Source of the DNA: Pedococcus aerophilus
GTDB taxonomy: Bacteria > Actinomycetota > Actinomycetes > Actinomycetales > Dermatophilaceae
Assembly (NCBI RefSeq): GCF_039532215.1
Contig: NZ_BAAARN010000001.1
Location: 1,907,942 to 1,971,941, forward strand
DNA length: 64,000 bases
Direction of reading: 5' to 3'
Part shown: positions 1 to 64,000 of the stretch, one piece after another
How the letters are laid out: every line of letters starts with the position of its first letter
Position numbering within the stretch: the stretch's first letter is position 1
Made by a program: the position numbers and the translations under genes
Notes under the pieces: model-generated
Told to the model about the DNA's origin: nothing
Database searches by the model: none
Seen by the model: the letters and a program-made list of their open reading frames with translations, nothing else

Positions 1-615
1 CGTCGTGCCGGAGTGCGAGATGCCGATGGCGACGTCGCCCTTGCCCAGCAGGGTCGCGCTCGTCAGGGCGATGTGGGGGTCGTTCCACGCGAAGGCGACG
101 ACGCCGATGCGGTGCAGCTTCTGCTGGAGGTCGGTGCCGACGATCGCACTGGCACCGATGCCGTAGATGTCGACCCGCTTGGCTGCGGCGACCGCCTCGG
201 CGGCCGCGGCCAGGCTCGGGCGGTCGAGCTGCTGGGCGGTCTCCTCGACGGCGCTCGCGTCGACGAACGCCACCTTGGCGATGATGTCGTCGATGGTGTC
301 CTTGGCGCTGATGTCGGTGTCGGTCGCCCCACCGGCGCGCGGCTGGGCGCTCTCCTCGGCGAGGCCGAGGCGCAGCTGCGGGTAGCCGGGCAGACCGAGC
401 CGACGGCAGAACCGCAGGACCGTCGTCTCCGACGTCGTCGCCGCGACCGCGAGCTCACTGATGGTCAGCGCCGCGGCGGCCCGGGGGTCGGCGAGCACCT
501 GCTCGGCGACCCGGTCCTCGGCCGGCGAGAGCGAGGGGCGGATCCCGCGCAGCCGCACGAGCAGCGGCACTGTCGGCACGGTCGGCACGGAGGCGTCGGC
601 AACGCGGGGTGGCAT
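1..615 (-). CDS. MurR/RpiR-family transcriptional regulator (3' end beyond window)
   Basis: Regulator with an N-terminal RpiR-type helix-turn-helix (about residues 17-80, including LTISELAVAATTSETTVLRF) followed by the start of a SIS sugar-phosphate-binding domain (about residue 120 on, with DIYGIGASAIV and ISHSGTT). I chose the ATG at 615-613; 205 codons are visible and the frame stays open to base 1, so the gene is cut by the window. It follows the serine hydrolase gene by 29 bases on the same strand, after NagZ-like and NamZ-like genes. This matches the murR context of the Bacillus subtilis muropeptide operon, so a MurNAc-6-phosphate-type effector is a reasonable inference. A generic RpiR sugar-phosphate regulator is the alternative. 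Confidence 0.85.
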   Translation of the reverse strand, partial: MPPRVADASVPTVPTVPLLVRLRGIRPSLSPAEDRVAEQVLADPRAAAALTISELAVAATTSETTVLRFCRRLGLPGYPQLRLGLAEESAQPRAGGATDTDISAKDTIDDIIAKVAFVDASAVEETAQQLDRPSLAAAAEAVAAAKRVDIYGIGASAIVGTDLQQKLHRIGVVAFAWNDPHIALTSATLLGKGDVAIGISHSGTT

Positions 616-644
616 GGCCTTACCGTACGGCCTCGCCCCCTGCG

Positions 645-2369
645 TCACCGTGACGCCAGGGTCCAGCCCTGCGTGACGAAGTCCCCCGGGGTCTTCTCCC
701 CGTCGAGCAGGACCCGACCACCCGTGGCGACCCTGACGTCGTCGACGTAGACGCCGCGGCCGAGGTACGCCCCGTCCGTCGTGTAGCGCCATCGCAGGAC
801 CTGCTCACCGCCGGGCAGGTCGGCGCGGGCCTGCACCCACCTGCGGTCGCCGGCACCCGAGACGACCCCGTCGACGGCGGTGGTCTCGCCCCGGTCGCGC
901 ACGGTGAAGGGGACCTTCGTCCACGACGCCCCGGCGTCGGTGGACCGCTCCAGCGTGAGCAGGTCGGTCTCCTCGGTGTCGAGGAACAGGTCGAACCCGA
1001 GCCTCGCGCCACGGTCGGGGACGGTGAGCTCCCGCGTGGCGAGGGTGGTCGTCGTCGCGTCCTTCGCGCCGCTGAACCACGCGGTGTCGCCGTGCTTCGG
1101 TCGCACCTTCATGGCCTGCGCAAGGCCTCCGGCCCACTCACGGCGAGCCAGGTTGATGCTGCCCCAGCTGCGCGACGGGTGCACCCGGTTCGTCAGGAGG
1201 ATCGCGAACGACCTCGAGGCGAAGTCGATGACGATCGAGGTGCCCGTGTAGCCGGTGTGCCCCGCGGCTCGGGGACCCGACAACGCATCCATGTACCAGC
1301 GCTGGTTGAGCTCGAAACCAAGGCCGTGGTCGTCCCCGGGGAAGTCGTCGTTGAAGTTGGTGATGAGGGAGGTGACGCTCTTCTTCGACAGGATGCGGTG
1401 ACCGCGGTAGGTGCCGCCGTTGAGCAGCGCCTGGCTGAGCACCGCGAGGTCGTCGGCGGTCGAGAACACGCCGGCGTGTCCCGCGACCCCTCCGAGGGAC
1501 CAGGCGTTCTCGTCGTGGACCTCGCCCCAGACCATGCCGCGCGCCGGGGCCGTCTGGTACTCCGTGGCGGCGGTGCGCGTCCGGTCGGTCGGGTTGTAGC
1601 CGGTGTCGCCCATGCCGAGCGGTCCGGTGATGCGCTCCGCGACGACCTGGTCGAGCGGCTTGCCCCGCAGCTTCTCGACGACGACTCCGAGGGTGATGAG
1701 GTTGAGGTCGCTGTAGAGGTAGGTCGAGCCCGGCGGGTTCGTCGGCGGCTGGTCCATGACGGCCTTGATCCGCGAGGCCTTGTCGGGGTACTTGCTCCAC
1801 AGCGGGAGCCACGACGTGAACCCCGACGTGTGGGTCAGCAGCTGGCGGATGGTGACCGCCTCCTTGCCGCCGGCGGCGAACTCCGGGAGGTAGGTCGCGA
1901 CAGGGGCCTCGAGCGAGACCGCTCCCTCCTCGACGAGCTGCACCACGGCGAGCGAGGTGAACAGCTTGGAGACCGAGGCCAGGTCGAACACCGTGTCGTC
2001 GCGCATCGGCACCCACTGGTCCCGGGGCAGCTCGGTCGTGGCGTCGGCGTACTTGAGGGCGTAGCCGCTGGCGTCGCGCTCGACGACCTTGCCCTCGTGA
2101 CCCATCAGGGCGACCGCCCCGGCGTACATGGGTCTGCCACCCTCGGGGGCGGTCTCGTGACCGCGGATCTGCGACACCGCGGTGGCGATCGGCGCCGGGT
2201 CGAGCCCCACCGACGCCGGGGTGGCGTCAGCCAGCACGGTGTTGGGCGGGGCGAACCCCCGGTAGGGCTTGCTGAAGTCCTCGGCCTCGGCAGGCGAGGA
2301 GACCAGCGCACCACCGACCACCAGGGCGCACACGGCGACGGTCGAGGACAGGGCGGGGCGAAGGCGCAT
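645..2369 (-). CDS. Exported serine hydrolase, beta-lactamase/AmiE-like
   Basis: 574-residue secreted protein of the class C beta-lactamase/transpeptidase-like fold. It has a signal peptide (residues 1-28, ending SPAEA), the catalytic S-x-x-K as SVSK (132-135), a Y-x-N-like motif YSDLN (219-223) and HTG (371-373). A C-terminal region of about 150 residues rich in beta-type sequence follows the hydrolase domain. It lies 18 bases downstream of the NamZ-like gene and just before murR. In B. subtilis the equivalent position is held by amiE, a MurNAc-L-alanine amidase of the same fold, so peptide removal from MurNAc-peptides is the best guess. The fold also includes esterases and D,D-peptidases, and I cannot separate these by sequence alone. 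Confidence 0.8.
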   Translation of the reverse strand: MRLRPALSSTVAVCALVVGGALVSSPAEAEDFSKPYRGFAPPNTVLADATPASVGLDPAPIATAVSQIRGHETAPEGGRPMYAGAVALMGHEGKVVERDASGYALKYADATTELPRDQWVPMRDDTVFDLASVSKLFTSLAVVQLVEEGAVSLEAPVATYLPEFAAGGKEAVTIRQLLTHTSGFTSWLPLWSKYPDKASRIKAVMDQPPTNPPGSTYLYSDLNLITLGVVVEKLRGKPLDQVVAERITGPLGMGDTGYNPTDRTRTAATEYQTAPARGMVWGEVHDENAWSLGGVAGHAGVFSTADDLAVLSQALLNGGTYRGHRILSKKSVTSLITNFNDDFPGDDHGLGFELNQRWYMDALSGPRAAGHTGYTGTSIVIDFASRSFAILLTNRVHPSRSWGSINLARREWAGGLAQAMKVRPKHGDTAWFSGAKDATTTTLATRELTVPDRGARLGFDLFLDTEETDLLTLERSTDAGASWTKVPFTVRDRGETTAVDGVVSGAGDRRWVQARADLPGGEQVLRWRYTTDGAYLGRGVYVDDVRVATGGRVLLDGEKTPGDFVTQGWTLASR

Positions 2370-2387
2370 GGGGGTCCACCGTCCGGT

Positions 2388-3728
2388 TCAGGCCGCGGGT
2401 CCGCGGTAGATGAGGTACTGCTTGCGTCGGGCGTCGAACTCCCGCAGCTCGGCCTGCCACGCGCCGATGACCTCGTCGGCGCCGGCGCCGGCGGTGATCT
2501 GGTCACGCAGGCGGGTCGAACCCGTCAGCTTGTCGATCCAGTAGGGACGCGCCGGGTCGTAGCTGTCGTAGCGCCAGACGAAGTCCTTGTAGAGCGCCCT
2601 GGCCGCCACAAGCATCTCGACCCCGACGCGGATCGCGTCGAACGTCCTGGTGTCCGTGATGTGCACCTGCACCCCGCCGCAGACGGTGTTGAGGTGCTTG
2701 TTGAACGTCGGCGTGAAGTAGGCCTCGCGGAATCCCACGCCGGGAAGGTCGAGCGCCGCAAGGCGTTCGGCCCACCGGTAGTCGACGTACGGAGCGCCGA
2801 TCAGCTCGAACGGGCGCGTGGTCCCGCGCCCCTCCGAGAGGTTCGTCCCCTCGAACATCCCGGTGCCGGGGTAGACCAGCGCCGTGTCGGGAGTGGGCAT
2901 GTTGGGACTGGGCATGACCCACGGAAGCCCGGTCGCGGCATACGGCATGTCGCGTCGCCAGCCGGAGACCTCGATGACGGACAGCTCGGTGAGGCGGCGG
3001 CCGGCGTCGGCGGTGAGGAACTCCCCGTCGAAGAAGCGCGCCAGCTCACCGACCGTCATGCCGTGAGCCTGGACGATCTCCTTGGCGCCCACGCCGGAGG
3101 TGTACTTCGTCGTCATCATCGGGCCGAAAGCCTTGCCGCCCAACGGGTTCGGCCGGTCGAGCACCACGAAGCGCGCACCGGTCGCCGCCGCGGCACGCAT
3201 TGCCGTGTACATCGTCCAGATGTAGGTGTAGAAACGCGCACCGGCGTCCTGGATGTCGAAGACGACCGTCTCCACGCCAGCGGTCCGGAACAGCTGCTCC
3301 ATCTTCGCGGCGCCCGCGCCGTAGGCGTCGTAGACCGTCAGGCCGGTCCGCGGGTCGGTGTGCGTCCCCTCGGAGTCGCCGGCCTGTGCAGTCCCTCTGA
3401 AGCCGTGCTCGGGACCGAAGACCCCGACGATGTCGACGGTGCCGGCCTCGTGCATCTCGTCGACGATGGTGCGCAGGTTGGTGAGGATCCCGGTGGGGTT
3501 GGTGATGATCCCGACCTTCTGGCCGGCCAGCGCCGACCAGCCGTCCGCGGCGGCCCGCTGGGCCCCGGTCAGGACGGTGCGGCTCGGGTATGGCGCAGCG
3601 GCCGGTGCCGCGGCGCGGGTGGACGCCCCCGCGGAGGAGGCCCCGGCGACGGAGGCGGGCACGATGATGAGGCCCGCACCGGCGGCGGTGAGGAGCTGAC
3701 GGCGGCTGAGGTTGCTCTGCTGGGTCAT
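2388..3728 (-). CDS. namZ: DUF1343 exo-beta-N-acetylmuramidase (NamZ-like)
   Basis: 446-residue protein with a twin-arginine-type signal (SRRQLL at residues 8-13, then a hydrophobic stretch and Ala-rich cleavage region), so it is probably exported. The body has the DUF1343 hallmarks VGIITNPTGI, FGPEHGFRG, YDAYG and FDIQDAGARFYTY, and the asparagine-rich SPNMPTPDTALVYPGTGMFEGTN. DUF1343 proteins include NamZ of B. subtilis, which removes MurNAc from non-reducing ends. The frame runs open further upstream, but the ATG at 3728 gives the signal peptide and follows the NagZ-like gene by 11 bases. NagZ and NamZ would alternate to digest glycan chains outside the cell. Confidence 0.88.
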   Translation of the reverse strand: MTQQSNLSRRQLLTAAGAGLIIVPASVAGASSAGASTRAAAPAAAPYPSRTVLTGAQRAAADGWSALAGQKVGIITNPTGILTNLRTIVDEMHEAGTVDIVGVFGPEHGFRGTAQAGDSEGTHTDPRTGLTVYDAYGAGAAKMEQLFRTAGVETVVFDIQDAGARFYTYIWTMYTAMRAAAATGARFVVLDRPNPLGGKAFGPMMTTKYTSGVGAKEIVQAHGMTVGELARFFDGEFLTADAGRRLTELSVIEVSGWRRDMPYAATGLPWVMPSPNMPTPDTALVYPGTGMFEGTNLSEGRGTTRPFELIGAPYVDYRWAERLAALDLPGVGFREAYFTPTFNKHLNTVCGGVQVHITDTRTFDAIRVGVEMLVAARALYKDFVWRYDSYDPARPYWIDKLTGSTRLRDQITAGAGADEVIGAWQAELREFDARRKQYLIYRGPAA

Positions 3729-3739
3729 CGGTCGTCCGA

Positions 3740-5578
3740 TCAGTAGGTCAGGCCGTGGCCGAAGGGGTACAGGACGGTCGAGGGGCTTCCGGCCGCCGGG
3801 ATGTCGACGGGGAGCTTGCCGGTCGGGGCGACCTCGCCGGCGATGACCCGGGCCACCGCCTCGATGGCGACCGGGCTGTAGGAGTAGGTCGCGAGGTAGG
3901 TGGGCGCCTCGGTCAGGTACGCGATGTCGTACGGGTCGCGGGTGGCGACGACGATGACGGGCTTGCCGGTGGCGAGCAGCTGCTTGACGAGCTTCTGCTG
4001 GCCACCCTTCGGGTCGGTCACGGCCTTGTCCCAGGCCTTCATCGTGGTGACGACGACAGCGTCCTGCGAGGCTGCGGCAGCGACCGCGTCGGCGATCTGC
4101 GCATCGGTCGGCGAGGTGCCGGTGTCCTTGGCCGTGGTCGTGGCGCCGTGCTCGGCGAGTCCGGCGGCCAGGGTCTTGGTGGTGGTGACGCCGTAGCCCG
4201 TCACGAGGACCTTCTTCCCCGCGGTGGCGAGGGGGAGCGTCTTCGCGTCGTTCTTCACCAGGGTCGTCGTGCGGTCGGTGATGGCGTCGGCGGCGGCGAG
4301 GTGCTCTGCCGTCCCGACGACGTCGTCGAGGGCGGAGGCGTCGGCGTACGGGTGGGCGACGATGCCGCGCTCGACCTTGAGCTCGAGCACACGGCGCACC
4401 TTGGCATCCAGGTCGGCCCGGCTGATCCGGCCGCTCTTGACGGCTCCGATGACGGCGGCATACGCCTCGTCCATGGCCGGGGTCATGAGGAGCTGGTCGA
4501 CGCCCGCGGACAGGGCACGCACGGCGACCTCCGGGTCGCCGTAGAGGTCCCGGACGCCCTGCATGGCGAGCGAGTCGGTGACGATGACGCCCTTGTACCC
4601 GAGCTCCTCGCGCAGCAGGCCCGTCATGATCGGCTTGCTCAGCGTGGCCGGGTCGCCCGAGTCGTCCAGGGCCGGGAAGTTCAGGTGCGCGGTCATGATC
4701 ATGTCGATGCCGTCGGCGATGGCCTGCTTGAACGGCGGGGCGTCGAGCTGCTCCCACTGCTGGCGCGTGTGCGTGATGATCGGGAACGCGACGTGGCTGT
4801 CGGTGGCGGTGTCGCCGTGCCCCGGGAAGTGCTTGGCCGAGGCCGCGACCCCCGCGTCCTGCTGGTAGCCGCGGACCTGCGCACCCACCATGTCGGCGGC
4901 GAGCTTCGGGTCGGACGAGAACGAGCGGGTGCCGATGACGGGGTTCAGCGGGTTGACGTTGACGTCGGCGTCGGGGGCGAAGTTCGTGTTGATGCCCATC
5001 GCCTTGAGCTCCTCACCCGTGATGCGGGCGGCGGTGCGGGCATCGTCGGCGCTGCGGCTGGCGCCGAGGGCCATCGACCCGGGGAACTGCGTCGCCGGCG
5101 GGCCGACGCGGGTGACGACCCCCTGCTCCTGGTCGGTCGCCACCTGGAGGGGGATGCGGACCTTGGAGCCCTGCTGGGTGAGCGCCGCCTTCTGGACGCC
5201 GTTGGACAGGGCCGTGATCTGGGGCGGGTTCTGGACGCTGTCGGTCCACGCGAAGTAGATGACACCGCCGAGGTGGTACTTCTGCACGACCTCCGCCGGG
5301 GTGGCGACGCCGTACAGGGGGATGTTGCGGGCGTCGGGCGTCGTCGCGTCCTTGCCGTAGACGTTCTGGATGAAGAGCTGGCCGACCTTCTCCTCCAACG
5401 TCATCCGGGCGAGCGTGGAGGTCACCCAGCCGTGGGGACCGGCCGGGACCGCCTGGGGCGCACCCAGCGGGGTCGCCGCGGACGCGCCGCCGACAGCCGG
5501 TCCGACGACGGAGCCGAGGAGGGCTGCGCAGGCGGTGCCGGCCACGAAGGCTCGACGGGAGAGGGGGGAGCTGGGCAT
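3740..5578 (-). CDS. nagZ: GH3 beta-N-acetylglucosaminidase (NagZ-like), exported
   Basis: 612-residue glycoside hydrolase family 3 enzyme. A twin-arginine-type signal (SRRAFV at residues 7-12, then a hydrophobic run) indicates export. The NagZ-specific loop KHFPGHGDTATDSH (249-262) carries the His/Asp general acid dyad, and the nucleophile is likely D335 in VIVTDSLAMQGV. A C-terminal GH3_C-like domain follows from about residue 420, as in the long Gram-positive NagZ. It is the first gene of a minus-strand group continuing into namZ, the AmiE-like hydrolase and murR. Expected role: removal of GlcNAc from muropeptides or glycan ends. A palindrome lies just upstream. Confidence 0.9.
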   Translation of the reverse strand: MPSSPLSRRAFVAGTACAALLGSVVGPAVGGASAATPLGAPQAVPAGPHGWVTSTLARMTLEEKVGQLFIQNVYGKDATTPDARNIPLYGVATPAEVVQKYHLGGVIYFAWTDSVQNPPQITALSNGVQKAALTQQGSKVRIPLQVATDQEQGVVTRVGPPATQFPGSMALGASRSADDARTAARITGEELKAMGINTNFAPDADVNVNPLNPVIGTRSFSSDPKLAADMVGAQVRGYQQDAGVAASAKHFPGHGDTATDSHVAFPIITHTRQQWEQLDAPPFKQAIADGIDMIMTAHLNFPALDDSGDPATLSKPIMTGLLREELGYKGVIVTDSLAMQGVRDLYGDPEVAVRALSAGVDQLLMTPAMDEAYAAVIGAVKSGRISRADLDAKVRRVLELKVERGIVAHPYADASALDDVVGTAEHLAAADAITDRTTTLVKNDAKTLPLATAGKKVLVTGYGVTTTKTLAAGLAEHGATTTAKDTGTSPTDAQIADAVAAAASQDAVVVTTMKAWDKAVTDPKGGQQKLVKQLLATGKPVIVVATRDPYDIAYLTEAPTYLATYSYSPVAIEAVARVIAGEVAPTGKLPVDIPAAGSPSTVLYPFGHGLTY

Positions 5579-5597
5579 GGTGCCTCCAAGGCCAAAG

Positions 5598-5614
5598 GTG
5601 TAAACGATTCACAC
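5598..5614. promoter_or_regulatory. Candidate operator upstream of nagZ
   Basis: A 17-base odd palindrome reading GTGTGAATCGTTTACAC on the minus strand (8-base arms, two mismatches) begins 19 bases upstream of the nagZ start. It sits in an AT-richer patch, unusual for this sequence. It could be the MurR/RpiR site for the salvage operon, or a LacI-type box. Which protein binds it is inference. Confidence 0.45.
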
Positions 5615-5704
5615 AATCAGATCGCTTTCTGCAACTTACCCACGCCCGGACGAAGCGGGCAAGGGTTCTTTGCCGAGTCTTGGCACGCAGGGGATGATGC
5701 AGCC

Positions 5705-6262
5705 ATGGCGAGACAGATCAACTGGCGAGGCGTGCTCAGCCCGGACGGCGCGGGCGACGGCCGCGCGCCGGAGAAGGTGGTCTGGCGACCGGGCACCCCC
5801 CTCGAGCCGCCGCGCTCGATCATCGAGGCGGTGCGGGTCATGCAGTTCGCCGGTGCGCTCAGCCTCGTGGAGATCGTCCGGGCGTTCCTCACCAGGGGCG
5901 ACCTGCGCGCCGCGTTCGTCGGTGAGTCCCGTGCCCAGGGGGCCGAGGTGGGCGCGGCCGACCTCGACCGCATCGTCACGCTCAGCCTGACCATCACGGT
6001 CGTCTACGCGATCATCTCCGCCGCGACGTGGTTCACCATGGCCCGGACCACCCGGCAGGGGTCGAAGTGGGGACGCTGGGTCGCCTGCGCCCTGCTGCCC
6101 GTGGCGCTCGGCGTCTTCTTCGGCGGCCTGCTGCCGACCGCCGGGCTGTTCTCCCGGGTCGTGCCCGTGGTGCTGCTCCTGCTCGGCGTGTGGGCCCTGG
6201 TCCTGCTGTGGCAGAAGGACTCCTCCGCCTGGATCAGGTTCACCACCGCCCCCGAGGAGTGA
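5705..6262 (+). CDS. Small integral membrane protein
   Basis: 185-residue protein of unknown function. After about 70 polar residues there are at least four hydrophobic segments: around residues 40-60 (weak), 81-100 (IVTLSLTITVVYAIISAATW), 115-137 (WVACALLPVALGVFFGGLL) and 147-168 (VVPVVLLLLGVWALVLLW). The ATG at 5705 is preceded by a modest purine stretch. It is divergent from nagZ and convergent with the next membrane protein, with only three bases between the stop codons. I recognise no family. Confidence 0.75.
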   Translation: MARQINWRGVLSPDGAGDGRAPEKVVWRPGTPLEPPRSIIEAVRVMQFAGALSLVEIVRAFLTRGDLRAAFVGESRAQGAEVGAADLDRIVTLSLTITVVYAIISAATWFTMARTTRQGSKWGRWVACALLPVALGVFFGGLLPTAGLFSRVVPVVLLLLGVWALVLLWQKDSSAWIRFTTAPEE

Positions 6263-6265
6263 GGG

Positions 6266-6724
6266 TCAGCTCCGGCGGGACGTCCCGACCAGCTCGACCA
6301 GCTCGATCCGCGCGCCGGAGCTCGTACGGCGCGCATGCGTCGCGGGCGGGGCTGTGGCGCGCGGGGCTGCCGCACGGGGCGGCAACGATGTGATGACGTG
6401 GACGACCTGTGGTGCCGCCGGTGCAGGCACAGGCGCCGATGACCCGTGCGGTGCGCGGGCCGTGCTCACCGTGGGGCGCTCCGCCGTGCGGAGACGTCGG
6501 CCGTCGTGCATGGCGGCACCGACCCCGATGAGGAGCAGGCCCAGGAGAAGGACGAGGGCCGGCACTCCACCGGGCGCCATACCGTCGTGGTCGGCGACGG
6601 CGAAGGGTCCGGAGCCTGCCCGTGCGGAGGCGTCGAGGCCGGCCGACAGGGTGGCCATGCCGCTCACGACGGTCAGGGTGACCCCTGCCGCCACGACGGC
6701 GAGGGGACGTCGGGTGCTGTCCAT
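6266..6724 (-). CDS. Hypothetical membrane protein with Pro/Ala-rich tail
   Basis: 152 residues. Two hydrophobic segments lie near the N-terminus (about residues 8-28 and 53-73, GVPALVLLLGLLLIGVGAAM), followed by a low-complexity Ala/Pro/Arg-rich tail of about 75 residues. The ATG at 6724 is chosen because upstream in-frame sequence is low complexity and crosses into the region before the sortase stop. Function is unknown. The neighbour upstream on this strand is the sortase gene, 140 bases away. Confidence 0.55.
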   Translation of the reverse strand: MDSTRRPLAVVAAGVTLTVVSGMATLSAGLDASARAGSGPFAVADHDGMAPGGVPALVLLLGLLLIGVGAAMHDGRRLRTAERPTVSTARAPHGSSAPVPAPAAPQVVHVITSLPPRAAAPRATAPPATHARRTSSGARIELVELVGTSRRS

Positions 6725-6864
6725 GCTGGCCTCCGCTCCGGGTCCGTGGGGGCTCGTGCGCCTCCCCCGAACGACGATCGTGCCTCGACCGAACGGCTGA
6801 CTCCACCTGCAGACGCTGTACGCCAGACGTCCAGACGCACCCCCACCAGAGGCGGAGACGCGGC

Positions 6865-7563
6865 TCAGCCCGCGGTGGGGGCGCCGACGGGTGCCGCGGT
6901 GACCACGAGATTGTGGTCGTAGTGCCGGGTGACGGGATCGAAGGTGCCGGTGCAGGTCAGGAGCACCAGGCGACCCGGCACCGACCGGTCGAAGATGTCC
7001 GTGCCCGTCGAGAGCGCCCCCTTGGCGACCTCGCGGTTGGAGCGCACGACGTACACCTGCCGCAGCCCCCCACCACTCAGCTCGACCCGGTCGCCGGGCG
7101 CGGCGTCGAGCAGCGTGGCGAAGAACCCGATGCCCCGGTCGCGGGAGTCGATGTGGCCGGCGAGGACCACGCTGCCGTAGACCTCCCCCGGCAGCGCGCC
7201 GCTGACCCACCACCCCGTCACCCCGGGGTCCTCGGGCAGCTCGAGGTCACCATCGGCCCCGGTGTCGACCTGCTGCACCACCGCCGCACCACCCTGCGAG
7301 AGCAGCCGGATGCGGGTGGGCACGAAGGTCCGACGCTGGCTCGCGGCGGCCGTGCCCCGGCCGGCGTCCGGGACCGCGTCATGGTTGGCGGTCGTCGGCG
7401 TCGCTGTCGCGGGGGTGCTCGTGGTCGTCACCGGGGACGTCGCGGTCGCCGGTGCGGCCGGACCCGCCGCCGGCCCGCGGACTCCCCCGGCCTCGCTGCA
7501 CCCGGCGGTCATGGCCAGGGCGAGCGCGAGTACGGCGCCGGGCCGGCACCGCGCACGCCTCAC
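6865..7563 (-). CDS. Sortase family protein (class F-like), lipobox present
   Basis: 232 residues. The N-terminus has a hydrophobic run ending in MTAGC (C22), which resembles a lipobox, so membrane anchoring as a lipoprotein is possible. The sortase core is visible: GHID with the catalytic His at 137, TCTG with the catalytic Cys at 204 and Arg at 213 in TRHYDHN. The start is GTG at 7563, whose bases overlap the upstream DUF4397 stop as GTGA, so translation is probably coupled. Sortases of this group are often next to DUF4397 proteins in actinobacteria (recalled, not searched). No LPXTG motif is visible in the partner protein, so the substrate is unclear. Confidence 0.85.
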   Translation of the reverse strand: MRRARCRPGAVLALALAMTAGCSEAGGVRGPAAGPAAPATATSPVTTTSTPATATPTTANHDAVPDAGRGTAAASQRRTFVPTRIRLLSQGGAAVVQQVDTGADGDLELPEDPGVTGWWVSGALPGEVYGSVVLAGHIDSRDRGIGFFATLLDAAPGDRVELSGGGLRQVYVVRSNREVAKGALSTGTDIFDRSVPGRLVLLTCTGTFDPVTRHYDHNLVVTAAPVGAPTAG

Positions 7564-8492
7564 CGCGGCGCGGCGCGGGTCCGTCCCCGTCGCGCCGCAC
7601 CGACCCCGGCGGCGGCAGCACCGAGGACGAGCACGCCGGCGAGGGCGGCGAGGTCCGGACCCGGCGCCATACCCGGCGCGTTGACCGGCGTGGCGCCCGC
7701 CCGGCTGGCGGCGATGAGCGACTGGGCCTGGCCGCCCGTGCCGGCGTCGACGCGGTCGGGGTCCGCGCCCGAACCGCGGGTGGCGACGGGCAGGACCTGG
7801 ACCACGGCGTCCATCGAGTCGGTCTCGGCGACCCCGATCGCGAAGACGCGCGTGAGGGAGGCCTTCGCCACCGGGACGTCCGCCGGGCCGAAGACGACCG
7901 GGCCGTTCGCGGCAGCCGGGACGATGTCGACGGGGTAGGCGCCGGCCGGCACGGTGAGGGTGAGCTCCTCACCGTTGGCGACGTTGGCGAACAAGACCTT
8001 GCCCTTGACCCTGATGTCGGCCGGGCCGACAGCCGCGGTGTGGGCCACCGTCAGACGACCACTGCCGGCGGTGACCGCGCTGAGGTCGTTCGGGTAGGTG
8101 GTGAACACCGGCGGCTTCGTCGCGTCCGCCTGCCGGTGCAGCACCAGGTCGGTGCTCGATCCCGCGGCGACCTCGATCGCCGCCTCCACCGTGTCGCCGC
8201 CTGCGTCCGGGACGGCCGACACCACGTGCCGACCGGGGGTCAGGCGCAACGGGCCGACGACGGTCTTGGCTGCCGCCGCGTCCGGTCCGACAGCCTTGCC
8301 GTCGACGGACAGCGACATGGTCGTCGCGTCGACGCCCTGGATCAGGTAGACCGCCGCCGTGGCGGCGGCGGCCGGTGCGGCCAGCGGGTCGGCAGCGGGG
8401 GCAGCCACCGCGGCTGAGGCGGCAGCGCCGCTGCCGAGCGCGAGCAGCACACCGACGACGAGGCGGGCAAAGGGGCGTCGATCTCTGCGCAT
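7560..8492 (-). CDS. DUF4397 domain surface protein
   Basis: 310 residues from the ATG at 8492, which is preceded by GGAGG at good spacing; the frame is open further upstream but without a better start. A signal peptide (ARLVVGVLLALGSGAAASAAVAAPA) is followed by a repeated beta-type domain of the DUF4397 family (YLIQGVDATTMSLSVDGK through the VFAIGVAETDSMDAVVQVLP region). A C-terminal hydrophobic helix (LAALAGVLVLGAAAAGVGAA) and an Arg-rich end act as an anchor. I do not see LPXTG before the helix. The stop overlaps the sortase start by four bases. It is likely a cell-surface protein handled by or working with the adjacent sortase. Confidence 0.8.
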   Translation of the reverse strand: MRRDRRPFARLVVGVLLALGSGAAASAAVAAPAADPLAAPAAAATAAVYLIQGVDATTMSLSVDGKAVGPDAAAAKTVVGPLRLTPGRHVVSAVPDAGGDTVEAAIEVAAGSSTDLVLHRQADATKPPVFTTYPNDLSAVTAGSGRLTVAHTAAVGPADIRVKGKVLFANVANGEELTLTVPAGAYPVDIVPAAANGPVVFGPADVPVAKASLTRVFAIGVAETDSMDAVVQVLPVATRGSGADPDRVDAGTGGQAQSLIAASRAGATPVNAPGMAPGPDLAALAGVLVLGAAAAGVGAARRGRTRAAPR

Positions 8493-8672
8493 GATGGCCT
8501 CCAGGCTCATTGCTGCTGGGGCGACGGCGCAGGACCTCCACCCCAGACCGGCGATGATCCCGCTGGTCAGGGCGCTGCTGCTCATTCAATTGGCGTAAAT
8601 CCGGCTCTTGGGGTGTTCGGTGAGCAACCAGCGACAGATACTCGAAAGCCGACGAGGAGGGCGGCTGGAGAC

Positions 8673-9821
8673 ATGGCGCGGGCGCGAGGGAAGCGGAAGA
8701 AGGTCGCGGGCTGGTCTGCGCCCGCCGCCGGGTCCACGCCCCGCGCAGAGCAGCCGCCACGACCCGCACCTCCTGCGGAGAAGGCGTCCGTCCCCAGCCC
8801 AGGGCCCGCGCCTCGGGCCGGGCGACCGTCACCGCGCCGGGCCGAGCCGGTCGCACCTCCTCCGGCTCCGCCACCCGCACCTCCGCACGTGGCTCGACCG
8901 CCCGCCGCCCGAGCCGCAGCAGCCGCCGCGCCGACGGCGGCGGCGGAGCCCGCGGACCTGCACCCGCGGAGCAGCACCCGGACCGTCGTCCTCGCCGCCC
9001 CCAGCACCGAGACCGAGGACTTCTTCGGCCACTGGGACGACTCCCCTCCTGCGGCAGAGCCGGTGGACCGACGGCAGGAGGCACGCCGAGGGGTGCGGCG
9101 GGGTGCACTGGTGACGGTCGTGCTCGTGGCCCTGGCCGGCGCCGGCGTCGTGGGCACGCAGCTGCTCGGCGACCGGTCGTCCGGGGGTCGTGACGCCGGC
9201 CCGACGACGGCGTCGTCCTCCCCGGGTGCTGCCACCAGCGGACCGGACGTCGGACCACCGGGCACCGGGGTGCCCGGCCTGACGGCGCCGGGCATCCACG
9301 TGGAAGCCACACCGGCGGCGAGCGGCGACGTGGACGTCGTGGAGAACGTCGTGTTCACCGGCGGTGCCACTGCCCTCGAGCTGACCCTGCCGGCCGTCAC
9401 GGGGGTCTCGGAGGCAGCCCGCCCGGACGCGGTCCGGATCACCGACCTGCGCGTCACCGGTGACGGTGTCGCCGTCGACACCGGCTCTGCCTCGCTGGCC
9501 CGAGGAGGACGACTGCTCCTGCCCAAGGCCCCTCGGGCCGTCGAGCTGCGGTACCGACTGGTCGGTGTCGTCATGGTCAGTCGGCCGTCGACGCCGGGAC
9601 GGGCGCTCGTGCTGCTCCCCCCGATCACGACGGGTGACGACCTGCGCCGCCTGCCGGTCGTCGTCGAGGTGCGCGGGGCCCTCGTCCGCAACCTCGTGTG
9701 CCCCGGTCTCGCCGCTGGCGATCAGCTCTGCGGACGCCAGGAGGGCGAGCGCTGGAAGACCGTCCCGCTCGGCTCGGGGTCGACCGCGGTCCTCGCCCAG
9801 CTGGACCTGCCCACCCCCTGA
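8673..9821 (+). CDS. Hypothetical Pro/Ala-rich single-pass membrane protein
   Basis: 382 residues. The first 140 or so are basic and Pro/Ala-rich, probably cytoplasmic and disordered. One transmembrane segment (about residues 147-170, GALVTVVLVALAGAGVVGTQLL) is followed by a Ser/Thr/Gly linker and an extracellular beta-type domain of about 180 residues with two cysteines (VCPGLAAGDQLCG). The ATG at 8673 follows GGCTGGAG; an in-frame GTG at 8613 would only add low-complexity sequence. It is divergent from the DUF4397 gene with about 180 bases between. No family recognised. Confidence 0.7.
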   Translation: MARARGKRKKVAGWSAPAAGSTPRAEQPPRPAPPAEKASVPSPGPAPRAGRPSPRRAEPVAPPPAPPPAPPHVARPPAARAAAAAAPTAAAEPADLHPRSSTRTVVLAAPSTETEDFFGHWDDSPPAAEPVDRRQEARRGVRRGALVTVVLVALAGAGVVGTQLLGDRSSGGRDAGPTTASSSPGAATSGPDVGPPGTGVPGLTAPGIHVEATPAASGDVDVVENVVFTGGATALELTLPAVTGVSEAARPDAVRITDLRVTGDGVAVDTGSASLARGGRLLLPKAPRAVELRYRLVGVVMVSRPSTPGRALVLLPPITTGDDLRRLPVVVEVRGALVRNLVCPGLAAGDQLCGRQEGERWKTVPLGSGSTAVLAQLDLPTP

Positions 9822-9916
9822 CGGTCACCGACCGCTCGTCGCGAGGAGGTCCGCTTCCGCCGCACCGTCCTGCGTCACCCATGGCGCGAACTCCCCCGGC
9901 CCAGCACCATGGGGCC

Positions 9917-11836
9917 ATGACAGACGGGACGAGCAACGGGGCCTACCGCGCGGCATACGACGAGAGCCTGGCCGACCCGGACGCGTTCTGGGGGCGCGCC
10001 GCGGAGGCGATCGACTGGATCACCCCGCCGCCGCGGGTCCTCGACGACGACCGTCCGCCGTTCTACCGCTGGTTCACCGGCGGCACCCTCAACACCTGCT
10101 TCAACGCCCTCGACCGCCACGTCGCCGCCGGCCGCGGGGAACAGGCGGCGCTGCACTACGACAGCCCGGTGACCGGCACCCACGAGACCTACACGTATGC
10201 CGCGCTGCTCGACCGCGTCGCGACGTTCGCCGGTGCGCTGGCCTCGCTCGGCGTGGAGAAGGGCGACCGCGTGATCGTCTACATGCCGATGGTGCCGGAG
10301 GCGGTCGTCGCGATGCTCGCCTGCGCCCGCCTCGGGGCGGTGCACTCGGTGGTGTTCGGCGGGTTCGCCCCGGCCGAGCTCGCCGCGCGCATCGAGGACG
10401 CCAAGCCCACCGTCATCGTCTCGGCGAGCTGTGGCATCGAGCCGACCCGGGTCGTCGAGTACAAGCCGATGCTCGATGCGGCCCTGGACCGCAGCAGCCA
10501 CAAGCCGGAGTCGGTCATCGTGCTCCAGCGCGAGCAGGCCCGGGCCGCGGTCGGAGAGCGCGACACCGACTGGGAGGAGCTCGACTGGGACGAGCTCGTC
10601 GCCGACGCCGTACCGGCCGACTGCGTCGAGGTCGCCGCGACCGACCCGCTCTACGTCCTCTACACGTCGGGCACCACCGGTCGCCCCAAGGGCATCGTCC
10701 GCGACAACGGCGGCCACGCGGTCGCCCTGCGCTGGTCGATGGAGAACGTCTACGGCATCGGTCCCGGCGACACGTGGTTCACGGCCAGCGACGTCGGCTG
10801 GGTCGTCGGCCACTCGTACATCGTCTACGCGCCCCTGCTCACCGGCGCGACCTCTGTTCTGTACGAAGGGAAACCGGTCGGGACGCCGGACGCCAGCGCC
10901 TTCTGGCGGATCATCGAGGACCACGGCGTGAAGGCGATGTTCACCGCCCCCACCGCCTACCGCGCGATCCGTCGCGAGGACCCCGAGGGCCGGCTCATCG
11001 CCGAGCACGACCTCTCGTCGTTGGAGACGGTCTTCCTCGCCGGCGAGCGGCTCGACCCCGACACCTGGGAGTGGGCGACCGAGCACCTCGGCGTGCCGGT
11101 CGTCGACAACTGGTGGCAGACCGAGACCGGCTGGCCCATCGCGTCGAACCTGCGCGGCCTGGAACCCATGCCCATCAAGGCGGGTTCGCCGACCGTGCCC
11201 GCCCCCGGGTATGCCGTGCACGTCCTCGACGAGCAGGGTCACCGGGTGCCCGCGGGCACCGAGGGGGCGATCTGCCTCAAGCTGCCGATGCCGCCGGGCA
11301 CCCTGCCGACCCTCTGGGGTGACGACGAGCGCTACGTCGCGGGGTACCTGTCGGCCTTCGAGGGCTACTACCTCACCGGCGACGGCGGACTGGTCGACGA
11401 GGACGGCTACCTCTACGTCATGGGCCGCACCGATGACGTCCTCAACGTCGCGGGCCACCGGCTCTCCACGGGTTCGATCGAGGCGGCCCTCGCCGGGCAC
11501 GACGCCGTCGCCGAGTGCGCCGTGATCGGGGTGGCCGACGACTTCAAGGGCCAGGTGCCGCGAGGGCTGGTCGTCCTGCGGTCGGGTGTGGACGCCGCCG
11601 TCGACGGCGGGCGCATCCGGGCCGAGCTCGTGCAGCGGGTGCGAGACGAGGTCGGCGCGGTGGCCTCGCTGCGCCAGGTCGACATCGTCAGTGCCCTGCC
11701 GAAGACGCGCTCGGGCAAGATCCTGCGCAAGACGATGCGCGAGATCGCCGACGGTCGCACGCCGGTCGTGCCCGGGACCATCGAGGACGCGACCGTCCTT
11801 GAGACGCTGACACCGGTGCTGCGCCCGACCACCTAG
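9917..11836 (+). CDS. Acetyl/propionyl-CoA synthetase (AMP-forming, PrpE-type)
   Basis: 639-residue adenylate-forming enzyme that activates a short-chain carboxylate to its acyl-CoA through an acyl-AMP. Visible motifs: P-loop YTSGTTGRPKGI, ASDVGWVVGHSYIVYAPLL typical of the Acs/PrpE group, NWWQTETGWPI, YLTGDGG, and the C-terminal catalytic lysine K601 in TRSGKILRK. The N-terminus has the ACAS_N-like segment (YRAAYDESLADPDAFW, FYRWFTGGTLNTCFNALDRH), which is closer to PrpE than to Acs in my reading. Activity on propionate versus acetate cannot be settled here. The AEC transporter follows after 10 bases, which may link carboxylate uptake or export with activation. Confidence 0.9.
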   Translation: MTDGTSNGAYRAAYDESLADPDAFWGRAAEAIDWITPPPRVLDDDRPPFYRWFTGGTLNTCFNALDRHVAAGRGEQAALHYDSPVTGTHETYTYAALLDRVATFAGALASLGVEKGDRVIVYMPMVPEAVVAMLACARLGAVHSVVFGGFAPAELAARIEDAKPTVIVSASCGIEPTRVVEYKPMLDAALDRSSHKPESVIVLQREQARAAVGERDTDWEELDWDELVADAVPADCVEVAATDPLYVLYTSGTTGRPKGIVRDNGGHAVALRWSMENVYGIGPGDTWFTASDVGWVVGHSYIVYAPLLTGATSVLYEGKPVGTPDASAFWRIIEDHGVKAMFTAPTAYRAIRREDPEGRLIAEHDLSSLETVFLAGERLDPDTWEWATEHLGVPVVDNWWQTETGWPIASNLRGLEPMPIKAGSPTVPAPGYAVHVLDEQGHRVPAGTEGAICLKLPMPPGTLPTLWGDDERYVAGYLSAFEGYYLTGDGGLVDEDGYLYVMGRTDDVLNVAGHRLSTGSIEAALAGHDAVAECAVIGVADDFKGQVPRGLVVLRSGVDAAVDGGRIRAELVQRVRDEVGAVASLRQVDIVSALPKTRSGKILRKTMREIADGRTPVVPGTIEDATVLETLTPVLRPTT

Positions 11837-11846
11837 CCTCCAGCGG

Positions 11847-12770
11847 GTGCAGGGAGTTTTCACCGGGTTCGTCACCATCGCCGTCGTCATCGGCGTCGGT
11901 GCGCTGCTCGCCCACCTGCGCATCGTCGACCTCGGCGCCCAGCAGGTGCTGTCGCGCATCGCCTTCTTCGTGGCGAGCCCGGCGCTCATGGTCATCACCC
12001 TCGGTCGGGCCGACGTGCACGACGTCCTGTCGGCCAACCTCGTCGCCTCCGGTGCCGCCGTGGTCGTGTGCGTCGCCCTGTATGCCGCCCTGGCCCGCTG
12101 GGTCTGGCACCGCGGCCTCGGCGAGGGGACCATCGGCGCCCTCTGCGCGTCATACGTCAATGCGGGGAACCTCGGGATCCCGGTGGCGAGCTATGTGCTC
12201 GGCGACGCGGCCCTCGTCGCGCCCACCCTGCTGCTGCAGCTGCTCGTCCTCCAGCCGCTGGCGCTGGCGTTCCTCGACGCCGACGCGCGCGGCCGGCCGA
12301 CATCGGTCTGGCAGGTCGTCGGGCGGCCGTTCAAGAACCCGCTGACGCTGGGGTCGCTCGCCGGTCTCGGGCTGTCGCTGACCGGGTGGACGCTGCCGCC
12401 GATCGTCCGCGACCCGCTGACCCTGATCGGCAACATGGCGGTGCCCTGCATGCTCATCGCGTACGGCATCGCGCTGCGCTTGGGTCCCGGGCTCGGGCGG
12501 GCCGGGTCGGTGGGCGAGCTCGCGACGACCTCGACGATCAAGCTGCTCGTGCAGCCGGCGGTGGCGTGGTTCGTCGGTGCGGTGGTCCTCGGGGTGGACG
12601 GCGCGGCACTGCTCGCGATCGTCGTCACCTCGGCCCTGCCGACGGCGCAGAACATCTTCGTCCACGCCACCCGCTACGACCGCGGCACGACCCTGGCGCG
12701 CGACACCATCCTCATCACCACGGTCGGCGCCGTGCCGGTGATCCTCCTCGCCGCCGCCGTCCTCGGCTGA
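11847..12770 (+). CDS. AEC-family transporter (auxin efflux carrier fold)
   Basis: 307 residues, GTG start, with about ten hydrophobic segments arranged as two five-helix halves typical of the AEC/Mem_trans family. Recognisable pieces are NAGNLGIPVASYVLGD in the first half and SALPTAQNIFVHATRYDRGTTLARDTILITTV near the end. Family members export or import small carboxylates such as malate, malonate or auxin-like acids; the substrate here is unknown. It follows the acyl-CoA synthetase by 10 bases, so the two are probably co-transcribed. Confidence 0.87.
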   Translation: MQGVFTGFVTIAVVIGVGALLAHLRIVDLGAQQVLSRIAFFVASPALMVITLGRADVHDVLSANLVASGAAVVVCVALYAALARWVWHRGLGEGTIGALCASYVNAGNLGIPVASYVLGDAALVAPTLLLQLLVLQPLALAFLDADARGRPTSVWQVVGRPFKNPLTLGSLAGLGLSLTGWTLPPIVRDPLTLIGNMAVPCMLIAYGIALRLGPGLGRAGSVGELATTSTIKLLVQPAVAWFVGAVVLGVDGAALLAIVVTSALPTAQNIFVHATRYDRGTTLARDTILITTVGAVPVILLAAAVLG

Positions 12771-12811
12771 CCTCGCCGCACAAGCACCCCGGCGTGCCTC
12801 CGTGTGAGGAA

Positions 12812-12894
12812 CCAGTCGGCGACACACCTCGTGCCCAAGCGCGCAAGGTCGTGCTCGGCCCGGCTTCGGCACGGGTAGGTGTGTCGCCGACTGG
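12812..12894. repeat. Palindromic element, copy C1 (left of DUF559 gene)
   Basis: An 83-base element with perfect 17-base terminal inverted repeats: CCAGTCGGCGACACACC at 12812-12828 and its reverse complement at 12878-12894. Inner sequence also pairs (CGTGCC with GGCACG), so most of the element can fold into one hairpin. The ends match copies at 13835-13926, 48080-48166, 48401-48487 and 48616-48702, while the middle differs. It lies between the AEC and DUF559 genes. Confidence 0.85.
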
Positions 12895-12950
12895 CACGCC
12901 CTGGGGACAACCGCGGGGTCGTGCGTCGGTGCGCGGGCACACTCGACGCC

Positions 12951-13829
12951 ATGACCGGCCGGGACGCGACCGCGGCTGCGGCGCTCGCCCGGGTGGGCGG
13001 GGTGGCGGCCCGTTCCGTGCTGCTCAGGCACGTGACGAGGAACGAACTCGACCGGGCGGTTCGCAGTGGTCAGGTGCACCGGGTCGCGTGGGGTCAGTAC
13101 GCGCTACCGACCGACATCGAGGCCCGGCGGGCGGCACAGGCCCTGGGTGGCGTCGCGATCCTGCTGAGTGCCGCCGCCCACTGGGGGTGGGCCCGTCAGT
13201 GGGAGCCGCGTCAGGCCCAGGTGGCTGTTCGGCGAGGACGCCGCCTGACAGCCGAGCAGCGTGAGCCGTATGACGTGCGCTGGCGGGCGATCCCCAACGA
13301 GGACATCAGTGACGGCTGGGTGACGGGACGTGAACGGACGGTGCTGGACTGCGCGGTCCTCCTCCCCTTCTCCGAGGCACTGGCCATCGCCGACTCTGCG
13401 TTGCGGACAGGAGTCGACCGCAGCGACCTGCTCGACCGGGTGGACGGCCTCGACCGGCAGCTGCGCTCCCGGGTCCGCCGGGTCCTCGAGTGCGCCGATG
13501 GCGCAGCGGCGAACCCGTTCGAGTCGGCCCTGCGCGCGATCTGCCTCGACGTCCCGGGACTCAAGGTGCGGTGCCAGGTGCGCATCGACGACGCAGACGG
13601 CTGGGTGGGTCGGGTGGACCTCGCCGACCGTGCGCTGCGCATCGTCGTGGAGGGAGAGAGCGTCGAGTTCCACTCCGAGCGGGAGGTGTTCGACCGCGAC
13701 TGTGCGCGGTACAGCCGGTTGGCCGCCGACGGGTGGCTGGTCCTGCGGTTCAGCTGGACCCAGGTGATGACGCGCCCGGACTGGGTCCGGGCGGTGGTCG
13801 CCCGAGCCGTGGCCCTACGACAGGGGTGA
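12951..13829 (+). CDS. AbiEi-like / DUF559 nuclease-fold protein
   Basis: 292 residues. The N-terminal part (about 10-55) resembles the winged-helix AbiEi antitoxin N-domain (RNELDRAVRSGQVHRVAWGQYAL). The C-terminal part has a DUF559/VSR-type restriction-fold pattern: VDLADRALRIVVEGESVEFH, then DRDCARYSRLAADGWLVLRFSW. Genes of this type are scattered in actinobacteria; function is unproven, with proposals including toxin-antitoxin regulation or DNA nuclease. The ATG at 12951 has no clear ribosome site, so a leaderless or weakly translated mRNA is possible. Striking context: the gene is bracketed by two copies of the same palindromic element, at 12812-12894 and 13835-13926. Confidence 0.72.
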   Translation: MTGRDATAAAALARVGGVAARSVLLRHVTRNELDRAVRSGQVHRVAWGQYALPTDIEARRAAQALGGVAILLSAAAHWGWARQWEPRQAQVAVRRGRRLTAEQREPYDVRWRAIPNEDISDGWVTGRERTVLDCAVLLPFSEALAIADSALRTGVDRSDLLDRVDGLDRQLRSRVRRVLECADGAAANPFESALRAICLDVPGLKVRCQVRIDDADGWVGRVDLADRALRIVVEGESVEFHSEREVFDRDCARYSRLAADGWLVLRFSWTQVMTRPDWVRAVVARAVALRQG

Positions 13830-13834
13830 GCCGG

Positions 13835-13926
13835 GCGACCAGTCGGCGACACGCCATACGGTGCGCGCACGCGGGTGAGGCGTGGGCGACTGCCACGGAC
13901 GCGGTGGTGTGTCGCCGACTGGTCGC
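13835..13926. repeat. Palindromic element, copy C2 (right of DUF559 gene)
   Basis: A 92-base element with perfect 18-base terminal inverted repeats (GCGACCAGTCGGCGACAC at 13835-13852 and its complement at 13909-13926). It begins six bases after the DUF559 stop codon. The ends are the same as in copy C1 across CCAGTCGGCGACAC, but the middle is unrelated. Confidence 0.85.
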
Positions 13927-13948
13927 CATACGCAACCGGTATGGCGAC
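13922..13948. terminator. Hairpin between convergent DUF559 and herA-like genes
   Basis: Perfect 10-base arms GTCGCCATAC and GTATGGCGAC with a seven-base loop, lying 18 bases beyond the herA-like stop. It overlaps the right end of palindromic element C2. With no T-run, it is a candidate bidirectional terminator by position and stability only. Confidence 0.55.
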
Positions 13949-13965
13949 TGGACGGCGCCGAGGGG

Positions 13966-15597
13966 TCAGCGGCGGGAGCGCTTGGCGGTGCCGAAGATGG
14001 AGCGGGTGATCTCGCGGCCGAGGACGGTGCCGGCCGAGCGCAGCGCGGAGCGGAACGCGCTCGACTTCACGACCTGCTCGACCAGGCCCGGCTCCTCCTT
14101 CGCCGGCCGGGCGGGCTTGGGCGCGGCCGGGGCCGGTGCGGGCGCCGGTGCAGGCGCACCCGGCGCAGGCACCGTGGGGGCGGGGTCGGCCGGAGCCTTC
14201 TCCAGCCGGGCCTGCAGCTTCTCGTAGGCCGACTCCCGGTCGACGACCGCGGCGTACTTGGTCGACAGCGGCGACGCGGCGATCAGGCCGTCCACCACAC
14301 TGGCCTCGGACGGTGCCATCAGCGACTGCGGCGCGATCATCAGGGTCCACGCGACGGGAGTCGGGGCGCCCTTCTCCGACAGCACGGTGACGACGGCCTC
14401 ACCGGTGCCGAGGGAGGTCAGCAGCTCCTCGAGGTCGTAGCCGCTGCGGGGGTACGTCGACACCGCGGCCTTGAGCGCCTTGGCGTCCTCGGGGGTGTAC
14501 GCGCGCAGGGCGTGCTGGACGCGGTTGCCGAGCTGGGCGAGCACGCCGCTCGGCACGTCCTTGGGGCTCTGGGTGACGAAGAAGACGCCGACCCCCTTGG
14601 ACCGGATGAGCCGCACGGTCTGCTCGATCGCCGACAGGAACGCCTTGCTCGCATCCTTGAACAGCAGGTGCGCCTCGTCGAAGAAGAAGACGAGCTTGGG
14701 CTTGTCGGCGTCCCCGATCTCGGGCAGGTCGTGGAACAGGTCGGCGAGCAGCCACATCAAGAACGTCGAGAACAGCGCCGGCCGATCCTGCACCGCAGGG
14801 AGCTCGAGGCAGGTGACCAGGCCCTTGCCGTCGGCTTCGGTGCGCAGCAGGTCGGCGGTGTCGAACTCCGGTTCGCCGAAGAACGCGTCGGCCCCCTGGT
14901 CGGAGAACGCGATCAGCTCGCGCAGGATGACGCCGGCCGTCGCCGAGGACAGTCCGCCAAGACCCTTGAGATCGGCCTTGCCCTCGTCGGAGGTGAGGTA
15001 CGAGACGACCTCGCGCAGGTCCTTGATGTCGAGCAGCGCGAGCCCGTTCTTGTCGGCGTAGTGGAAGACCAGGCCGAGGCTGGACTCCTGGGTGTCGTTG
15101 AGCCCCAACACCTTCGCAAGCAGCGTGGGGCCGAACGACGTGATCGTGGCCCGGATCGGGATGCCTTTGCCGAGTCCGCCGAGGGAGAGGAACTCGGTCG
15201 GGTATGCCGTGCCGACCCACTGCTGCCCGACCTCCGTCGAGCGGCTGGTGATCCGGTCGTTGGCGACGCCCGCGGTGGCCATCCCGGAGAGGTCACCCTT
15301 GATGTCGGCCAGGAAGACCGGCACCCCTTGGCCCGAGAGCTGTTCGGCCATGAGCTGCAACGTCTTCGTCTTGCCGGTGCCGGTCGCGCCGGCGACGAGA
15401 CCATGCCGGTTCAGGGTCGCGAGCGGCACCTTCACCGGGGTGTCGGGATGCGCCTGCCCGTCGATGACGGCGGCACCGAACAGCAGCGCCCCACCGGCGA
15501 ACGAGTAGCCCGCCCGGATCGCGTCGAGCTGCTCGGTCGACTCGGGGGTGGACTGCGCGGACGGGTCGACACTCGCGTTCTCGGTCACCTTCGGCAC
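13966..15597 (-). CDS. HerA-like ATPase (DUF853 family)
   Basis: 543 residues. Walker A is GATGTGKT (70-77) and Walker B is KLVFFFDEAHLLF; between them are ADIKGDLSGM and an FTK/HerA-type core with RSKGVGVFFVTQSPKD. The C-terminal 110 residues are Ala/Pro-rich linker followed by a basic helix region. The DUF853 (HerA-like helicase) family is widespread and poorly characterised; DNA translocation or processing is inferred. The gene is divergent from the VapB-like gene by about 90 bases and convergent with DUF559. Confidence 0.85.
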   Translation of the reverse strand: MPKVTENASVDPSAQSTPESTEQLDAIRAGYSFAGGALLFGAAVIDGQAHPDTPVKVPLATLNRHGLVAGATGTGKTKTLQLMAEQLSGQGVPVFLADIKGDLSGMATAGVANDRITSRSTEVGQQWVGTAYPTEFLSLGGLGKGIPIRATITSFGPTLLAKVLGLNDTQESSLGLVFHYADKNGLALLDIKDLREVVSYLTSDEGKADLKGLGGLSSATAGVILRELIAFSDQGADAFFGEPEFDTADLLRTEADGKGLVTCLELPAVQDRPALFSTFLMWLLADLFHDLPEIGDADKPKLVFFFDEAHLLFKDASKAFLSAIEQTVRLIRSKGVGVFFVTQSPKDVPSGVLAQLGNRVQHALRAYTPEDAKALKAAVSTYPRSGYDLEELLTSLGTGEAVVTVLSEKGAPTPVAWTLMIAPQSLMAPSEASVVDGLIAASPLSTKYAAVVDRESAYEKLQARLEKAPADPAPTVPAPGAPAPAPAPAPAAPKPARPAKEEPGLVEQVVKSSAFRSALRSAGTVLGREITRSIFGTAKRSRR

Positions 15598-15685
15598 TCT
15601 AGTGCGGCGTCCGCGCGCTGGGCAGGGTCGCGAGGGCGCTCGCGCACGGGTGGGGCCGCGCGCGGCATACCCCTATGGTTGCTGG

Positions 15686-15982
15686 GTGATCTTCAAGAAG
15701 GTGGGCGAGGGAAAGCCGTATCCGGACCACGGCAAGGACTCGCCGCGGGACTGGGCCGAGGTGCCCCCGCGCATGGTCCGCCTCGAGGAGCTCGTCACCA
15801 CCAAGCGCACCCTCGACCTCGGTCAGCTGCTGGCCGAGGACTCGACGTTCTACGGCGACCTGTTCGCGCACGTCGTCGAGTGGGAGGGCAACCTCTACCT
15901 CGAGGACGGGTTGCACCGGGCGCTGCGTGCCGCACTTCAGCAGCGACCTACCCTGCACGCCCGCGTCCTCGTGCTTGACTAG
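15686..15982 (+). CDS. Conserved small protein, VapB-antitoxin-like annotation
   Basis: 98 residues from the GTG at 15686 (VIFKKVGEGKPYPDHG). The conserved middle reads RMVRLEELVTTKRTLDLGQLLAEDSTFYGDLF, followed by YLEDGLHRALRAALQQR. Similar actinobacterial proteins are often labelled VapB-family antitoxin, but no toxin gene is adjacent, so that label is weak. It commonly sits beside a LytR_C-domain protein, as it does here (next gene 90 bases downstream); this is recalled knowledge, not searched. Confidence 0.7.
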   Translation: MIFKKVGEGKPYPDHGKDSPRDWAEVPPRMVRLEELVTTKRTLDLGQLLAEDSTFYGDLFAHVVEWEGNLYLEDGLHRALRAALQQRPTLHARVLVLD

Positions 15983-16072
15983 CCCTCGCAGCAGGTCTCG
16001 CGCCCCGTCCCAGGACGGGGCGACCGCGACGGCTGGCTGCCCGACGGGGCGCTGAGGCAGGCGGAGGTGGGT

Positions 16073-16600
16073 GTGAGCTACATCGTGGAGTCGGGGGCGT
16101 CGAGCTCCCGTCGCGCGCGTCGTCGCCGTGCCCTCATCACCTTGGGGCTCGTGGCCCTCATGCTCTTCTTCGCGTTCTGGTACGCCTACTCGTACTACCA
16201 GGCGTCCGACGAACGTCGCGCTGCTGCCCGCCCGACGTGCACCGCGACCGCTGCTCCGCTCGTGCCCAAGGACGTCACGGTCAACGTCTACAACGCGACC
16301 GAGCGCGCCGGTCTCGCCGCCAAGACCGCGACCGACGTCCGCAAGCGCGGTTTCCGGGTGTCGACCGTCGCCAATGACCCGTTGCAGCGCAAGGTCGCTG
16401 CCGCGGCAGAGGTGCGGTTCGGTCCCAGTGGCGCGCCGGGGAGCAAGCTCGTCCTCGGCCTGGTCAAGGGAGCCAAGGCGGTCAAGGACAGCCGGACCGA
16501 CTCCTCGGTCGACCTCGTGCTGGGTGAGAAGTACACGAAGCTCGCCGCCGCCCCGAAGGCCACCCCGACGCCGACGGCGACACCCTCCCGGACCTGCTGA
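16073..16600 (+). CDS. LytR C-terminal-domain membrane protein
   Basis: 175 residues. A basic N-terminus (SSSRRARRRRA) precedes one transmembrane helix (about residues 22-42). An extracellular LytR_C domain follows (VTVNVYNATERAGLAAKTATDVRKRGFRVSTVANDP), then a Thr/Pro tail ending in cysteine. I prefer the GTG at 16073 because GGAGG at 16063-16067 is well spaced; a GTG at 16067 would overlap that site. LytR_C domains without the LCP catalytic domain are of unknown function at the cell wall. Confidence 0.82.
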   Translation: MSYIVESGASSSRRARRRRALITLGLVALMLFFAFWYAYSYYQASDERRAAARPTCTATAAPLVPKDVTVNVYNATERAGLAAKTATDVRKRGFRVSTVANDPLQRKVAAAAEVRFGPSGAPGSKLVLGLVKGAKAVKDSRTDSSVDLVLGEKYTKLAAAPKATPTPTATPSRTC

Positions 16601-16610
16601 CCCGCACCGA

Positions 16611-16680
16611 GTCACCCGGGGTCACCCGGGGTCACCCGGGGTCACCCCGCGTCGCCCCGTGTCACCGCGTGTCACCGCGT
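16611..16680. repeat. Decamer tandem array between convergent genes
   Basis: Seven tandem 10-base units: GTCACCCGGG three times, GTCACCCCGC, GTCGCCCCGT, then GTCACCGCGT twice. The period equals about one DNA helical turn. It starts 10 bases after the LytR_C stop and runs up to the GNAT gene stop. No coding function is evident; it could be slippage-derived or a binding array. Confidence 0.85.
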
Positions 16681-16688
16681 CGCCCAGC

Positions 16689-17270
16689 TCAGCGCAGCTC
16701 CCAGTCCTCCCGGCGCAGCTCGTACTCGACCTCGCCCTGCTCGCTCCCCGGGATCGGGTCGTCGTGGTGCTCGTGGAACGCCCGGGCGAACTGCATGCCG
16801 ATGCTCGTCATCGTGGCGCGCGACCCGGCGTTGACCGCCATGGTCTGCGCGAAGACCCGGCTCAGCCCGACCACCTCGAACCCGTGGCGCACCAGCTCGC
16901 GCGACCCCTCGCTGGCGAAGCCCTGCCGCCAGTGCCGACGCATCACCCGGTAGCCCAGGTCCGCCTCCCCGGGGACCCGCTCCTGGCTCGGGCCGTGCGG
17001 GGGCGTGAGCATCCAGAGCCCCACGAACCGGTCCCGCTCGGAGCCCTCGACCCCGCGCAGGAACCCGACCCACATGCCCAGCCCGTCGACGACCCTGCCC
17101 CGCAGCAGCCGCTGGTGGTGGTTGCGCTCGACCTCCTCGCGCGTCCTGGCGCGCGCCCACAGGTAGCGCAGCACCTCGGCGTCGGAGTCGAGCTCCACCT
17201 CCAGCTCGAGGTGCTCCTCGGCGAGGGGGACGAGGTCCAGCCGCTCGGTCCGCAGCAGAGGTTGGGGCAT
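16689..17270 (-). CDS. GNAT-family N-acetyltransferase
   Basis: 193 residues of the RimJ/RimL-like acetyltransferase type: LLRTERLDLVPL at the start, a GLWMLTPPH strand, EADLGYRVMRRHWRQGFASEGSRELVRHGFE with the acetyl-CoA-binding R/Q-x-x-G-x-A segment, then VFAQTMAVNAGSRATMTSIGM. The substrate is unknown. The ATG at 17270 follows a GGTGGGGGG purine run; the longer frame upstream is not supported. It is divergent from the next gene by 85 bases. Confidence 0.85.
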   Translation of the reverse strand: MPQPLLRTERLDLVPLAEEHLELEVELDSDAEVLRYLWARARTREEVERNHHQRLLRGRVVDGLGMWVGFLRGVEGSERDRFVGLWMLTPPHGPSQERVPGEADLGYRVMRRHWRQGFASEGSRELVRHGFEVVGLSRVFAQTMAVNAGSRATMTSIGMQFARAFHEHHDDPIPGSEQGEVEYELRREDWELR

Positions 17271-17355
17271 CCCCCCACCGTGCCGCACGACGGGCCCCGG
17301 GTCGACCGCGTTTCGCGACCCGGCGCCGTACCCGGGTGCGTCGTAGGCTCGACGC

Positions 17356-17748
17356 ATGATCACGGTGGAGCTGGCGCGCAGCCTCGGCGAGGGTGGGGTG
17401 CTCTGGGAGCCCTCGCCCGGCGACCGGTTCACCATCGACCAGCCGAACGTCGTCGGCGAGGTGTTCTGGATCAGCCACCTCACGATCGACGTGCACACCT
17501 TCAAGGGCCAGCCACTGCTCGGGTTCAATGGCACGACCGAGTGGGCGCTCGACTCCGTCACCCTCGACACGGCCCTGTGGCTGCCTCGCGAGGACCAGCT
17601 GCGCGAGCTGCTCGGCGACCGGTTCGCCGGCCTGCGCCGCGACTCCGACACGTGGGTGGTCGAGGTGGGTGGGCCGGACGGTTCGGCGACGTTCACCGAC
17701 GCCGACCCCGAGTGCGCCTACGCGCAGGCGCTGCTCAGCATCGTCTGA
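17356..17748 (+). CDS. Conserved actinobacterial hypothetical protein
   Basis: 130-residue soluble protein. It begins MITVELARSLGEGGVLWEPSPGDRFTI and contains TTEWALDSVTLDTALWLPREDQLRELLGDRFAGL. Homologues that I recall in actinobacteria carry uncertain names such as pilus assembly CpaE-like; nothing in the sequence shows an ATPase or pilus motif, so I leave function open. It is convergent with the small membrane gene at the end of the flagellar operon, with 43 bases between. Confidence 0.65.
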   Translation: MITVELARSLGEGGVLWEPSPGDRFTIDQPNVVGEVFWISHLTIDVHTFKGQPLLGFNGTTEWALDSVTLDTALWLPREDQLRELLGDRFAGLRRDSDTWVVEVGGPDGSATFTDADPECAYAQALLSIV

Positions 17749-17791
17749 CCGAGGTCAGGACCGCCACCCAGCGACCGGGTATGCCGCGTGG

Positions 17792-18109
17792 TCAGCCCGC
17801 GGGCTGGACCGCCGGGGTGCCGATGGAGGTCGTGGTCTCGGTGACCTCGGGCTCCTCAGGAGACCGGTGCACCGGCTCACCGGTGCTCGGGCCACCGGCC
17901 GCAGGCATGGTGCCGATCACGACAGCGGTGCCGACCATGGCGAACAGCAGCGCGCAGCCGAACCGGATGAGCGCCTCGTTGACGGACAGGTTGCCTCGCA
18001 TCACGAGGAACGCCGCCGGGGCGAACAGCATCGCGCCGAGCAGGACGCTGGACTTGAACCGGCCGGAGCCGTTCGACGCGGCCGGTGCGGGGCGGGACTT
18101 CTTGGCCAT
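17792..18109 (-). CDS. Small two-helix membrane protein, last gene of flagellar operon
   Basis: 105 residues: a basic N-terminus, two hydrophobic segments (about 20-37 and 48-69), and an acidic/Thr-rich tail. It starts one base after the flhA stop, so it is very likely translated from the same mRNA. No family recognised; its position makes a flagella-related role possible but unproven. Confidence 0.65.
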   Translation of the reverse strand: MAKKSRPAPAASNGSGRFKSSVLLGAMLFAPAAFLVMRGNLSVNEALIRFGCALLFAMVGTAVVIGTMPAAGGPSTGEPVHRSPEEPEVTETTTSIGTPAVQPAG

Positions 18110-18110
18110 G

Positions 18111-20165
18111 TCAGGACACCACGCTCTCCACGACGTCGACGACCCCTGCCGTGGTCAGGCGCAGGTGGCCGCCGAGCTCTGAGTAGGCGAGCACCGCGAG
18201 CTGCGGTGCCCCGGGCTCGACGAGGCGGCGGACCGCTCGTCGCAACGGCTGGGCGCAGACGAGGACGGGCTGGACACCCGACTGCTCCGCCTGCTGCGAG
18301 ACGCGCACGGCCTCGGTGGCCAGGCGCTCGGCGAAGTACGGGTCGACGAGGAGCTGGACACCGTTCTCGCCGCCGCGCAGGGACTCGAGCAGCCGCTGCT
18401 CGAGGCGGGGCTCGAAGGTGAGGACGTGCAGCTCCCCGCCCACGGCGTGGGACGACGCGATGGCCGGGCCGAGCGCGAGTCGGGCAGCCTCGACGAGTCC
18501 GTCGGGGTCGGTGCTGACCCGGGCCCGCAGGGACAGCGCCTCGAAGATCCGGACCAGGTCACGGATGCCGACGCTCTCGGCGAGCAGTCCCTGGAGCGCG
18601 CGCTGGACCTCGCCGAGGGTGAGCGGCGTGGGCGTCATCTCTTCGACGACGGCAGGGTGCGTGGACCGGACCGCGTCGACGAGGAGCTTGACGTCCTCGC
18701 GACCGAGCAGCTCGTGGGCGTGCTGGCGCACCATCTCCGCGAGGTGCGTCGTCACGACCGACGAGCGGTCGACGACGGTGGCCTCCACGGCCTCGGCCCG
18801 GCCACGCTGGTGCACCGGCACCCACTTCGCCTCGAGGCCGAACACCGGCTCGCGCGTCGGGGTGCCCTCGAGCGCCGCCAGGTTGTCGCCGATGGCGAGC
18901 ACCATGCCGGCCGGGGCCTGGCCGCGCGCGATCTCGACGCCGTGCAGGCGGATGGCGTAGGTGTGCTGGGGCAGGTCGATGTTGTCGCGGGTGCGGACCA
19001 GCGGGATGACGATGCCGAGCTCGTGGGCGAGCTTGCGGCGCAACGCCTTGACCCGGTCGAGGAGGTCGCCGCCGGCGCTCGCGTCGACGAGGCCGATGAG
19101 GTCGTAGGCCAGCTCGAGCTCGAGCGGCTCGACGCGGATGTCGTGGGCGAGCACCTCCGGGCTGTCGGCGGACGGCCCGGGTGGCAGGGCGGCGGCCGCT
19201 GCGCGTTCGTCGGCGGCCTCCTTCTCCCCGGCCTTCGGCAGCTGCCGCGCGATGAGCAGGGCGGCACCACCGACGAGGAGGAAGGGCAGCTTGGGCAGGC
19301 CGGGGATGAGGGCCAGGGCGCCGACTGCCACACCCGCGAGCTGGATCGGCTGGCGCTGGGCGCCGAACTGCGCGACGAGGTCGCTGCCCATGTCCTGCGC
19401 GGTCGTCGCGCGGGTGACGATGAGGCCGGTCGACATCGACATGAGCAGAGCGGGGATCTGCGAGACCAGGCCGTCACCGACGGACAGGAGGCTGTAGGTG
19501 GCGACGGCGTCGCCGATCTCCTGGCCCTTCTGGACGACACCGATGATGAGGCCGCCGATGAGGTTCACGAGGGTGATGACGATGGCGGCGATCGCGTCGC
19601 CCTTGACGAACTTTGAGGCACCGTCCATCGCACCGTAGAAGTCCGCCTCCGCGGAGACGTCCGCGCGGCGGCGACGGGCCTCGTCCTCGTCGATGAGTCC
19701 CGAGTTGAGGTCGGCGTCGATGGCCATCTGCTTGCCGGGCATGGCGTCGAGGGTGAAGCGGGCTCCGACCTCGGCCACGCGCCCGGCGCCGTTGGTGATG
19801 ACGACGAACTGGATCACCACGAGGATGATGAAGATGACGAGGCCGACGACGATCGAGCCGCCGACGACGAAGTGGCCGAAGGCGTCGATGACCTTGCCGG
19901 CGAACCCGTCGAGCAGGACCAGGCGGGTGGCGCTGACGTTGAGGGCCAGCCGGAACAACGTGCCGATCAGCAGCAGCGACGGGAAGACCGCGAAGTCCAG
20001 CGGTCGCTTGACGTTGAGGGCCACGAGCAGGATGAGCACCGAGAACGTCAGGTTGATCGCGAGCAGCATGTCGAGGACGACGCTCGGGAGCGGGATGACC
20101 ATCATCACGACGATGGCGACGATGCCCGCGGGGATGCCGATCTTGCCGATCCGGTTGTTCTTCAT
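18111..20165 (-). CDS. flhA: Flagellar export gate protein FlhA
   Basis: 684 residues, the normal FlhA length. About eight transmembrane helices fill residues 1-320, with the conserved cytoplasmic FHIPEP-type loop (GAGRVAEVGARFTLDAMPGKQMAIDADLNSGLIDEDEARRRR). The large cytoplasmic domain (about 345-684) binds export chaperone-substrate complexes. FlhA forms the nonameric ring of the flagellar type III secretion gate with FlhB, FliP, FliQ and FliR. It follows flhB by 53 bases. Confidence 0.97.
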   Translation of the reverse strand: MKNNRIGKIGIPAGIVAIVVMMVIPLPSVVLDMLLAINLTFSVLILLVALNVKRPLDFAVFPSLLLIGTLFRLALNVSATRLVLLDGFAGKVIDAFGHFVVGGSIVVGLVIFIILVVIQFVVITNGAGRVAEVGARFTLDAMPGKQMAIDADLNSGLIDEDEARRRRADVSAEADFYGAMDGASKFVKGDAIAAIVITLVNLIGGLIIGVVQKGQEIGDAVATYSLLSVGDGLVSQIPALLMSMSTGLIVTRATTAQDMGSDLVAQFGAQRQPIQLAGVAVGALALIPGLPKLPFLLVGGAALLIARQLPKAGEKEAADERAAAAALPPGPSADSPEVLAHDIRVEPLELELAYDLIGLVDASAGGDLLDRVKALRRKLAHELGIVIPLVRTRDNIDLPQHTYAIRLHGVEIARGQAPAGMVLAIGDNLAALEGTPTREPVFGLEAKWVPVHQRGRAEAVEATVVDRSSVVTTHLAEMVRQHAHELLGREDVKLLVDAVRSTHPAVVEEMTPTPLTLGEVQRALQGLLAESVGIRDLVRIFEALSLRARVSTDPDGLVEAARLALGPAIASSHAVGGELHVLTFEPRLEQRLLESLRGGENGVQLLVDPYFAERLATEAVRVSQQAEQSGVQPVLVCAQPLRRAVRRLVEPGAPQLAVLAYSELGGHLRLTTAGVVDVVESVVS

Positions 20166-20218
20166 CGGACCTCGGCGTGCGCGGGGGGAAGGACGACAGC
20201 TGCTGTCATGGCAGGCTC

Positions 20219-21361
20219 CTATCGGCCGATCTCGCGGGCACCTGAGGTTTCGACCACAGGCGTGGGGGCCGGGCGGGCGGCACCGGGGTTGCGGTGGAAG
20301 CCGCTCGCCGCACCCCGCTGGCGCAGGCCCATGACGAACACGAAGACCCCGGCCACGGCGTCATACAGGTCGGCGGGGATCTCCTGCCCGATGGTGCAGC
20401 TGCGGTAGAGCATCCGCGCGAGCGGCACGTCCTCCACCAAGGGCAGCCGCAGGGCCGAGGCCTCCTCGCGGATCTTGGCCGCGGCGAGCCCGGCACCCTT
20501 GGCGACGACGCGGGGCGCACCCAGCCCGGGCTTGTAGGCCAGGGCGACGGCGACGTGGGTCGGGTTGACCAGCACCAGGTCGGCCGACGACAGGTCGGAC
20601 ATCATGCGGTTGCGGCTCATCTCGCGCTGCTTGCCGCGGATCAGGCCCTTCTGGAGGGGGTCGCCCTCGGAGGACTTGTTCTCCCGCTTGATGTCCTCGA
20701 GGCTCATCTTGAGGGAGTTGCCGATGCGCCGGCGCTCCATGACGTAGTCGGCCGCGGCGAGCACCAGGCCGACGGCGGCGATCACCCGCAGGATGCTGAT
20801 GGCCGCGTCGGCCGCCGCCCCGACCGAGGCGCCGAGGGACCACTGGCCGCTGGTCGCGATCTGCTCGGTGATGGTCTTGACCGCGTGGTAGCCGATCCAG
20901 CCGAACACCACGAACTTGAGCAGCGTCTTGACCAGCTGCCAGGCCGCGTGGACACCCACGAGGTTCTTCAGGCCCTTGCCGGGGTTGAGGGTCTCGAACT
21001 TCGGCTTGAACTTCTTGGCGTAGACACGCAGCCCGCCCTGGGCGGCGTTGCTCACGATGGCCGCGACGACCATCGCCCCCATGAGCGGACCGAGCAGGAG
21101 CAGGCTGTGGATCCCGGCGGAGCGCATGACCTGCATGGCGATGTCGGGGTCGGGCTCGACGATGACCCGCTGGAGGTCGCCGAGCAGGTCGCGGAAGAGG
21201 TCGGCCAGGCCACGGACCAGCGGCGGCACGAGGACCGAGGCGATGAGGACGGCGACCCACGCGCTGAGCTCGGCGGTGCGCGGGATCTGGCCGTCCTTCT
21301 TGGCCTCCTGCTGCTTCTGCGGAGTCGGCTTCTCGGTCTTCGACGCCTTGTCACCGCTCAT
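20219..21361 (-). CDS. flhB: Flagellar export switch protein FlhB
   Basis: 380 residues. Four hydrophobic regions form the membrane domain, and the cytoplasmic domain contains the autocleavage motif NPTH at residues 266-269, which switches export from rod/hook to filament substrates. The N-terminus has the typical KTEKPTPQKQQEAKKDGQIPRT segment. The start at 21361 overlaps the fliR stop as ATGA. The C-terminal tail is longer than in many FlhB and Pro-rich, as often seen in actinobacteria. Confidence 0.97.
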   Translation of the reverse strand: MSGDKASKTEKPTPQKQQEAKKDGQIPRTAELSAWVAVLIASVLVPPLVRGLADLFRDLLGDLQRVIVEPDPDIAMQVMRSAGIHSLLLLGPLMGAMVVAAIVSNAAQGGLRVYAKKFKPKFETLNPGKGLKNLVGVHAAWQLVKTLLKFVVFGWIGYHAVKTITEQIATSGQWSLGASVGAAADAAISILRVIAAVGLVLAAADYVMERRRIGNSLKMSLEDIKRENKSSEGDPLQKGLIRGKQREMSRNRMMSDLSSADLVLVNPTHVAVALAYKPGLGAPRVVAKGAGLAAAKIREEASALRLPLVEDVPLARMLYRSCTIGQEIPADLYDAVAGVFVFVMGLRQRGAASGFHRNPGAARPAPTPVVETSGAREIGR

Positions 21362-22131
21362 GAGCGCGTCCCCATCATCTGGGCCACCGACACCATGTCG
21401 CGGGTCGCCTGGTCGAGGAGGCGGCTCACGGCACCCGGGAGCAGCGAGAACGTCACCCCGGCCAGCGAGATGGCGAGCAGGATCTTCACGGGGAAGCTCA
21501 TGGCGAAGATGTTGAGCGTCGGCACGGCCCGGCTGATCAGGCCCAGGGCCAGCTCGGACAGGAAGAGCACGACGAGCACCGGCGCCGCGATCTGCAGCGC
21601 GCCGGCGAGGAAACGGCCGAGGTCGTCGGTCACCAGACGGGCCAGGTCGCCGATGGCGAGGGGCCGCAGCGGGACCGTCTCGAACGTCATCATCAGGCCG
21701 CGCACGAGGATCAGGTGGCCGTTGGCCGCGAACAGCAGCGTGATCGCAAGCAGCTGCTGGATGCGTCCGAACATGCTGCTCGACACGTTGGAGAGCGGGT
21801 CGTAGAGGCTCGCGAGGGTGAAGCCGCTCGCGAGGTCGAGGAGCTCGCCGGCGGCCTGGACGACCGCGACGGCGATCTGCACGACGAACCCCATCGTGGC
21901 GCCGACGGCGACCTGCCACAGGGTGGCCCCGAGGAGCGAGGGCAGGTCGAGCTTCGGCGGGCTGCCGAGGTTGGGCAGGATGCAGAGGGCGAGCGCGAAC
22001 GCGAGGGCGGCCTTGATGCGCGCCGGGACGGACCGGCTGCTGAACGGCGGGGCGATGGCGAAGAAGGCCGACATGCGGACCGTGGCGAGGAGCAGCACCA
22101 CCAGGGTGTCCGCCGACAGCGAGGCGCGCAT
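21358..22131 (-). CDS. fliR: Flagellar export gate protein FliR
   Basis: 257 residues, six hydrophobic helices, with FliR-like segments (VLLLATVRMSAFFAIAPPFSSRSVPARIKAALAFAL, and GELLDLASGFTLASLYDP). It is a component of the FliPQR export pore. The start codon shares one base with the fliQ stop, and the end overlaps flhB by four bases, so fliP-Q-R-flhB are tightly coupled. Confidence 0.95.
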   Translation of the reverse strand: MRASLSADTLVVLLLATVRMSAFFAIAPPFSSRSVPARIKAALAFALALCILPNLGSPPKLDLPSLLGATLWQVAVGATMGFVVQIAVAVVQAAGELLDLASGFTLASLYDPLSNVSSSMFGRIQQLLAITLLFAANGHLILVRGLMMTFETVPLRPLAIGDLARLVTDDLGRFLAGALQIAAPVLVVLFLSELALGLISRAVPTLNIFAMSFPVKILLAISLAGVTFSLLPGAVSRLLDQATRDMVSVAQMMGTRS

Positions 22132-22400
22132 CAGCTCAGCAGCTGCGGCAGCATCGTGAACATCGCCTTGGTGAACGCCACCGTCTCCTGGAGCATCCAG
22201 TGACCCGAGACGAGCAGGACCACGGCGACGCCGAGGAGCTTGGGGACGAAGCTGAGGGTGACCTCCTGGACCTGGGTGACGGCCTGGAGCAGCGAGATGG
22301 CGAAGCCGATGCCGAGCGCCACCAGCAGCACGGGCATGGAGAGCTTCGCCGCCAGGATCATGGCCTGGAGGCCGATGTGCACCACGTCGGAGTCGGTCAT
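22131..22400 (-). CDS. fliQ: Flagellar export gate protein FliQ
   Basis: 89 residues with two transmembrane helices in the standard FliQ pattern (MPVLLVALGIGFAISLLQAVTQVQEVTLSFVPKLLGVAVVLLVSG). Length and position between fliP and fliR fit exactly. The start is ATG at 22400, 11 bases after the fliP stop. Confidence 0.96.
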   Translation of the reverse strand: MTDSDVVHIGLQAMILAAKLSMPVLLVALGIGFAISLLQAVTQVQEVTLSFVPKLLGVAVVLLVSGHWMLQETVAFTKAMFTMLPQLLS

Positions 22401-22411
22401 CGTCGTCCCCC

Positions 22412-23335
22412 TCAGTGGTAGCTCTGCACGAGGGCGGTCGCGATGAGGCTCCAGCCGTCGACCATGACGAAGAGCAGCAGCTTGAACGGCAACGAGATGA
22501 GGGCAGGCGGCAGCATCATCATGCCCATCGACATGAGCACCGAGCTCACGACCACGTCGATGACGAGGAAGGGGATGAAGACGACGAACCCGATGATGAA
22601 GGCCGACTTGAGCTCGGACAGGACGAAGGCCGGGATGAGTGTCGTGAGCTCGACGTCGTCCGGGGTGGCCGGGGCCGCCTGGTCGCTGAGCTTGACCATC
22701 GTCGCCAGCTCGGCCGGGCGGGTCTGCTTCATCATGAACTCGCGCAGCGGCTTCACGCCGGCGTCGAAGGCCTGGGTCTGGGTGATCTCGCCCTTGAGGT
22801 AGGGCTGGACGCCGGAGTCGTTCATCTGCGACAGGACCGGCGACATGATGAACAGGCTGAGGAACAGCGCCAGCCCCGCGAGGACCTGATTCGGCGGGAT
22901 CGTGGTGGTGCCCAACGCGTTCCGCGTCAGCGACAGCACGACGATGATCTTGGTGAAGGACGTGCAGAGCACGAGGAGCGCGGGGGCGACCGACAGCACC
23001 GTGAGCAACAGGATGATGCTGATCGTCTGGCTGGGCTTGCCCAGGCTCGGGTCGACCTCGACGGAGACGCCGCCGGCCCCGGTGGTCGGGGTGGCGGTGG
23101 GGGTCGGCTGCGGGGTGACGACGGCGGGGACGGCGAACGAGGTCGACGTGACCCCCGTGACGGCGACCGAGGACGTCACCGAGGACGTCACCGATGACGT
23201 CACCGAGGACGTCACCGGGGTGGCGGCCTGCGCACCGGAGCCCGCGAGCGCGACGGCGGCCAGCGTCAGCAGGACGACGGCGAGGACGCGCCGCGTCCAC
23301 CGGAGGAGCGCGGGAGCCGTGAGGGCCTCAGCCAC
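22412..23335 (-). CDS. fliP: Flagellar export gate protein FliP, with long repetitive N-terminus
   Basis: 307 residues. The FliP core (about 95-307) includes TSFTKIIVVLSLTRNALGTTTIPPNQVLAGLALFLSLFIMSP and the final FKLLLFVMVDGWSLI. The N-terminal extension has a signal peptide-like helix (to GSGAQA), four V-T-S-S repeats coded by a 12-base tandem repeat, and a Pro/Thr linker. I place the start at the GTG at 23335, overlapping the fliO stop by eight bases. FliP normally has a cleaved signal in some species, so the extension may be processed. Confidence 0.93.
   Translation of the reverse strand: MAEALTAPALLRWTRRVLAVVLLTLAAVALAGSGAQAATPVTSSVTSSVTSSVTSSVAVTGVTSTSFAVPAVVTPQPTPTATPTTGAGGVSVEVDPSLGKPSQTISIILLLTVLSVAPALLVLCTSFTKIIVVLSLTRNALGTTTIPPNQVLAGLALFLSLFIMSPVLSQMNDSGVQPYLKGEITQTQAFDAGVKPLREFMMKQTRPAELATMVKLSDQAAPATPDDVELTTLIPAFVLSELKSAFIIGFVVFIPFLVIDVVVSSVLMSMGMMMLPPALISLPFKLLLFVMVDGWSLIATALVQSYH
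23169..23216. repeat. 12-base tandem repeat in fliP
   Basis: Four tandem copies of GAGGACGTCACC (the third has GAT for GAG), encoding V-T-S-S repeats in the N-terminal extension of FliP. In-frame, so length changes would add or remove four residues without a frameshift. Confidence 0.9.
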
Positions 23336-24149
23336 GGCGGCTTCGGCCGGTCGCGGACAGGACCACGGCAGCGGCGTTCCAGGGCCACCCGGTGGGGGCG
23401 GCGGCCGCGCGACGGGCGGAGCGGGAGTCGGTCGGGGGGACGATCGTGCGGGACTGGCGCGGCTGGCGGGACTGGAGGCCAGGGAGAGAAGGGAGACCCT
23501 GGCGGCTCTGACGACCCTGGCGGGCCTGACGGGTGGCCGCAGCGGCACGGGCGGCCCGCGCGGAGCTGCGCGTCGCCATACCGGCCTCGATGAGGGCGCG
23601 ACCCTCGGCCTCGGCCCACGTGGTGGACCGGACCGCGGGCGGGGCGACGGACGCTGAGACCGCCGCGGGCAGGGCGGTGAGGGACGGGGACGCCACCGTG
23701 GCCCCGGTGGCCTCGGTGGCCGACGGGGCGAAGGCAGCAGAGGCCGGCACCCCAGCGGTGGGCACGGCGGCAGGCACGGCGGTGGGCACGCCGGTGGGCA
23801 CGTCCGCGGGCACCGCTGCCCCGGGCTGCGGAGCGATGGAGGGCACGACGGACAGCGGGGTCGAGGGGCGGACGAGGTCCTCCTCGCCGAGCTCACCGAG
23901 GACGGAGACCCCGCGCTCGGTGACCCCGAGGACCATCACCTGCGAGCCGACCTTGACGACCTGGAGGGTGGAGTTCTTGCCCAGGGAGCGCCGGGTGAGC
24001 ACCTCGACGTCCACGGCGGAGCGACCCGGGCGGCCCGAGCCGATGCCGCGCTTGGAGGCCCAGCGGGCGAGGGCGACGAGCAGCACCAGGACGACGGCGA
24101 GTGAGACGAGCAGGCGGATGACCGCCAGCACGACCGACCCATCGGTCAT
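23328..24149 (-). CDS. fliO: Flagellar protein FliO with long Ala/Pro-rich tail
   Basis: 273 residues. One transmembrane helix (about 8-28) precedes the FliO domain (DVEVLTRRSLGKNSTLQVVKVGSQVMVLGVTERGVSVLGEL, about 47-90). The remaining 180 residues are low-complexity with VPTGVPTAVPAAVPT-type repeats and an Arg-rich segment, far longer than the typical FliO. FliO helps assemble the FliP ring. It overlaps fliN by four bases and fliP by eight. Confidence 0.9.
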   Translation of the reverse strand: MTDGSVVLAVIRLLVSLAVVLVLLVALARWASKRGIGSGRPGRSAVDVEVLTRRSLGKNSTLQVVKVGSQVMVLGVTERGVSVLGELGEEDLVRPSTPLSVVPSIAPQPGAAVPADVPTGVPTAVPAAVPTAGVPASAAFAPSATEATGATVASPSLTALPAAVSASVAPPAVRSTTWAEAEGRALIEAGMATRSSARAARAAAATRQARQGRQSRQGLPSLPGLQSRQPRQSRTIVPPTDSRSARRAAAAPTGWPWNAAAVVLSATGRSRRG

Positions 24150-24541
24150 GCGCGCGCCCGGCCGTCCGCCTCGGCGGTGACGACCTCGGTGATGCGCACG
24201 GCGAACTCCTCGTCCACGACGACGACCTCACCGCGCGCCATCAGCGTGCCGTTGACGAGGACGTCGACCGGGCCGCCGGCGGCGCGGTCGAGCTCGAGGA
24301 CGACACCGGGGGCGAGGGAGAGGACCTCCTGGACCTTCATCCGGGTGCGGCCGAGCTCGACGCTGATCCCCATCTCGACGTCCCGCAGCAGGTGCAGGCG
24401 GCGCGGGTCCACGTCGGCGAAGGGCGAACCGCCCACGAGCGGCTGGAACGCCGCCGCCGGAGCCGTGGCGTCGTCGACCGGGGTGTCGGCGACCGCCGCG
24501 TAGGAGGCGTCCTCGACGGGGGTCTCGGGGTACGACGTCAT
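24146..24541 (-). CDS. fliN: Flagellar motor switch protein FliN
   Basis: 131 residues: about 48 acidic/Ala-rich residues, then a C-terminal SpoA domain (LLRDVEMGISVELGRTRMKVQEVLSLAPGVVLELDRAAGGPVDVLVNGTLMARGEVVVVDEEFAVRITEVV). FliN forms the lower C-ring with FliM. It starts 29 bases after fliM and overlaps fliO by four bases. Confidence 0.95.
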   Translation of the reverse strand: MTSYPETPVEDASYAAVADTPVDDATAPAAAFQPLVGGSPFADVDPRRLHLLRDVEMGISVELGRTRMKVQEVLSLAPGVVLELDRAAGGPVDVLVNGTLMARGEVVVVDEEFAVRITEVVTAEADGRARA

Positions 24542-24570
24542 GGGATGTCCTTCGGTGGGGGCGGGGTGGT

Positions 24571-25443
24571 TCACGGGGTGACGATCTGGGCGGCGAGCCG
24601 CTTGCCGTGGCTGCCGGGGGTGGCCGAGGCGACGGTGACGCCGTCGGCGGCGACGAGGAGGGGCTCGGTGACGGGGTGGCGCAGCGGGACCACGTCGCCC
24701 ACGGCGAGGGAGAAGACCTCCGCCGACGTCAGCGTGACCTCGCGGAAGGAGACGGTCACGTCGATCTCGACCTGCTGGAGGCGCTGCTCGACGGTGCGGG
24801 CGGCTGCGGCGACCCGGCTGTCGGCGGCCGCCTCGGCGGAGGCCTGGTCGACAGAGGCGAGGATCGGCTTCAGCGTGGCCAGCGACATGCACAGGGTGGC
24901 CGTCGCGGCCTGGTCGCCGATGCGGACCTCGACCTCGGTGGCGACCACGGGGTCGGCGGGCGCGGCGATCTGGAGGAACTGGGTGTTGGACTCGAGGGAG
25001 TCGAGGTCCGCACGGACCGACGCGAGCGTCTCGAACGCATACGTCAGCTCACCGGCCACCCGCTGCACGAGGTCACGCACGAGCGTCGTCTCGATGTCGC
25101 TGAGCGCACGGATCGGCTGGACCCGGCCACCGGCGCCGCCGAGCAGGCGGTCGATGACGCTCATGACCACGCCCATGGGCAGCTGGAAGAGCGCGGAGCC
25201 GGGCTGGCTCTCGAAGGTGAGCACGGCCAGCAGGCTTGGGTTGGGCACGGTGCGGATGTACTCGTCGTACGTCACCTGGCGCACGGAGACGACGCGGGCG
25301 AAGACGACGGTCCGCAGGGTCGTCGAGAGCACCGTCGACAGCTGACGGGCGAAGGTCTCGTTCGCGACCTGCAGGGCCCGTACCCGCTCACGACTGAGCC
25401 GGCCCGGACTGCGGAAGTCGTAGGACAACGGCTCGGCACTCAC
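24571..25443 (-). CDS. fliM: Flagellar motor switch protein FliM, short N-terminus
   Basis: 290 residues from the GTG at 25443. The middle domain (GRLSRERVRALQVANETFARQLSTVLSTTLR through LTFESQPGSALFQLPMGVVMSVIDRLLGG) and a C-terminal SpoA domain identify FliM, the rotor component between FliG and FliN. I chose this start because a promoter-like TCAG-N15-GCCGAT ends seven bases upstream, implying a leaderless mRNA; there is no ribosome site. The open frame continues upstream to 25578 in low-complexity sequence. Neither version has the LSQ-x-EIDALL peptide that binds phospho-CheY in many species. Confidence 0.88.
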   Translation of the reverse strand: MSAEPLSYDFRSPGRLSRERVRALQVANETFARQLSTVLSTTLRTVVFARVVSVRQVTYDEYIRTVPNPSLLAVLTFESQPGSALFQLPMGVVMSVIDRLLGGAGGRVQPIRALSDIETTLVRDLVQRVAGELTYAFETLASVRADLDSLESNTQFLQIAAPADPVVATEVEVRIGDQAATATLCMSLATLKPILASVDQASAEAAADSRVAAAARTVEQRLQQVEIDVTVSFREVTLTSAEVFSLAVGDVVPLRHPVTEPLLVAADGVTVASATPGSHGKRLAAQIVTP

Positions 25444-25450
25444 GAGCCAC

Positions 25451-25478
25451 AGATCGGCATGCCGGGACCCCACCTGAG
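25451..25478 (-). promoter_or_regulatory. Sigma-28-like promoter of fliM
   Basis: On the minus strand CTCAGG (25478-25473) and GCCGATCT (25458-25451) are separated so that TCAG-N15-GCCGAT has the canonical sigma-28 spacing. Seven bases (GTGGCTC) then lead directly to the fliM GTG, so the transcript likely begins at the start codon. Confidence 0.75.
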
Positions 25479-25612
25479 GCTTTGTCCGGATACCAGCCGA
25501 ACGGACGACCCCACGCGGGTGCGGTGGAGCGTCCCGCCCCGGCCGGGGACCGCTACCGCGGTCGGGCCGGGTGACCACCGCCGTCGGGTGCGGCGGTGCG
25601 GGTGGAGCTGTA

Positions 25613-25661
25613 CGGGTGGGGGCGCGCGAGCGGGGGGATGGACCTCGCGCGTCCCCACCCG
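25613..25661 (-). terminator. Strong hairpin between fliL and fliM
   Basis: An 18-base stem with one mismatch (arms 25613-25630 and 25644-25661, 13-base loop), all G/C-rich, begins 27 bases after the fliL stop. There is no T-run. It stands in one of only two long gaps in the basal-body operon and directly precedes the fliM promoter, so termination, attenuation or mRNA 3' end protection are the likely roles. Confidence 0.7.
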
Positions 25662-25688
25662 GGTCGGTGGGTGACCGGCGTCAGCGGG

Positions 25689-26156
25689 TCACTGCATGAC
25701 GAACTCGGTGAGGTACACCTTGAGGACCTCGCCCTCGTAGCGGTGCTTGACCTCGGTGTCGAGCGCCTTGCGGGCGGCTTCGCGGCCCTTGGGGGCCAGG
25801 AGCTGGGCGTAGGTGCGCTGGCCGAAGATGCCGATCGCGGCGTCACGGGCCTTGGCGCCGTTGAACTCCTCGCCGCCGTGCCCCCCGGCGCTCGCCTCCT
25901 CGGTGAGCTGCAGGGACAGCCCGACCTTGAGGAAGCGGCCGTCGGAGAGGTTCAGCGTGAGCGGCTCGAGGTCGACGACGGACCCGGGCACCGGCTCGTG
26001 GGCCTCGGCCTCCCCCGACGGCTTCAGGAAGAAGAACCAGCCGGCGCCGGCCACGACGAGGACGGCCACGACGATCATGATCAAGGGCTTCTTGCCCTTG
26101 CCCTTGGGCTCGGGGGCGGCGGCCACGGGGGCCGGCGCGGTGGCGGTGGCGGACAT
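25689..26156 (-). CDS. fliL: Flagellar basal-body-associated protein FliL
   Basis: 155 residues: a short cytoplasmic start, one transmembrane helix (about 25-46, PLIMIVVAVLVVAGAGWFFFL), and a periplasm-facing FliL domain (VDLEPLTLNLSDGRFLKVGLSLQLTEEA, ending KVYLTEFVMQ). FliL supports stator function. It starts one base after the motB stop, so it belongs to the flbD-motA-motB-fliL module. Confidence 0.95.
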   Translation of the reverse strand: MSATATAPAPVAAAPEPKGKGKKPLIMIVVAVLVVAGAGWFFFLKPSGEAEAHEPVPGSVVDLEPLTLNLSDGRFLKVGLSLQLTEEASAGGHGGEEFNGAKARDAAIGIFGQRTYAQLLAPKGREAARKALDTEVKHRYEGEVLKVYLTEFVMQ

Positions 26157-26157
26157 G

Positions 26158-27069
26158 TCAGTCTCCTGGCAGGGCGGGGATGGACGAGGCGGACTTGGTC
26201 GTCGTCTGCTGCGACGACTCGGGGATGGCGTGGACGACGATCGCGACCCGGCGGTTGCGAGCGCGTCCCTCGGTGGTGGCGTTGGAGGACAACGGGCGCT
26301 GGTCGGCGTACCCGGCGGCCGAGACCCGGGCCCCGGCCACGCCGCGGGAGAGGACGTAGCGCAGCACGGTGGTGGCGCGCTCGGTCGACAGCTCCCAGTT
26401 GGAGGGGAAGTGACCCGAGATCGGGACGTTGTCGGTGTGCCCCTCGACGGTGAGCTCGTTGGGCAGGGTCCTCAGGATCGGGGCGACGGCGTCGAGGACC
26501 TTGCGCCCCTCGGGCCGCAGGGTGGCCTCGCCGGCGTCGAAGAGGACGCGGTCGGTGACGACGTTGACGACCAGGCCGTGGTCGCGGACCTGGAACTGCA
26601 CCGACCCGGAGAGCCCCTTGGCCGCCAGCGACTTGGCGATCTTGTCGCGGATGGCCGTGAGGTCGTCCTTCTGGGACTTGCCCGTGCCGGCCCCGGCACC
26701 CTTGCCCGCGCCCAGCCCGGCATCCGTGCCGGCACTGGGTGAGGTCTTGGGGACGAGGACGGGGACGATGTTCTGCGGGGGGACCGGACCGATGGCCTTG
26801 CTGTCGGGCTGGCCCTGGACGCCGCCGTTGAGGATGCCGGTGGAGGAGGACACGGCCGTGGGCTCACCGAAGTACTGCTCGAGGCCGTTGGACAGGGCGA
26901 TGAGCTTGGCCTGGTCGACCTGGCTGATCGCGAAGAGCACGATGAACAACGCCATGAGCAGGGTGATCATGTCGGCGTAGCTGAGCAGCCAGCGTTCGGC
27001 GTTCTCGTGCTCGGCCTCCTCGTGGTCCTCGGCGCGCCGGCGGCCACCGCCGCCGGGCCGCGAGCTCAC
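26158..27069 (-). CDS. motB: Flagellar stator protein MotB
   Basis: 303 residues from the GTG at 27069, overlapping the motA stop as GTGA. One transmembrane helix contains the ion-binding Asp D33 in LLSYADMITLLMALFIVLFAIS. A Gly/Ala/Lys linker (about 95-135) leads to an OmpA-like peptidoglycan-binding domain (VEGHTDNVPISG, NWELSTERATTVLRYV, GRARNRRVAIVV). MotB anchors the stator to the wall and, with MotA, conducts ions to drive rotation. The ion (proton or sodium) is not determinable by eye. Confidence 0.96.
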   Translation of the reverse strand: MSSRPGGGGRRRAEDHEEAEHENAERWLLSYADMITLLMALFIVLFAISQVDQAKLIALSNGLEQYFGEPTAVSSSTGILNGGVQGQPDSKAIGPVPPQNIVPVLVPKTSPSAGTDAGLGAGKGAGAGTGKSQKDDLTAIRDKIAKSLAAKGLSGSVQFQVRDHGLVVNVVTDRVLFDAGEATLRPEGRKVLDAVAPILRTLPNELTVEGHTDNVPISGHFPSNWELSTERATTVLRYVLSRGVAGARVSAAGYADQRPLSSNATTEGRARNRRVAIVVHAIPESSQQTTTKSASSIPALPGD

Positions 27070-27839
27070 GCCGCTTCCTTGGCCAGGTCCCCGCCGTCGC
27101 TGGCGAGGGCGGCGCGCAGGCGCTTCTCGACGACCCGGGGGCTGGTGCCGGACTGGATCGCCAGGACGCCCTCGAGCAGCAGCTCCATGTGGGCGATCTC
27201 CGCCTCGCTGATGCGCTTGAGCTTGCTGGAGATCGGCAGCCACATCGCGTTGGCGCTCATGACGCCCCACAGGGTCGCGACGAACGCGCTCGCGATCAGC
27301 TCACCGAGCTTCTCCGGCGCGCCGAGGTTGCCCAGGACGTGGATGAGGCCGATGACGGTGCCGATGATGCCGATCGTCGGGGCGTAGCCGCCCATGTCGG
27401 CGAAGAACTTGATGCCGAGCTTGTCACGCTTGCGACGCGTGGAGATCTGGGTGTGCAGGACGTCGTAGATCTCGTCGGCGTCGGTGCCGTCGACGGTCAT
27501 CTCGATGCCGTCGCGCAGGAACGGGTCCTCGATGCTGCGGGCCTTCTCCTCCAGCGCCAGCAGGCCTTCGCGGCGGGCGACGTCGGCCATGGCCACGAGC
27601 TCCTCGACGACGGCGTCGCTCTTGGGCTCCTTGACGGTGAACGCGCGCATGAGCTGCTTGCCGATGATGGCCATGTCGGTGATGAAGCCACCGGCCATCG
27701 CGGCGCCGATGCTCCCGACGAAGACCAGGATGATCGGCGGCAGCAGCAGGATGGACGTGGGCGAGGCGCCCTCCATGATGAGGGAGGCGACCACCGCCAC
27801 GAAGATGACGACGATGCCGAGCAGGGTTGCGATCTCCAT
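27066..27839 (-). CDS. motA: Flagellar stator protein MotA
   Basis: 257 residues with four transmembrane helices. The conserved loop and helix GGYAPTIGIIGTVIGLIHVLGNLGAPEKLGELIASAFVATLWGVMSANAMWLPI is present, and the cytoplasmic charged region before it (about 70-140) contacts FliG. The ATG at 27839 lies one base after the flbD stop. Normal length for the MotA/PomA family. Confidence 0.96.
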   Translation of the reverse strand: MEIATLLGIVVIFVAVVASLIMEGASPTSILLLPPIILVFVGSIGAAMAGGFITDMAIIGKQLMRAFTVKEPKSDAVVEELVAMADVARREGLLALEEKARSIEDPFLRDGIEMTVDGTDADEIYDVLHTQISTRRKRDKLGIKFFADMGGYAPTIGIIGTVIGLIHVLGNLGAPEKLGELIASAFVATLWGVMSANAMWLPISSKLKRISEAEIAHMELLLEGVLAIQSGTSPRVVEKRLRAALASDGGDLAKEAA

Positions 27840-27840
27840 G

Positions 27841-28092
27841 TCACACGTCCGAGTCGGGGACGGCGTGGAGGGTGGCCCGCTGAGAGGGCGAGTGCTGGAC
27901 GAAGTCGGCGGCAGAGATGACCGCGGCGCGGAAGTCGCGCACCTCGGCCACGACCTGCTCGACCGACTCGGTCACCACGTACCGCGTCCCACCCACGAGG
28001 GTGATGACGGTGTCGGGCGTGGCCTCGACACGTTCGATGAGGTCGGGGTTGAGTGCGAAACAGGTGCCGTTACGGCGCGTGACAGCGATCAT
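27841..28092 (-). CDS. flbD: FlbD family flagellar protein
   Basis: 83 residues starting at the ATG at 28092. It has the FlbD pattern MIAVTRRNGTCFALNPDLIERVEATPDTVITLVGGTRYVVTESVEQVV. In Gram-positives this small protein lies beside flgE or motA, but its function is not well defined. It is the first gene of the flbD-motA-motB-fliL unit and has its own promoter and structured leader upstream. Confidence 0.9.
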   Translation of the reverse strand: MIAVTRRNGTCFALNPDLIERVEATPDTVITLVGGTRYVVTESVEQVVAEVRDFRAAVISAADFVQHSPSQRATLHAVPDSDV

Positions 28093-28119
28093 GGTGCGTC
28101 CATCCTTGGGTCCAAACAC

Positions 28120-28140
28120 GCGCAACCATCCGTGGTGCGC
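28120..28140 (-). promoter_or_regulatory. Candidate CsrA-binding hairpin in flbD-motAB leader
   Basis: RNA hairpin of eight base pairs with one bulged U; the loop is CGGA closed by an A-U pair (CCA-CGGA-UGG at the top of the stem). It begins eight bases after the -10 box, so it would be the first structure on the transcript. A second GGA-rich stretch (AAGGAUGGA) lies before the start codon. Confidence 0.65.
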
Positions 28141-28147
28141 ACTTCTC

Positions 28148-28175
28148 TCATCGGCAACCCCGCGGCATACCTGAG
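28148..28175 (-). promoter_or_regulatory. Sigma-28-like promoter of flbD-motA-motB-fliL
   Basis: On the minus strand CTCAG at 28175-28171, N15, then GCCGATGA (28155-28148). The match to the fliC and flgB promoters is base-for-base in both boxes except for the final two bases. It drives the stator module from inside the gap behind flgE. Confidence 0.8.
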
Positions 28176-28247
28176 GTCTGTTCCCTCCCCGCTTTGTGCC
28201 AGTTCCGCGGCGGGTATGGCGCCGGGCACGGCGATGGGCACGGCGAT

Positions 28248-28284
28248 GGGTGGTGGGGCGCGGCTCTCCCGCACCCCACCACCC
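28248..28284 (-). terminator. Strong hairpin behind flgE
   Basis: A 16-base stem with one mismatch (arms 28248-28263 and 28269-28284) and a five-base loop, 25 bases after the flgE stop. A second small hairpin (CTGAGCC / GGCTCAG, 28295-28312) overlaps the flgE stop itself. No T-run, but position and stability suggest a terminator or an end-stabilising element separating flgE from the flbD unit. Confidence 0.7.
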
Positions 28285-28308
28285 GTGGGACCTCCTGAGC
28301 CGACCGGC

Positions 28309-29553
28309 TCAGCGCTTGAGGTTGACCAGGTCCTGGAGGATCTCGTCGGAGGCCGAGATCACGCGGGAGTTGGCCTGGAAGCCGCGCTGGGCGACGACGA
28401 GGTTGGTGAACTCCTGCGCGAGGTCGACGTTGCTCATCTCGAGGACACCGCTGTTGAGCAGGCCGCGGCCGCCGCTGCCGGCGATGCCCACCTGGGGCTG
28501 ACCGGAGTTGGCGCTGTTGCGGTACATCGAGTCGCCGGCCTTCTCGAGGCCACCGGGGTTGGCGAAGTTGGCGACGGCCACCTGGCCGAGCTTCTCCGTC
28601 AGGCCGTTGGAGAAGACACCGATGAGGACGCCGTTGGTGTCCATGGTGAAGCTCTGCAGCTGCCCCATGGTCGTGCCGTCCTGGGTGCGGGCGGCGGCCG
28701 AGCTCTGGCCGGCGTACTGCGTCAGCGGGGTCTGGTCGCCACCGATGGTCATGGTGACGTTGGCGCCGAAGGAGTACCCGGCCGTCCCCATCGCGGCGCT
28801 GCTCAGCGTCATCGTGTCGGTGTTGAACTTCTCCGTCGCCGGGTTCCACGTGAGGTTGGTCGTGCCGACGGTCACCGGCGAGCCGTTGCTGCCGGGGACG
28901 GTGGTCGTCGCGGTCCAGGCGTTGGCGGCGGTCTTGGTGTAGGTGGTCGTGGCCGGGACGGTCCGACCCTGGCCGTCGACGATGTCGATGCCGTGGGTGA
29001 CGGTGGCGCCGACCGCGGCGTCGGCCGGCAGGTTGCCGCCGAGGTCGATGTTCGCGGTCTCCTTCGGGGGGAGCACCTGGCCGAACGGCAGGCGCAGGCC
29101 CGTCGTGGAGGTGTTGGTGTCGATCCGGCCGTTGGCGGCGGGCCACCCCTGGACGGTCGCGCCCTCGGGCGTGGTCAGGTTGCCGAGGGCGTCGAAGGAG
29201 AACGCGCCGGCGCGGGTGTACATCGTCTGGCCGTCGCGCTGGACCACGAAGAAGCCGTCACCCTGGATGGCCATGTCGCCCTGGCGGCCGGTCACCTGGG
29301 TGCTGCCCTGGGTGAAGTTCGTCGTGATGCCGGCGACCTTGACGCCGAGGCCGACCTGCGCGGCGTTGGTGCCACCGCCGCCCTGGGCCGCGCCACCGGA
29401 GTTGCGGATGGCCTGGCTGAGGGTGTCCTCGAAGACGGTCTGGCTGGACTTGTAGCCCGTGGTGTTGACGTTGGCGATGTTGTTGCCGATGACGTCCATC
29501 ATCGTCTGGTGGCTGCGCAGACCGGAGACGGCGGAGAAGAGCGAGCGAAGCAT
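28309..29553 (-). CDS. flgE: Flagellar hook protein FlgE
   Basis: 414 residues. The N-terminal rod/hook signature MLRSLFSAVSGLRSHQTMMDVIGNNIANVNTTGYKSS and the C-terminal SNVDLAQEFTNLVVAQRGFQANSRVISASDEILQDLVNLKR form the D0 coiled-coil ends; the variable hook domains lie between. It follows flgD by 27 bases and is the last gene before a large gap. No separate flgF or flgG is present in the window, so whether another copy acts as distal rod is unknown. Confidence 0.95.
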   Translation of the reverse strand: MLRSLFSAVSGLRSHQTMMDVIGNNIANVNTTGYKSSQTVFEDTLSQAIRNSGGAAQGGGGTNAAQVGLGVKVAGITTNFTQGSTQVTGRQGDMAIQGDGFFVVQRDGQTMYTRAGAFSFDALGNLTTPEGATVQGWPAANGRIDTNTSTTGLRLPFGQVLPPKETANIDLGGNLPADAAVGATVTHGIDIVDGQGRTVPATTTYTKTAANAWTATTTVPGSNGSPVTVGTTNLTWNPATEKFNTDTMTLSSAAMGTAGYSFGANVTMTIGGDQTPLTQYAGQSSAAARTQDGTTMGQLQSFTMDTNGVLIGVFSNGLTEKLGQVAVANFANPGGLEKAGDSMYRNSANSGQPQVGIAGSGGRGLLNSGVLEMSNVDLAQEFTNLVVAQRGFQANSRVISASDEILQDLVNLKR

Positions 29554-29580
29554 GTTCAGTCCTTTGCGGGGTGTGAGGGG

Positions 29581-30051
29581 TTAGGACGCGGAGGGGGAGG
29601 TGGCGGTGCCGACCTCGGAGACGGTGCTGAGCGGCACCTCGGTGTCGTTCACGATGAGCTTCGGCCCGGCAGCGGTGAGCTTGACCGAGTCGACGGTGCC
29701 GCTGGCGGTGGAGCTGCCCACGGAGTAGGTGACGCGCTGGCCCACGAGGGTCAGGGCGTTGAGGCTGTTCTGTCCCGCGATCACCGCGGCGTTCTGCTCC
29801 ACCAGCTCGTGGAGGGTCTCGACCATCTGCATCTGCGCGGTCTGCGCCATGAAGGCAGCGCTGTCGACCGGCTTGCTCGGGTCCTGGTACTTCAGCTGCG
29901 CGACGAGGAGCTTGAGGAACGCGTCCCCGGTCATCTCGTTGCTCGCCGAGCTCGTGGAGGTCCCCTGCGTCGCACCAGCCGTGTTGGCCGCCGCCTGGGC
30001 GTTGAACGCCGCGGCGGTCGCCGCGGGGTTCGAACCGATCGGGATCGTCAT
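29581..30051 (-). CDS. flgD: Hook capping protein FlgD
   Basis: 156 residues, with the conserved FlgD N-domain (EMTGDAFLKLLVAQLKYQDPSKPVDSAAFMAQTAQMQMVETLHEL) and a short C-terminal part (VGQRVTYSVGSSTASGTVDSVKL). FlgD caps the growing hook. The ATG at 30051 lies eight bases after the fliK stop. It is shorter than enterobacterial FlgD, as is common in Gram-positives. Confidence 0.95.
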   Translation of the reverse strand: MTIPIGSNPAATAAAFNAQAAANTAGATQGTSTSSASNEMTGDAFLKLLVAQLKYQDPSKPVDSAAFMAQTAQMQMVETLHELVEQNAAVIAGQNSLNALTLVGQRVTYSVGSSTASGTVDSVKLTAAGPKLIVNDTEVPLSTVSEVGTATSPSAS

Positions 30052-30059
30052 GGACGGAC

Positions 30060-31718
30060 TCACATTCTGACGTCGAGGGCGACGTCGCTGGGCAGGGATC
30101 GGGAGGTGGGGTTCGGGGTGGCCGGACCGGTGTCGGCACCGCGGTGCCCCGGTATGGCGCCGTGCCCGGCTCGCGGTGCAGCTCCGCTCCCGGCGCCGGT
30201 ACCGGAACCGGCACCTGCTTGGCCGAACAGGTCGGGCGAACCGGACTGGACGTCCATGCCCGCCGTGCGCAGACCGGTCTGCTCCAGCTGGGCCCGGAGC
30301 TCGGGCAGGCCCTGGCGCAGGGTCTCGCGGGTGGCGGCGTCCGCGGCGACGAGGTGAAGGGCGACCTCTCCCCCGCTCAGGGTGAGCTGGACCCGGACCT
30401 TGCCGAGGTTCTCGGGCTCGAGGTGCACGGTGACCTGGTGGGTGCCGTCGGGCGCGGTGAACATCGGGGACATCGCGTTGAGGACCTGGGTCTGCGGGGG
30501 CAGCGGCACCACGGGGTTCGCGAGGGGGGCCGTCGTGACGGGGACCGCCGACGCCGTTCCCGTGGTGGGGGCTGTCGGCACCGTGGCAGCAGCGGCGAGG
30601 TCGACACCGGTGGGCACGGCGCTCGCCGGGGCGAGGACGGGGCTCGTCGCGACCGCCGTCACAGGGATGCTGCCGACGGTGGTCGCGTCCACGGACGTCG
30701 TGACCGCGGTGAGGCCGTCGGTGCCGGCCGGGGCGGTGGCGCCTGCGGCGTCGGTGCCGAGTCCGGCCCGCGCTCCCGCGCCGCCGAGGGCGGGCGGACG
30801 GCCATGGACGAGCGTGGGCACGAGCGCACCGTCGCCCTGGCCGCTGCCCGTCTGCCCGGCTCCGGTCCCGTCGGCGCCTGCCTGTCCCGAGCCCGCCGTG
30901 GCGGTAGGGGTGGTGGACGGGCCCGTGGTGGTGCCCTCGGTGGTCGGCTGGGAGGTGGACGTCGAGCTCGCGGCAGCCTGCCCGGCCGCCTGGCCGACGG
31001 CCTGCGTGCCGACGGCCGAGCCGGGGGCGCCGGACGTGCCGGCAGGGGTCGACACAGCGGTAGTGCCGACGGAGTCGGTGGGCGTAGCGGCCGCGTGGCC
31101 GACATCGGTCGCTGCCGAGCCCTCGGCCTGGGTGGCCGGCGCCACCACGGTGGCGGGGGCCGCCGACGCGGCGGTGACCGAGCCGGCGCTCGACGAGACG
31201 CCGTCGACACCGGGGGCAGCGGCACCGGAGCCACCTGCGGGCGAGGTCGTGGGACCGGCGGGCACCGCGCCGCTCGCAGCCGGAACGGTGGCCGCCGACG
31301 CGGCCGAGGACGCGACCTGGGCGGCGGGCTGCTGCACCGGCTGGGGCTCGCTGCCCGAGGACGGCTGCGACGCGGGAGCGACCTCGGTCGAGTCCTTCCC
31401 GGACGGACGGTCGGGACGCTCGAACACGGTGTCCACGACCGGGCGTTGGCTCCGCTCGCTCACCGCGGAGCGATCGCGGGGGTCCGCGGGGTCGCTGCGC
31501 TCGTGCACCTGGCGCTCGTGCACGGGGCGCTCGTGCACGGGGCGCTCGTGCACGGGGCGGGGGTGCGTCGAGCGGGTCTGGCCCGGGCGGCCGGAGTCGA
31601 GCTGGGAGCGGATGGCGACCTCGAAGCTCGCCCCGTCGTCCGAGGCGGCACTGCGCCCGCCGGGCTTCGCGGGGGCCACCGCGGCAGGTGCCGGGATGGT
31701 CACGTCGACGCGACTCAT
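30060..31718 (-). CDS. fliK: Flagellar hook-length control protein FliK
   Basis: 552 residues, mostly low-complexity Ala/Thr/Pro/Val ruler sequence, ending in a Flg_hook domain (about 435-505: QVTVHLEPENLGKVRVQLTLSGGEVALHLVAADAATRETLRQGLPELRAQLEQTGLR). A short HERPV repeat (four units, 15-base DNA period) lies near residue 55. It overlaps the upstream NlpC/P60-SLT gene by four bases. FliK measures hook length and triggers FlhB switching. Confidence 0.9.
   Translation of the reverse strand: MSRVDVTIPAPAAVAPAKPGGRSAASDDGASFEVAIRSQLDSGRPGQTRSTHPRPVHERPVHERPVHERQVHERSDPADPRDRSAVSERSQRPVVDTVFERPDRPSGKDSTEVAPASQPSSGSEPQPVQQPAAQVASSAASAATVPAASGAVPAGPTTSPAGGSGAAAPGVDGVSSSAGSVTAASAAPATVVAPATQAEGSAATDVGHAAATPTDSVGTTAVSTPAGTSGAPGSAVGTQAVGQAAGQAAASSTSTSQPTTEGTTTGPSTTPTATAGSGQAGADGTGAGQTGSGQGDGALVPTLVHGRPPALGGAGARAGLGTDAAGATAPAGTDGLTAVTTSVDATTVGSIPVTAVATSPVLAPASAVPTGVDLAAAATVPTAPTTGTASAVPVTTAPLANPVVPLPPQTQVLNAMSPMFTAPDGTHQVTVHLEPENLGKVRVQLTLSGGEVALHLVAADAATRETLRQGLPELRAQLEQTGLRTAGMDVQSGSPDLFGQAGAGSGTGAGSGAAPRAGHGAIPGHRGADTGPATPNPTSRSLPSDVALDVRM
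31500..31559. repeat. 15-base tandem repeat in fliK
   Basis: Four tandem copies of CTCGTGCACGGGGCG (the first with CTGG for GGGG), encoding HERPV/HERQV repeats on the minus strand. In-frame copy-number changes would alter FliK length by five residues. Confidence 0.9.
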
Positions 31719-32788
31719 GCCGCTCCTCCCATGTAGCCGATGACCTTCTGGACGTACTGCTGGGTCTCCCGGTAGGGCGGGACACCGCCGTAGCGCTGCA
31801 CCGCACCCGGGCCGGCGTTGTAGGCGGCGAGCGCCAGGGACGTCGAACCGAACCTGTCGAGGTGGCTGGCGAGCAGGCGGGCCGCACCGTCGATCGCCTG
31901 CGCCGGGTTGCGCGGGTCCACGCCGAGGCCGCGGGCGGTGGCCGGCATGATCTGCATGAGCCCGATGGCCCCGGCGTGGCTGACCGCGGAGGGGTTGAAG
32001 CCGCTCTCCGCCTTGGCGACCGAGGTGAGCAGGGCGACCGGGACGTCATACCGCTGCGCGGCACTGGCGAACAGGCTGCGGAACTGTGCGGGCACGTCGG
32101 AGGCCACACCACGCGTCGAGACGCCGGTCGCGGAAGACGCGGCGGAGGCAGCCGCCGAGGTCGTGAACGACTGCTCGGCGGGGGCGGCGATGCGACGGAT
32201 GGCCGTGGGGGTCTTGTAGACGTCCTGGATCTTGACGTCCTGGCCGGCCCGGGGGGCGACGAGCATCTTGTGGTCGCCCACGTAGATGCCGATGTGGTCC
32301 ACCGGGCTGCCGAAGGCGAGGAGGTCGCCCGGCTGGGCCTGGTCGAGGCTGGGGACCGCGGTGCCCATCCGCGCCTGGTCGGCGGCGACCCGCGGCAGGC
32401 GCACACCCACGTCGGCGAAGGCCCGCTGCACGAGGCCGGAGCAGTCCAGGCCCTTGGCCGGGTCGGTGCCGCCCCAGACGTAGGGGACGCCGAGGTACTT
32501 CTTGCCGGCCTCGACGGCGCGCGCGCCGACGTCACCGCTGGTGCTCGTGGTCGGGAAGCTCTGGACCCCCTGCGACTGAAGGGCTTTCGCCTGGTCCAGG
32601 ACGGTGCCCAGCACCTGGTCGAAGGACGCCGGGGCCGAGCCCGACGTGGTGGTCGCCGAGCTGGTCCCGGCTGCGGCGCTGGTGCTCGCCGCGCTCGAGG
32701 TGGAGGTGGGGGCCACGACGGTGAACCGGCTCTGGATGGCGGCGATGCGGGCGAGGGCGCCCGCGGGGCCGACGGTGTCGATGCTCAT
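31715..32788 (-). CDS. NlpC/P60 plus lytic transglycosylase fusion in flagellar operon
   Basis: 357 residues. After a Ser/Thr-rich start, an NlpC/P60 domain (about 88-190) has C116 in GLDCSGLV and H165 in DHIGIYVG; a goose-lysozyme-type SLT domain (about 232-357) has the catalytic E261 in AKAESGFNPSAVSHAGAIGLMQIMPATARGLG and AAYNAGPGAVQRYGGVPPY. No signal peptide is evident; export through the flagellar apparatus is possible. It overlaps both fliJ and fliK by four bases. It likely opens the wall for the rod, the role of FlgJ elsewhere; the two-activity combination in the basal-body operon is notable. Confidence 0.9.
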   Translation of the reverse strand: MSIDTVGPAGALARIAAIQSRFTVVAPTSTSSAASTSAAAGTSSATTTSGSAPASFDQVLGTVLDQAKALQSQGVQSFPTTSTSGDVGARAVEAGKKYLGVPYVWGGTDPAKGLDCSGLVQRAFADVGVRLPRVAADQARMGTAVPSLDQAQPGDLLAFGSPVDHIGIYVGDHKMLVAPRAGQDVKIQDVYKTPTAIRRIAAPAEQSFTTSAAASAASSATGVSTRGVASDVPAQFRSLFASAAQRYDVPVALLTSVAKAESGFNPSAVSHAGAIGLMQIMPATARGLGVDPRNPAQAIDGAARLLASHLDRFGSTSLALAAYNAGPGAVQRYGGVPPYRETQQYVQKVIGYMGGAA

Positions 32789-33213
32789 GCCAGCACCCGC
32801 TTCAGCGCGCCGGCGCTCTCCTCGGCAGCTCGCTGGTCGGAGGCGAGCAGCTCGCGCAGGGCGATGAAGTCCTCGCGCTCGACGAGGCGCTCGAGGCCCG
32901 ACGTGCGGGTCATCGCCTCGGTGAGCAGGGCACGGGCACGGTCGGACTCGCCCACGGCCATCTCGTGTCGGCTGCTGGTCACGGCGACCTGCTCGGCGCG
33001 ACCACTGGCGAGGGCGCGGGCGGCGACGAACGCCGCTGCACCGACCACCCGGGGGGACGCGTCGACGTCGGCGTACCGCTGGCGGGCGGCGTCCGCGTGG
33101 CCCTCGGCAACGGCGGCGTCGGCGAGCGCCCGGGCGAGGTCCGCCTGACGGCGCTCCTCCTGGATCTTTCGCACCTTCAGCACGACGGCAAGGCGGTCAC
33201 GGCGGGCACTCAC
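32785..33213 (-). CDS. fliJ: Flagellar protein FliJ
   Basis: 142 residues from the GTG at 33213, overlapping the fliI stop as GTGA. The sequence is charged and almost entirely helical (VRKIQEERRQADLARALADAAVAEGHADAARQRYADV), with coiled-coil character expected for FliJ, the stalk of the FliI ATPase. Low sequence conservation of the family means the call rests mainly on position between fliI and the muramidase gene. Confidence 0.8.
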   Translation of the reverse strand: MSARRDRLAVVLKVRKIQEERRQADLARALADAAVAEGHADAARQRYADVDASPRVVGAAAFVAARALASGRAEQVAVTSSRHEMAVGESDRARALLTEAMTRTSGLERLVEREDFIALRELLASDQRAAEESAGALKRVLA

Positions 33214-34508
33214 AGCGCACCTGCCAGCTGGTGCAGGGCCGACCAGCTCTGGCCGAGGTCGGCGATGTCGTCGAGGTCCTGGCGCAGGAACAGGTCGATC
33301 GGGGCCGAGAACTGCAGGGCACGGTCGACCAGCGGGTTGCTCCCGGCGACGTAGGCACCGATCTCGACGAGGTCCTTGGCGTCGCGGCGGGCTGCGAGCA
33401 GCTGGCGCAGCGAGGAGACCGCGGCGCGCTGCGGGCCGTCGGTGAGGGCGCGGGTGGTGCGCGACACGGACTCGAGCACGTCGATGCAGGGGAAGTGGCC
33501 CGAGGTCGCGAGGCGGCGGTCGAGGACGATGTGGCCGTCGAGGATGGAGCGGACCGAGTCGGCGACCGGGTCGTTCATGTCGTCGCCCTCGACGAGGACG
33601 GTGTAGAGGCCCGTGATGCTGCCCGTGTGCGAGGTGCCCGCACGCTCGAGCAGGCGCGGCAGCAGCCCGAACACCGACGGCGGGTAGCCCCGGGTGGCCG
33701 GCGGCTCGCCGGCCGCGAGGCCGACCTCGCGCTGGGCCATGGCGACACGGGTGACGCTGTCCATGCAGAGCAGGACGTCCTGGCCCTGGTCGCGGAACCA
33801 CTCGGCGATGCGGGTGGCGGTGAAGGCCGCGTGGAGGCGCACGAGCGCGGGCTCGTCGGAGGTCGCCACGACGACGACCGCGCGGGCCAGGCCCTCGGGT
33901 CCGAGGTCGTGCTCGACGAACTCGCGGACCTCACGGCCCCGCTCGCCGACCAGGGCCAGCACGCAGACCGGGGCCTCGGTGCCGCGGACCATCATCGAGA
34001 GCAGGCTCGACTTGCCGACGCCGGAGCCGGCGAAGATGCCCATGCGCTGCCCGCGCCCGCAGGGCACGAGGGTGTCGATGGCGCGGATGCCGAGGCCGAG
34101 CTGGGTGTCGATCCGGTCGCGGGTCATCGCCGGCGGCGGCGTGCCGTCGGAGGTCTCCCACGTCACGTCGGTGAGCTCGGGGCCACCGTCGATCGGGCGA
34201 CCGAGCGCGTCCACGACCCGACCGATGAGCCCGGCGCCGACAGGGACCCGCAGGGGGCCACCGGTCGAGGCGACGACCGCACCGCGGCGCACACCGCGCA
34301 GGTCGGAGACGGGCAGGCAGCGGGCGGCGTCGCCGTCGAGGGCGACGACCTCGGCGAGGATCGGTCCCTGGTCGCCCATGACCTCGACGGCCTCGCCGAC
34401 TGCGACGTCGAGGCCGGAGACCTCGATGCCGACACCGAGGGCGCGGGTGACGCGGCCGGTGACGCGCGGGCGGGCCGCGCGCAGGATGTCGTGGAGCACG
34501 GCGGTCAT
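33210..34508 (-). CDS. fliI: Flagellum-specific ATPase FliI
   Basis: 432 residues. Walker A is GSGVGKSS (161-168). Also visible are ALVGERGREVREFVEHDLG, Walker B VLLCMDSVTRVAMAQREVGLAAGEPPATRGYPPSVF, and the ITGLYTVLVEGDDMNDPVADSVRSILDGHIVLDR segment shared with F1-beta. FliI energises export substrate release with FliH and FliJ. The start at 34508 overlaps the fliH stop by four bases. Confidence 0.97.
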   Translation of the reverse strand: MTAVLHDILRAARPRVTGRVTRALGVGIEVSGLDVAVGEAVEVMGDQGPILAEVVALDGDAARCLPVSDLRGVRRGAVVASTGGPLRVPVGAGLIGRVVDALGRPIDGGPELTDVTWETSDGTPPPAMTRDRIDTQLGLGIRAIDTLVPCGRGQRMGIFAGSGVGKSSLLSMMVRGTEAPVCVLALVGERGREVREFVEHDLGPEGLARAVVVVATSDEPALVRLHAAFTATRIAEWFRDQGQDVLLCMDSVTRVAMAQREVGLAAGEPPATRGYPPSVFGLLPRLLERAGTSHTGSITGLYTVLVEGDDMNDPVADSVRSILDGHIVLDRRLATSGHFPCIDVLESVSRTTRALTDGPQRAAVSSLRQLLAARRDAKDLVEIGAYVAGSNPLVDRALQFSAPIDLFLRQDLDDIADLGQSWSALHQLAGAL

Positions 34509-35176
34509 CGCGACAGCACCTCGCGGACGCGGACGAGCGCGGCGCCGATCTGGGCGTCGATCGTGCGGTCGCCGATGTCGACGACGCAGCCGCCGCGCTC
34601 GACGGTGGGGTCGGGGACGACCTGCACGGCGCAGCCGGGGGCGAGGTCGGCGATGGACTCGGGGGTGAGGTGGGTGTCGCCCGGGTTCAGGTGGACGGTG
34701 ACGTCCGAGCCGCGGGGGATGTCGGTGAGTGCGCGCTCGACCGCGTCGCGGGCGGCGCAGTCGTCGACGAGCAGGTGGTGGCCGACGAGGGCCTCGGCGA
34801 TCTCCACGGCCATGGGCACCGCGGCGGCACACAGGTCGCGCACCGTCGCGGACGCGGCGGCGTCAGCGACGGCGGCACGCAGCGACTCCAGGGTCGCGGC
34901 GAACTGCAGCCGGCGCTCGGCAGCCTCGGCCTCCTCGCGCTCCTGGGCCGCATGGAGCCAGGCCTCCTGCTCGCGGACGGCCTGGCGCACGCCCTCCTCG
35001 TAGCCGGCCTCGCGGCCCTCCTCGAACTGGCGGGCCGTCTCGGACAGGGCCCCGGAGCCGAGGACGGCGCTGGAGCGGGTGAACTGACGGGAGGTGAACA
35101 GGGCCGGCCGGACAGCGGTTGTGGCGGCACTGCGCAGCAGCACGGTCGAGGGGCGCAGGTCAGAGGACGAGGTCAT
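34505..35176 (-). CDS. fliH: Flagellar assembly protein FliH
   Basis: 223 residues. A helical charged middle (EGREAGYEEGVRQAVREQEAWLHAAQEREEAEAAERR) precedes the FliH/HrpE-type C-terminal domain (DVTVHLNPGDTHLTPESIADLAPGCAVQVVPDPTVERGGCVVDIGDRTIDAQIGAALVRVREVL). It binds and regulates FliI. Start at ATG 35176 overlaps the fliG end by 17 bases. Confidence 0.92.
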   Translation of the reverse strand: MTSSSDLRPSTVLLRSAATTAVRPALFTSRQFTRSSAVLGSGALSETARQFEEGREAGYEEGVRQAVREQEAWLHAAQEREEAEAAERRLQFAATLESLRAAVADAAASATVRDLCAAAVPMAVEIAEALVGHHLLVDDCAARDAVERALTDIPRGSDVTVHLNPGDTHLTPESIADLAPGCAVQVVPDPTVERGGCVVDIGDRTIDAQIGAALVRVREVLSR

Positions 35177-36179
35177 CGCCGCCACCTCCCCGGGAGACGA
35201 TGATGTCGCCGGACTCCTCGAGCGTGCGGATGAGGCGGATGATGGCCGCCTGGGCCTCCTCGACCTGCTTGAGGCGGACCGGGCCCATGACCTCGATCTC
35301 CTCGACGAGGCTGGCGCCGGCACGCTCGGACATGTTGCGCGTGATCTTGTCGCGCACCTCGGGCGAGACCCCCTTGAGCGCGAGCGCGAGGGCCTTGGTG
35401 TCGGCCTGGCGCAGGATGGCCTGCACGGCGCGGTCGTCGAGGTTGACGATGTCCTCGAACATGAACATGTGGGCGCGGACCTCTTCAGCGAGCTCGGGGT
35501 CACGCTGCTCGAGTCCCTCGAGGATGAGGCGCTCGGTGGAGCGCTCCGAGCTGTTGATGATGCCGACGAGCGGGCCGAGCCCACCGACGGAGGAGTAGTC
35601 CGAGCTCTGGACGAGGTTGGCCAGCCGGCGCTCGAGGTGGCCCTCGACCTGGCGGACGATCTCGGGCGAGGTGCGGTCCATCACCGCGAGGCGGTGGGCC
35701 ACGTCGGCCTGCATGTCCTCGGGCAGGCCGGACAGGACGATGGCCGCCTGGTCCGCCGACATGTGCGCGAGCACGAGGGAGATGGTCTGCGGGTGCTCGT
35801 CCTGGAGGTAGGTGAGCAGCAGGCGCGCGTCGACGCGGCGCAGGAACGAGAACGGCGTCTGGGACAGGGACGTCGACAGCCGCGAGAGCACGTCCTTGGC
35901 ACGCTCGGGGCCGAGCGTCTTGACGAGCATCTCCTCGGCGAGCTCGAGGCCGCCCTGGACGTAGTACTCCTGGGCGTTGACCATCGAGGAGAACTCCCCG
36001 AGCACGAGGTCCTGGGTGTGCAGGTCCGCACCGTCCAGGCGGGCGATCTCGGCCGTGAGGGCCTCGACCTCGCTGGGACGCAGGGACCGCAGCACGTGCG
36101 CGGAGTCCTCGCTGCCGAGCTGGACCAGCAGCACGGCGGCCTTGCGGAGCCCGGTGAGCTCCGTGGTCATCACGGTCAT
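35160..36179 (-). CDS. fliG: Flagellar motor switch protein FliG
   Basis: 339 residues with the three FliG regions: N-terminal FliF-binding part (AVLLVQLGSEDSAHVLRSLRPSEVEALTAEIARL), middle armadillo region with EHPQTISLVLAHMSADQAAIVLSGLPEDMQADVAHRLAVMD, and the torque helix EVRDKITRNMSERAGASLVEEIEVMGPVRLKQVEEAQAAII. It transmits stator force to the rotor. The start shares one base with the fliF stop; an alternate ATG three codons later is possible. Confidence 0.96.
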   Translation of the reverse strand: MTVMTTELTGLRKAAVLLVQLGSEDSAHVLRSLRPSEVEALTAEIARLDGADLHTQDLVLGEFSSMVNAQEYYVQGGLELAEEMLVKTLGPERAKDVLSRLSTSLSQTPFSFLRRVDARLLLTYLQDEHPQTISLVLAHMSADQAAIVLSGLPEDMQADVAHRLAVMDRTSPEIVRQVEGHLERRLANLVQSSDYSSVGGLGPLVGIINSSERSTERLILEGLEQRDPELAEEVRAHMFMFEDIVNLDDRAVQAILRQADTKALALALKGVSPEVRDKITRNMSERAGASLVEEIEVMGPVRLKQVEEAQAAIIRLIRTLEESGDIIVSRGGGGDDLVL

Positions 36180-37768
36180 CAGCTGCCTTCCGCGATCCAG
36201 CCGCGCAGGAGGCGGGCCACGTCGTCGGGACGCTCGCGCGCCAGGGTGCCGATGGCCTCACGGGACTGCGCCCGCTGCTCCCCCGCCGTCTCGCGGTGGG
36301 GCAGGACGTTGCGCTGCTCGGCCTGCTCGAGGAGGGTGTCGACCGGCGCCGGTCCGGTGGGGACGCGGTAGACCTCGATCTCCTGCGGGGCAGCAGGGCC
36401 GGAGCGGCGGCGCGAGCGGATCAGGCCGATGATCAGGGCCAGCAGGATGAGGACGCCGAGGCCGACGGTCTTGCCGAGGCTGATCATGTCGGCGCGCTTC
36501 TTGTCGGCAGCTGCCGCCTCGAGCTCCTTCTGGGCCGACGCCGCGGCGGTGGTGTCGAAGGCCATCTGGCTGACCTCGACGACGTCACCGCGCTTGGGGT
36601 CCAGGCCGGCAGCGGCCGAGACGAGCGAGCTGAGCTGCGTGGTGTCGACGGAGCCGGCCGACTTGGCGTCGAGCAGGACGGCGACCGACAGCCGCTGGAC
36701 CTTGCCCGGTGCCGTCGTGGTCTTCTCCTTGAGGGTGCCGACCGCGTTCGTCCGGGTGCTGTCCTCTTTGACGTAGTCGTTCTTGCCGGTGCCGTTGGTC
36801 GTCGTCCCGACGTTGTCGGGGCCGAGGACGCCACCGACCGGGGTGCCCCCGCCGGTGTAGCTCTCCTTGCTCTTGGTCTCCGTCAGCGTCGTGCCCGGCT
36901 TGGTGGGGACGTACTCCTGGCGGTCGATGGTCTGCTCGTCGAAGTTGAGGTCGGCGTCGACGCGGACCACGGCCTTGCCGGGACCGACGACCTTGTCGAG
37001 CATCGACTGGACGGCGGCGGCGGTCGCGTTGGCGACGGCGAGCTTCTGGGACTGGCGGGCGTCGGCACCGGCGGCGCCGCCACCACCCTCACCGGCGGCG
37101 TTGAGGACCTTGCCGCTGGCGTCGGCGACGGTGACCTGCTCGGGGTCGAGCTTCGGCACGGAGCCGGCGACGAGGTGGACGATCGAGTCGACCAGCGTGG
37201 AGGACAGCGTCGTGCCGGCCGAGGTCTTGACGAGGACCGAGCCGGTGGGCTTGGCCGCGTCCGTGGTGAACACGTCGTCCTGGGGCACGGCGAGGTGGAC
37301 CACCGCGGCCTGGACGCCCTCGATCGACTCGATGGTCTTGGACAGCTCGCCCTCGAGGGCCCGCTGGTAGGTGACCTTCTGCTGGAAGTCGCTGCTCGTC
37401 ATGCTCTGCTTGTCGAGCAGCGAGTAGCCCTGCGAGTTCGAGTCGCCGGCCGGCAGTCCCTCGCCGGAGAGGGTGATGCGGGTCTGGTAGACGTCGGCCT
37501 GCGGGACCATGACCGTCTGGCCGCCGTCGGCGAGCTCGTACGGCTCGCCGGACTCGGTGAGCTTGGCGGTGATGGCCGCGGCGTCGGTGGAGCTGAGGCC
37601 GGTGAAGACGGGCGCGTAGCTGGGCTTGCCCACCCAGGACACGAACATGACGCCGCCGACGACGACGGCCAGCGCGGCCACCGCGGTGACGACGCGCTGC
37701 CCCGGCGTGAAGCCGCCGAACAGCTTGCTGAAGCGGCCCAGGAGGGCCTTCGGGTCGAAGCCGTTCAC
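36179..37768 (-). CDS. fliF: Flagellar MS-ring protein FliF
   Basis: 529 residues with two transmembrane helices (about 22-44 and 437-459) bracketing the YscJ/FliF ring-building domains (YAPVFTGLSSTDAAAITAKLTESGEPYEL, RALEGELSKTIESIEGVQAAVVHLAVP). The C-terminal cytoplasmic tail binds FliG. It overlaps fliE by four bases. Length fits Gram-positive FliF. Confidence 0.96.
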   Translation of the reverse strand: MNGFDPKALLGRFSKLFGGFTPGQRVVTAVAALAVVVGGVMFVSWVGKPSYAPVFTGLSSTDAAAITAKLTESGEPYELADGGQTVMVPQADVYQTRITLSGEGLPAGDSNSQGYSLLDKQSMTSSDFQQKVTYQRALEGELSKTIESIEGVQAAVVHLAVPQDDVFTTDAAKPTGSVLVKTSAGTTLSSTLVDSIVHLVAGSVPKLDPEQVTVADASGKVLNAAGEGGGGAAGADARQSQKLAVANATAAAVQSMLDKVVGPGKAVVRVDADLNFDEQTIDRQEYVPTKPGTTLTETKSKESYTGGGTPVGGVLGPDNVGTTTNGTGKNDYVKEDSTRTNAVGTLKEKTTTAPGKVQRLSVAVLLDAKSAGSVDTTQLSSLVSAAAGLDPKRGDVVEVSQMAFDTTAAASAQKELEAAAADKKRADMISLGKTVGLGVLILLALIIGLIRSRRRSGPAAPQEIEVYRVPTGPAPVDTLLEQAEQRNVLPHRETAGEQRAQSREAIGTLARERPDDVARLLRGWIAEGS

Positions 37769-38061
37769 ATCGGCATCCTCATGATCTCGGTGAACGCCTC
37801 GACGGCCTTGTTGCGCACGGCGACGGTCAGCTGGGTGGCGACGGCCGCTTCATTCGCGGCGATCGTGTACTGGTGCACGTCCTGGAGCTGACCGGTGACC
37901 GCCTGGACGGCCATCTTGTCGCTCGTCTGGTGCAGGGAGTTGAGCTTCTCGATGCCCTGCTCGAGGGCGTTGCTGAACCCGGCGGGGTTCGCGGCAGCCG
38001 TCGGCGCGGTCGCGGTGACCGGCGGCAGGCTGCCGATCGCGGAGATGGGAGGGATGACCAT
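37765..38061 (-). CDS. fliE: Hook-basal-body protein FliE
   Basis: 98 residues: FSNALEQGIEKLNSLHQTSDKMAVQAVTGQLQDVHQYTIAANEAAVATQLTVAVRNKAVEAFTEIMRMPM is the FliE signature, including the typical EIMRMP(M/V) end. FliE joins the MS ring to the rod. It starts two bases after flgC. Confidence 0.95.
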   Translation of the reverse strand: MVIPPISAIGSLPPVTATAPTAAANPAGFSNALEQGIEKLNSLHQTSDKMAVQAVTGQLQDVHQYTIAANEAAVATQLTVAVRNKAVEAFTEIMRMPM

Positions 38062-38063
38062 GG

Positions 38064-38462
38064 TCAGCGGCCCAGCCCGATGGCCTGCTGGTACGCCGCC
38101 TGCGCCCGCTCGACCACGGCGAGGTTCGCCTGGTAGCCGCGCTGGGCCATCATCAGCTGGGTCATCTGGTCGCCCATGTCGATGTCGGGGAGACGGATGT
38201 AGCCCTCGGCGTCGGCCAGGGGGTGGTCGGGCTGGAAGACCATGCGGCCCTCGGCGTCACCGAACTGCACGCCGGCGACCCGGACACCCTCGGGCTTGCC
38301 GTACTCGCCGGCCTCCGCCACGACGTACCGCGCCTGGAAGGCGTTCTCGTTGGACGGGCGGACCGTGTTGATGTTGGCGATGTTGTCGGAGACGGCGTCC
38401 ATCCACTTGCGGTGCAGGACCAGACCCGAGCCGGCGATGTTCATCGCCCCGAAGATGCCCAT
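38064..38462 (-). CDS. flgC: Proximal rod protein FlgC
   Basis: 132 residues with the rod N-terminus (MNIAGSGLVLHRKWMDAVSDNIANINTVRPSNENAFQARYVV) and C-terminal helix (PDIDMGDQMTQLMMAQRGYQANLAVVERAQAAYQQAIGLGR). Start shares one base with the flgB stop. Confidence 0.95.
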   Translation of the reverse strand: MGIFGAMNIAGSGLVLHRKWMDAVSDNIANINTVRPSNENAFQARYVVAEAGEYGKPEGVRVAGVQFGDAEGRMVFQPDHPLADAEGYIRLPDIDMGDQMTQLMMAQRGYQANLAVVERAQAAYQQAIGLGR

Positions 38463-38818
38463 CAGGCGCTGCCGAGCGCGATGCGCATCCGCTGGAAGTG
38501 GTCGGTCATGGCCTGGACGCCGAGCTGGTAGGTCAGCCCGGTCTCAGCGCCGGCGAGGGTCTCCTCGTCGAGGTTGACGTTGTTGCCGTTCTCGCGGGTG
38601 GGCTCGAGGGAGCGCTGCGCGGTCGGGGTGGCCACCGAGGGGTCCTGCCCGTTGCCGAGGGCGGCGATGAGGCTGCTCTCGAAGTCGACCTTGCCGGCGA
38701 GGAAGCGGGGGGTGTCGACGTTGGCGATGTTGTCAGCGATGGTGCGCTGCCGCAGGGACAGACCATTGAGCGCCTGCCCGAGGGCACGCATCGTGGTGTC
38801 GCCGATCGGGTCGATCAT
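38462..38818 (-). CDS. flgB: Proximal rod protein FlgB
   Basis: 118 residues from the ATG at 38818, which follows AGGAGAG at good spacing; an open frame continues upstream but crosses the leader hairpin region. It shows the FlgB pattern (ALNGLSLRQRTIADNIANVDTPRFLAGKVDFESSL and TYQLGVQAMTDHFQRMRIALGSA). It is the first gene of a basal-body operon running through about 20 genes to 17792. Confidence 0.94.
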   Translation of the reverse strand: MIDPIGDTTMRALGQALNGLSLRQRTIADNIANVDTPRFLAGKVDFESSLIAALGNGQDPSVATPTAQRSLEPTRENGNNVNLDEETLAGAETGLTYQLGVQAMTDHFQRMRIALGSA

Positions 38819-38901
38819 GGCTCTCCTGGATGGCAGGTCAGCGCGCGTGGGGGCGCGTGACAAGGACACGTCGTGGTGGTGCCACACGTCCTTGGCGGCG
38901 A

Positions 38902-38917
38902 TGGCCATCCATGGCCA
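38902..38917 (-). promoter_or_regulatory. Candidate CsrA-binding hairpin in flgB leader
   Basis: RNA hairpin UGGCCA-UGGA-UGGCCA: six base pairs with a UGGA loop closed by A-U, starting seven bases after the -10 box, so at or very near the 5' end of the mRNA. Core CAUGGAUGG parallels CACGGAUG in the fliC and flbD leaders. Confidence 0.62.
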
Positions 38918-38923
38918 GTCCCC

Positions 38924-38951
38924 ACATCGGCATCGCCCTCACCGACCTGAG
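38924..38951 (-). promoter_or_regulatory. Sigma-28-like promoter of the flgB basal-body operon
   Basis: On the minus strand CTCAGG (38951-38946), then GCCGATGT (38931-38924), giving TCAG-N15-GCCGAT. The leader to the flgB ATG is about 100 bases. Confidence 0.78.
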
Positions 38952-39143
38952 CGCGAAACGCCGTGGGGGCCGAAGATCAACCGTTCGGGCCATCCCCGAC
39001 GAGCCAGCCGGGGGAAGTCGGCGCAAACGGTGCCATCAGGAGGGCACCGCACGGTATGGCGCCATGCACCGTCCAGTCGCGACCGCCGGACCGCACGGCG
39101 CAGCCGCGAGCCGCGAGGTGCGGGTGCCCAAGGGTGCCGTGGA

Positions 39144-39159
39144 CGGGGCAGCAGCCCCG
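39144..39159 (-). terminator. Hairpin behind flgL
   Basis: CGGGGC-AGCA-GCCCCG, perfect six-base stem, starting 10 bases after the flgL stop. A second foldable stretch, arms ACGGTATGGC and GCCAT-gc-ACCGT, lies at 39051-39072. Candidate end of the flgL transcript. Confidence 0.55.
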
Positions 39160-39169
39160 CGCCATACGG

Positions 39170-40078
39170 TCAGCGCAGGAAGTCCATCAGCGACGGCTGC
39201 ACGACCTTGGCCGCGGCACCGAGCGCTGCCTGGTACGCGGTCTGCTGGAGGGTGAGGTCGGTGATCGTCTTGGCGAGGTCGATGCCCTCGACGGAGGCGA
39301 GCTTGGCGGCGACGGCGTCGGCACGCACCTCGCCACCGGCCTGCGTGGCCAGGAGGCGGTTGGTCCGCGCACCGACCGTCGTCTGGGTCGAGCGCACGGC
39401 CTCGGAGGCGCGGTCGAGCTGGGTGAGCGAGGTGCCGAGGGCGCTGAGGTCACCGCTGCGCAGGGCGCTGCTGATCCGGGCGAGCAGTCCCTGGCCCGAG
39501 GGGGCGGCCGGGTCGGCCAGGAGCGTCGTGAAGGCCTGGTCGCCCGTGACGCTGACGGCGAGCGTGCCCGAGGCGGCGTCCGGGGAGACCGTGCGCTTCA
39601 CCGTCTGGGTGTTGCCCGCGTAGGCGCCGGTCGTCGGGTCGAAGGCCACGGCGGTGTCCTGGGTGCCGGCGAAGACCGGGCGACCGAGGTACTGCGTGTT
39701 CGCGATCCCGAGGACGGCCTCGCGGAGCTGGTCGACCTCTGCGGCCATGGCGCGCCTCTCCTCTGGTCCGTTGGTGCTGTTGGCGCCGGCGAGCACCAGG
39801 GTGCGGACCCGGTTGAGGACCGTGCTCGTCTGGCTCAGGGCCTGGTCGCTGGTGTTGAGCCAGGCCATGCCGTCGTCGATGTTCCGCGAGAGCTGGTCGG
39901 CCTGCTTGCGCTCCGCGCGGAGCTGCATCGCGGCCACGGTGTCCACGGGCGAGTCCGAGGGCCGGCTGAGGCGGCGACCGGAGGAGAGCTGCTCCTGGGT
40001 CTGCTGCAGCCGGCTCAGGCTGCTCTGCAGCCCGGCCATCACACCACTGTTCAACGTGGCGGGGGTGACGCGGGTCAT
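39170..40078 (-). CDS. flgL: Hook-filament junction protein FlgL
   Basis: 302 residues with flagellin-like ends: SSLSRLQQTQEQLSSGRRLSRPSDSPVDTVAAMQLRAERKQADQLSRNIDDGMAWLNTSDQALSQ at the N-terminus and VEGIDLAKTITDLTLQQTAYQAALGAAAKVVQPSLMDFLR at the C-terminus. FlgL links hook to filament after FlgK. A 112-base gap separates it from flgK, and a weak sigma-28-like promoter overlaps the flgK stop. Confidence 0.95.
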   Translation of the reverse strand: MTRVTPATLNSGVMAGLQSSLSRLQQTQEQLSSGRRLSRPSDSPVDTVAAMQLRAERKQADQLSRNIDDGMAWLNTSDQALSQTSTVLNRVRTLVLAGANSTNGPEERRAMAAEVDQLREAVLGIANTQYLGRPVFAGTQDTAVAFDPTTGAYAGNTQTVKRTVSPDAASGTLAVSVTGDQAFTTLLADPAAPSGQGLLARISSALRSGDLSALGTSLTQLDRASEAVRSTQTTVGARTNRLLATQAGGEVRADAVAAKLASVEGIDLAKTITDLTLQQTAYQAALGAAAKVVQPSLMDFLR

Positions 40079-40183
40079 CTCGGGCTCCGGTGCTCGTGGT
40101 CGTCGGCGGCGGCCGTGGTCGGACGGGTGGTCAGGTGCCGGTCGCGAGGTGCGAGCGGCGAAGGTGCGGTGCTGTCAATAGCC

Positions 40184-40211
40184 CTATCGGTCAGCGGGCC
40201 ATGTTCATGAG
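40184..40211 (-). promoter_or_regulatory. Weaker sigma-28-like promoter before flgL
   Basis: On the minus strand CTCA (40211-40208) and ACCGATAG (40191-40184) with the same 16-base distance as the strong promoters. The boxes deviate at two or three positions, and the -35 lies inside the flgK 3' end. Confidence 0.5.
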
Positions 40212-41558
40212 GGAATCCATCGTGCTGTCGATGACGCTGACGAAGCGGGCGGCCGCCTCGTAGGCGTGCTGGTAGGACATGAGGTTGGTCATCTCCTCGT
40301 CGAGGCTGACGCTGGAGACACCGAGGCGGGCCGAGTCGACCTGGCGGAGCATGACTCCTTGGACGTCGGCCTGGCGGCTCGCGCTCTGCGACTGCACGCC
40401 GAGCTCGACGATGAGGTTGCGGTAGCTCGCGTCCGGGCCTGCCTTGTCGGTGAGGTGCGCCGCCATGGCGGACGCGTTGTCACCGTCGTAGGCCGGGGGC
40501 GGCGACTTCGAGGCGGCGATGCCGTTGGTGCCCGTGAGCGAGACCGCGAGGGTGGCAGCGGTGGTGCCGCTGAAGAACGGTTTCCCGGCAGCACCGGTGC
40601 GGTCGTAGCCCGCTGCCTGCTGGGCGTTCACCGTGCTCGCGAGCTTGGCGGCGATCGCGTCGAGCGAGGCCGTGTAGCCCGGGATCGTCGTGTTGAGCGC
40701 CGTGGTCATGCCGTGGACCTCGCCACCGCTGACCGAGGCCGGCGTGCCGCTGCTCGCCCAGGTCACGGTGACCGGTGCGCTGCCCCCGGGGACGGTCGGG
40801 CCGCCGACGCGCAGCTCGCTGGTGCGCGAGCCGCTCACGAGCTGGGTGCCGCCCACGGTGACCGTCACGGTGCCGTCGTCGTTCAACCGACCGACGGCGC
40901 CGACGCTCTCGCCGAGCTGCAGGACGAGCTGGTCGCGCTGGTCGGACAGCTCGCTGGTGGAGGCACCGGAGACCTTGGCGCTGCGGATCGCGTCGTTGAG
41001 GCGGGCCACGTCGGTCGCCGTGCGGTTCACCTCGGACACGGTGGCGACGAGCGCCTCACGCGTGCCGGACCACTGCTGGCCGAGCTGCTGGCTGGTGCGC
41101 TGGAACGAGGCCGCGAGCTGGGCGGACTCCTCGAGGAGCTGGGTTCGTGGTGCGGTGCTCGTCGGGTCGTTCGCCACGTCGGACCACGAGCTCCAGAACG
41201 ACGCCATCTGCGCCTGGAGGCCGGTGTCGCTGGGCTCGCCGAAGATGCCCTCGACCGAGCGCAGGGTCGCCGCGGCGGAGGTCAGCGTCGAGGCGCTGCC
41301 CCGTACCTGCTGCGCACGAGCCTCGAGGAACTCGTCGCGGATGCGCTCGGTGCCGCGCACCAGCACGCCGTCGCCGTAGGCCTGGGACTGCGACCACATC
41401 GCGGGGACGGCAGAACCTCCCGCAGCGACCTGGTCGAGCCGCTGGCGGGAGTAGCCGGGGGTGTTGATGTTGCTGATGTTCTGGCCGGAGAGCTCGAGAC
41501 CGCGCTGGGCGGCCTGGAGGGCACGGGCTCCGAGGCCCAGACTGGAGAAGCCGGACAT
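40191..41558 (-). CDS. flgK: Hook-filament junction protein FlgK
   Basis: 455 residues with the FlgK N-terminus (SSLGLGARALQAAQRGLELSGQNISNINTPGYSRQRLDQV) and C-terminus (VSLDEEMTNLMSYQHAYEAAARFVSVIDSTMDSLMNMAR). The start at ATG 41558 shares one base with the stop of the small upstream gene. The longer upstream frame is rejected because it runs antiparallel through that gene. Confidence 0.95.
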   Translation of the reverse strand: MSGFSSLGLGARALQAAQRGLELSGQNISNINTPGYSRQRLDQVAAGGSAVPAMWSQSQAYGDGVLVRGTERIRDEFLEARAQQVRGSASTLTSAAATLRSVEGIFGEPSDTGLQAQMASFWSSWSDVANDPTSTAPRTQLLEESAQLAASFQRTSQQLGQQWSGTREALVATVSEVNRTATDVARLNDAIRSAKVSGASTSELSDQRDQLVLQLGESVGAVGRLNDDGTVTVTVGGTQLVSGSRTSELRVGGPTVPGGSAPVTVTWASSGTPASVSGGEVHGMTTALNTTIPGYTASLDAIAAKLASTVNAQQAAGYDRTGAAGKPFFSGTTAATLAVSLTGTNGIAASKSPPPAYDGDNASAMAAHLTDKAGPDASYRNLIVELGVQSQSASRQADVQGVMLRQVDSARLGVSSVSLDEEMTNLMSYQHAYEAAARFVSVIDSTMDSLMNMAR

Positions 41559-41905
41559 CAGGCCCTCGCATCCACGTAGGCCGGCTGCCACTGGCGTCGG
41601 ACAGGACGCTCGGCACGCTCGGGGCGGTCGGTTCGCTCGGCGAGCTCGGAGGCGGCGAGCTCGAGGTCGCGGCGGGTCGTGGCCAGCGCCTCGACGACGC
41701 GGGTGGTCAGGGCCGCCATGCGGTCCTGCAGGTTCCTGGCCCGGTCGGCGAGCTCGGGCGGCAGGGCACCGCCGACGACGGGCACCGGGATCGCCCGGAA
41801 CTCCTCGACGCGACCCTGCTCGACGAGGCGCTCGCCCTCGGTGACGGCGGTCTCGAGCTGGGCGAGGACCACCACCCACCGCACGGCCCAGGAGTCGGCA
41901 CTCAT
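41558..41905 (-). CDS. Small helical protein, possible flagellar chaperone (FliT/FlgN-like)
   Basis: 115 residues, helical and charged (WVVVLAQLETAVTEGERLVEQGRVEEF, then NLQDRMAALTTRVVEALATTRRDLELAASELAER), ending in a basic segment. It overlaps fliS by four bases and touches flgK, the normal place for an export chaperone. No firm family match by eye; FliT-like or FlgN-like are both possible. Confidence 0.6.
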   Translation of the reverse strand: MSADSWAVRWVVVLAQLETAVTEGERLVEQGRVEEFRAIPVPVVGGALPPELADRARNLQDRMAALTTRVVEALATTRRDLELAASELAERTDRPERAERPVRRQWQPAYVDARA

Positions 41906-42285
41906 GACAGGTCCGGCGCCAGGGCTGCCTCGGCGAACGCGTCGCGCAGCGGCTCGACGATCTCGAGGGCCTCGGCCACCAGGGACGCGTCCTTGCTGAC
42001 GTTGGCCTGCACGAGGCGCTCGGTGAGGTAGTCGTAGAGGGCCTTGAGCTGGGCGCCCTCGGGCCACATGCTCAGGTCGAGCGAGCTGGACAGCTCGGTC
42101 ACGATGTCCTGGGCGTGCAGCAGGTTGCGGTGCGCCACCTCGACGTCACCCTGGCTCACGGCACCGAACGCGGTGTTGAGGTCCTTGAGCAGGCGGTCGT
42201 AGAGCATGACGACGAGCCGGTTGGGGGAAGCGGTGGTGACTGCGTCGCCGTTGTAGCGCCGCCGCAGCATCGCGGAAGTGGTCAC
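41902..42285 (-). CDS. fliS: Flagellin export chaperone FliS
   Basis: 127 residues with the FliS pattern: AVTTASPNRLVVMLYDRLLKDLNTAFGAVSQGDVEVAHRNLLHAQDIVTELSSSLDLSMWPEGAQLKALYDYLTERLVQAN. It binds FliC to prevent early polymerisation, and in B. subtilis also interacts with FliW. It follows fliD by 12 bases. Confidence 0.94.
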   Translation of the reverse strand: MTTSAMLRRRYNGDAVTTASPNRLVVMLYDRLLKDLNTAFGAVSQGDVEVAHRNLLHAQDIVTELSSSLDLSMWPEGAQLKALYDYLTERLVQANVSKDASLVAEALEIVEPLRDAFAEAALAPDLS

Positions 42286-42297
42286 GGTAGGGATCTC

Positions 42298-44175
42298 CTA
42301 GTTCTTTCCACTGTTGATGGTCGGCAGCGCCGCCAGCTGGCCGGAGAGCCACTCGCCCTGCGCCTTGAGGCTGCCGAGCATGGTCTCGAGCGCGGAGTAC
42401 TGGCGCTGCAGGGTCTGTTGCCGAAGGGTCATGCGGTTCTCGAAGCTGGCGATGCGGTCGGTGTAGTCCTTGACCTTGTCCTGCTCGAGCTTGATCTGGC
42501 CGGTGACGTAGCCGTCGGTGGGGTCGGCGGCCGCCTTGGCCGTGTCGCCCAGACGAGTGGCCATCCCGGTCATGGTCTTCTCCACCGCTGCGGGGTCCTT
42601 CATATAGGCCGCCAGGAAGACGGCCTTGTCGAACGAGATCTTGCCGTCACGACCGACCTGGACCCCGGCCTTCGCCGGCAGATCCGTCGACGTGCCGATG
42701 ACGGAGTCGGCGAGGCGCCGCACGAGGTCTCGCGGCATGGAGTCCCCCAGGAGGACTCCGGCAGTCTTGGTGTCGGCGTTGTAGGCGGACTTGTCGGCGA
42801 TGTAACCCAGCGCGGCGTTCGCCGCGGTCACCAAGGCGTCCATCTTGGTGGCGATGCCCTCGGCATCCGAGGTGACGGTCACCGTGACCGGTGTGGTCGG
42901 ATCTGCCTTGGCCGCCGTGATCGTCACTCCCGGGAGAAGCCCCGAGACGGCGGTCGTGGACGACGTGACGTCGAAGGCGCCAGGTCCGGTGCCGACACGC
43001 AGGAGCGTGTCGGCACCGGCCTGGAGCTCGACGGTGCCGCCGAGGCCCGAGAGTCCGGGGGGAAAGGCCCCCTGGCCGAGCGACACGTCGGAGCTGGACC
43101 CCGTCGACATGGAGGTGAGCTGGAGGCGGTAGGCGTTGGCCGAGACCTGCACCGCTGTCGCCCGCACGCCCGCGCCCGCCCCGTTGATCGAGGAGACGAC
43201 CTGGGCCAGCGACGACCCGGCGCCCACCTCCACCACGGTGGCGGTGGCCGCCCCCGCCCGCAGACCGCCGGAGAGGGTGAAGACCAGGCTGTCGCCGTTC
43301 GCACCGGGGAGGGTGACCTGGTTGCCGCGCGTCAGGCTCGCGACCGTGGTGGCCACCCCGTCGAGGCTCACGACCGCGTCGGTGCCCGCGGCCGTCGTGC
43401 CGGTGTCGGAGAGACCGAGCGCGGTGTTGGCCGCCGTGAGGCGCAGGGTGGCGGCCGAACCCTCCCGGGTCGTCGCCAGGCGCAGGGCACCGTCGGGACC
43501 GGCGGAGGCGGTCAGGGTCCCGCCCGAGGCGCGGCCGACCTCGGCCGCGAGCTGGTCACGCGTGTAGGTGCCCTGTGTCAGCGTGATGGACGTGGGGGTG
43601 CCGTCCACCTCGACCGAGAGGGTGGCCGACCCGGCGTCGACCGTGATGCTGTTGCCGAGCGGTGCCCCCGTGAGGGACGCACCGGCCGAGGACTGCGTGA
43701 CCGCCAGGGTGTGCGCGCCCTTGGCGAGCTGGGGACCGGAGGCGATCGACGCCATACCGAGGGCCGCGGTGCCCTTGCCGAGCAGGAGGGGGCCGTCGGT
43801 CACTGCGGTGGTCAGCGAACCGACCGAGCCGCTGGTGACGGACGCGCCGGCGGTGGCGACGCTGCGCACCGTGAAGGTGGCGGTGCCGGGCAGCGCGTTC
43901 GGGCCGACCGAGGTGGTGGCCAGGCCCGGGAGCGAGGAGGTCGCGGTGGCCGAGGTCCACGCCGACGCCTTGGTGATGGTGTCGGGGATGAACACCTTTA
44001 CCGCGGCCTGGAGGCCGGTCAGGGTGGCATTCAGTCCCTGGAGCACGGCCGCCATGGTCTGGCTCTCGCTCTTGCCCTTGAGCAGCGGGTTGCCCGAGAG
44101 GCGCTCCACCGCCATCAGCTGGGTGATGATCTGGGTCGTGTTCAGTCCGGAGACGAGTCCGTCGATCGAGGCCAC
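42298..44175 (-). CDS. fliD: Filament cap protein FliD
   Basis: 625 residues. The FliD_N domain (VSGLNTTQIITQLMAVERLSGNPLLKGKSESQTMAAVLQGLNATLTGLQAAV) and C-domain (SFENRMTLRQQTLQRQYSALETMLGSLKAQGEWLSGQLAAL) are clear, with a long variable Ser/Thr/Gly-rich middle. Length is on the high side. The stop of fliC lies 85 bases upstream behind a strong terminator-like hairpin, so fliD may depend on read-through or a promoter I did not find. Confidence 0.93.
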   Translation of the reverse strand: MASIDGLVSGLNTTQIITQLMAVERLSGNPLLKGKSESQTMAAVLQGLNATLTGLQAAVKVFIPDTITKASAWTSATATSSLPGLATTSVGPNALPGTATFTVRSVATAGASVTSGSVGSLTTAVTDGPLLLGKGTAALGMASIASGPQLAKGAHTLAVTQSSAGASLTGAPLGNSITVDAGSATLSVEVDGTPTSITLTQGTYTRDQLAAEVGRASGGTLTASAGPDGALRLATTREGSAATLRLTAANTALGLSDTGTTAAGTDAVVSLDGVATTVASLTRGNQVTLPGANGDSLVFTLSGGLRAGAATATVVEVGAGSSLAQVVSSINGAGAGVRATAVQVSANAYRLQLTSMSTGSSSDVSLGQGAFPPGLSGLGGTVELQAGADTLLRVGTGPGAFDVTSSTTAVSGLLPGVTITAAKADPTTPVTVTVTSDAEGIATKMDALVTAANAALGYIADKSAYNADTKTAGVLLGDSMPRDLVRRLADSVIGTSTDLPAKAGVQVGRDGKISFDKAVFLAAYMKDPAAVEKTMTGMATRLGDTAKAAADPTDGYVTGQIKLEQDKVKDYTDRIASFENRMTLRQQTLQRQYSALETMLGSLKAQGEWLSGQLAALPTINSGKN

Positions 44176-44215
44176 GGCTGCGCCTCCTTCCTATCGCCAG
44201 TAGCGCTGGTACGTG

Positions 44216-44249
44216 GGCCCGGAGCCGAGGTCTCCCCCGGCTCCGGGCC
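44216..44249 (-). terminator. Hairpin behind fliC
   Basis: Perfect 12-base arms GGCCCGGAGCCG and CGGCTCCGGGCC with a 10-base loop, starting 11 bases after the flagellin stop. Likely terminator or 3' end stabiliser setting high fliC over fliD expression. Confidence 0.7.
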
Positions 44250-44260
44250 ACGTCACGGAC

Positions 44261-45319
44261 TCAGCCGAGCAGCTTGAGGACGGACTGCGGAGCGGAGTTC
44301 GCCTGGGCGAGCATCGAGACGCCGGCCTGCTGCAGGATCTGCGACCGGGTGAAGGACGTCATCTCCTTGGCCATGTCGGTGTCGCGGATGCGGGACTCGG
44401 CAGCCGAAGCGTTCTCAGCGGCGACGCTGAGGCTGTTGATCGTGTGCTGCAGACGGTTCTGGATCGCACCGAGGTCGGCGCGCTGGCCGGAGACCGTGGT
44501 GATCGCGGCGTCGATCGTGCTCAGCGCCGTGTTCGCACCAGACTGGGTCGTGACGTCGATCGCGGAGGTGACGGAGAACGATCCCGTGCTTCCACTGAGC
44601 ACCGTCTTGTCGAACGTGACGACCGCACCGCCGTTGGCAGCCGAGAACGTCGCGGTCTTGGCGGTGTTGTCGTACACACCGACGGCGTTGCCTGCGGTGT
44701 CCAGCACCTTGTTGGAGCTGTCGACGGTGAACTGACCCTTGACGGCGGTGCCACCGGAGATGGTGCCCACCGCGCCCGTGACCGAGCTCGCCTTGTCAGC
44801 ACCGGACAGGCTCAGCGAGGCCGTGCTGGTCCCGGAGATGGTGACTGACAGGTTCTGACCGGAGTTGGCTCCGAGCTGGAGGCTCTTGCCGGTGAACGAT
44901 CCGTCGAGCAGGTTCTGGCCGTTGAACTGCGTGCGCTCGGAGATCTTGTTGAGCTCCGCGCTGAGCTGCGTGACCTCCTTCTGGATGGCCTCGCGGTCCG
45001 AGACGCTGTTCGTGTCGTTGGCGGACTGGACAGCGAGGGTGCGCATGCGCTGCAGGATGGAGTGCGTCTCGTTGAGGGCACCTTCAGCGGTCTGGATGAG
45101 GCTGATGCCGTCCTGCGCGTTGGACACAGCCTGGTTGAGACCGTTGGACTGGGCGCGCAGCTTCTCGCTGATCGCCAGGCCGGCGGCGTCGTCCGCAGCC
45201 TTGTTGATGCGCAGGCCGGAGGACAGGCGCTCGAGGCTGGTGGACATCGCGTTCTGGGTGGAGCTGAGGTTCCGGTAGGCGTTCATGGCCGAAACGTTGG
45301 TGTTGATCTGAAGACCCAT
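44261..45319 (-). CDS. fliC: Flagellin
   Basis: 352 residues. Conserved D0/D1 ends: [55 protein letters not shown] and the C-terminal [43 protein letters not shown], with [16 protein letters not shown] in D1. The variable surface region (about 175-265) is short. The start follows AGGAAGAGGAAACC. Only one flagellin gene is in the window. Its leader has a sigma-28-like promoter and a CsrA-type hairpin. Confidence 0.97.
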
Positions 45320-45348
45320 GATGGTTTCCTCTTCCTTGAATGGGGTCG

Positions 45349-45373
45349 CGGGCCGTCATCCGTGACGAGCCCG
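45349..45373 (-). promoter_or_regulatory. Candidate CsrA-binding hairpin in flagellin leader
   Basis: RNA hairpin of ten base pairs with one bulged U; the upper stem is CGUCA/UGACG and the loop CGGA, closed by A-U. Two further GGA sites lie in the ribosome-binding stretch AAGGAAGAGGAAA. One upstream hairpin plus one site over the ribosome-binding region is the arrangement known for CsrA on B. subtilis hag. Confidence 0.7.
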
Positions 45374-45404
45374 TTTGTCGCTCCTCAGTGGACCGACACC
45401 AGCC

Positions 45405-45432
45405 TCATCGGCTGGTGGCTGGTGTCCCTGAG
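45405..45432 (-). promoter_or_regulatory. Sigma-28-like promoter of fliC
   Basis: On the minus strand CTCAGG (45432-45427), then GCCGATGA (45412-45405): TCAG-N15-GCCGATGA. Just upstream is an A/T-rich foldable stretch (45437-45457) that may act as an UP-like element. The leader is about 79 bases. Confidence 0.82.
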
Positions 45433-45482
45433 GTTTTGCCGAGAATTTTTCCCGGCAGGTTCTGGGGTGGTGCGGGGTGCTG

Positions 45483-46370
45483 CTAGTGACCGGCGGCGAA
45501 CCGGTCGATGCGGCCGTCGATGCGCCCGCCCTGGTGGGCGGCCTGCATGGTCTGGCGCTGGCGGTGGCTGGCGCGGCCGGCGATCTCGGCGTAGTACGCC
45601 GCGCGGCGCCGGGCGACGAGCCCGTCCTCCATGGAGGGCAGCTGGTCGGGGTCGAGGTTGGCGTTCATGCCGTCCTTGAGCATCTTGAGCGCCTCGGTGC
45701 GGATCTGGGAGATGCGCGACTCGGTGACACCGAGCTCGTCGGCGACCTCCTTGAGCGGGCGGTCCTCGAAGAACGTGGCGCGGATGACGACCTTCAGGCG
45801 CTCGGGCAGGGACTCGACGGCGGCCGCGAGGTAGCTCTCGCGCTCCCGCTCGACGACGACGGCCTCGGGGGTCTGGCTGTGGCGCGGGAGCATCGCGTCG
45901 GCGCCGGCGTCGACGAGGGCGTCGAGGCGAAGGACGACCGACTGGTGCAGGTCGCGGCCCACCTCACGGACCTCGTCGAGGCTGACGCCCAGGTGGGTGG
46001 CCAGCTCGCGCTCGTCGGGCTCGCGGCGCAGGGCTGTGGTGAGCGCGTCGCGGGCGGCCTCCCGCTCGCGGGCCTTGGCCCGCAGGCTGCGCGAGGCCCA
46101 GTCGAGCGAACGGAGCTCGTCCAGGAGGGCGCCCTTGATGCGGCGGGCGGCGTAGCGACCGAAGGGGACCCCGCGCTCGGGGTCGAAGGACTGCGCGGCG
46201 GCGGCCAGGGCGCCCATGCCGGCCGAGGTCAGGTCGTCGAGGGTGACGTGCGAGGGAAGTCGCACGCTCAACGAACGCACCTCGTAGTGAACGATGGCCA
46301 AGTGCGCACGGCACAGGCTGTCGGCATCCACCTGCGGCGAGCTCGGCTGACGCAATCCAGTAACAGTCAC
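45483..46370 (-). CDS. fliA: Flagellar sigma factor FliA (sigma-28 / WhiG type)
   Basis: 295 residues, GTG start. Region 2 (YEVRSLSVRLPSHVTLDDLTSAGMGALAAAAQSFDPERGVPFGRYAARRIKGALLDELRSLDWASRSLRAK), region 3 (REPDERELATHLGVSLDEVREVGRDL) and region 4 (LPERLKVVIRATFFEDRPLKEVADELGVTESRISQIRTEALKML) are typical. A C-terminal basic extension of about 60 residues after region 4 is longer than usual. It is the likely reader of the TCAG-N15-GCCGAT promoters. No flgM anti-sigma gene is visible in the window. Confidence 0.92.
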   Translation of the reverse strand: MTVTGLRQPSSPQVDADSLCRAHLAIVHYEVRSLSVRLPSHVTLDDLTSAGMGALAAAAQSFDPERGVPFGRYAARRIKGALLDELRSLDWASRSLRAKAREREAARDALTTALRREPDERELATHLGVSLDEVREVGRDLHQSVVLRLDALVDAGADAMLPRHSQTPEAVVVERERESYLAAAVESLPERLKVVIRATFFEDRPLKEVADELGVTESRISQIRTEALKMLKDGMNANLDPDQLPSMEDGLVARRRAAYYAEIAGRASHRQRQTMQAAHQGGRIDGRIDRFAAGH

Positions 46371-46429
46371 GGGGAAGACAATGCTGGTGCGACACGGGCG
46401 GTTCTAGCCGTGAGCGGCCTACGCAACTT

Positions 46430-46453
46430 TTCGGATGACCGAACTCATCCGAA
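46430..46453. promoter_or_regulatory. Perfect palindrome between divergent fliA and flgN
   Basis: TTCGGATGA and TCATCCGAA, nine-base perfect arms with a six-base centre, 60 bases upstream of fliA and 216 upstream of flgN. Candidate operator for a regulator of both directions; the protein is unknown. Confidence 0.55.
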
Positions 46454-46534
46454 TGGATGACACGTCAGGTAAGGCGTTGGTCAAGAAGTTCCACGTGACG
46501 GAATTCCGACGCCCCAGAGGGCCTCGTCGACACC

Positions 46535-46609
46535 CGCGGCGGCAGGCGCGGCGGCAGCCAGGCCGCAGCCAGGCCGCAGGTGGGGCGGCAGGTGGGGCGG
46601 CAGGTGTGA
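46535..46609. repeat. Nested short tandem duplications upstream of flgN
   Basis: Three adjoining tandem pairs: CGCGGCGGCAG(G/C) twice, CAGGCCGCAGC twice, and GTGGGGCGGCAG twice. They lie between the palindrome at 46430-46453 and the flgN promoter. Possibly slippage; no coding meaning. Confidence 0.75.
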
Positions 46610-46633
46610 CGCGGGTGAAAGTTCGCCGAAATG

Positions 46634-46661
46634 CTCACATCCACGGCGGGCCGGTCGATGG
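46634..46661 (+). promoter_or_regulatory. Weaker sigma-28-like promoter of flgN-fliW-csrA
   Basis: CTCA (46634-46637), then GTCGATGG (46654-46661) at the same spacing as the strong promoters, with one change in the GCCGAT core. The first in-frame GTG lies seven bases after the -10, the same distance as at fliM. Confidence 0.45.
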
Positions 46662-46671
46662 GAGGGCCGTG

Positions 46672-47184
46672 ATGAAGGTCGACAACGACATGGCCGCGAT
46701 GGCCTGCGCCGAGCTCTCGGAGTCCCTGTGGCGGGTCCGGGACCTCCTCGAGCTGCTTGCGTACCGCGTCGAGGTGCAGCGTGCCCTCGTCGAGACCGGT
46801 CGCGCCACCTGGATCGCCCGCTCGACCCGTGAGGTCGACCAGCTCCTCGCGGAGATCCGCACCGCCGAGCTGATGCGCGCCATCGAGACCGCGCCGGCCG
46901 CCCAGGCCCTCATGCTTCCTGACGACGCCTCGCTCGGCGAGATCGCGGCCGCTGCTCCGGCGCCCTGGGACCACGTCATCGGCGAGCACCGCCACGCCCT
47001 GCTCGAGGCCACCAGCGACCTGACCCAGGCCGCGCTGGCCAACCGCGACCTCCTCGCGAGCGGCGCCCGCGCCGTCGAGGACGTGCTCGCCCAGTTCTCC
47101 GGACCGCACACCTCCTCGACGTACAGCGCGTCGGGCACCCCCGAGCACGACCCCACCCGCCGCCTGTTCGACCAGAGCTCCTGA
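46672..47184 (+). CDS. flgN: FlgN-like flagellar export chaperone
   Basis: 170 residues, helical: ELSESLWRVRDLLELLAYRVEVQRALVETGRATWIARSTREVDQLLAEIRTAELMRAIETAP, then EATSDLTQAALANRDLLASGARAVEDVLAQF, fitting the FlgN family, the chaperone for FlgK and FlgL. The ATG follows GGGAGG at good spacing; an adjacent GTG at 46669 is an alternative if the mRNA is leaderless. The position before fliW-csrA matches the flgN-flgK-flgL-fliW-csrA block of Bacillus, here with flgK-flgL moved to the opposite strand. Confidence 0.75.
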   Translation: MKVDNDMAAMACAELSESLWRVRDLLELLAYRVEVQRALVETGRATWIARSTREVDQLLAEIRTAELMRAIETAPAAQALMLPDDASLGEIAAAAPAPWDHVIGEHRHALLEATSDLTQAALANRDLLASGARAVEDVLAQFSGPHTSSTYSASGTPEHDPTRRLFDQSS

Positions 47185-47188
47185 GGGC

Positions 47189-47620
47189 ATGATGACGACG
47201 ATGACCACCGCACCCCGACCCCAGGCGACCGAGCTGGCCACGATCCGGCTCGACGAGGGTCTGGTCGGGTTCCCCGGCACCGAGCACTACAGCGTGATCG
47301 GCGGCGACGGCGGGGTCTTCGAGCTCGCGCCCCTCGATGGCGACGGGCCCACCTTCGTCACCGCGGTGGCCGGCTTCTTCTTCCCCGACTACCACCCCGT
47401 CCTCGACGACGTGACCGCCCAGCGGTTGGACCTCAGCGATCCAGATGACGCCCTGGTGCTGGTCATCGTTACTGTGGGGGCTGACATCAGTGCGGCGTAC
47501 GGCAACCTCTTCGCTCCGGTCGTGGTGAACACACGTACCGGCGCGGCCGAGCAGGTCGTCCTCAGCGGGCAGGACTTCCCGCTGCGGGCTCCTCTCGTGG
47601 CTGCCGCCGCGGGTCGCTGA
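47189..47620 (+). CDS. fliW: Flagellar assembly factor FliW (CsrA antagonist)
   Basis: 143 residues with FliW features: IRLDEGLVGFPGTEHYSVI, DPDDALVLVIVTVGADISAAYGNLFAPVVVNTRTGAAEQVVLSGQDFPLRAPL. FliW binds flagellin and, when flagellin is exported, binds and inhibits CsrA. Several Met codons at the start (47189, 47192, 47201) make the exact start uncertain. It begins four bases after flgN. Confidence 0.92.
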   Translation: MMTTMTTAPRPQATELATIRLDEGLVGFPGTEHYSVIGGDGGVFELAPLDGDGPTFVTAVAGFFFPDYHPVLDDVTAQRLDLSDPDDALVLVIVTVGADISAAYGNLFAPVVVNTRTGAAEQVVLSGQDFPLRAPLVAAAAGR

Positions 47621-47677
47621 CCCGCCGCACACAGCCGTCGACCATGGCCCAGGAAGGGCCAGGGAAGGAGCCGGGAC

Positions 47678-48016
47678 GTGCTCGTGCTCAGTCGCCGCCC
47701 GCAGGAGAGCTTCCGCATCGGTCACGACATCGTCATCACGGTGCTGGAGGTCAGCGGCGACAAGGTCCGCATCGGCATCGACGCCCCCTCCCACGTCAAG
47801 GTGCACCGGCAGGAGGTCTACCTCGAGGTGCAGAAGGCCAACCTCGAGGCCGCGTCCGCCTCGCCGTCGGCCGCCGCCGACCTGGCTGCCGCGATCCGCG
47901 GCACCTCTGCGAAGCCCGCTACCGACGAGCCCGCTGACGAGTCCGCCGCACCCGAGCCGGAGGCCACGGACGTCGACGGCAAGGACGTTCAGGGCAAGGA
48001 CCGACCCGCTTCCTGA
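47678..48016 (+). CDS. csrA: Carbon storage regulator CsrA with long acidic tail
   Basis: 112 residues, GTG start. The first 62 or so are a standard CsrA: LVLSRRPQESFRIGHDIVITVLEVSGDKVRIGIDAPSHVKVHRQEVYLEVQKAN. The extra 50-residue tail is Ala/Asp/Glu-rich (AADLAAAIRGTSAKPATDEPADESAAPEPEATDVDG...). Typical CsrA is 60-75 residues. The 3' end (from 47956) is duplicated at 48491 inside the repeat array. It likely represses translation of flagellar mRNAs and is opposed by FliW. Confidence 0.93.
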   Translation: MLVLSRRPQESFRIGHDIVITVLEVSGDKVRIGIDAPSHVKVHRQEVYLEVQKANLEAASASPSAAADLAAAIRGTSAKPATDEPADESAAPEPEATDVDGKDVQGKDRPAS

Positions 48017-48079
48017 CCCGTCGCGAGACGGGTATGCCGCCTGCTCACCCCGCGCCATACCTCCCTGCCCCGCTTGCCC

Positions 48080-48166
48080 GACCAGTCGGCGACCCACCGG
48101 CGCAGTGGCTCCGGACGTCGAGCACGCGAGGCGCCGCGGAGGGTCGCGGTGTGTCGCCCACTGGTC
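48080..48166. repeat. Palindromic element, copy H1
   Basis: 87 bases, 19-base ends GACCAGTCGGCGACCCACC and GGTGTGTCGCCCACTGGTC (two mismatches). First member of the array behind csrA, 63 bases after its stop. Confidence 0.85.
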
Positions 48167-48241
48167 GCGGCCGGCCACCAACCCGGGCAGGTACGCCGCC
48201 TGCTCACCCCCGCGCCATACCTCCCTCCCCCGCTTGCCCAA

Positions 48242-48324
48242 CCGGCCGACGATCAGTTCGGCGTGCAAAGGCGCCGGCTGAGCACGCCACGTGACGCACA
48301 GACTGCGAGCTGATCGTCCGCCGG
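48242..48324. repeat. Palindromic element, variant H2
   Basis: 83 bases with different ends: CCGGCCGACGATCAG and CTGATCGTCCGCCGG (one mismatch). It sits in the same array with the same flanking spacer, so it looks like a second type of element in the same slot. Confidence 0.8.
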
Positions 48325-48400
48325 TCGCGGCCGGCCACCAACCCGGGCTGGCAGGCCGCCTGCTCACCCTCGCGCCATACCTCCCAGCCCCCGCTTGCCC

Positions 48401-48487
48401 GACCAGTTGGCGACACACCGGCGCCGCGTCTCCGGACGTCGAGCACGCGAGGTACCGCGGAGGGCCACGGTGTGTCGCCCACTGGTC
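48401..48487. repeat. Palindromic element, copy H3
   Basis: 87 bases, ends GACCAGTTGGCGACACACC and GGTGTGTCGCCCACTGGTC (one mismatch). Immediately followed by the duplicated csrA tail. Confidence 0.85.
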
Positions 48488-48615
48488 GTGGCCGGAGGCC
48501 ACGGGCATCGACGGCAAGGACGTTGAGGGCAAGGACCGACCCGCTTCCTGACCCCGTCGCGACACGGGTATGCCGCCTGCTCACCCCGCGCCATACCTCC
48601 TTGCCCCGCTTGCCC

Positions 48616-48702
48616 GACCAGTCGGCGACACACCGGCGCCGCGTCTCCGGACGTCGAGCACGCGAGGTACCGCGGAGGGTCGCGGTGTGTCGCCCACTGG
48701 TC
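48616..48702. repeat. Palindromic element, copy H4
   Basis: 87 bases, ends GACCAGTCGGCGACACACC and GGTGTGTCGCCCACTGGTC (one mismatch). Its interior is nearly identical to H3. Confidence 0.85.
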
Positions 48703-48731
48703 GCGGCCGGCCACCAACCCGGGCGGGTACG

Positions 48732-48769
48732 CCGCCTGCTCACCCCCGCGCGCAGGGGCGAGCAGGCGG
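48732..48769 (-). terminator. Hairpin at the end of the xylA operon
   Basis: Perfect 10-base arms CCGCCTGCTC and GAGCAGGCGG with a further CCCC/GGGG inside, nine bases beyond the xylA stop. One arm is the array spacer motif, so the terminator was built from or merged with the repeat. Confidence 0.65.
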
Positions 48770-48777
48770 GTGCGGCC

Positions 48778-49944
48778 CTAGCGCACGCCGTAGAGGTGCT
48801 CCAGGGCCAGCTGGTCGAGGTGCTCGAACGCCATGCCGCGCCGCCCGGCCTCCTCGGGGTCGAAGGTGTCGTCGCGCAGGGACTCCACGTGCTCCCCCGC
48901 GGCCAGGGTCGCCACGGACAGCTCGTCCACGCGCGCCGCGTGCAGCGCCGCCTGCACCTCGGGGTCCGCGCGGAAGGCCCGCGACTTGTCCCGCAGGATG
49001 AGGTAGTTGCGCATGCAGCCGGCCGCAGAGGCCCACACGCCGTCCATGTCCTCGGTGCGCGGCGGCTTGAAGTCGAAGTGCCGCGGCCCGTCGTAGCCAC
49101 CGGTCTCGACCGTGTCGACGGTCCAGAACGCACCCCGGGCGTTGCCGGCACCGAACCGCAGGTCCTGGTCGAACCGCGGGCCGTGCTGGCCGTTGAGGTC
49201 GAGGTGGAAGAGCTTGCCGTGCCAGAGCGCCTGGGCGATCCCGTGTGCGTAGTTGAGCCCGGCCATCTCCTCGTGACCGACCTCGGGGTTGAGGCCGACG
49301 AGGTCGGAGTACTCGAGCTCCTCGATGAAGGCCAGCGCGTGCCCGATGGTCGGCAGGAGGATGTCGCCGCGCGGCTCGTTCGGCTTGGGCTCCAACGCGA
49401 ACCGCAGGTCGTAGCCCTGGCGCACGACGTACTCGCCGAGGACGTCGAAGGCCTCCTTGTAGCGGTCGAGCGCGGCCCGGACGTCCTTGGCCGCACCGGA
49501 CTCCGCGCCCTCACGCCCACCCCAGGCGACGAAGGTCTCCGCGCCCAGCTCGACGGCGAGGTCGATGTTGTCGGCGACCTTGCGGATCGCGAACCGGCGC
49601 ACGTCGCGGTCGTTGTTGGTGAACCCGCCGTCGCGGAAGACGGGGTGGGAGAACAGGTTGGTGGTCACCATCGGCACGGCCAGGCCGGTGTCGGCGAGCG
49701 CCTTGCGGAACGGCTCGAGGCGGGCCAGCCGTTCGCTCGCCGAGCTGCCGAACGGGACCACGTCGTCGTCGTGGAAGGTGATGCCGTACGCGCCGAGATC
49801 GCTCAGCCGGTGCACCGCCTCGGCCGGGTCGAGCGGCGGGCGGACCGCACCGCCGAAGACGTCGACACCCTCCCAGCCGACCGTCCAGAGGCCGAAGGAG
49901 AACTTGTCCTCCCGGACCGGTTGGTATGCCGCGTGGTCACTCAT
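48778..49944 (-). CDS. xylA: Xylose isomerase
   Basis: 388 residues, actinobacterial-type xylose isomerase. Visible are [32 protein letters not shown] with the catalytic His, [24 protein letters not shown] with metal-binding Glu, [25 protein letters not shown], and [21 protein letters not shown]. It converts D-xylose to D-xylulose (and glucose to fructose weakly). It is the last gene of the sugar operon, overlapping the TIM-barrel gene by four bases. No xylulokinase gene is in the window. Confidence 0.95.
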
Positions 49945-51008
49945 GCGTCACTCCCCTTCGTCGCGTCGTCCCCGGCACCGCCGTCGGTGGCCGGGGCAGT
50001 CTCCTTGCCGGAGCTGAAGGCTGCGTCGAACGCCGCTGCCGGCGGCTCGAACGCGTACCGCCGCACGAACTCCACCGCCTCGGCCGCCCCGACGAGCCGG
50101 TCCATCCCGGCGTCCTCCCACTCGACCGAGATCGGGCCGGAGTAGCCGATCGCCGCGAGCGTGCGGAAGCAGTCCTCCCACGGCACGTCGCCGTGTCCGG
50201 TGGACACGAAGTCCCAGCCGCGACGTGGGTCGTTCCACGGCAGGTGCGACGACAACCTTCCGTTGCGGCCGTTGCCGACCCGCTTCCGGACGTCCTTGCA
50301 GTCGACGTGGTAGATCCGGTCCTGGAAGTCCCAGATGAACGCGGCCGGGTCGAGGTCCTGCCACACCATGTGCGACGGGTCCCAGTTGAGCCCGAACGCC
50401 GGACGGTGTCCGATCGCCTCGAGGGTGCGGACGGTCGTCCAGTGGTCGTAGGCGATCTCGCTCGGGTGCACCTCGTGGGCGAACCGCACGCCGACCTCGT
50501 CGTACACATCGAGGATCGGGTTCCAGCGGTCGGCGAAGTCCTGGTAGCCGGCCTCGATCGTCTCGGCGGACACCGGCGGGAACATCGCGACGTACTTCCA
50601 GATCGCCGACCCGGTGAACCCGATGACGGTGTCGACCCCGAGCTTCGCCGCGGCCCGGGCGGTGTCGGCCATCCGGGTGGCTGCGCGCCGGCGGACCCCC
50701 TCGGGGTGGCCGTCGCCCCAGACCGACGCCGGGAGGATGTCGTGGTGCCGCTGGTCGATCGGGTCGTCGCAGACGGCCTGCCCGACGAGGTGGTTGGAGA
50801 TGGCCCAGACGCCGAGCCCGTGCCGCTCGAGGATCTCGCGGCGCCCAGCGACGTAGTCGTCCTCCGCCAGGGCCCTATCGACCTCGAAGTGGTCACCCCA
50901 GCAGGCGATCTCGAGCCCGTCGTACCCCCACGACGCAGCGAGGCGGCAGACCTCCTCGAAGGGCAGGTCGGCCCACTGTCCGGTGAAGAGGGTGATCGGT
51001 CGTGCCAT
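49941..51008 (-). CDS. Sugar phosphate isomerase/epimerase (TIM barrel)
   Basis: 355 residues, AP_endonuc_2-type TIM barrel: [41 protein letters not shown], then [82 protein letters not shown] and [17 protein letters not shown], with the His/Glu/Asp pattern of metal-binding isomerases. The exact substrate is unknown. The ATG at 51008 follows an AGGACCG stretch; the longer frame upstream is out of context. Confidence 0.88.
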
Positions 51009-51171
51009 TCGGTCCTCCAGGGTGCGCAGCGGTGGTGGAAACGGTGTCGGGCGTGGGTCCACGTCCGTAGAATCCCGTGCCACGTCCTTCTTGCAGAGAG
51101 TTGGGCGGAAGCCGGTTCCCGGCCGGGGCGCCGCTGCAACGGCACCACCCCGGCCGGGAGCCGGTCGGTCG

Positions 51172-52296
51172 TCAGCCGCGCAGGGCGGCCATGTTGTCGT
51201 AGCTGATCTTCGCGAGCGCGAGCGACTGACCGGGGTTGGCCGTGCCGCCGGGAGCGGTGTCCTGCTCCCACATCGGGTTGTGCGAGCCCTTCGAGCCGAC
51301 CCGACGCAGGAACGTCGCGTAGTCGATGTCGCCGGTCCCGAACGGCACCATGTCGTAGCCGTTCGCCGTGCCCGGGTTGCTCTTGCCGTCCTTGGCGTGG
51401 AACAGCGGGAAGCGCTTGGTCTGTGCCGCGACGACCGCTGCTGGGTCGAAGATCGACGTGACCGTCGACCCGTCCGCAGCCGTGTATGCCGTGTGCTTGT
51501 ACTTCGCGACGTGCGCCCAGTAGATGTCCATCTCGAGGAAGACGTTCTTGGGGTCGGTGTTGGCCAGGAAGTACTCGAGGCGACGGATGCCGGAGGACCG
51601 CGTGGGACGGCCCTGGGCATCGAGCGGTCCGCTGTCGAGCAGGAAGCTGTAGGCGATGTCGTGGTTGTGGGTATAGAGCTTCAGACCGTGCGTGGCGGCC
51701 CGGGCCCCGAGGAGGTCCCAGCGCTCCGCGGCGGCCGCCCAGTCCGCGACGTACGCACTGTTCGTCGGGTCGCTGCCGGTGCCGATGTGGCCCATGCCGA
51801 GGATGTTCGCGACCTCGCAGGCTGCGTCGAACGCAGCCAGCGTGGTGTCCGTGACCACCGACGGGACGCTGCCGTGGTTGCCCTCGGCCTCGAGTCCGTT
51901 GTCGTCCAGCCAGGTCCGCAGGAGCTGCGCGCCCGCCACCGAGTTCACGTTGCCACCGGGGGCGTTGACGTTCTGGTTGAACCCCGCGAACTCGATCTGC
52001 CGGTAGCCGATCCGCGACAGCTCCTCGAGCACGGCCTTGAAGCCGGACGCGTAGGGCGAGGTCGACGGGTCGCGCGAGATGGCGTCGCGCACCGTGTAGA
52101 GGATGATCCCTCGCCGCGGGGCCGGGATGAGCAGCCCGTTGGGCGAGCCCGCTGCCCCGGCGGGGCCGGCGAGGGAGACCGTCGAGGCGGTCGCCGCGGC
52201 GGCGGCCATGCCCGTCGTGGCGGCGAGGAACTGTCGGCGGTTGAGGCCGAGTCCCTTGATGAGGCCGATCGGGTTGACGTCGTTGTCGGTGTTCAT
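51172..52296 (-). CDS. Exported TIM-barrel protein (sugar isomerase/epimerase-like)
   Basis: 374 residues. A twin-arginine signal ([30 protein letters not shown], with RR at residues 20-21) indicates export, followed by an AP_endonuc_2-like barrel ([74 protein letters not shown]). Unlike its cytoplasmic neighbour it acts outside. Such exported barrels often sit with Gfo/Idh/MocA dehydrogenases in glycoside catabolism clusters. Substrate unknown. Confidence 0.85.
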
Positions 52297-52367
52297 GTTG
52301 CTCCTTCGTCACTGCAATGACAGGGGATACACGGGGGTGGAACGGGCCGAGCGGGAGAGCTCCTTCC

Positions 52368-53588
52368 TCAGTAGCTGATCTCGGGTGGGTCGATGGGGGT
52401 CCACGCGGCGCCACTGGCCGCGCTGGTCTCGACGGCGGCGAGCACCCGCTGGATGCCCAGGCCGTCGGCGAACGACGGTGAGGGGTCACGTCCCTCGGCG
52501 ATGGCGGCGAGCAGGTCGGCCGCCTGGTGGGTGAAGCCGTGCTCGTAGCCGAGTCCGTGTCCGGGCGGCCACCACGCCGCGACATACGGGTGGGTCTCCT
52601 CGGTGACCAGGACGCGGGTGAAGCCGGACCGCGGGCCGGGGGCGGTCGCGTCGTGGACGTGCAGGACGTTCATGTCCTCGAAGTCGAAGCTCAGGCTGCC
52701 GTGGGAGCCGTTGATCTCCACGCGGATGCTGTTCTTGCGACCGGTCGCGAAGCGGGTCGCCTCGAACGTCGCGAGCGCTCCCCCGCTGAACCGGCCGATG
52801 AAGATGGCGGCGTCGTCGACGGTGACCTGGCCGCGGCCCTCCCCGACCTCGGCCGAGAGCCCGTGGACCGCACCGGGGAGCGGGCGCTCCTTGACGAAGG
52901 TCTCGGTCAGCGCACTCACGCCGGTGAGCCGCTCGCCGGTGATGAACTGCGTCAGGTCGACGACGTGGGCACCCACGTCCCCGAGCGCTCCGGAGCCGGC
53001 GCGCTCCTTCTGCAGCCGCCACGTAAGCGGCGACTCGGGGTCGACGAGCCAGTCCTGGAGGTACTGCGCCCGGACGTGGCGGACCTCGCCGACCAGGCCC
53101 TCCTCGACGAGCTGCCGGGCGTACGCGACAGCCGGGACGCGGCGGTAGGTGAAGCCCACCATGGAGCGGACTCCCTTGGCCCGGGCGCACTCCGCGGCTC
53201 GCGCCATGGCCACGGCCTCCTCGACGGAGTTGGCCAGCGGCTTCTCGCAGAGCACGTGCTTGCCGGCCTCGAGGGCCGCGATGGCGATCTCCGCGTGGGT
53301 GTCGCCGGGGGTGCAGATGTCGACGAGGTCGACGTCGTCCCGGGTGATGAGCGCACGCCAGTCGGTCTCCACGTGGGCCCAGTCGAAGCGCCGGGCCATG
53401 TCATTCGCGGCACCGGCGTCACGCCCGCCGAGGGCGACGAGCCGAGGCGTGAGCTGCGGGTCGAAGAAGCTGCGGGCGTTGCGCCACCCCTGCGAGTGGG
53501 CCTGGCCCATGAAGGAGTAGCCGATCAGGCCGATGCCGAGGCTGCGCCGCTCGGGGGCGCGGTCGGTCGTGCTGGGTTCAGAGGACAT
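52368..53588 (-). CDS. Gfo/Idh/MocA-family dehydrogenase
   Basis: 406 residues. The Rossmann start reads IGLIGYSFMGQAHSQGW, followed by VDLVDICTPGDTHAEIAIAALEAGKHVLCEKPLA with the conserved catalytic-site EKP, and the C-terminal substrate domain (GDVGAHVVDLTQFITGERLTGVSA). It oxidises or epimerises a sugar or inositol using NAD(P). Start at ATG 53588, 71 bases before the next gene. A hairpin lies between it and the binding-protein gene. Confidence 0.92.
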   Translation of the reverse strand: MSSEPSTTDRAPERRSLGIGLIGYSFMGQAHSQGWRNARSFFDPQLTPRLVALGGRDAGAANDMARRFDWAHVETDWRALITRDDVDLVDICTPGDTHAEIAIAALEAGKHVLCEKPLANSVEEAVAMARAAECARAKGVRSMVGFTYRRVPAVAYARQLVEEGLVGEVRHVRAQYLQDWLVDPESPLTWRLQKERAGSGALGDVGAHVVDLTQFITGERLTGVSALTETFVKERPLPGAVHGLSAEVGEGRGQVTVDDAAIFIGRFSGGALATFEATRFATGRKNSIRVEINGSHGSLSFDFEDMNVLHVHDATAPGPRSGFTRVLVTEETHPYVAAWWPPGHGLGYEHGFTHQAADLLAAIAEGRDPSPSFADGLGIQRVLAAVETSAASGAAWTPIDPPEISY

Positions 53589-53632
53589 GGAGCACCTTCC
53601 GCCGGGTCGCGGTCGTGTCGAGGAGGTGGGGA

Positions 53633-53671
53633 GTGGTGCCCGCCGGCTGTGGGGCAGGGGGCGGGCACCAC
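53633..53671 (-). terminator. Hairpin between binding-protein and dehydrogenase genes
   Basis: Perfect 12-base arms GTGGTGCCCGCC and GGCGGGCACCAC with a 15-base loop, 19 bases after the binding-protein stop. Such elements commonly stabilise or limit transcription beyond highly expressed binding-protein genes. Confidence 0.68.
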
Positions 53672-53690
53672 GTCCCTGGTGCGTGCTGGG

Positions 53691-54749
53691 TCAGGACTTG
53701 AAGCCCAGCGGCAGGTACTTCTCGACGTTGTCCTTGTTGACGACGGGGGCGTTGAGGACGATGCGGCGCGGGACCTCGACCTGGACCAGGTCGGACAGGC
53801 CCTTCTGCTGCACGAGCAGGCGGGCGAGGCGGACGCCGTCGGCGGCCTGGGTCGGCGGGTAGATGACCGTGGCCTCCATCTTCCCCTCCTTGATCCACTG
53901 CATGGCGTTGGACGAACCGGCTCCACCGATGAAGGCGAACTCGTTGCGGTTGGCGTTCTCGAAGGCCTGCATGACGCCGATGCCCTGGTCGTCGTCGTGG
54001 TTCCAGATGATGTCGATCTTCTTGGCTGCCTGCAGGAGGTTGGAGGCCTCCTTCTCGCCGGACTCGGGGGTGAACTGGGCGGACACGCGGTTGTCGACGT
54101 TCTGGCCGCACGCCTTGAGCGCGTCGGCGAAGCCCTTGCTGCGGTCCTGCGTGAGCGGCAGCGCGTCGATGCCGGCGATCTCGGCGATGACCGGGTTGGT
54201 CAGGCTCTTGTCCTTGACCAGCTTGCAGGCGTAGGTGCCGGCGCTGACGCCCATGCCGTAGTTGTCGCCGAGCACCGTGGTGCGGGCGGCGAACGGGCTG
54301 GAGAACTCGCGGTCGACGTTGACGACCTGGATGCCGGCGTTCATCGCCTTGGTGGCGACCTCGGTCAGCGCCGCGCCGTCGGTCGGCAGCAGGACGATCG
54401 CGTCGACCTTGTCGTTGATGAACGTCTCGATCTGGGAGATCTGGAGGCTGGCGTCGTTGGTGCCCTCGGCGACCTTGAACTCGACGTCGCTGTACTTCTT
54501 CGCCTCGGCCTGGGCCGCGGAGTTGATGGCACCGAGCCAGCCGTGGTCGGCGGCCGGTCCGGAGAACCCGATGACCACCTTGTCGCCGGGGGCGTCGTTG
54601 TCGCTGGCGGCCTTGGCGGGTCCGCTGGCCGCGGCGTTCTCGGTGTCGGGCTCGTTGCTCGTGCAGCCGACGGCGAACAGGCCGACGATGCCGAGTGCGG
54701 CGACGGTCTTCAGGGGACGGGAGGCGGTACGGGTGCGCGTGCGGAACAT
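53691..54749 (-). CDS. Sugar ABC transporter substrate-binding lipoprotein
   Basis: 352 residues. Signal with lipobox: TVAALGIVGLFAVGCTSNE, lipidated Cys at about residue 29. The body is a ribose/xylose-type periplasmic-binding fold: VVIGFSGPAADHGWLGAINSAAQAEAKKY, INDKVDAIVLLPTDGAAL, GIQVVNVDREF, IWNHDDDQGIGVMQAFENANR. It would deliver sugar to the permease. Start at ATG 54749. Specificity is unknown; with xylA in the operon, a pentose or related sugar is plausible. Confidence 0.93.
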   Translation of the reverse strand: MFRTRTRTASRPLKTVAALGIVGLFAVGCTSNEPDTENAAASGPAKAASDNDAPGDKVVIGFSGPAADHGWLGAINSAAQAEAKKYSDVEFKVAEGTNDASLQISQIETFINDKVDAIVLLPTDGAALTEVATKAMNAGIQVVNVDREFSSPFAARTTVLGDNYGMGVSAGTYACKLVKDKSLTNPVIAEIAGIDALPLTQDRSKGFADALKACGQNVDNRVSAQFTPESGEKEASNLLQAAKKIDIIWNHDDDQGIGVMQAFENANRNEFAFIGGAGSSNAMQWIKEGKMEATVIYPPTQAADGVRLARLLVQQKGLSDLVQVEVPRRIVLNAPVVNKDNVEKYLPLGFKS

Positions 54750-54863
54750 CGTTGTTCTCCTTGCAGGGCGAGGTGGTGCTGCCGGGTGGCGTGGTGCTCG
54801 AGATGCGTTGGTGCGTATGGCGCGTGCGTGGGTCCGGTGGTGTGCCGAGGGGGTCCGCTGTCC

Positions 54864-54905
54864 GCGGTCAGGGAGCTCGGTGGGTGCGGTCAGGGAGCTC
54901 GGTGG
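54864..54905. repeat. 22-base direct repeat at the permease 3' end
   Basis: GCGGTCAGGGAGCTCGGTGG occurs at 54864-54883 and 54886-54905; the second copy holds the permease stop codon. Looks like a recent tandem duplication of the gene's last codons into the intergenic space. Confidence 0.85.
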
Positions 54906-55966
54906 CGGGCTGCGACGCGTTGCTGCAGCAGCACCGCGGCGACGATGATCAGTCCCTTGGCCACGTTCTGGGTCGACGTGTCGAGGTTGTTGAGCGTGAA
55001 GACGTTGGTCAGCGTGTTGAAGATCAGGACGCCGAAGACGGTGCCGACGATGGTGCCCCGCCCACCGCTGAGGAGCGTGCCGCCGATGACGACGGCGGCG
55101 ATGGCATCGAGCTCCCAGAGCGAGCCGTGCGTCGAGGTGCCAGTGGTCGTCCGGGCCATGATCATCACCGCGGCGATTCCGCAGGCGACGCCGAGGAGGA
55201 TGTAGAGGTACATCGTCTGGCGCTGCACCTTGATGCCTGCGAGCCGAGCGGCCTCGGGGTTGCCGCCGACCGCCAGGGTGCGACGGCCGAACGTCGTGCG
55301 GTTCAGCAGCAGCCACCCGGCCACCGCGACGAGGGCGAAGATGATCACCAGGACCGGGAGACCGAGAACGCGGGCGTTGAAGAAGTCGATGAAGCCGCGG
55401 TCGCTGACGATCTGGGTTCGTCGCTGGGCGATGATCTCGGCCAGACCTCGCGCGGCGGCGAGCATGGCGAGGGTGACGATGAACGGTGCGATCCGGGCGT
55501 AGGCGATGAGGGCCCCATTGACCAGTCCACAGGCCGCGCCCACGACGATCGCGGTGAACACCATGACGATCCAGTGGGTGTCCGCGGCCATGGACTGGGT
55601 GGCGAGCGTGGTCGCCCAGACCGAGGCGAGCGCCGCGATGGCGCCCACGGACAGGTCGATGCCGCCGCCGCTGATGACGAACGTCATGCCGATGCTGACC
55701 ACGCCGATGACCGATGCGAGGCGCAGGATCGTGAGCGCGTTGTCGATGCTGGCGAAGCGGTCGCCGGCTGTCGCGACGCCGACGACGCACAGGAGCACCA
55801 GGGCGATGACGAGTCCGAGGTTGCGGCCGGCAGCGCCGGCGAGCACGGTGCCCAGCGGTCCGGGGCGGCCGGTGGACCCGACCTCCGCCGCCGGGGCGGC
55901 AGTCTCCTGACGGGCTGCCCCCTGGCTGGCCGGGTCGGGGGTGGTGGTCGTCGAGTCGAGGCTCAC
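54890..55966 (-). CDS. Sugar ABC transporter permease
   Basis: 358 residues, GTG start overlapping the ATPase stop as GTGA. After a 45-residue polar Ala/Pro/Thr N-terminus there are about nine to ten hydrophobic segments typical of RbsC/XylH-type permeases, with VISGGGIDLSVGAI, GLVNGALIAYARIAPFIVTLAMLAAARGLA, AVGGNPEAARLAGI and AAVVIGGTLLSGGRGTIVGTVFGVLIFNTLTNVF. It pairs with the two-domain ATPase and the binding lipoprotein. A 140-base gap precedes the binding-protein gene. Confidence 0.93.
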   Translation of the reverse strand: MSLDSTTTTPDPASQGAARQETAAPAAEVGSTGRPGPLGTVLAGAAGRNLGLVIALVLLCVVGVATAGDRFASIDNALTILRLASVIGVVSIGMTFVISGGGIDLSVGAIAALASVWATTLATQSMAADTHWIVMVFTAIVVGAACGLVNGALIAYARIAPFIVTLAMLAAARGLAEIIAQRRTQIVSDRGFIDFFNARVLGLPVLVIIFALVAVAGWLLLNRTTFGRRTLAVGGNPEAARLAGIKVQRQTMYLYILLGVACGIAAVMIMARTTTGTSTHGSLWELDAIAAVVIGGTLLSGGRGTIVGTVFGVLIFNTLTNVFTLNNLDTSTQNVAKGLIIVAAVLLQQRVAARHRAP

Positions 55967-57480
55967 GCCGCGTCTCCTCTCATGATGATGTCGAGCACTG
56001 CGTGTTCGTCGATGTCGTCGGCCGGCCCCTCGTGCAGGACGCTGCCCTCGCCGATGACCAGGACGCGGTCGGAGAGGCCGAGGACCTCCTCGATCTCGCT
56101 GGAGACCACGACGACGGCCACCCCCGAGTCGGCCAGGCGTCGGACCAGGGCGTAGATCTCGGAGCGGGCCCCGACGTCGACGCCTCGCGTGGGTTCGTCG
56201 AGCAGCAGCACGCGGCATCCCCGGAGCAGCCAGCGCGCCAGCACGATCTTCTGCTGGTTGCCGCCGGACAACGTGCGCATCTCGCGGTGGATGCCGGCCG
56301 GACGCACGTCGAGGCTGCGGACCTGCTCCTCGGCGGCGCGGTTCTCGGCGTCGTGGTCGAGGAAGCCGCCCCGGGCGAAGCGCGACAGGCTCGCCATGCT
56401 GATGTTCCTCGCGACGCTGTCGCCGAGCAGGAGTGCCTGGCTCTTGCGCTCCTCGGGGCACAGCCCGATACCGGCCTGCACGGCTGCGCCGACCGAGCCG
56501 TTGCGCAGACGCGTCCCGTCCACCTCGACCGTCCCGGCCTGCGCCTTGCGGGCACCGAAGACGGTCTCGATGATCTCGGAGCGGCCGGCGCCGACGAGGC
56601 CGGCGAGCCCGAGCACCTCGCCGGGGCTGACCTCGAAGCTCACGTCGGCGAACTCTCCGGTGCGACCCAGGCCCTGCACCCGCAGGAGCGGCTCGGCGTC
56701 CGGCACCCCGGGACGGGGTGGGAAGACGTACTCGATGGAGCGGCCGGTCATCAGGCGGATGACCTCGGAGGTGGGCGTCTCCTTGGCGGGCAGCCCGGTG
56801 GCCACGGTGCGGCCGTCCTTGAGGACGGTGACGCGGTCGCCGATGGTGCGGATCTCCTCGAGCCGGTGGGAGATGTAGACGACGGCCACACCCTCGGCGG
56901 TGAGGTCGCGGATGACGTGGAACAACCGCTGCACCTCGCCGCCGTCCAGGACCGCGGACGGCTCGTCCATGATGATGAGCCGGGCCTCGTGGGAGAGCGC
57001 GCGGGCCATGCTGACGATCTGCTGGCCGGCGGCCGAGAGGGTCCCGACCTCGGTGGACGGCGAGATCTCCGGGTGGCCCAGCCGGCGCAGCAGGGCAGCG
57101 GCCTCGCGAGCGGTCTGGCGGCGCTGGGAGAAACCGAACCGCGTCCGCTCGTGGCCGAGGAAGATGTTCTCGGCGACGGTGAGCCCCTCGACGAGGTCGA
57201 GCTCCTGGTAGATCGTCGCGATACCGAGGTCCATGGCGGCCTGGGGGTGGCCGAGCCGGATCTCCTCGCCGTTCCAGGTGATGGTGCCCTCGTCGGGCTG
57301 GTGCACCCCGGCCAGGACCTTGATGAGGGTCGACTTGCCCGCGCCGTTCTGCCCTAGGAGGCAATGCACCTCACCGGGTCGCACGTCGAGGTCGACGCCG
57401 CCCAGGGCGAGCACGCCCGGGAAACGCTTCACGATGTCGGCCATCACCAGCAGGGGTGAGGCGCCGTTGCCTCGGTTCAT
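55963..57480 (-). CDS. Sugar ABC transporter ATP-binding protein (two ABC domains)
   Basis: 505 residues, RbsA/XylG type. First domain: Walker A GQNGAGKS (43-50), signature LSAAGQQIVSMARALS, Walker B LIIMDEPSA. Second domain: degenerate Walker A GLVGAGRSE, signature LSGGNQQKIVLARWL, Walker B VLLLDEPTRGVDVG. The two-domain form serves ribose, xylose, galactose or inositol uptake. First gene of the operon; the control region with an inverted repeat lies upstream, divergent from the ROK gene. Confidence 0.95.
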   Translation of the reverse strand: MNRGNGASPLLVMADIVKRFPGVLALGGVDLDVRPGEVHCLLGQNGAGKSTLIKVLAGVHQPDEGTITWNGEEIRLGHPQAAMDLGIATIYQELDLVEGLTVAENIFLGHERTRFGFSQRRQTAREAAALLRRLGHPEISPSTEVGTLSAAGQQIVSMARALSHEARLIIMDEPSAVLDGGEVQRLFHVIRDLTAEGVAVVYISHRLEEIRTIGDRVTVLKDGRTVATGLPAKETPTSEVIRLMTGRSIEYVFPPRPGVPDAEPLLRVQGLGRTGEFADVSFEVSPGEVLGLAGLVGAGRSEIIETVFGARKAQAGTVEVDGTRLRNGSVGAAVQAGIGLCPEERKSQALLLGDSVARNISMASLSRFARGGFLDHDAENRAAEEQVRSLDVRPAGIHREMRTLSGGNQQKIVLARWLLRGCRVLLLDEPTRGVDVGARSEIYALVRRLADSGVAVVVVSSEIEEVLGLSDRVLVIGEGSVLHEGPADDIDEHAVLDIIMRGDAA

Positions 57481-57498
57481 GTTCGGGACGCTAACCGC

Positions 57499-57525
57499 AC
57501 TTTTGCATGCGCGTCAAGCAAAAGT
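57499..57525. promoter_or_regulatory. Candidate ROK operator between ABC operon and regulator
   Basis: Perfect eight-base arms ACTTTTGC and GCAAAAGT with an 11-base centre, 19 bases upstream of the ATPase start and 65 upstream of the ROK start. It is AT-rich against the surroundings. Likely binding site of the adjacent ROK protein controlling both directions; the assignment is inference. Confidence 0.65.
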
Positions 57526-57589
57526 ATGGGGCAATCGTAGAAGTTCTGGTTGGTGTGCTTGTGGAAGTCCGCTGTGCTTCACTACATCC

Positions 57590-58789
57590 GTGAACAGCGC
57601 AGGCCCCCTCGTGACGGTGACCGGGCCGTCCGGCGCCGGCGACCTCCTCCAGCTCATGCGCGACGGCACCCCGCGCACCCGCGCCGAGCTCATCGCCCTC
57701 ACCGGGCTTGCCCGGTCGACGGTGGGCGCCCGTGTCGACGCCCTGCTGGGCGTGGGCCTGCTGACCCCCTCCGGCGAGGCTGCGAGCACCGGTGGCCGCC
57801 CGGCGGCCAGGTTCGCGTTCAACCCCGAGGCCCGCGTCGTCATCGGTGCGGACCTCGGCGCCACCCATGCCCTCGTCGCCCTCACCGACCTCAGCGGTCG
57901 GGTCATCGCGGAGAAGGCCGAGGCCATCGACATCACCCAGGGACCGGTCGTGGTGCTGGACTGGCTGGTCCGCACCGGCCGCGCCCTGATGCGCTCGGCG
58001 GGACGTCGGCGCAGCGAGCTCGTGGGCGTCGGCATCGGCCTGCCCGGACCCGTCGAGCACTCGACCGGCCGCCCCGCGTCGCCGCCGATCATGCCGGGCT
58101 GGGACGGCTACGACGTCCCCGCCCACGTGTCCGCCGGGCTCGGCGGTCCGGTGCTCGTCGACAACGACGTCAACATCATGGCCCTCGGCGAGCACGCCTC
58201 GATCTACCCCGACGTCGAGCACCTCGTCTTCGTCAAGGTGGCGACCGGCATCGGCGCGGGCATCGTCAGCGGTGGACGCCTGCACCGCGGCGCCCAGGGC
58301 TCCGCCGGCGACCTCGGCCACGTCGCAGCACCGCACGGTGGCGACGTCCTCTGCACCTGCGGCAACCTCGGCTGCCTCGAGGCTGTCGCCAGCGGCCCGG
58401 CGATCGTGAAAGCCCTTCGCGCGCAAGGGATCGAGGCCACCGACAGCCGCGGTCTCATCGCCTTGGCCAAGGCCGGCGACATGGCTGCCTCGTCGGCCAT
58501 CCGTCAGGCCGGACGGGAGATCGGCGAGGTCCTCGCGACCTGCGTGAGCATGCTCAACCCGTCGGTCATCGTCGTCGGGGGGATCCTCGCGCAGTCCGCC
58601 GAGAGCCTGCTCGCCGGTGTGCGGGAGATCGTCTACGGGCGGTCCCTGCCCCTGGCGACGGGGAACCTCCAGATCGTCGCGGCACGCACCGGCGACCACG
58701 CCGGTGTCATCGGCGCGGCCACCATGGTGATCCAGCACGTCCTGTCGGCCGACCAGGTCGAGCAGTACCTCGTGAACACCGCTTCCTGA
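57590..58789 (+). CDS. ROK-family transcriptional regulator
   Basis: 399 residues. Winged helix-turn-helix at about 18-65 (MRDGTPRTRAELIALTGLARSTVGARVDALLGVGLL), then the ROK fold with VVIGADLGATHALVALTDLSG, GVGIGLPGPVEHSTG, VLVDNDVNIMALGEH, and the zinc motif CTCGNLGCLE. XylR/NagC-type repressor, released by a sugar. GTG at 57590 is chosen as the first start giving the helix-turn-helix; no strong ribosome site is seen. Divergent from the ABC operon it probably controls. Confidence 0.9.
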   Translation: MNSAGPLVTVTGPSGAGDLLQLMRDGTPRTRAELIALTGLARSTVGARVDALLGVGLLTPSGEAASTGGRPAARFAFNPEARVVIGADLGATHALVALTDLSGRVIAEKAEAIDITQGPVVVLDWLVRTGRALMRSAGRRRSELVGVGIGLPGPVEHSTGRPASPPIMPGWDGYDVPAHVSAGLGGPVLVDNDVNIMALGEHASIYPDVEHLVFVKVATGIGAGIVSGGRLHRGAQGSAGDLGHVAAPHGGDVLCTCGNLGCLEAVASGPAIVKALRAQGIEATDSRGLIALAKAGDMAASSAIRQAGREIGEVLATCVSMLNPSVIVVGGILAQSAESLLAGVREIVYGRSLPLATGNLQIVAARTGDHAGVIGAATMVIQHVLSADQVEQYLVNTAS

Positions 58790-58901
58790 CACCACCGACG
58801 ATCGTCACCCGGGACTCCGGCTGCCGGGATGCTCCGGTCGCCAGACCGGGGGCACAGGTGCCGGCTGATTGGGACGGGCCCCGGCCGGGTACCCCCACTG
58901 C

Positions 58902-59771
58902 ATGCCCACCACAGACCGCGCAGACCTGTCCGCCATCCCCGCCCAGTCCCAGGAATGGCCGGGCACGACTCGCGACCTCGACCCGCCGGCCGACCACGGC
59001 GAGCACTCGTGGACCGCGCGGGGCCGGCTGACGGGCAAGCGGGTGCTGGTCACCGGCGGCGACTCCGGGATCGGCCGCGCCGTCGCCGTGGTCTGCGCCC
59101 AAGAGGGTGCTGACGTCGCCATCGCACACCTGCCCCAGGAGGAGGGTGACGCACAGGAGACGATCCGGCTCGTCGAGGCGGCCGGCCGACGCGGCTTCGC
59201 GTTCGCCAGGGACCTGCGCACCGAGGCCGCCAACGCCGAGCTGGCTCGGGAGGCGACCAGAGCGCTGGGCGGGCTCGACGTGCTCGTCTGCAACGCCGCC
59301 TTCCAGATGACCCATGACGACCTCGAGGCGTTCCCGCGCGAGCAGGTGCAGCAGACGTTCGAGACCAACGTCTTCTCGCCCTTCTGGCTGGCCCACTCCC
59401 TGGCCGAGGAGCTGTCCGACGGTGGCTGCATCATCATGACCACGTCGGTGCAGGCCTACGCCCCCAGCGAGCACCTCCTCGACTACGCCTCGACCAAGGC
59501 GGCCCTGACCAACATGGTCGTCAACCTCGCGCAGGAGCTCGGCCCGCGCGGGATCCGGGTGAACGCCGTGGCTCCCGGCCCGATCTGGACGCCGCTCATC
59601 CCGGCCACGATGTCCCCCGACAAGGTGGAGGGGTTCGGCGCCGACACCCCGCTCGGCCGCGCGGGCCACCCCGTCGAGGTCGCCAGCGCGTACGTCTTCC
59701 TCGCCTCCGACGAGGCGAGCTACGTGTCCGGGACCGTCCTCGGCGTCACGGGCGGCAAGCCCGTCTTCTGA
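58902..59771 (+). CDS. SDR-family oxidoreductase
   Basis: 289 residues, classical short-chain dehydrogenase with an N-terminal extension (WTARGRLTGKRVLVTGGDSGIGRAV). Cofactor motif TGGDSGIG, NAA in VCNAAFQ, catalytic Ser in IIMTTSVQAY, and Y-x-x-x-K in YASTKAAL. The N-terminal QEWPGTTRDLDPPADHGEHSW segment is typical of the general-stress SDR group. NAD(P)-dependent; substrate unknown. Start ATG 58902; ribosome site weak. Confidence 0.9.
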   Translation: MPTTDRADLSAIPAQSQEWPGTTRDLDPPADHGEHSWTARGRLTGKRVLVTGGDSGIGRAVAVVCAQEGADVAIAHLPQEEGDAQETIRLVEAAGRRGFAFARDLRTEAANAELAREATRALGGLDVLVCNAAFQMTHDDLEAFPREQVQQTFETNVFSPFWLAHSLAEELSDGGCIIMTTSVQAYAPSEHLLDYASTKAALTNMVVNLAQELGPRGIRVNAVAPGPIWTPLIPATMSPDKVEGFGADTPLGRAGHPVEVASAYVFLASDEASYVSGTVLGVTGGKPVF

Positions 59772-59819
59772 CCCCAGGGCGACGGTCGGCCGGCGCTGCC
59801 CGACCCGTAGCGTGGGCGG

Positions 59820-61040
59820 GTGGCCGAACAGAGCAACGTCCCCGCCGCCCCTGCTCCCGGGATGAGCCGGGCGCGGACGCTGCTGTTCGCCGTCGCCGGC
59901 GGTGCCGCCGTGGGCAACCTCTACTGGGCCCAGCCCCTGCTCGAGGAGATGGCTGCGGCCCTGCGGGTCTCGCAGGCGGTGGCCGGCCTGCTCGTCACCG
60001 TGACGCAGATCGGGTATGCCGTCGGGATCTTCCTCGTGGTGCCTCTCGGCGACGTGCTCAACCGTCGCCGGCTGGTCCCGGGTGTGCTCGTCGCCTCCGG
60101 TGTCGCACTGTTCGCGGCAGCCGCGGCACCGACCTGGACGACGGCCCTTCTCGCGCTGACCGCGGTCGGTCTCACCTCCGTGGGTGCCCAGCTCCTCATC
60201 CCCCTGGCGGGGGATCTCGCCGACCCGCAGGAACGTGGCCGGGTCGTCGGCACGATCGTGTCCGGCGTGCTGGTCGGGATCCTGCTCTCCCGGACGATCA
60301 GTGGCGTCGTCGCGGACCTGTTCGGCTGGCGAGCCATCTACGTGCTCGCCGGTGTCCTGGCCTGGGCATTCGCCGCGGTGCTCCTGCGGGTGCTGCCGAC
60401 CCTGCCGTCGCGCGACCACCTGCCGTACGGTCGGCTGCTCGCCTCGGTCTTCACCGCCATCCGTTCCGACCGGGCCGTCCCCGTCACCCTGGTGCTGGGC
60501 TCGTCCGGCTTCGCCGTGTTCACCTTGCTGTGGACCGCGATGACCTTCCTGCTCACCGCGCCTCCGTTCTCCTACTCGCTGACCACGATCGGGCTGGTCG
60601 GGTTCGCGGGTCTGGCCGGCGCCCTCGCGGCCCGGGGCGCGGGGCGGCTGCACGACCGGGGCCTGTCCGTCCCCGTGACCGGCGCCGCGCTCGCCCTCGC
60701 ACTCGCCTCGCTGGCCCTCGCGGCGCTCGGCCAGCAGTCGATCGTGGTCCTCCTCGTGGCCGTCGTGCTGTTCGACGTGACCACGCAGGCCGCGATGATC
60801 CTCAACCAGACCCGACTGCTGTCCATCGACCCCGAGGCACGCAGCCGGATGAACACCGCCTTCGTGACCGCCAACTTCATCGGTGGCGCGATCGGCTCGG
60901 CCATGGCCGGGGTGCTGTGGCACCACGGTGGCTGGCGCTCCGTGATGGCCGGCGGCGGCGGCGTCCTGGCGCTGGCGCTGGTGGTCTGGTGCCTCAACCG
61001 GCGCACGCTCGCCGCCGTCAGGCCCGCACCCGCAGCCTGA
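59820..61040 (+). CDS. MFS transporter
   Basis: 406 residues, GTG start, twelve hydrophobic segments. Motif-A-like LGDVLNRRRLVPG between helices 2 and 3, and AARGAGRLHDRGLS between helices 8 and 9. The YWAQPLLEEMAAALRVSQAVAGLLVTVTQIGYAVGIFLVVPLGD start resembles the family of efflux MFS proteins with unknown substrates. Intergenic distance to the SDR is 48 bases. Confidence 0.9.
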   Translation: MAEQSNVPAAPAPGMSRARTLLFAVAGGAAVGNLYWAQPLLEEMAAALRVSQAVAGLLVTVTQIGYAVGIFLVVPLGDVLNRRRLVPGVLVASGVALFAAAAAPTWTTALLALTAVGLTSVGAQLLIPLAGDLADPQERGRVVGTIVSGVLVGILLSRTISGVVADLFGWRAIYVLAGVLAWAFAAVLLRVLPTLPSRDHLPYGRLLASVFTAIRSDRAVPVTLVLGSSGFAVFTLLWTAMTFLLTAPPFSYSLTTIGLVGFAGLAGALAARGAGRLHDRGLSVPVTGAALALALASLALAALGQQSIVVLLVAVVLFDVTTQAAMILNQTRLLSIDPEARSRMNTAFVTANFIGGAIGSAMAGVLWHHGGWRSVMAGGGGVLALALVVWCLNRRTLAAVRPAPAA

Positions 61041-61116
61041 GCCTTACGGCGCACGAAGGGCCCAGCCGATCTGGACCTGCACCCACAGCAGGACTCGGTC
61101 TGGCGGTTGCACCCGG

Positions 61117-61217
61117 CCAGTCGGCGACCAGCCGACGATCACCTCGGCGCACTCGCGCCGCTGCTGAGCACGCGCCATACCTCCGAGCCATGGTGGTTGG
61201 TCGTCCGCTGGTCGATC
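61117..61217. repeat. Diverged palindromic element near tRNA-Ser
   Basis: Left end CCAGTCGGCGACCAGCC and right end GGTTGGTCGTCCGCTGG pair at about 13 of 17 positions. The left end also abuts GCCGACGATCA, the end of variant H2, so it looks like a composite or decayed copy of both types. Confidence 0.55.
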
Positions 61218-61337
61218 GTGGGGGACGGGCGGCGGGTCGTGGGGGGGTTGTGACGGTGGGAACCGCCCTCGTGTCCGGCTCCTTCGTCGTCCGTGCGCTC
61301 CGGCGCCCTGCATCCCCTCGCCACCCGCCGACAGGAA

Positions 61338-61365
61338 GACCCCCGGTCGCATGCTCCCGGGGGTC
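61338..61365 (-). terminator. Terminator of tRNA-Ser
   Basis: Perfect nine-base arms GACCCCCGG and CCGGGGGTC with a 10-base loop, six bases beyond the encoded CCA of the tRNA. Confidence 0.75.
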
Positions 61366-61370
61366 CCTGT

Positions 61371-61460
61371 TGGCGGTGGCGGTGGGATTTGAACCCACGG
61401 TGGGCTTTCACCCACACACGCTTTCGAGGCGTGCTCCTTAGGCCGCTCGGACACGCCACC
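61371..61460 (-). tRNA. tRNA-Ser, anticodon CGA
   Basis: Acceptor GGTGGCG pairs with CGCCACC, discriminator G, encoded CCA. The anticodon stem-loop is CACGC-CTCGAAA-GCGTG with CGA anticodon; a long variable arm (TGTGGGTGAAAGCCCAC) and T-loop GTTCAAATC are type II features. It reads UCG codons. Confidence 0.96.
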
Positions 61461-61503
61461 GCGGAGCACGTTACTAGAGCAGATGGCGACCGGCGAAATC
61501 GCC

Positions 61504-62544
61504 TCAGCCGGAGTACGGCACGCGAGTCCAGCCGAGCGTCGACGCGGCACCGGGACGGTTCACCGTGACCTTCAGCCAGTCCTTGTTGTTGTCCGACCCG
61601 TCGACCGTGATCCGCTCCAGGGCAGGGGCCGGCGACGTGACCCCGTACCGCTCCAACCAGACCGAGCCCGGTGCGAGCGGACGGTCGGAGTTGTAGATGT
61701 GCGAGTCGCCGTTGACGAGGTAGACGTCGCCACGGAACCGGTTGGTCTCCTCGGCGAGCGCCTGCACGAGCGGACGGAAGGCCGATATGTCGGTCGGCGC
61801 CGGCGTGTAGGTCGGGTCGAACATGTCGGCCTGCTGCAGCACGACCACCGCCCGGTCGTGGCGCTGCGTGGCCTGCGCGAACGTCTGGCGCAGCAGCGCG
61901 ATCGAGGCCGCCATCCGCCCCCGCTCCTCGGCCACCTGCGCCGGAGTGGCAGCCGTCTGCCCGAGACCGGTCCACGGCGCGAGGTCGTTGTTGCTGCCCA
62001 CGACGTGCAGCGTCGCGAAAGAGACCCCCGCGCGTCGCAGCTGCACGTTCTCCGGGTATGCCGCATCCGGGACGGAGACCCGCGCGGGGGCTCCCAGCGT
62101 GGTCCCGGGGCGGTCGAAGAACACCGACCGGTCGAAGGCGAGGCGCTCGAGCGGGTCGTAGCCACCGTTGTTCGCCCGGTGGCAGTCGGTCCACTCGTTG
62201 TCACCGGGCGTGTAGACCAGGGGGTCGGCGAACCGTTCGAACTGCGTGCGAATCATCCGGTAGTAGGCGTCGTCGCAGCGGGTGGAGCCGTTCTTGATGT
62301 CGCCTACGTGGAAGACGAAACCGACCTGCGGGTCGGCGTTGATCTGGTCGATCCAGCCGGGGAACCTCGCGACCTGGTCGGCGCCGTAGGGGACGTCGCC
62401 GATCACGGCGAAGGTCTCGTGGCCGGGCTTGGCCTGACCGGGCGCCTCGGCCCGGGCGGTCGCGGGAGAAGCGGCGACGAGGCTGCCGGCCAGCAGGGCT
62501 AGGCAGGCGGCAAAGACGAGCGGTCGGCGAGAGGTGGATGGCAC
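61504..62544 (-). CDS. Secreted metallophosphoesterase-like protein
   Basis: 346 residues from the GTG at 62544, with AGGAG eight bases upstream; the frame continues to 62598 but adds only a polar stretch. Signal peptide (PLVFAACLALLAGSLVAASPATARA). The body reads ETFAVIGDVPYG, FVFHVGDIKNGSTRC, VYTPGDNEWTDCHR, VVVLQQADMF and VYLVNGDSHIYNSDRP, matching the D-x-H/GD/GDNE(H)/GH pattern of calcineurin-like enzymes. Substrate unknown. Confidence 0.85.
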   Translation of the reverse strand: MPSTSRRPLVFAACLALLAGSLVAASPATARAEAPGQAKPGHETFAVIGDVPYGADQVARFPGWIDQINADPQVGFVFHVGDIKNGSTRCDDAYYRMIRTQFERFADPLVYTPGDNEWTDCHRANNGGYDPLERLAFDRSVFFDRPGTTLGAPARVSVPDAAYPENVQLRRAGVSFATLHVVGSNNDLAPWTGLGQTAATPAQVAEERGRMAASIALLRQTFAQATQRHDRAVVVLQQADMFDPTYTPAPTDISAFRPLVQALAEETNRFRGDVYLVNGDSHIYNSDRPLAPGSVWLERYGVTSPAPALERITVDGSDNNKDWLKVTVNRPGAASTLGWTRVPYSG

Positions 62545-62655
62545 TGGGGAGCTCCTGTCAGAGGGGACAGGAGAGTTCTTGCCGATGCCGGTGAACACCG
62601 GACCCCCGGCAGGGTGGCCGGCGAGTGAACGATCCCGCTGCCGGCCGGGGAAAGG

Positions 62656-63288
62656 TCAGGCGGTCTCGGGACGGCCCTCGGAGCGGTGGCGGCGGACCGC
62701 CCAGACGACCACGGCGACCAGCACGATGACGCCGACGATGATCGCGGCGCCCTTGCCGAGCCACGCCTCGACCTGGTGGTACGACTCGCCGGCGAGGTAG
62801 CCCGCCGTCACTGCGGTCGCGCCCCACGCGATCCCGCCGACGGCGTTCCACGGCAGGAACACGCGGTACTTCATCCCGCTGAGCCCGGCCAGCGCCGGCA
62901 TCACGGCCCGGAAGAACGCGGTCCACCGGCCGAGGAAGACGGCCGAGCCACCCCGACGCTGGAGGAACTCCTGCGCCTTCTCGAGCTTCGCTCGGCGCCG
63001 GTCGAAGATCTTCGACCCCATCACCCGCGGCCCGAACAGCTTGCCGATCTCGTAGCCCACGGAGTCGCCGACGATCGCGGCGACCACGACGATGGCGAGC
63101 ACCACCCACAGCGAGGTGTGGCCGAGGCTGGCGGTGACGCCGCCGATGATGGCCAGGGTCTCGCCCGGCAGCACGAACCCCACGAACAACGCGTCCTCGG
63201 CGAACACCACCACCGCGACGAGGAGGTAGACCAGCCACGGGGGTGCGCCGAGCACCGTGTTCACCAGGCTGTTGACCAGACCGCTCAT
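62656..63288 (-). CDS. DedA-family membrane protein
   Basis: 210 residues with about five to six hydrophobic segments and the DedA core (AEDALFVGFVLPGETLAIIGGVTASLGH, GDSVGYEIGKLFGPR, GRWTAFFRAVMPALAGLSGMKYRVFLPWNAVGGIAWGATAVTAGYLAG). DedA/SNARE-associated proteins are lipid scramblases or flippases, including undecaprenyl-phosphate recycling. Start ATG at 63288, overlapping the tadA end by four bases. Confidence 0.9.
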   Translation of the reverse strand: MSGLVNSLVNTVLGAPPWLVYLLVAVVVFAEDALFVGFVLPGETLAIIGGVTASLGHTSLWVVLAIVVVAAIVGDSVGYEIGKLFGPRVMGSKIFDRRRAKLEKAQEFLQRRGGSAVFLGRWTAFFRAVMPALAGLSGMKYRVFLPWNAVGGIAWGATAVTAGYLAGESYHQVEAWLGKGAAIIVGVIVLVAVVVWAVRRHRSEGRPETA

Positions 63289-63809
63289 GGTCCTGCTCCC
63301 TGCTGCGTCCGTCCAAGGGGGGCCTGCTGCCCCCGTCGTCCCTCGAAGAATGACAACAGGACCTGTGAGCACTCTGATTCCCGGATGCCGCCGACCACCT
63401 CGACCCGGTGCGTTGCCCGTCGGTCGCGGACGATGTCCCAGACCGAGCCGGTCGCCCCGAGCTTGGGGTCCCACGCGCCGAGCACCAGCCGCGAGACCCG
63501 GGCCAGCATGAGGGCGCCTGCACACATCGGGCACGGCTCCAGCGTCACGACCAGGGTGCAGCCATCCAGACGCCAGGACCCGAGACGGCGAGCGGCGTCC
63601 CGCAGGGCGACGACCTCGGCGTGGGCGGTGGGATCGTGCTCCACCTCGCGCAGGTTGCGGCCGACCCCGACGACCTCGCCGCCCGCCGACACGACCACCG
63701 CGCCGACCGGGACGTCCCCGTCCTCGCCGGCCCCGACCGCCAGCGCGAGCGCCTGACCCATCCACGCGGCGTACCGCTCGTCAGCGGCTGGTCCGCGGGT
63801 GGGGGTCAC
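63285..63809 (-). CDS. tadA: tRNA adenosine(34) deaminase TadA-like
   Basis: 174 residues, GTG start. Zinc deaminase motifs: H63-A-E65 in PTAHAEVVALRDA and PCPMC with C93 and C96. The gap between them and the C-terminal GSVWDIVRDRRATHRVEVVGGI fit TadA rather than cytidine deaminase. Forms inosine at the wobble base of tRNA-Arg. Divergent from upp by 16 bases. Confidence 0.88.
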   Translation of the reverse strand: MTPTRGPAADERYAAWMGQALALAVGAGEDGDVPVGAVVVSAGGEVVGVGRNLREVEHDPTAHAEVVALRDAARRLGSWRLDGCTLVVTLEPCPMCAGALMLARVSRLVLGAWDPKLGATGSVWDIVRDRRATHRVEVVGGIRESECSQVLLSFFEGRRGQQAPLGRTQQGAGP

Positions 63810-63825
63810 GCGCTAAGTTTCGCCT

Positions 63826-64000
63826 ATGCGCGTCCACGTTGCCGACCACCCGCTCATCACCCACAAGCTGACCTACCTGCGCGACAAGCGCACGGACAGC
63901 CCCACCTTCCGGCGGCTGACCGAGGAGCTGGTGACGCTGCTGGCGTACGAGGCGACCCGCGACGTGCGCGTGGAACCCTTCGACATCGAGACGCCGGTCG
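63826..64000 (+). CDS. upp: Uracil phosphoribosyltransferase (5' part only)
   Basis: Start ATG at 63826; 58 codons visible to the window end: [46 protein letters not shown], the clear N-terminus of Upp. Salvages uracil to UMP. Cut by the window edge. Confidence 0.93.

Follow-up and report, generated by a model that had tools for sequence, protein, structure and literature searches.

The window analysed here, a stretch of 64,000 nucleotides from Pedococcus aerophilus, holds flagellar genes encoded on the minus strand, among them fliC, encoding flagellin (44261-45319; Pfam Flagellin_N and Flagellin_C), the rod gene flgB (38462-38818; Flg_bb_rod) and flbD, also called swrD (27841-28092; FlbD). 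The last is followed by genes that, from their sequence and order, we take to be motA (27066-27839) and motB (ending at 26158). Adjoining these lies flgN-fliW-csrA, with fliW (47189-47620; Pfam FliW, 4.2e-23; best PDB match 5dmb_A, a FliW) and csrA (47678-48016, GTG start; Pfam CsrA, 4e-25; best PDB matches 5dmb_D and 1t3o_A) on the plus strand. The linked products are ordinary members of the CsrA and FliW families, and both genes of a CsrA-FliW flagellin checkpoint are present. csrA tracks the flagellar gene fliF: among 186 genomes of the family both occur in 28, csrA in 30 and fliF in 29, and in a class sample of 394 genomes the respective numbers are 49, 56 and 51. Since the two genes co-occur almost perfectly, there is no good flagellated control genome that lacks csrA.

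The leaders of fliC, flgB and flbD-motAB carry one GGA-loop hairpin each on the minus strand, at the places where the earlier note had reported them. The fliC hairpin (45350-45372) reads GGGC-U-CGUCA/CGGA/UGACG-GCCC, the flgB hairpin (38902-38917) UGGCCA/UGGA/UGGCCA, and the flbD hairpin (28120-28140) GCGCACCA/CGGA/UGG-U-UGCGC, with loops ACGGAU, AUGGAU and ACGGAU, respectively. The single bulged U described for two of the stems is real in both the fliC and the flbD hairpin. The ANGGA word begins 44, 94 and 41 nt upstream of the start codons of fliC, flgB and flbD. At gathering score, Rfam recognises nothing in the window apart from a tRNA, and the leader hairpins match no family.

Upstream of each hairpin is a perfect match to CTCAGG-N14-GCCGAT, a promoter-like site presumably of the FliA type, at 45407-45432 (fliC), 38926-38951 (flgB) and 28150-28175 (flbD), all predicted and on the minus strand. 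The looser pattern CTCA-N14-18-GCCGAW has 74 matches genome-wide; the exact form occurs only five times, always in the window, on the minus strand and amid flagellar genes. The promoter-like site of flhA is followed by a leader of about 55 nt without an ANGGAT hairpin.

GC-rich DNA could be suspected of holding GGA hairpins commonly, by chance. In the window, on both strands, 4 of the 26 ANGGAT words are flanked by at least 5 uninterrupted pairs; two of these are the fliC and flgB hairpins, and the other two, inside motB (26727) and at 10972, lend the suspicion some substance. The flbD hairpin has 10 pairs when counted across its bulge. By a broad rule that accepts the hexaloop CANGGANG or a 7-nt loop, the background is 0.15 hairpins per kb (5.05 Mb; both strands of all scanned loci, leaders and overlapping stretches included), so that three leaders of 135 nt should together hold about 0.06 hairpins; 3 are observed. 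The hairpin inside motB was itself tried as a candidate site, and it has no counterpart inside motB in the other genomes listed.

The conservation of these elements speaks against chance. In relatives, nearly all Actinomycetota, GGA-loop hairpins occur in 54 of 67 fliC leaders, 80 of 102 flgB leaders and 37 of 66 flbD leaders, whereas a control with permuted loops (GAG or AGG) finds 10, 3 and 2. Counted by genome, the hairpins are present in 39/47 (fliC), 68/76 (flgB) and 33/53 (flbD), with permuted loops in only 6, 5 and 5, and counted by family in 10/13, 14/18 and 9/12. These counts leave out matches that begin only beyond residue 30 or 40 of the query and matches with too little upstream DNA, and count identical leaders once; for five relatives (G010, G097, G098, G161, G070) only short contigs around csrA were covered, and for G024 and G071 only the first locus. 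The distribution has gaps, with no flbD hairpin in the 7 genomes of family f4, no fliC hairpin in families f38, f48 and f40, and no flgB hairpin in f3, f43, f40 and f25 (1-2 genomes each). Most other flagellar leaders are near background; the exceptions are flgE with 8/86 (control 0) and flgL with 19/64 (control 9), and nearly all of the flgL signal comes from fliC leaders matched at 26-34% identity. Given these numbers, an origin of the hairpins by chance is hardly credible. The earlier note had held loss of the hairpins among relatives with intact promoters to count against its idea; what we find instead is retention across many genera and families, with compensatory stems and a fixed loop.

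Conservation also corrects the form of the site. The A-U pair proposed to close the loop is incidental, as any of the four bases can follow GGA in relatives; what is conserved is a hexaloop ANGGAN with a C-G closing pair. This is the classic CsrA/RsmE ligand, and the hairpins agree with the CsrA/RsmA consensus that PMC4894983 and PMC7652899 give, in which GGA lies in a hairpin loop, best of the form ANGGAN closed by C-G. Outside the family of the host, most flgB leaders have a 7-nt loop, and added loop nucleotides can reduce RsmE affinity (PMC7652899).

Within the hairpins, the loop A and GGA stay constant while the stem letters vary. Compensatory cells number 114 in fliC, against 41.2 +/- 5.0 in shuffled alignments, and 56 in flbD, against 25.3 +/- 3.6, and in neither case did any of 500 shuffles reach as high. 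Pair covariation in flgB is weaker (32 cells against 14.5 +/- 3.5), with no more pair types than in shuffles. The alignments hold 58 distinct rows from 67 fliC leaders and 34 from 66 flbD leaders (dropped were rows that lacked a site, had a loop of different length, formed fewer than 2 pairs or repeated another row), and 51 of 69 tandem rows for flgB, from which members of our own genus, exact and near duplicates and a few irregular rows were removed by hand; rows were picked by longest stem, which biases them towards pairing.

Inverted repeats directly downstream of promoters might alternatively be DNA operators for a transcription factor. The flgB leaders offer this reading its best ground: the GAGC/GCTC arms are nearly invariant in many families, and the hairpin starts within a narrow 6-10 nt 3' of the -10 element in 48 of the 53 leaders with a recognisable promoter, transcript starts being predicted. 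However, the arms of the fliC and flbD repeats show compensatory variation and the loop alone is fixed, which is the reverse of what an operator would look like, and bulges and shifts of register are tolerated. A fixed loop on a varying stem fits recognition of an RNA loop better, and we consider an operator very unlikely.

Downstream of the hairpins there are second GGA elements, in two layouts. In the fliC and flbD leaders a CAAGGA lies at the Shine-Dalgarno sequence (45333-45338 and 28103-28108, minus strand), in each case 26 nt from the hairpin GGA. In the flgB leader the second element (CAAGGACG; 38881-38899, minus strand) follows 19 nt from the first GGA. Two sites for one CsrA dimer can lie 10 to 63 nt apart, with an optimum above 18 (PMC7652899), and the spacings in all three leaders fall within this range. 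In relatives, CANGGA occurs within the last 26 nt of 41/67 fliC and 24/66 flbD leaders, and in 3/102 flgB, 0/64 fliA, 5/34 csrA and 0/8 flgK leaders. The fliC and flbD hairpins thus often have a CANGGA partner at the Shine-Dalgarno sequence, as in Bacillus hag, and the flagellin leader has the upstream and the Shine-Dalgarno candidate site expected for a CsrA-FliW checkpoint. In the flgB layout a pair of GGA elements, spaced by about 22 nt, lies close to the predicted 5' end and far from the Shine-Dalgarno sequence; it may resemble that of E. coli flhDC and does not fit simple Shine-Dalgarno blocking; the next GGA is 19-25 nt downstream in 67 of 82 flgB leaders, and a second ANGGA follows 17-27 nt on at 69 of 82 sites, 53 of these 69 within a stem that has 4 or more pairs. 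By folding, the median unpaired value of the Shine-Dalgarno sequence is 0.46 for fliC, 0.55 for flbD and 0.34 for flgB, which does not decide the sign of regulation. Any Shine-Dalgarno sequence is expected to bring a GGA near the start codon.

Stable stems generally protect mRNAs, and one may ask whether CsrA sites are confined to fliC, as in the classic flagellin checkpoint, with the flgB and flbD hairpins being CsrA-independent 5' stems that stabilise against RNases. Consistently, the distance from the -10 element to the start of the hairpin is 5-15 nt in 48/53 flgB and 27/29 flbD leaders, though also in 27/40 fliC leaders. A stabiliser alone, however, needs neither a GGA loop, for which the rarity of permuted-loop hairpins in flgB and flbD leaders shows a clear preference, nor the second GGA that follows so regularly in flgB. 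We therefore regard this explanation as improbable, if somewhat less so than an operator.

Models built without our own genus recover the flgB and fliC sites in the window. Model R1 places the flgB hairpin and its second element as the top match there (25.5 bits, with the runner-up at 15.7), and R2, built from 59 of 92 distinct fliC and flbD rows after those of our own genus and those that were weakly paired, irregular or nearly duplicated had been removed by hand, has the fliC hairpin as its top match. R2 gives 11 matches at E <= 1, from which the flbD site of this genome is missing, probably owing to its bulge. Genome-wide, where its initial pass scored 150 of 6492 candidates, R1 gave no match below E 0.4, missed even the known flgB site and is uninformative on other targets. 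A tandem pattern has 21 matches genome-wide, of which 3 are the present leaders (control 2), which is weak evidence as the pattern was designed after seeing them. Autoregulation of csrA was also considered, through a GGCCC-AGGAA-GGGCC element upstream of the gene (a weak R2 match, E 0.88), and was rejected for this genus because the stem is kept while the loop GGA is lost in G142, G145 and G147. A GGA hairpin does precede csrA in G099, G169 and G170 (3 of 34 csrA leaders).

Taken together, we infer that CsrA, encoded next to the three hairpins, binds to them, with blocking by a CsrA dimer in fliC and flbD and release by FliW, a reading to which we assign a probability of about 0.87. Most likely, in fliC and flbD-motAB a CsrA dimer would hold the hairpin GGA on one face and the Shine-Dalgarno CANGGA, 26 nt downstream in this genome, on the other, so that ribosome binding would be blocked in the way known for B. 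subtilis hag and E. coli glgC. With flagellin export under way, FliW, which by homology would bind both CsrA and flagellin, would take CsrA away, and synthesis of flagellin and stator would thus track export. CsrA and FliW in these actinobacteria probably control basal-body and motor genes besides flagellin, and the proposal that the switch covers the basal-body and stator operons gains support from the retained hairpins. Its claim to be broader than in Bacillus is not new as such, since CsrA of Campylobacter jejuni binds many flagellar mRNAs (PMC4894983).

With this in mind, one may speculate on a two-way assembly switch that replaces the usual transcriptional tiers in flagellated Actinomycetota. 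As flgB, fliC and flbD have one promoter form in this genome, their order would be set on the mRNA. According to this speculation, free CsrA would block fliC and flbD-motAB at the Shine-Dalgarno sequence and would protect or activate the flgB operon through the conserved GGA pair near its 5' end; once export starts, FliW would remove CsrA and the pattern would reverse. This wider model is doubtful in our estimation.

Known systems invite comparison. As in B. subtilis, csrA and fliW accompany flagellar genes; the hag flagellin leader combines a GGA site further upstream with another at the Shine-Dalgarno sequence (PMC6070490, PMC7652899), whereas here flbD-motAB also has the two-site layout and flgB a GGA pair near its 5' end. 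In C. jejuni the main antagonist of CsrA is FliW, flaA carries a pair of GGA hexaloops spaced by 21 nt, and the leaders tested include flaA, flaG, flaB and flgI (PMC4894983). In the table of that report flgB stands at 1.6-fold (first column, 7 reads) and flgI and flgH at over 100-fold, whereas the candidates here are fliC, flgB and flbD. CsrA activates E. coli flhDC (Yakhnin 2013, as described in PMC7652899); here the operon is flgB itself and not a master regulator, and protection from RNase would be hypothetical. In the actinobacterium Kineococcus radiotolerans, csrA lies in a flagellar island and flagellin was proposed as a CsrA target in 2008, from a match to the hag Shine-Dalgarno site (PMC2587704). 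The accessible part of that report mentions no hairpin and no flgB or flbD site, in contrast to the flagellin-leader hairpin and the flgB and flbD sites described here. In the open-access literature searched, we found neither a CsrA site at an actinobacterial flgB or flbD nor other comparative evidence for a multi-gene CsrA regulon in Actinomycetota of the kind presented here. A conserved element of the flgB leader, comprising two GGA sites, is also defined by our analysis, and the order of flagellar assembly in these bacteria becomes directly testable, using three short RNAs and a single small protein.

The three CsrA-type hairpins described in the earlier note, with GGA in the loop, were all found as it describes them, on the minus strand in the leaders of fliC (45350-45372), flgB (38902-38917) and flbD (28120-28140). 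A perfect CTCAGG-N14-GCCGAT promoter-like site precedes each of them, and the 4.02 Mb genome has five such sites, all on the minus strand inside the window (GC content 71.6%). The remaining two lie at 25453-25478, a few bases 5' of the likely GTG of fliM, and at 20221-20246, ~55 nt 5' of the flhA ATG; an ANGGAT hairpin follows neither. The position of the first, almost at the likely start codon, raises the question of whether the fliM mRNA could be leaderless. Since the hairpin is absent after the flhA site, three of the four promoter-like sites whose leader measures at least ~50 nt carry it. A 15-codon open frame (20162-20209, minus strand), beginning ATGACAGCAGCT, overlaps the flhA start (..CGATGAAG) and is possibly a coupled leader peptide. 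Within motB, at 26727 on the minus strand, there is also a CGGA hairpin of 12 pairs and one bulge, found in none of the other relatives' genomes on the comparison list.

The minus-strand flagellar cluster opens with fliA, fliC, fliD, fliS, flgK and flgL and continues with flgB-flgC-fliE-fliF-fliG onwards to flgE, flbD, motA, motB, fliM, flhB and flhA (motA, motB, flgE, fliM, flhB and flhA are presumptive names), while flgN, fliW and csrA lie on the plus strand. The csrA gene, starting with GTG at 47678, is the sole CsrA match genome-wide. Its product and that of fliW are good matches to their respective families; for each, the top PDB match is a chain of 5dmb, a CsrA-FliW complex. Imperfect repeats containing GCGCCATACCTCC were seen by eye 3' of csrA (~48000-48700, plus strand).

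Flagellar loci from family relatives, the class sample and named contigs from the FliF scan were compared, counting over distinct leaders and using loops carrying GAG or AGG as the permuted control. The GGA hairpin occurs in 54/67 fliC leaders (control 10), 80/102 flgB leaders (control 3; 91/102 under a looser rule vs 8.0 expected from shuffles) and 37/66 flbD leaders (control 2). On a plain reading, the motif recurs with differing stems, as in GAGCCACGGATGGCTC, GGCCCACGGACGGGCC and GATCGCCCATGGAAGGGCGATC. By genome and GTDB family, it is found at fliC in 39/47 genomes and 10/13 families, at flgB in 68/76 and 14/18, and at flbD in 33/53 and 9/12, with the permuted loop in 6, 5 and 5 genomes, respectively. 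Where all three leaders were readable (35 genomes), 18 carry the hairpin in all three and 30 in both fliC and flgB. The fliC leader of locus L226 (genome G215) has two strong GGA hairpins in tandem.

Other leaders rarely have the hairpin: fliA 2/61, fliS 3/72, fliG 1/99, motB 3/63, fliM 1/46 and flhA 1/15, and none in flgN (0/58), fliW (0/47), fliD (0/45), flgK (0/10), motA (0/63), flgC (0/102, control 7), fliE (0/100), fliF (0/100), flhB (0/13) or fliP (0/1). In flgL leaders it reaches 19/64 vs 9 for the control, and in flgE leaders 8/86 vs 0/86 permuted loops, in a few lineages (e.g. genomes G340, G438 and G556), where flgE may be a further CsrA target.

Base-pairing supports the stems at fliC and flbD. 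In alignments whose sites were picked by longest stem, and are thus biased towards pairing, 84.3% of cells are paired across 58 distinct fliC sites and 80.1% across 34 flbD sites; sliding the partner columns lowers these values to 30-53% and 25-47%. Both sides changed in 114 fliC cells vs 41.2 ± 5.0 in shuffles, and in 56 flbD cells vs 25.3 ± 3.6. The flgB pair, its sites picked likewise, gives a weaker result (32 cells vs 14.5 ± 3.5, with pair types no more than in shuffles); the arms of its first hairpin are nearly invariant outside the family (GAGC/GCTC), and the alignment shows the second in two registers, with either a C-G-closed loop of 7 nt or a G-C-closed loop of 6 nt.

Two models were built from other genera. 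One, from tandem flgB pairs, ranked the flgB leader of the window first (25.5 bits, E 0.0016; runner-up 15.7 bits); its genome-wide run did not recover the known flgB site. The other, from fliC and flbD hairpins, placed the window's fliC hairpin at the top (20.9 bits, E 0.012); the flgB hairpin, whose gene had no part in the training, came fourth (16.1 bits, E 0.19), and the flbD hairpin with its bulge was missing from the 11 matches. A further set of flgB leaders from the FliF scan, 24 in all, was analysed separately; the 20 that belong to other phyla or to none assigned, in genomes that differ in base composition, have no ANGGA hairpin of at least 4 pairs. Among the four actinobacterial leaders, the pair is present in that of a Solirubrobacteraceae locus (L316) and a single hairpin in that of an Acidimicrobiaceae locus (L291); a MAG locus (L285) has a match at the start codon only, and L284 lacks any. 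A GGA hairpin does occur in two Clostridioides/Metaclostridioides mangenotii fliC leaders, in line with the hag precedent.

The layout of the sites differs between leaders. CANGGA lies close to the start codon in 41/67 fliC and 24/66 flbD leaders, more often than elsewhere (flgB 3/102, fliA 0/64, csrA 5/34, flgK 0/8), and in the window its GGA is 26 nt from that of the hairpin at both genes. Across all leaders, the next GGA follows at 20-30 nt in 37/65 fliC and 27/33 flbD sites. At flgB it follows at 19-25 nt in 67/82 sites, and a second ANGGA at 17-27 nt in 69/82, 53 of those 69 with a stem of 4 pairs or more. CsrA dimers span sites 10 to 63 nt apart, with an optimum above 18 (PMC7652899). 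The flgB hairpin starts 6-10 nt past the -10 element in 48/53 leaders with a recognisable promoter; the flbD and fliC hairpins likewise start 5-15 nt past it in 27/29 and 27/40 (~34 nt for fliC of the window), so that a position close to the 5' end does not single out flgB. What distinguishes flgB is that it has a second hairpin and no site at the Shine-Dalgarno sequence.

In the samples, csrA is nearly restricted to flagellated genomes. Among 186 family genomes, csrA occurs in 30, fliF in 29 and both in 28; among 394 of the class, in 56, 51 and 49. This co-occurrence ties csrA to the flagellum in the sampled group. The genomes with fliF only are incomplete (G071 83%, G208 80%, G549 63%), and a good csrA-less flagellated control is missing from the samples. 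Those of the class sample with csrA and no fliF match (G193, G288, G422, G484, G530, G533 and G545) may have lost the flagellum, lack its genes in the assembly, or encode a CsrA with a non-flagellar role. In the csrA leader itself, a hairpin GGCCC-AGGAA-GGGCC lies immediately 5' of the Shine-Dalgarno sequence (47645-47660, plus strand); congeners keep a stem and not the loop GGA. Of the csrA leaders compared, 3/34 have the GGA hairpin, those of the relatives G099, G169 and G170, where a CACGGACG hairpin ~60-83 nt 5' of csrA suggests CsrA autoregulation.

In B. subtilis, hag is under repression by CsrA, which acts at two sites in the leader, and FliW lifts this repression (PMC6070490, PMC7652899). 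The CsrA of C. jejuni binds numerous flagellar mRNAs, and flaA has two GGA hexaloops 21 nt apart; the enrichment table gives more than 100-fold for flgI and flgH, and 1.6-fold for flgB (first column, 7 reads) (PMC4894983). A CsrA site at the Shine-Dalgarno sequence of the Kineococcus flagellin leader was proposed in 2008 (PMC2587704), and a phylum-wide study of actinobacterial flagella had CsrA and FliW in its set of searched genes (PMC10746217). Searches of an open-access library, judged by titles and abstract openings, brought up no CsrA site for flgB or flbD in actinobacteria.

The earlier note's proposal of a CsrA/FliW regulon broader than the hag of Bacillus rests on an observation that is real, with more support than its reader could have known. 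The most likely reading is that the hairpins serve as CsrA sites in a CsrA-FliW system that is tied to the flagellum and has three or more targets. The largest departure from the Bacillus model is the flgB pair, and it is this pair that decides whether CsrA is merely a brake or a two-way switch.
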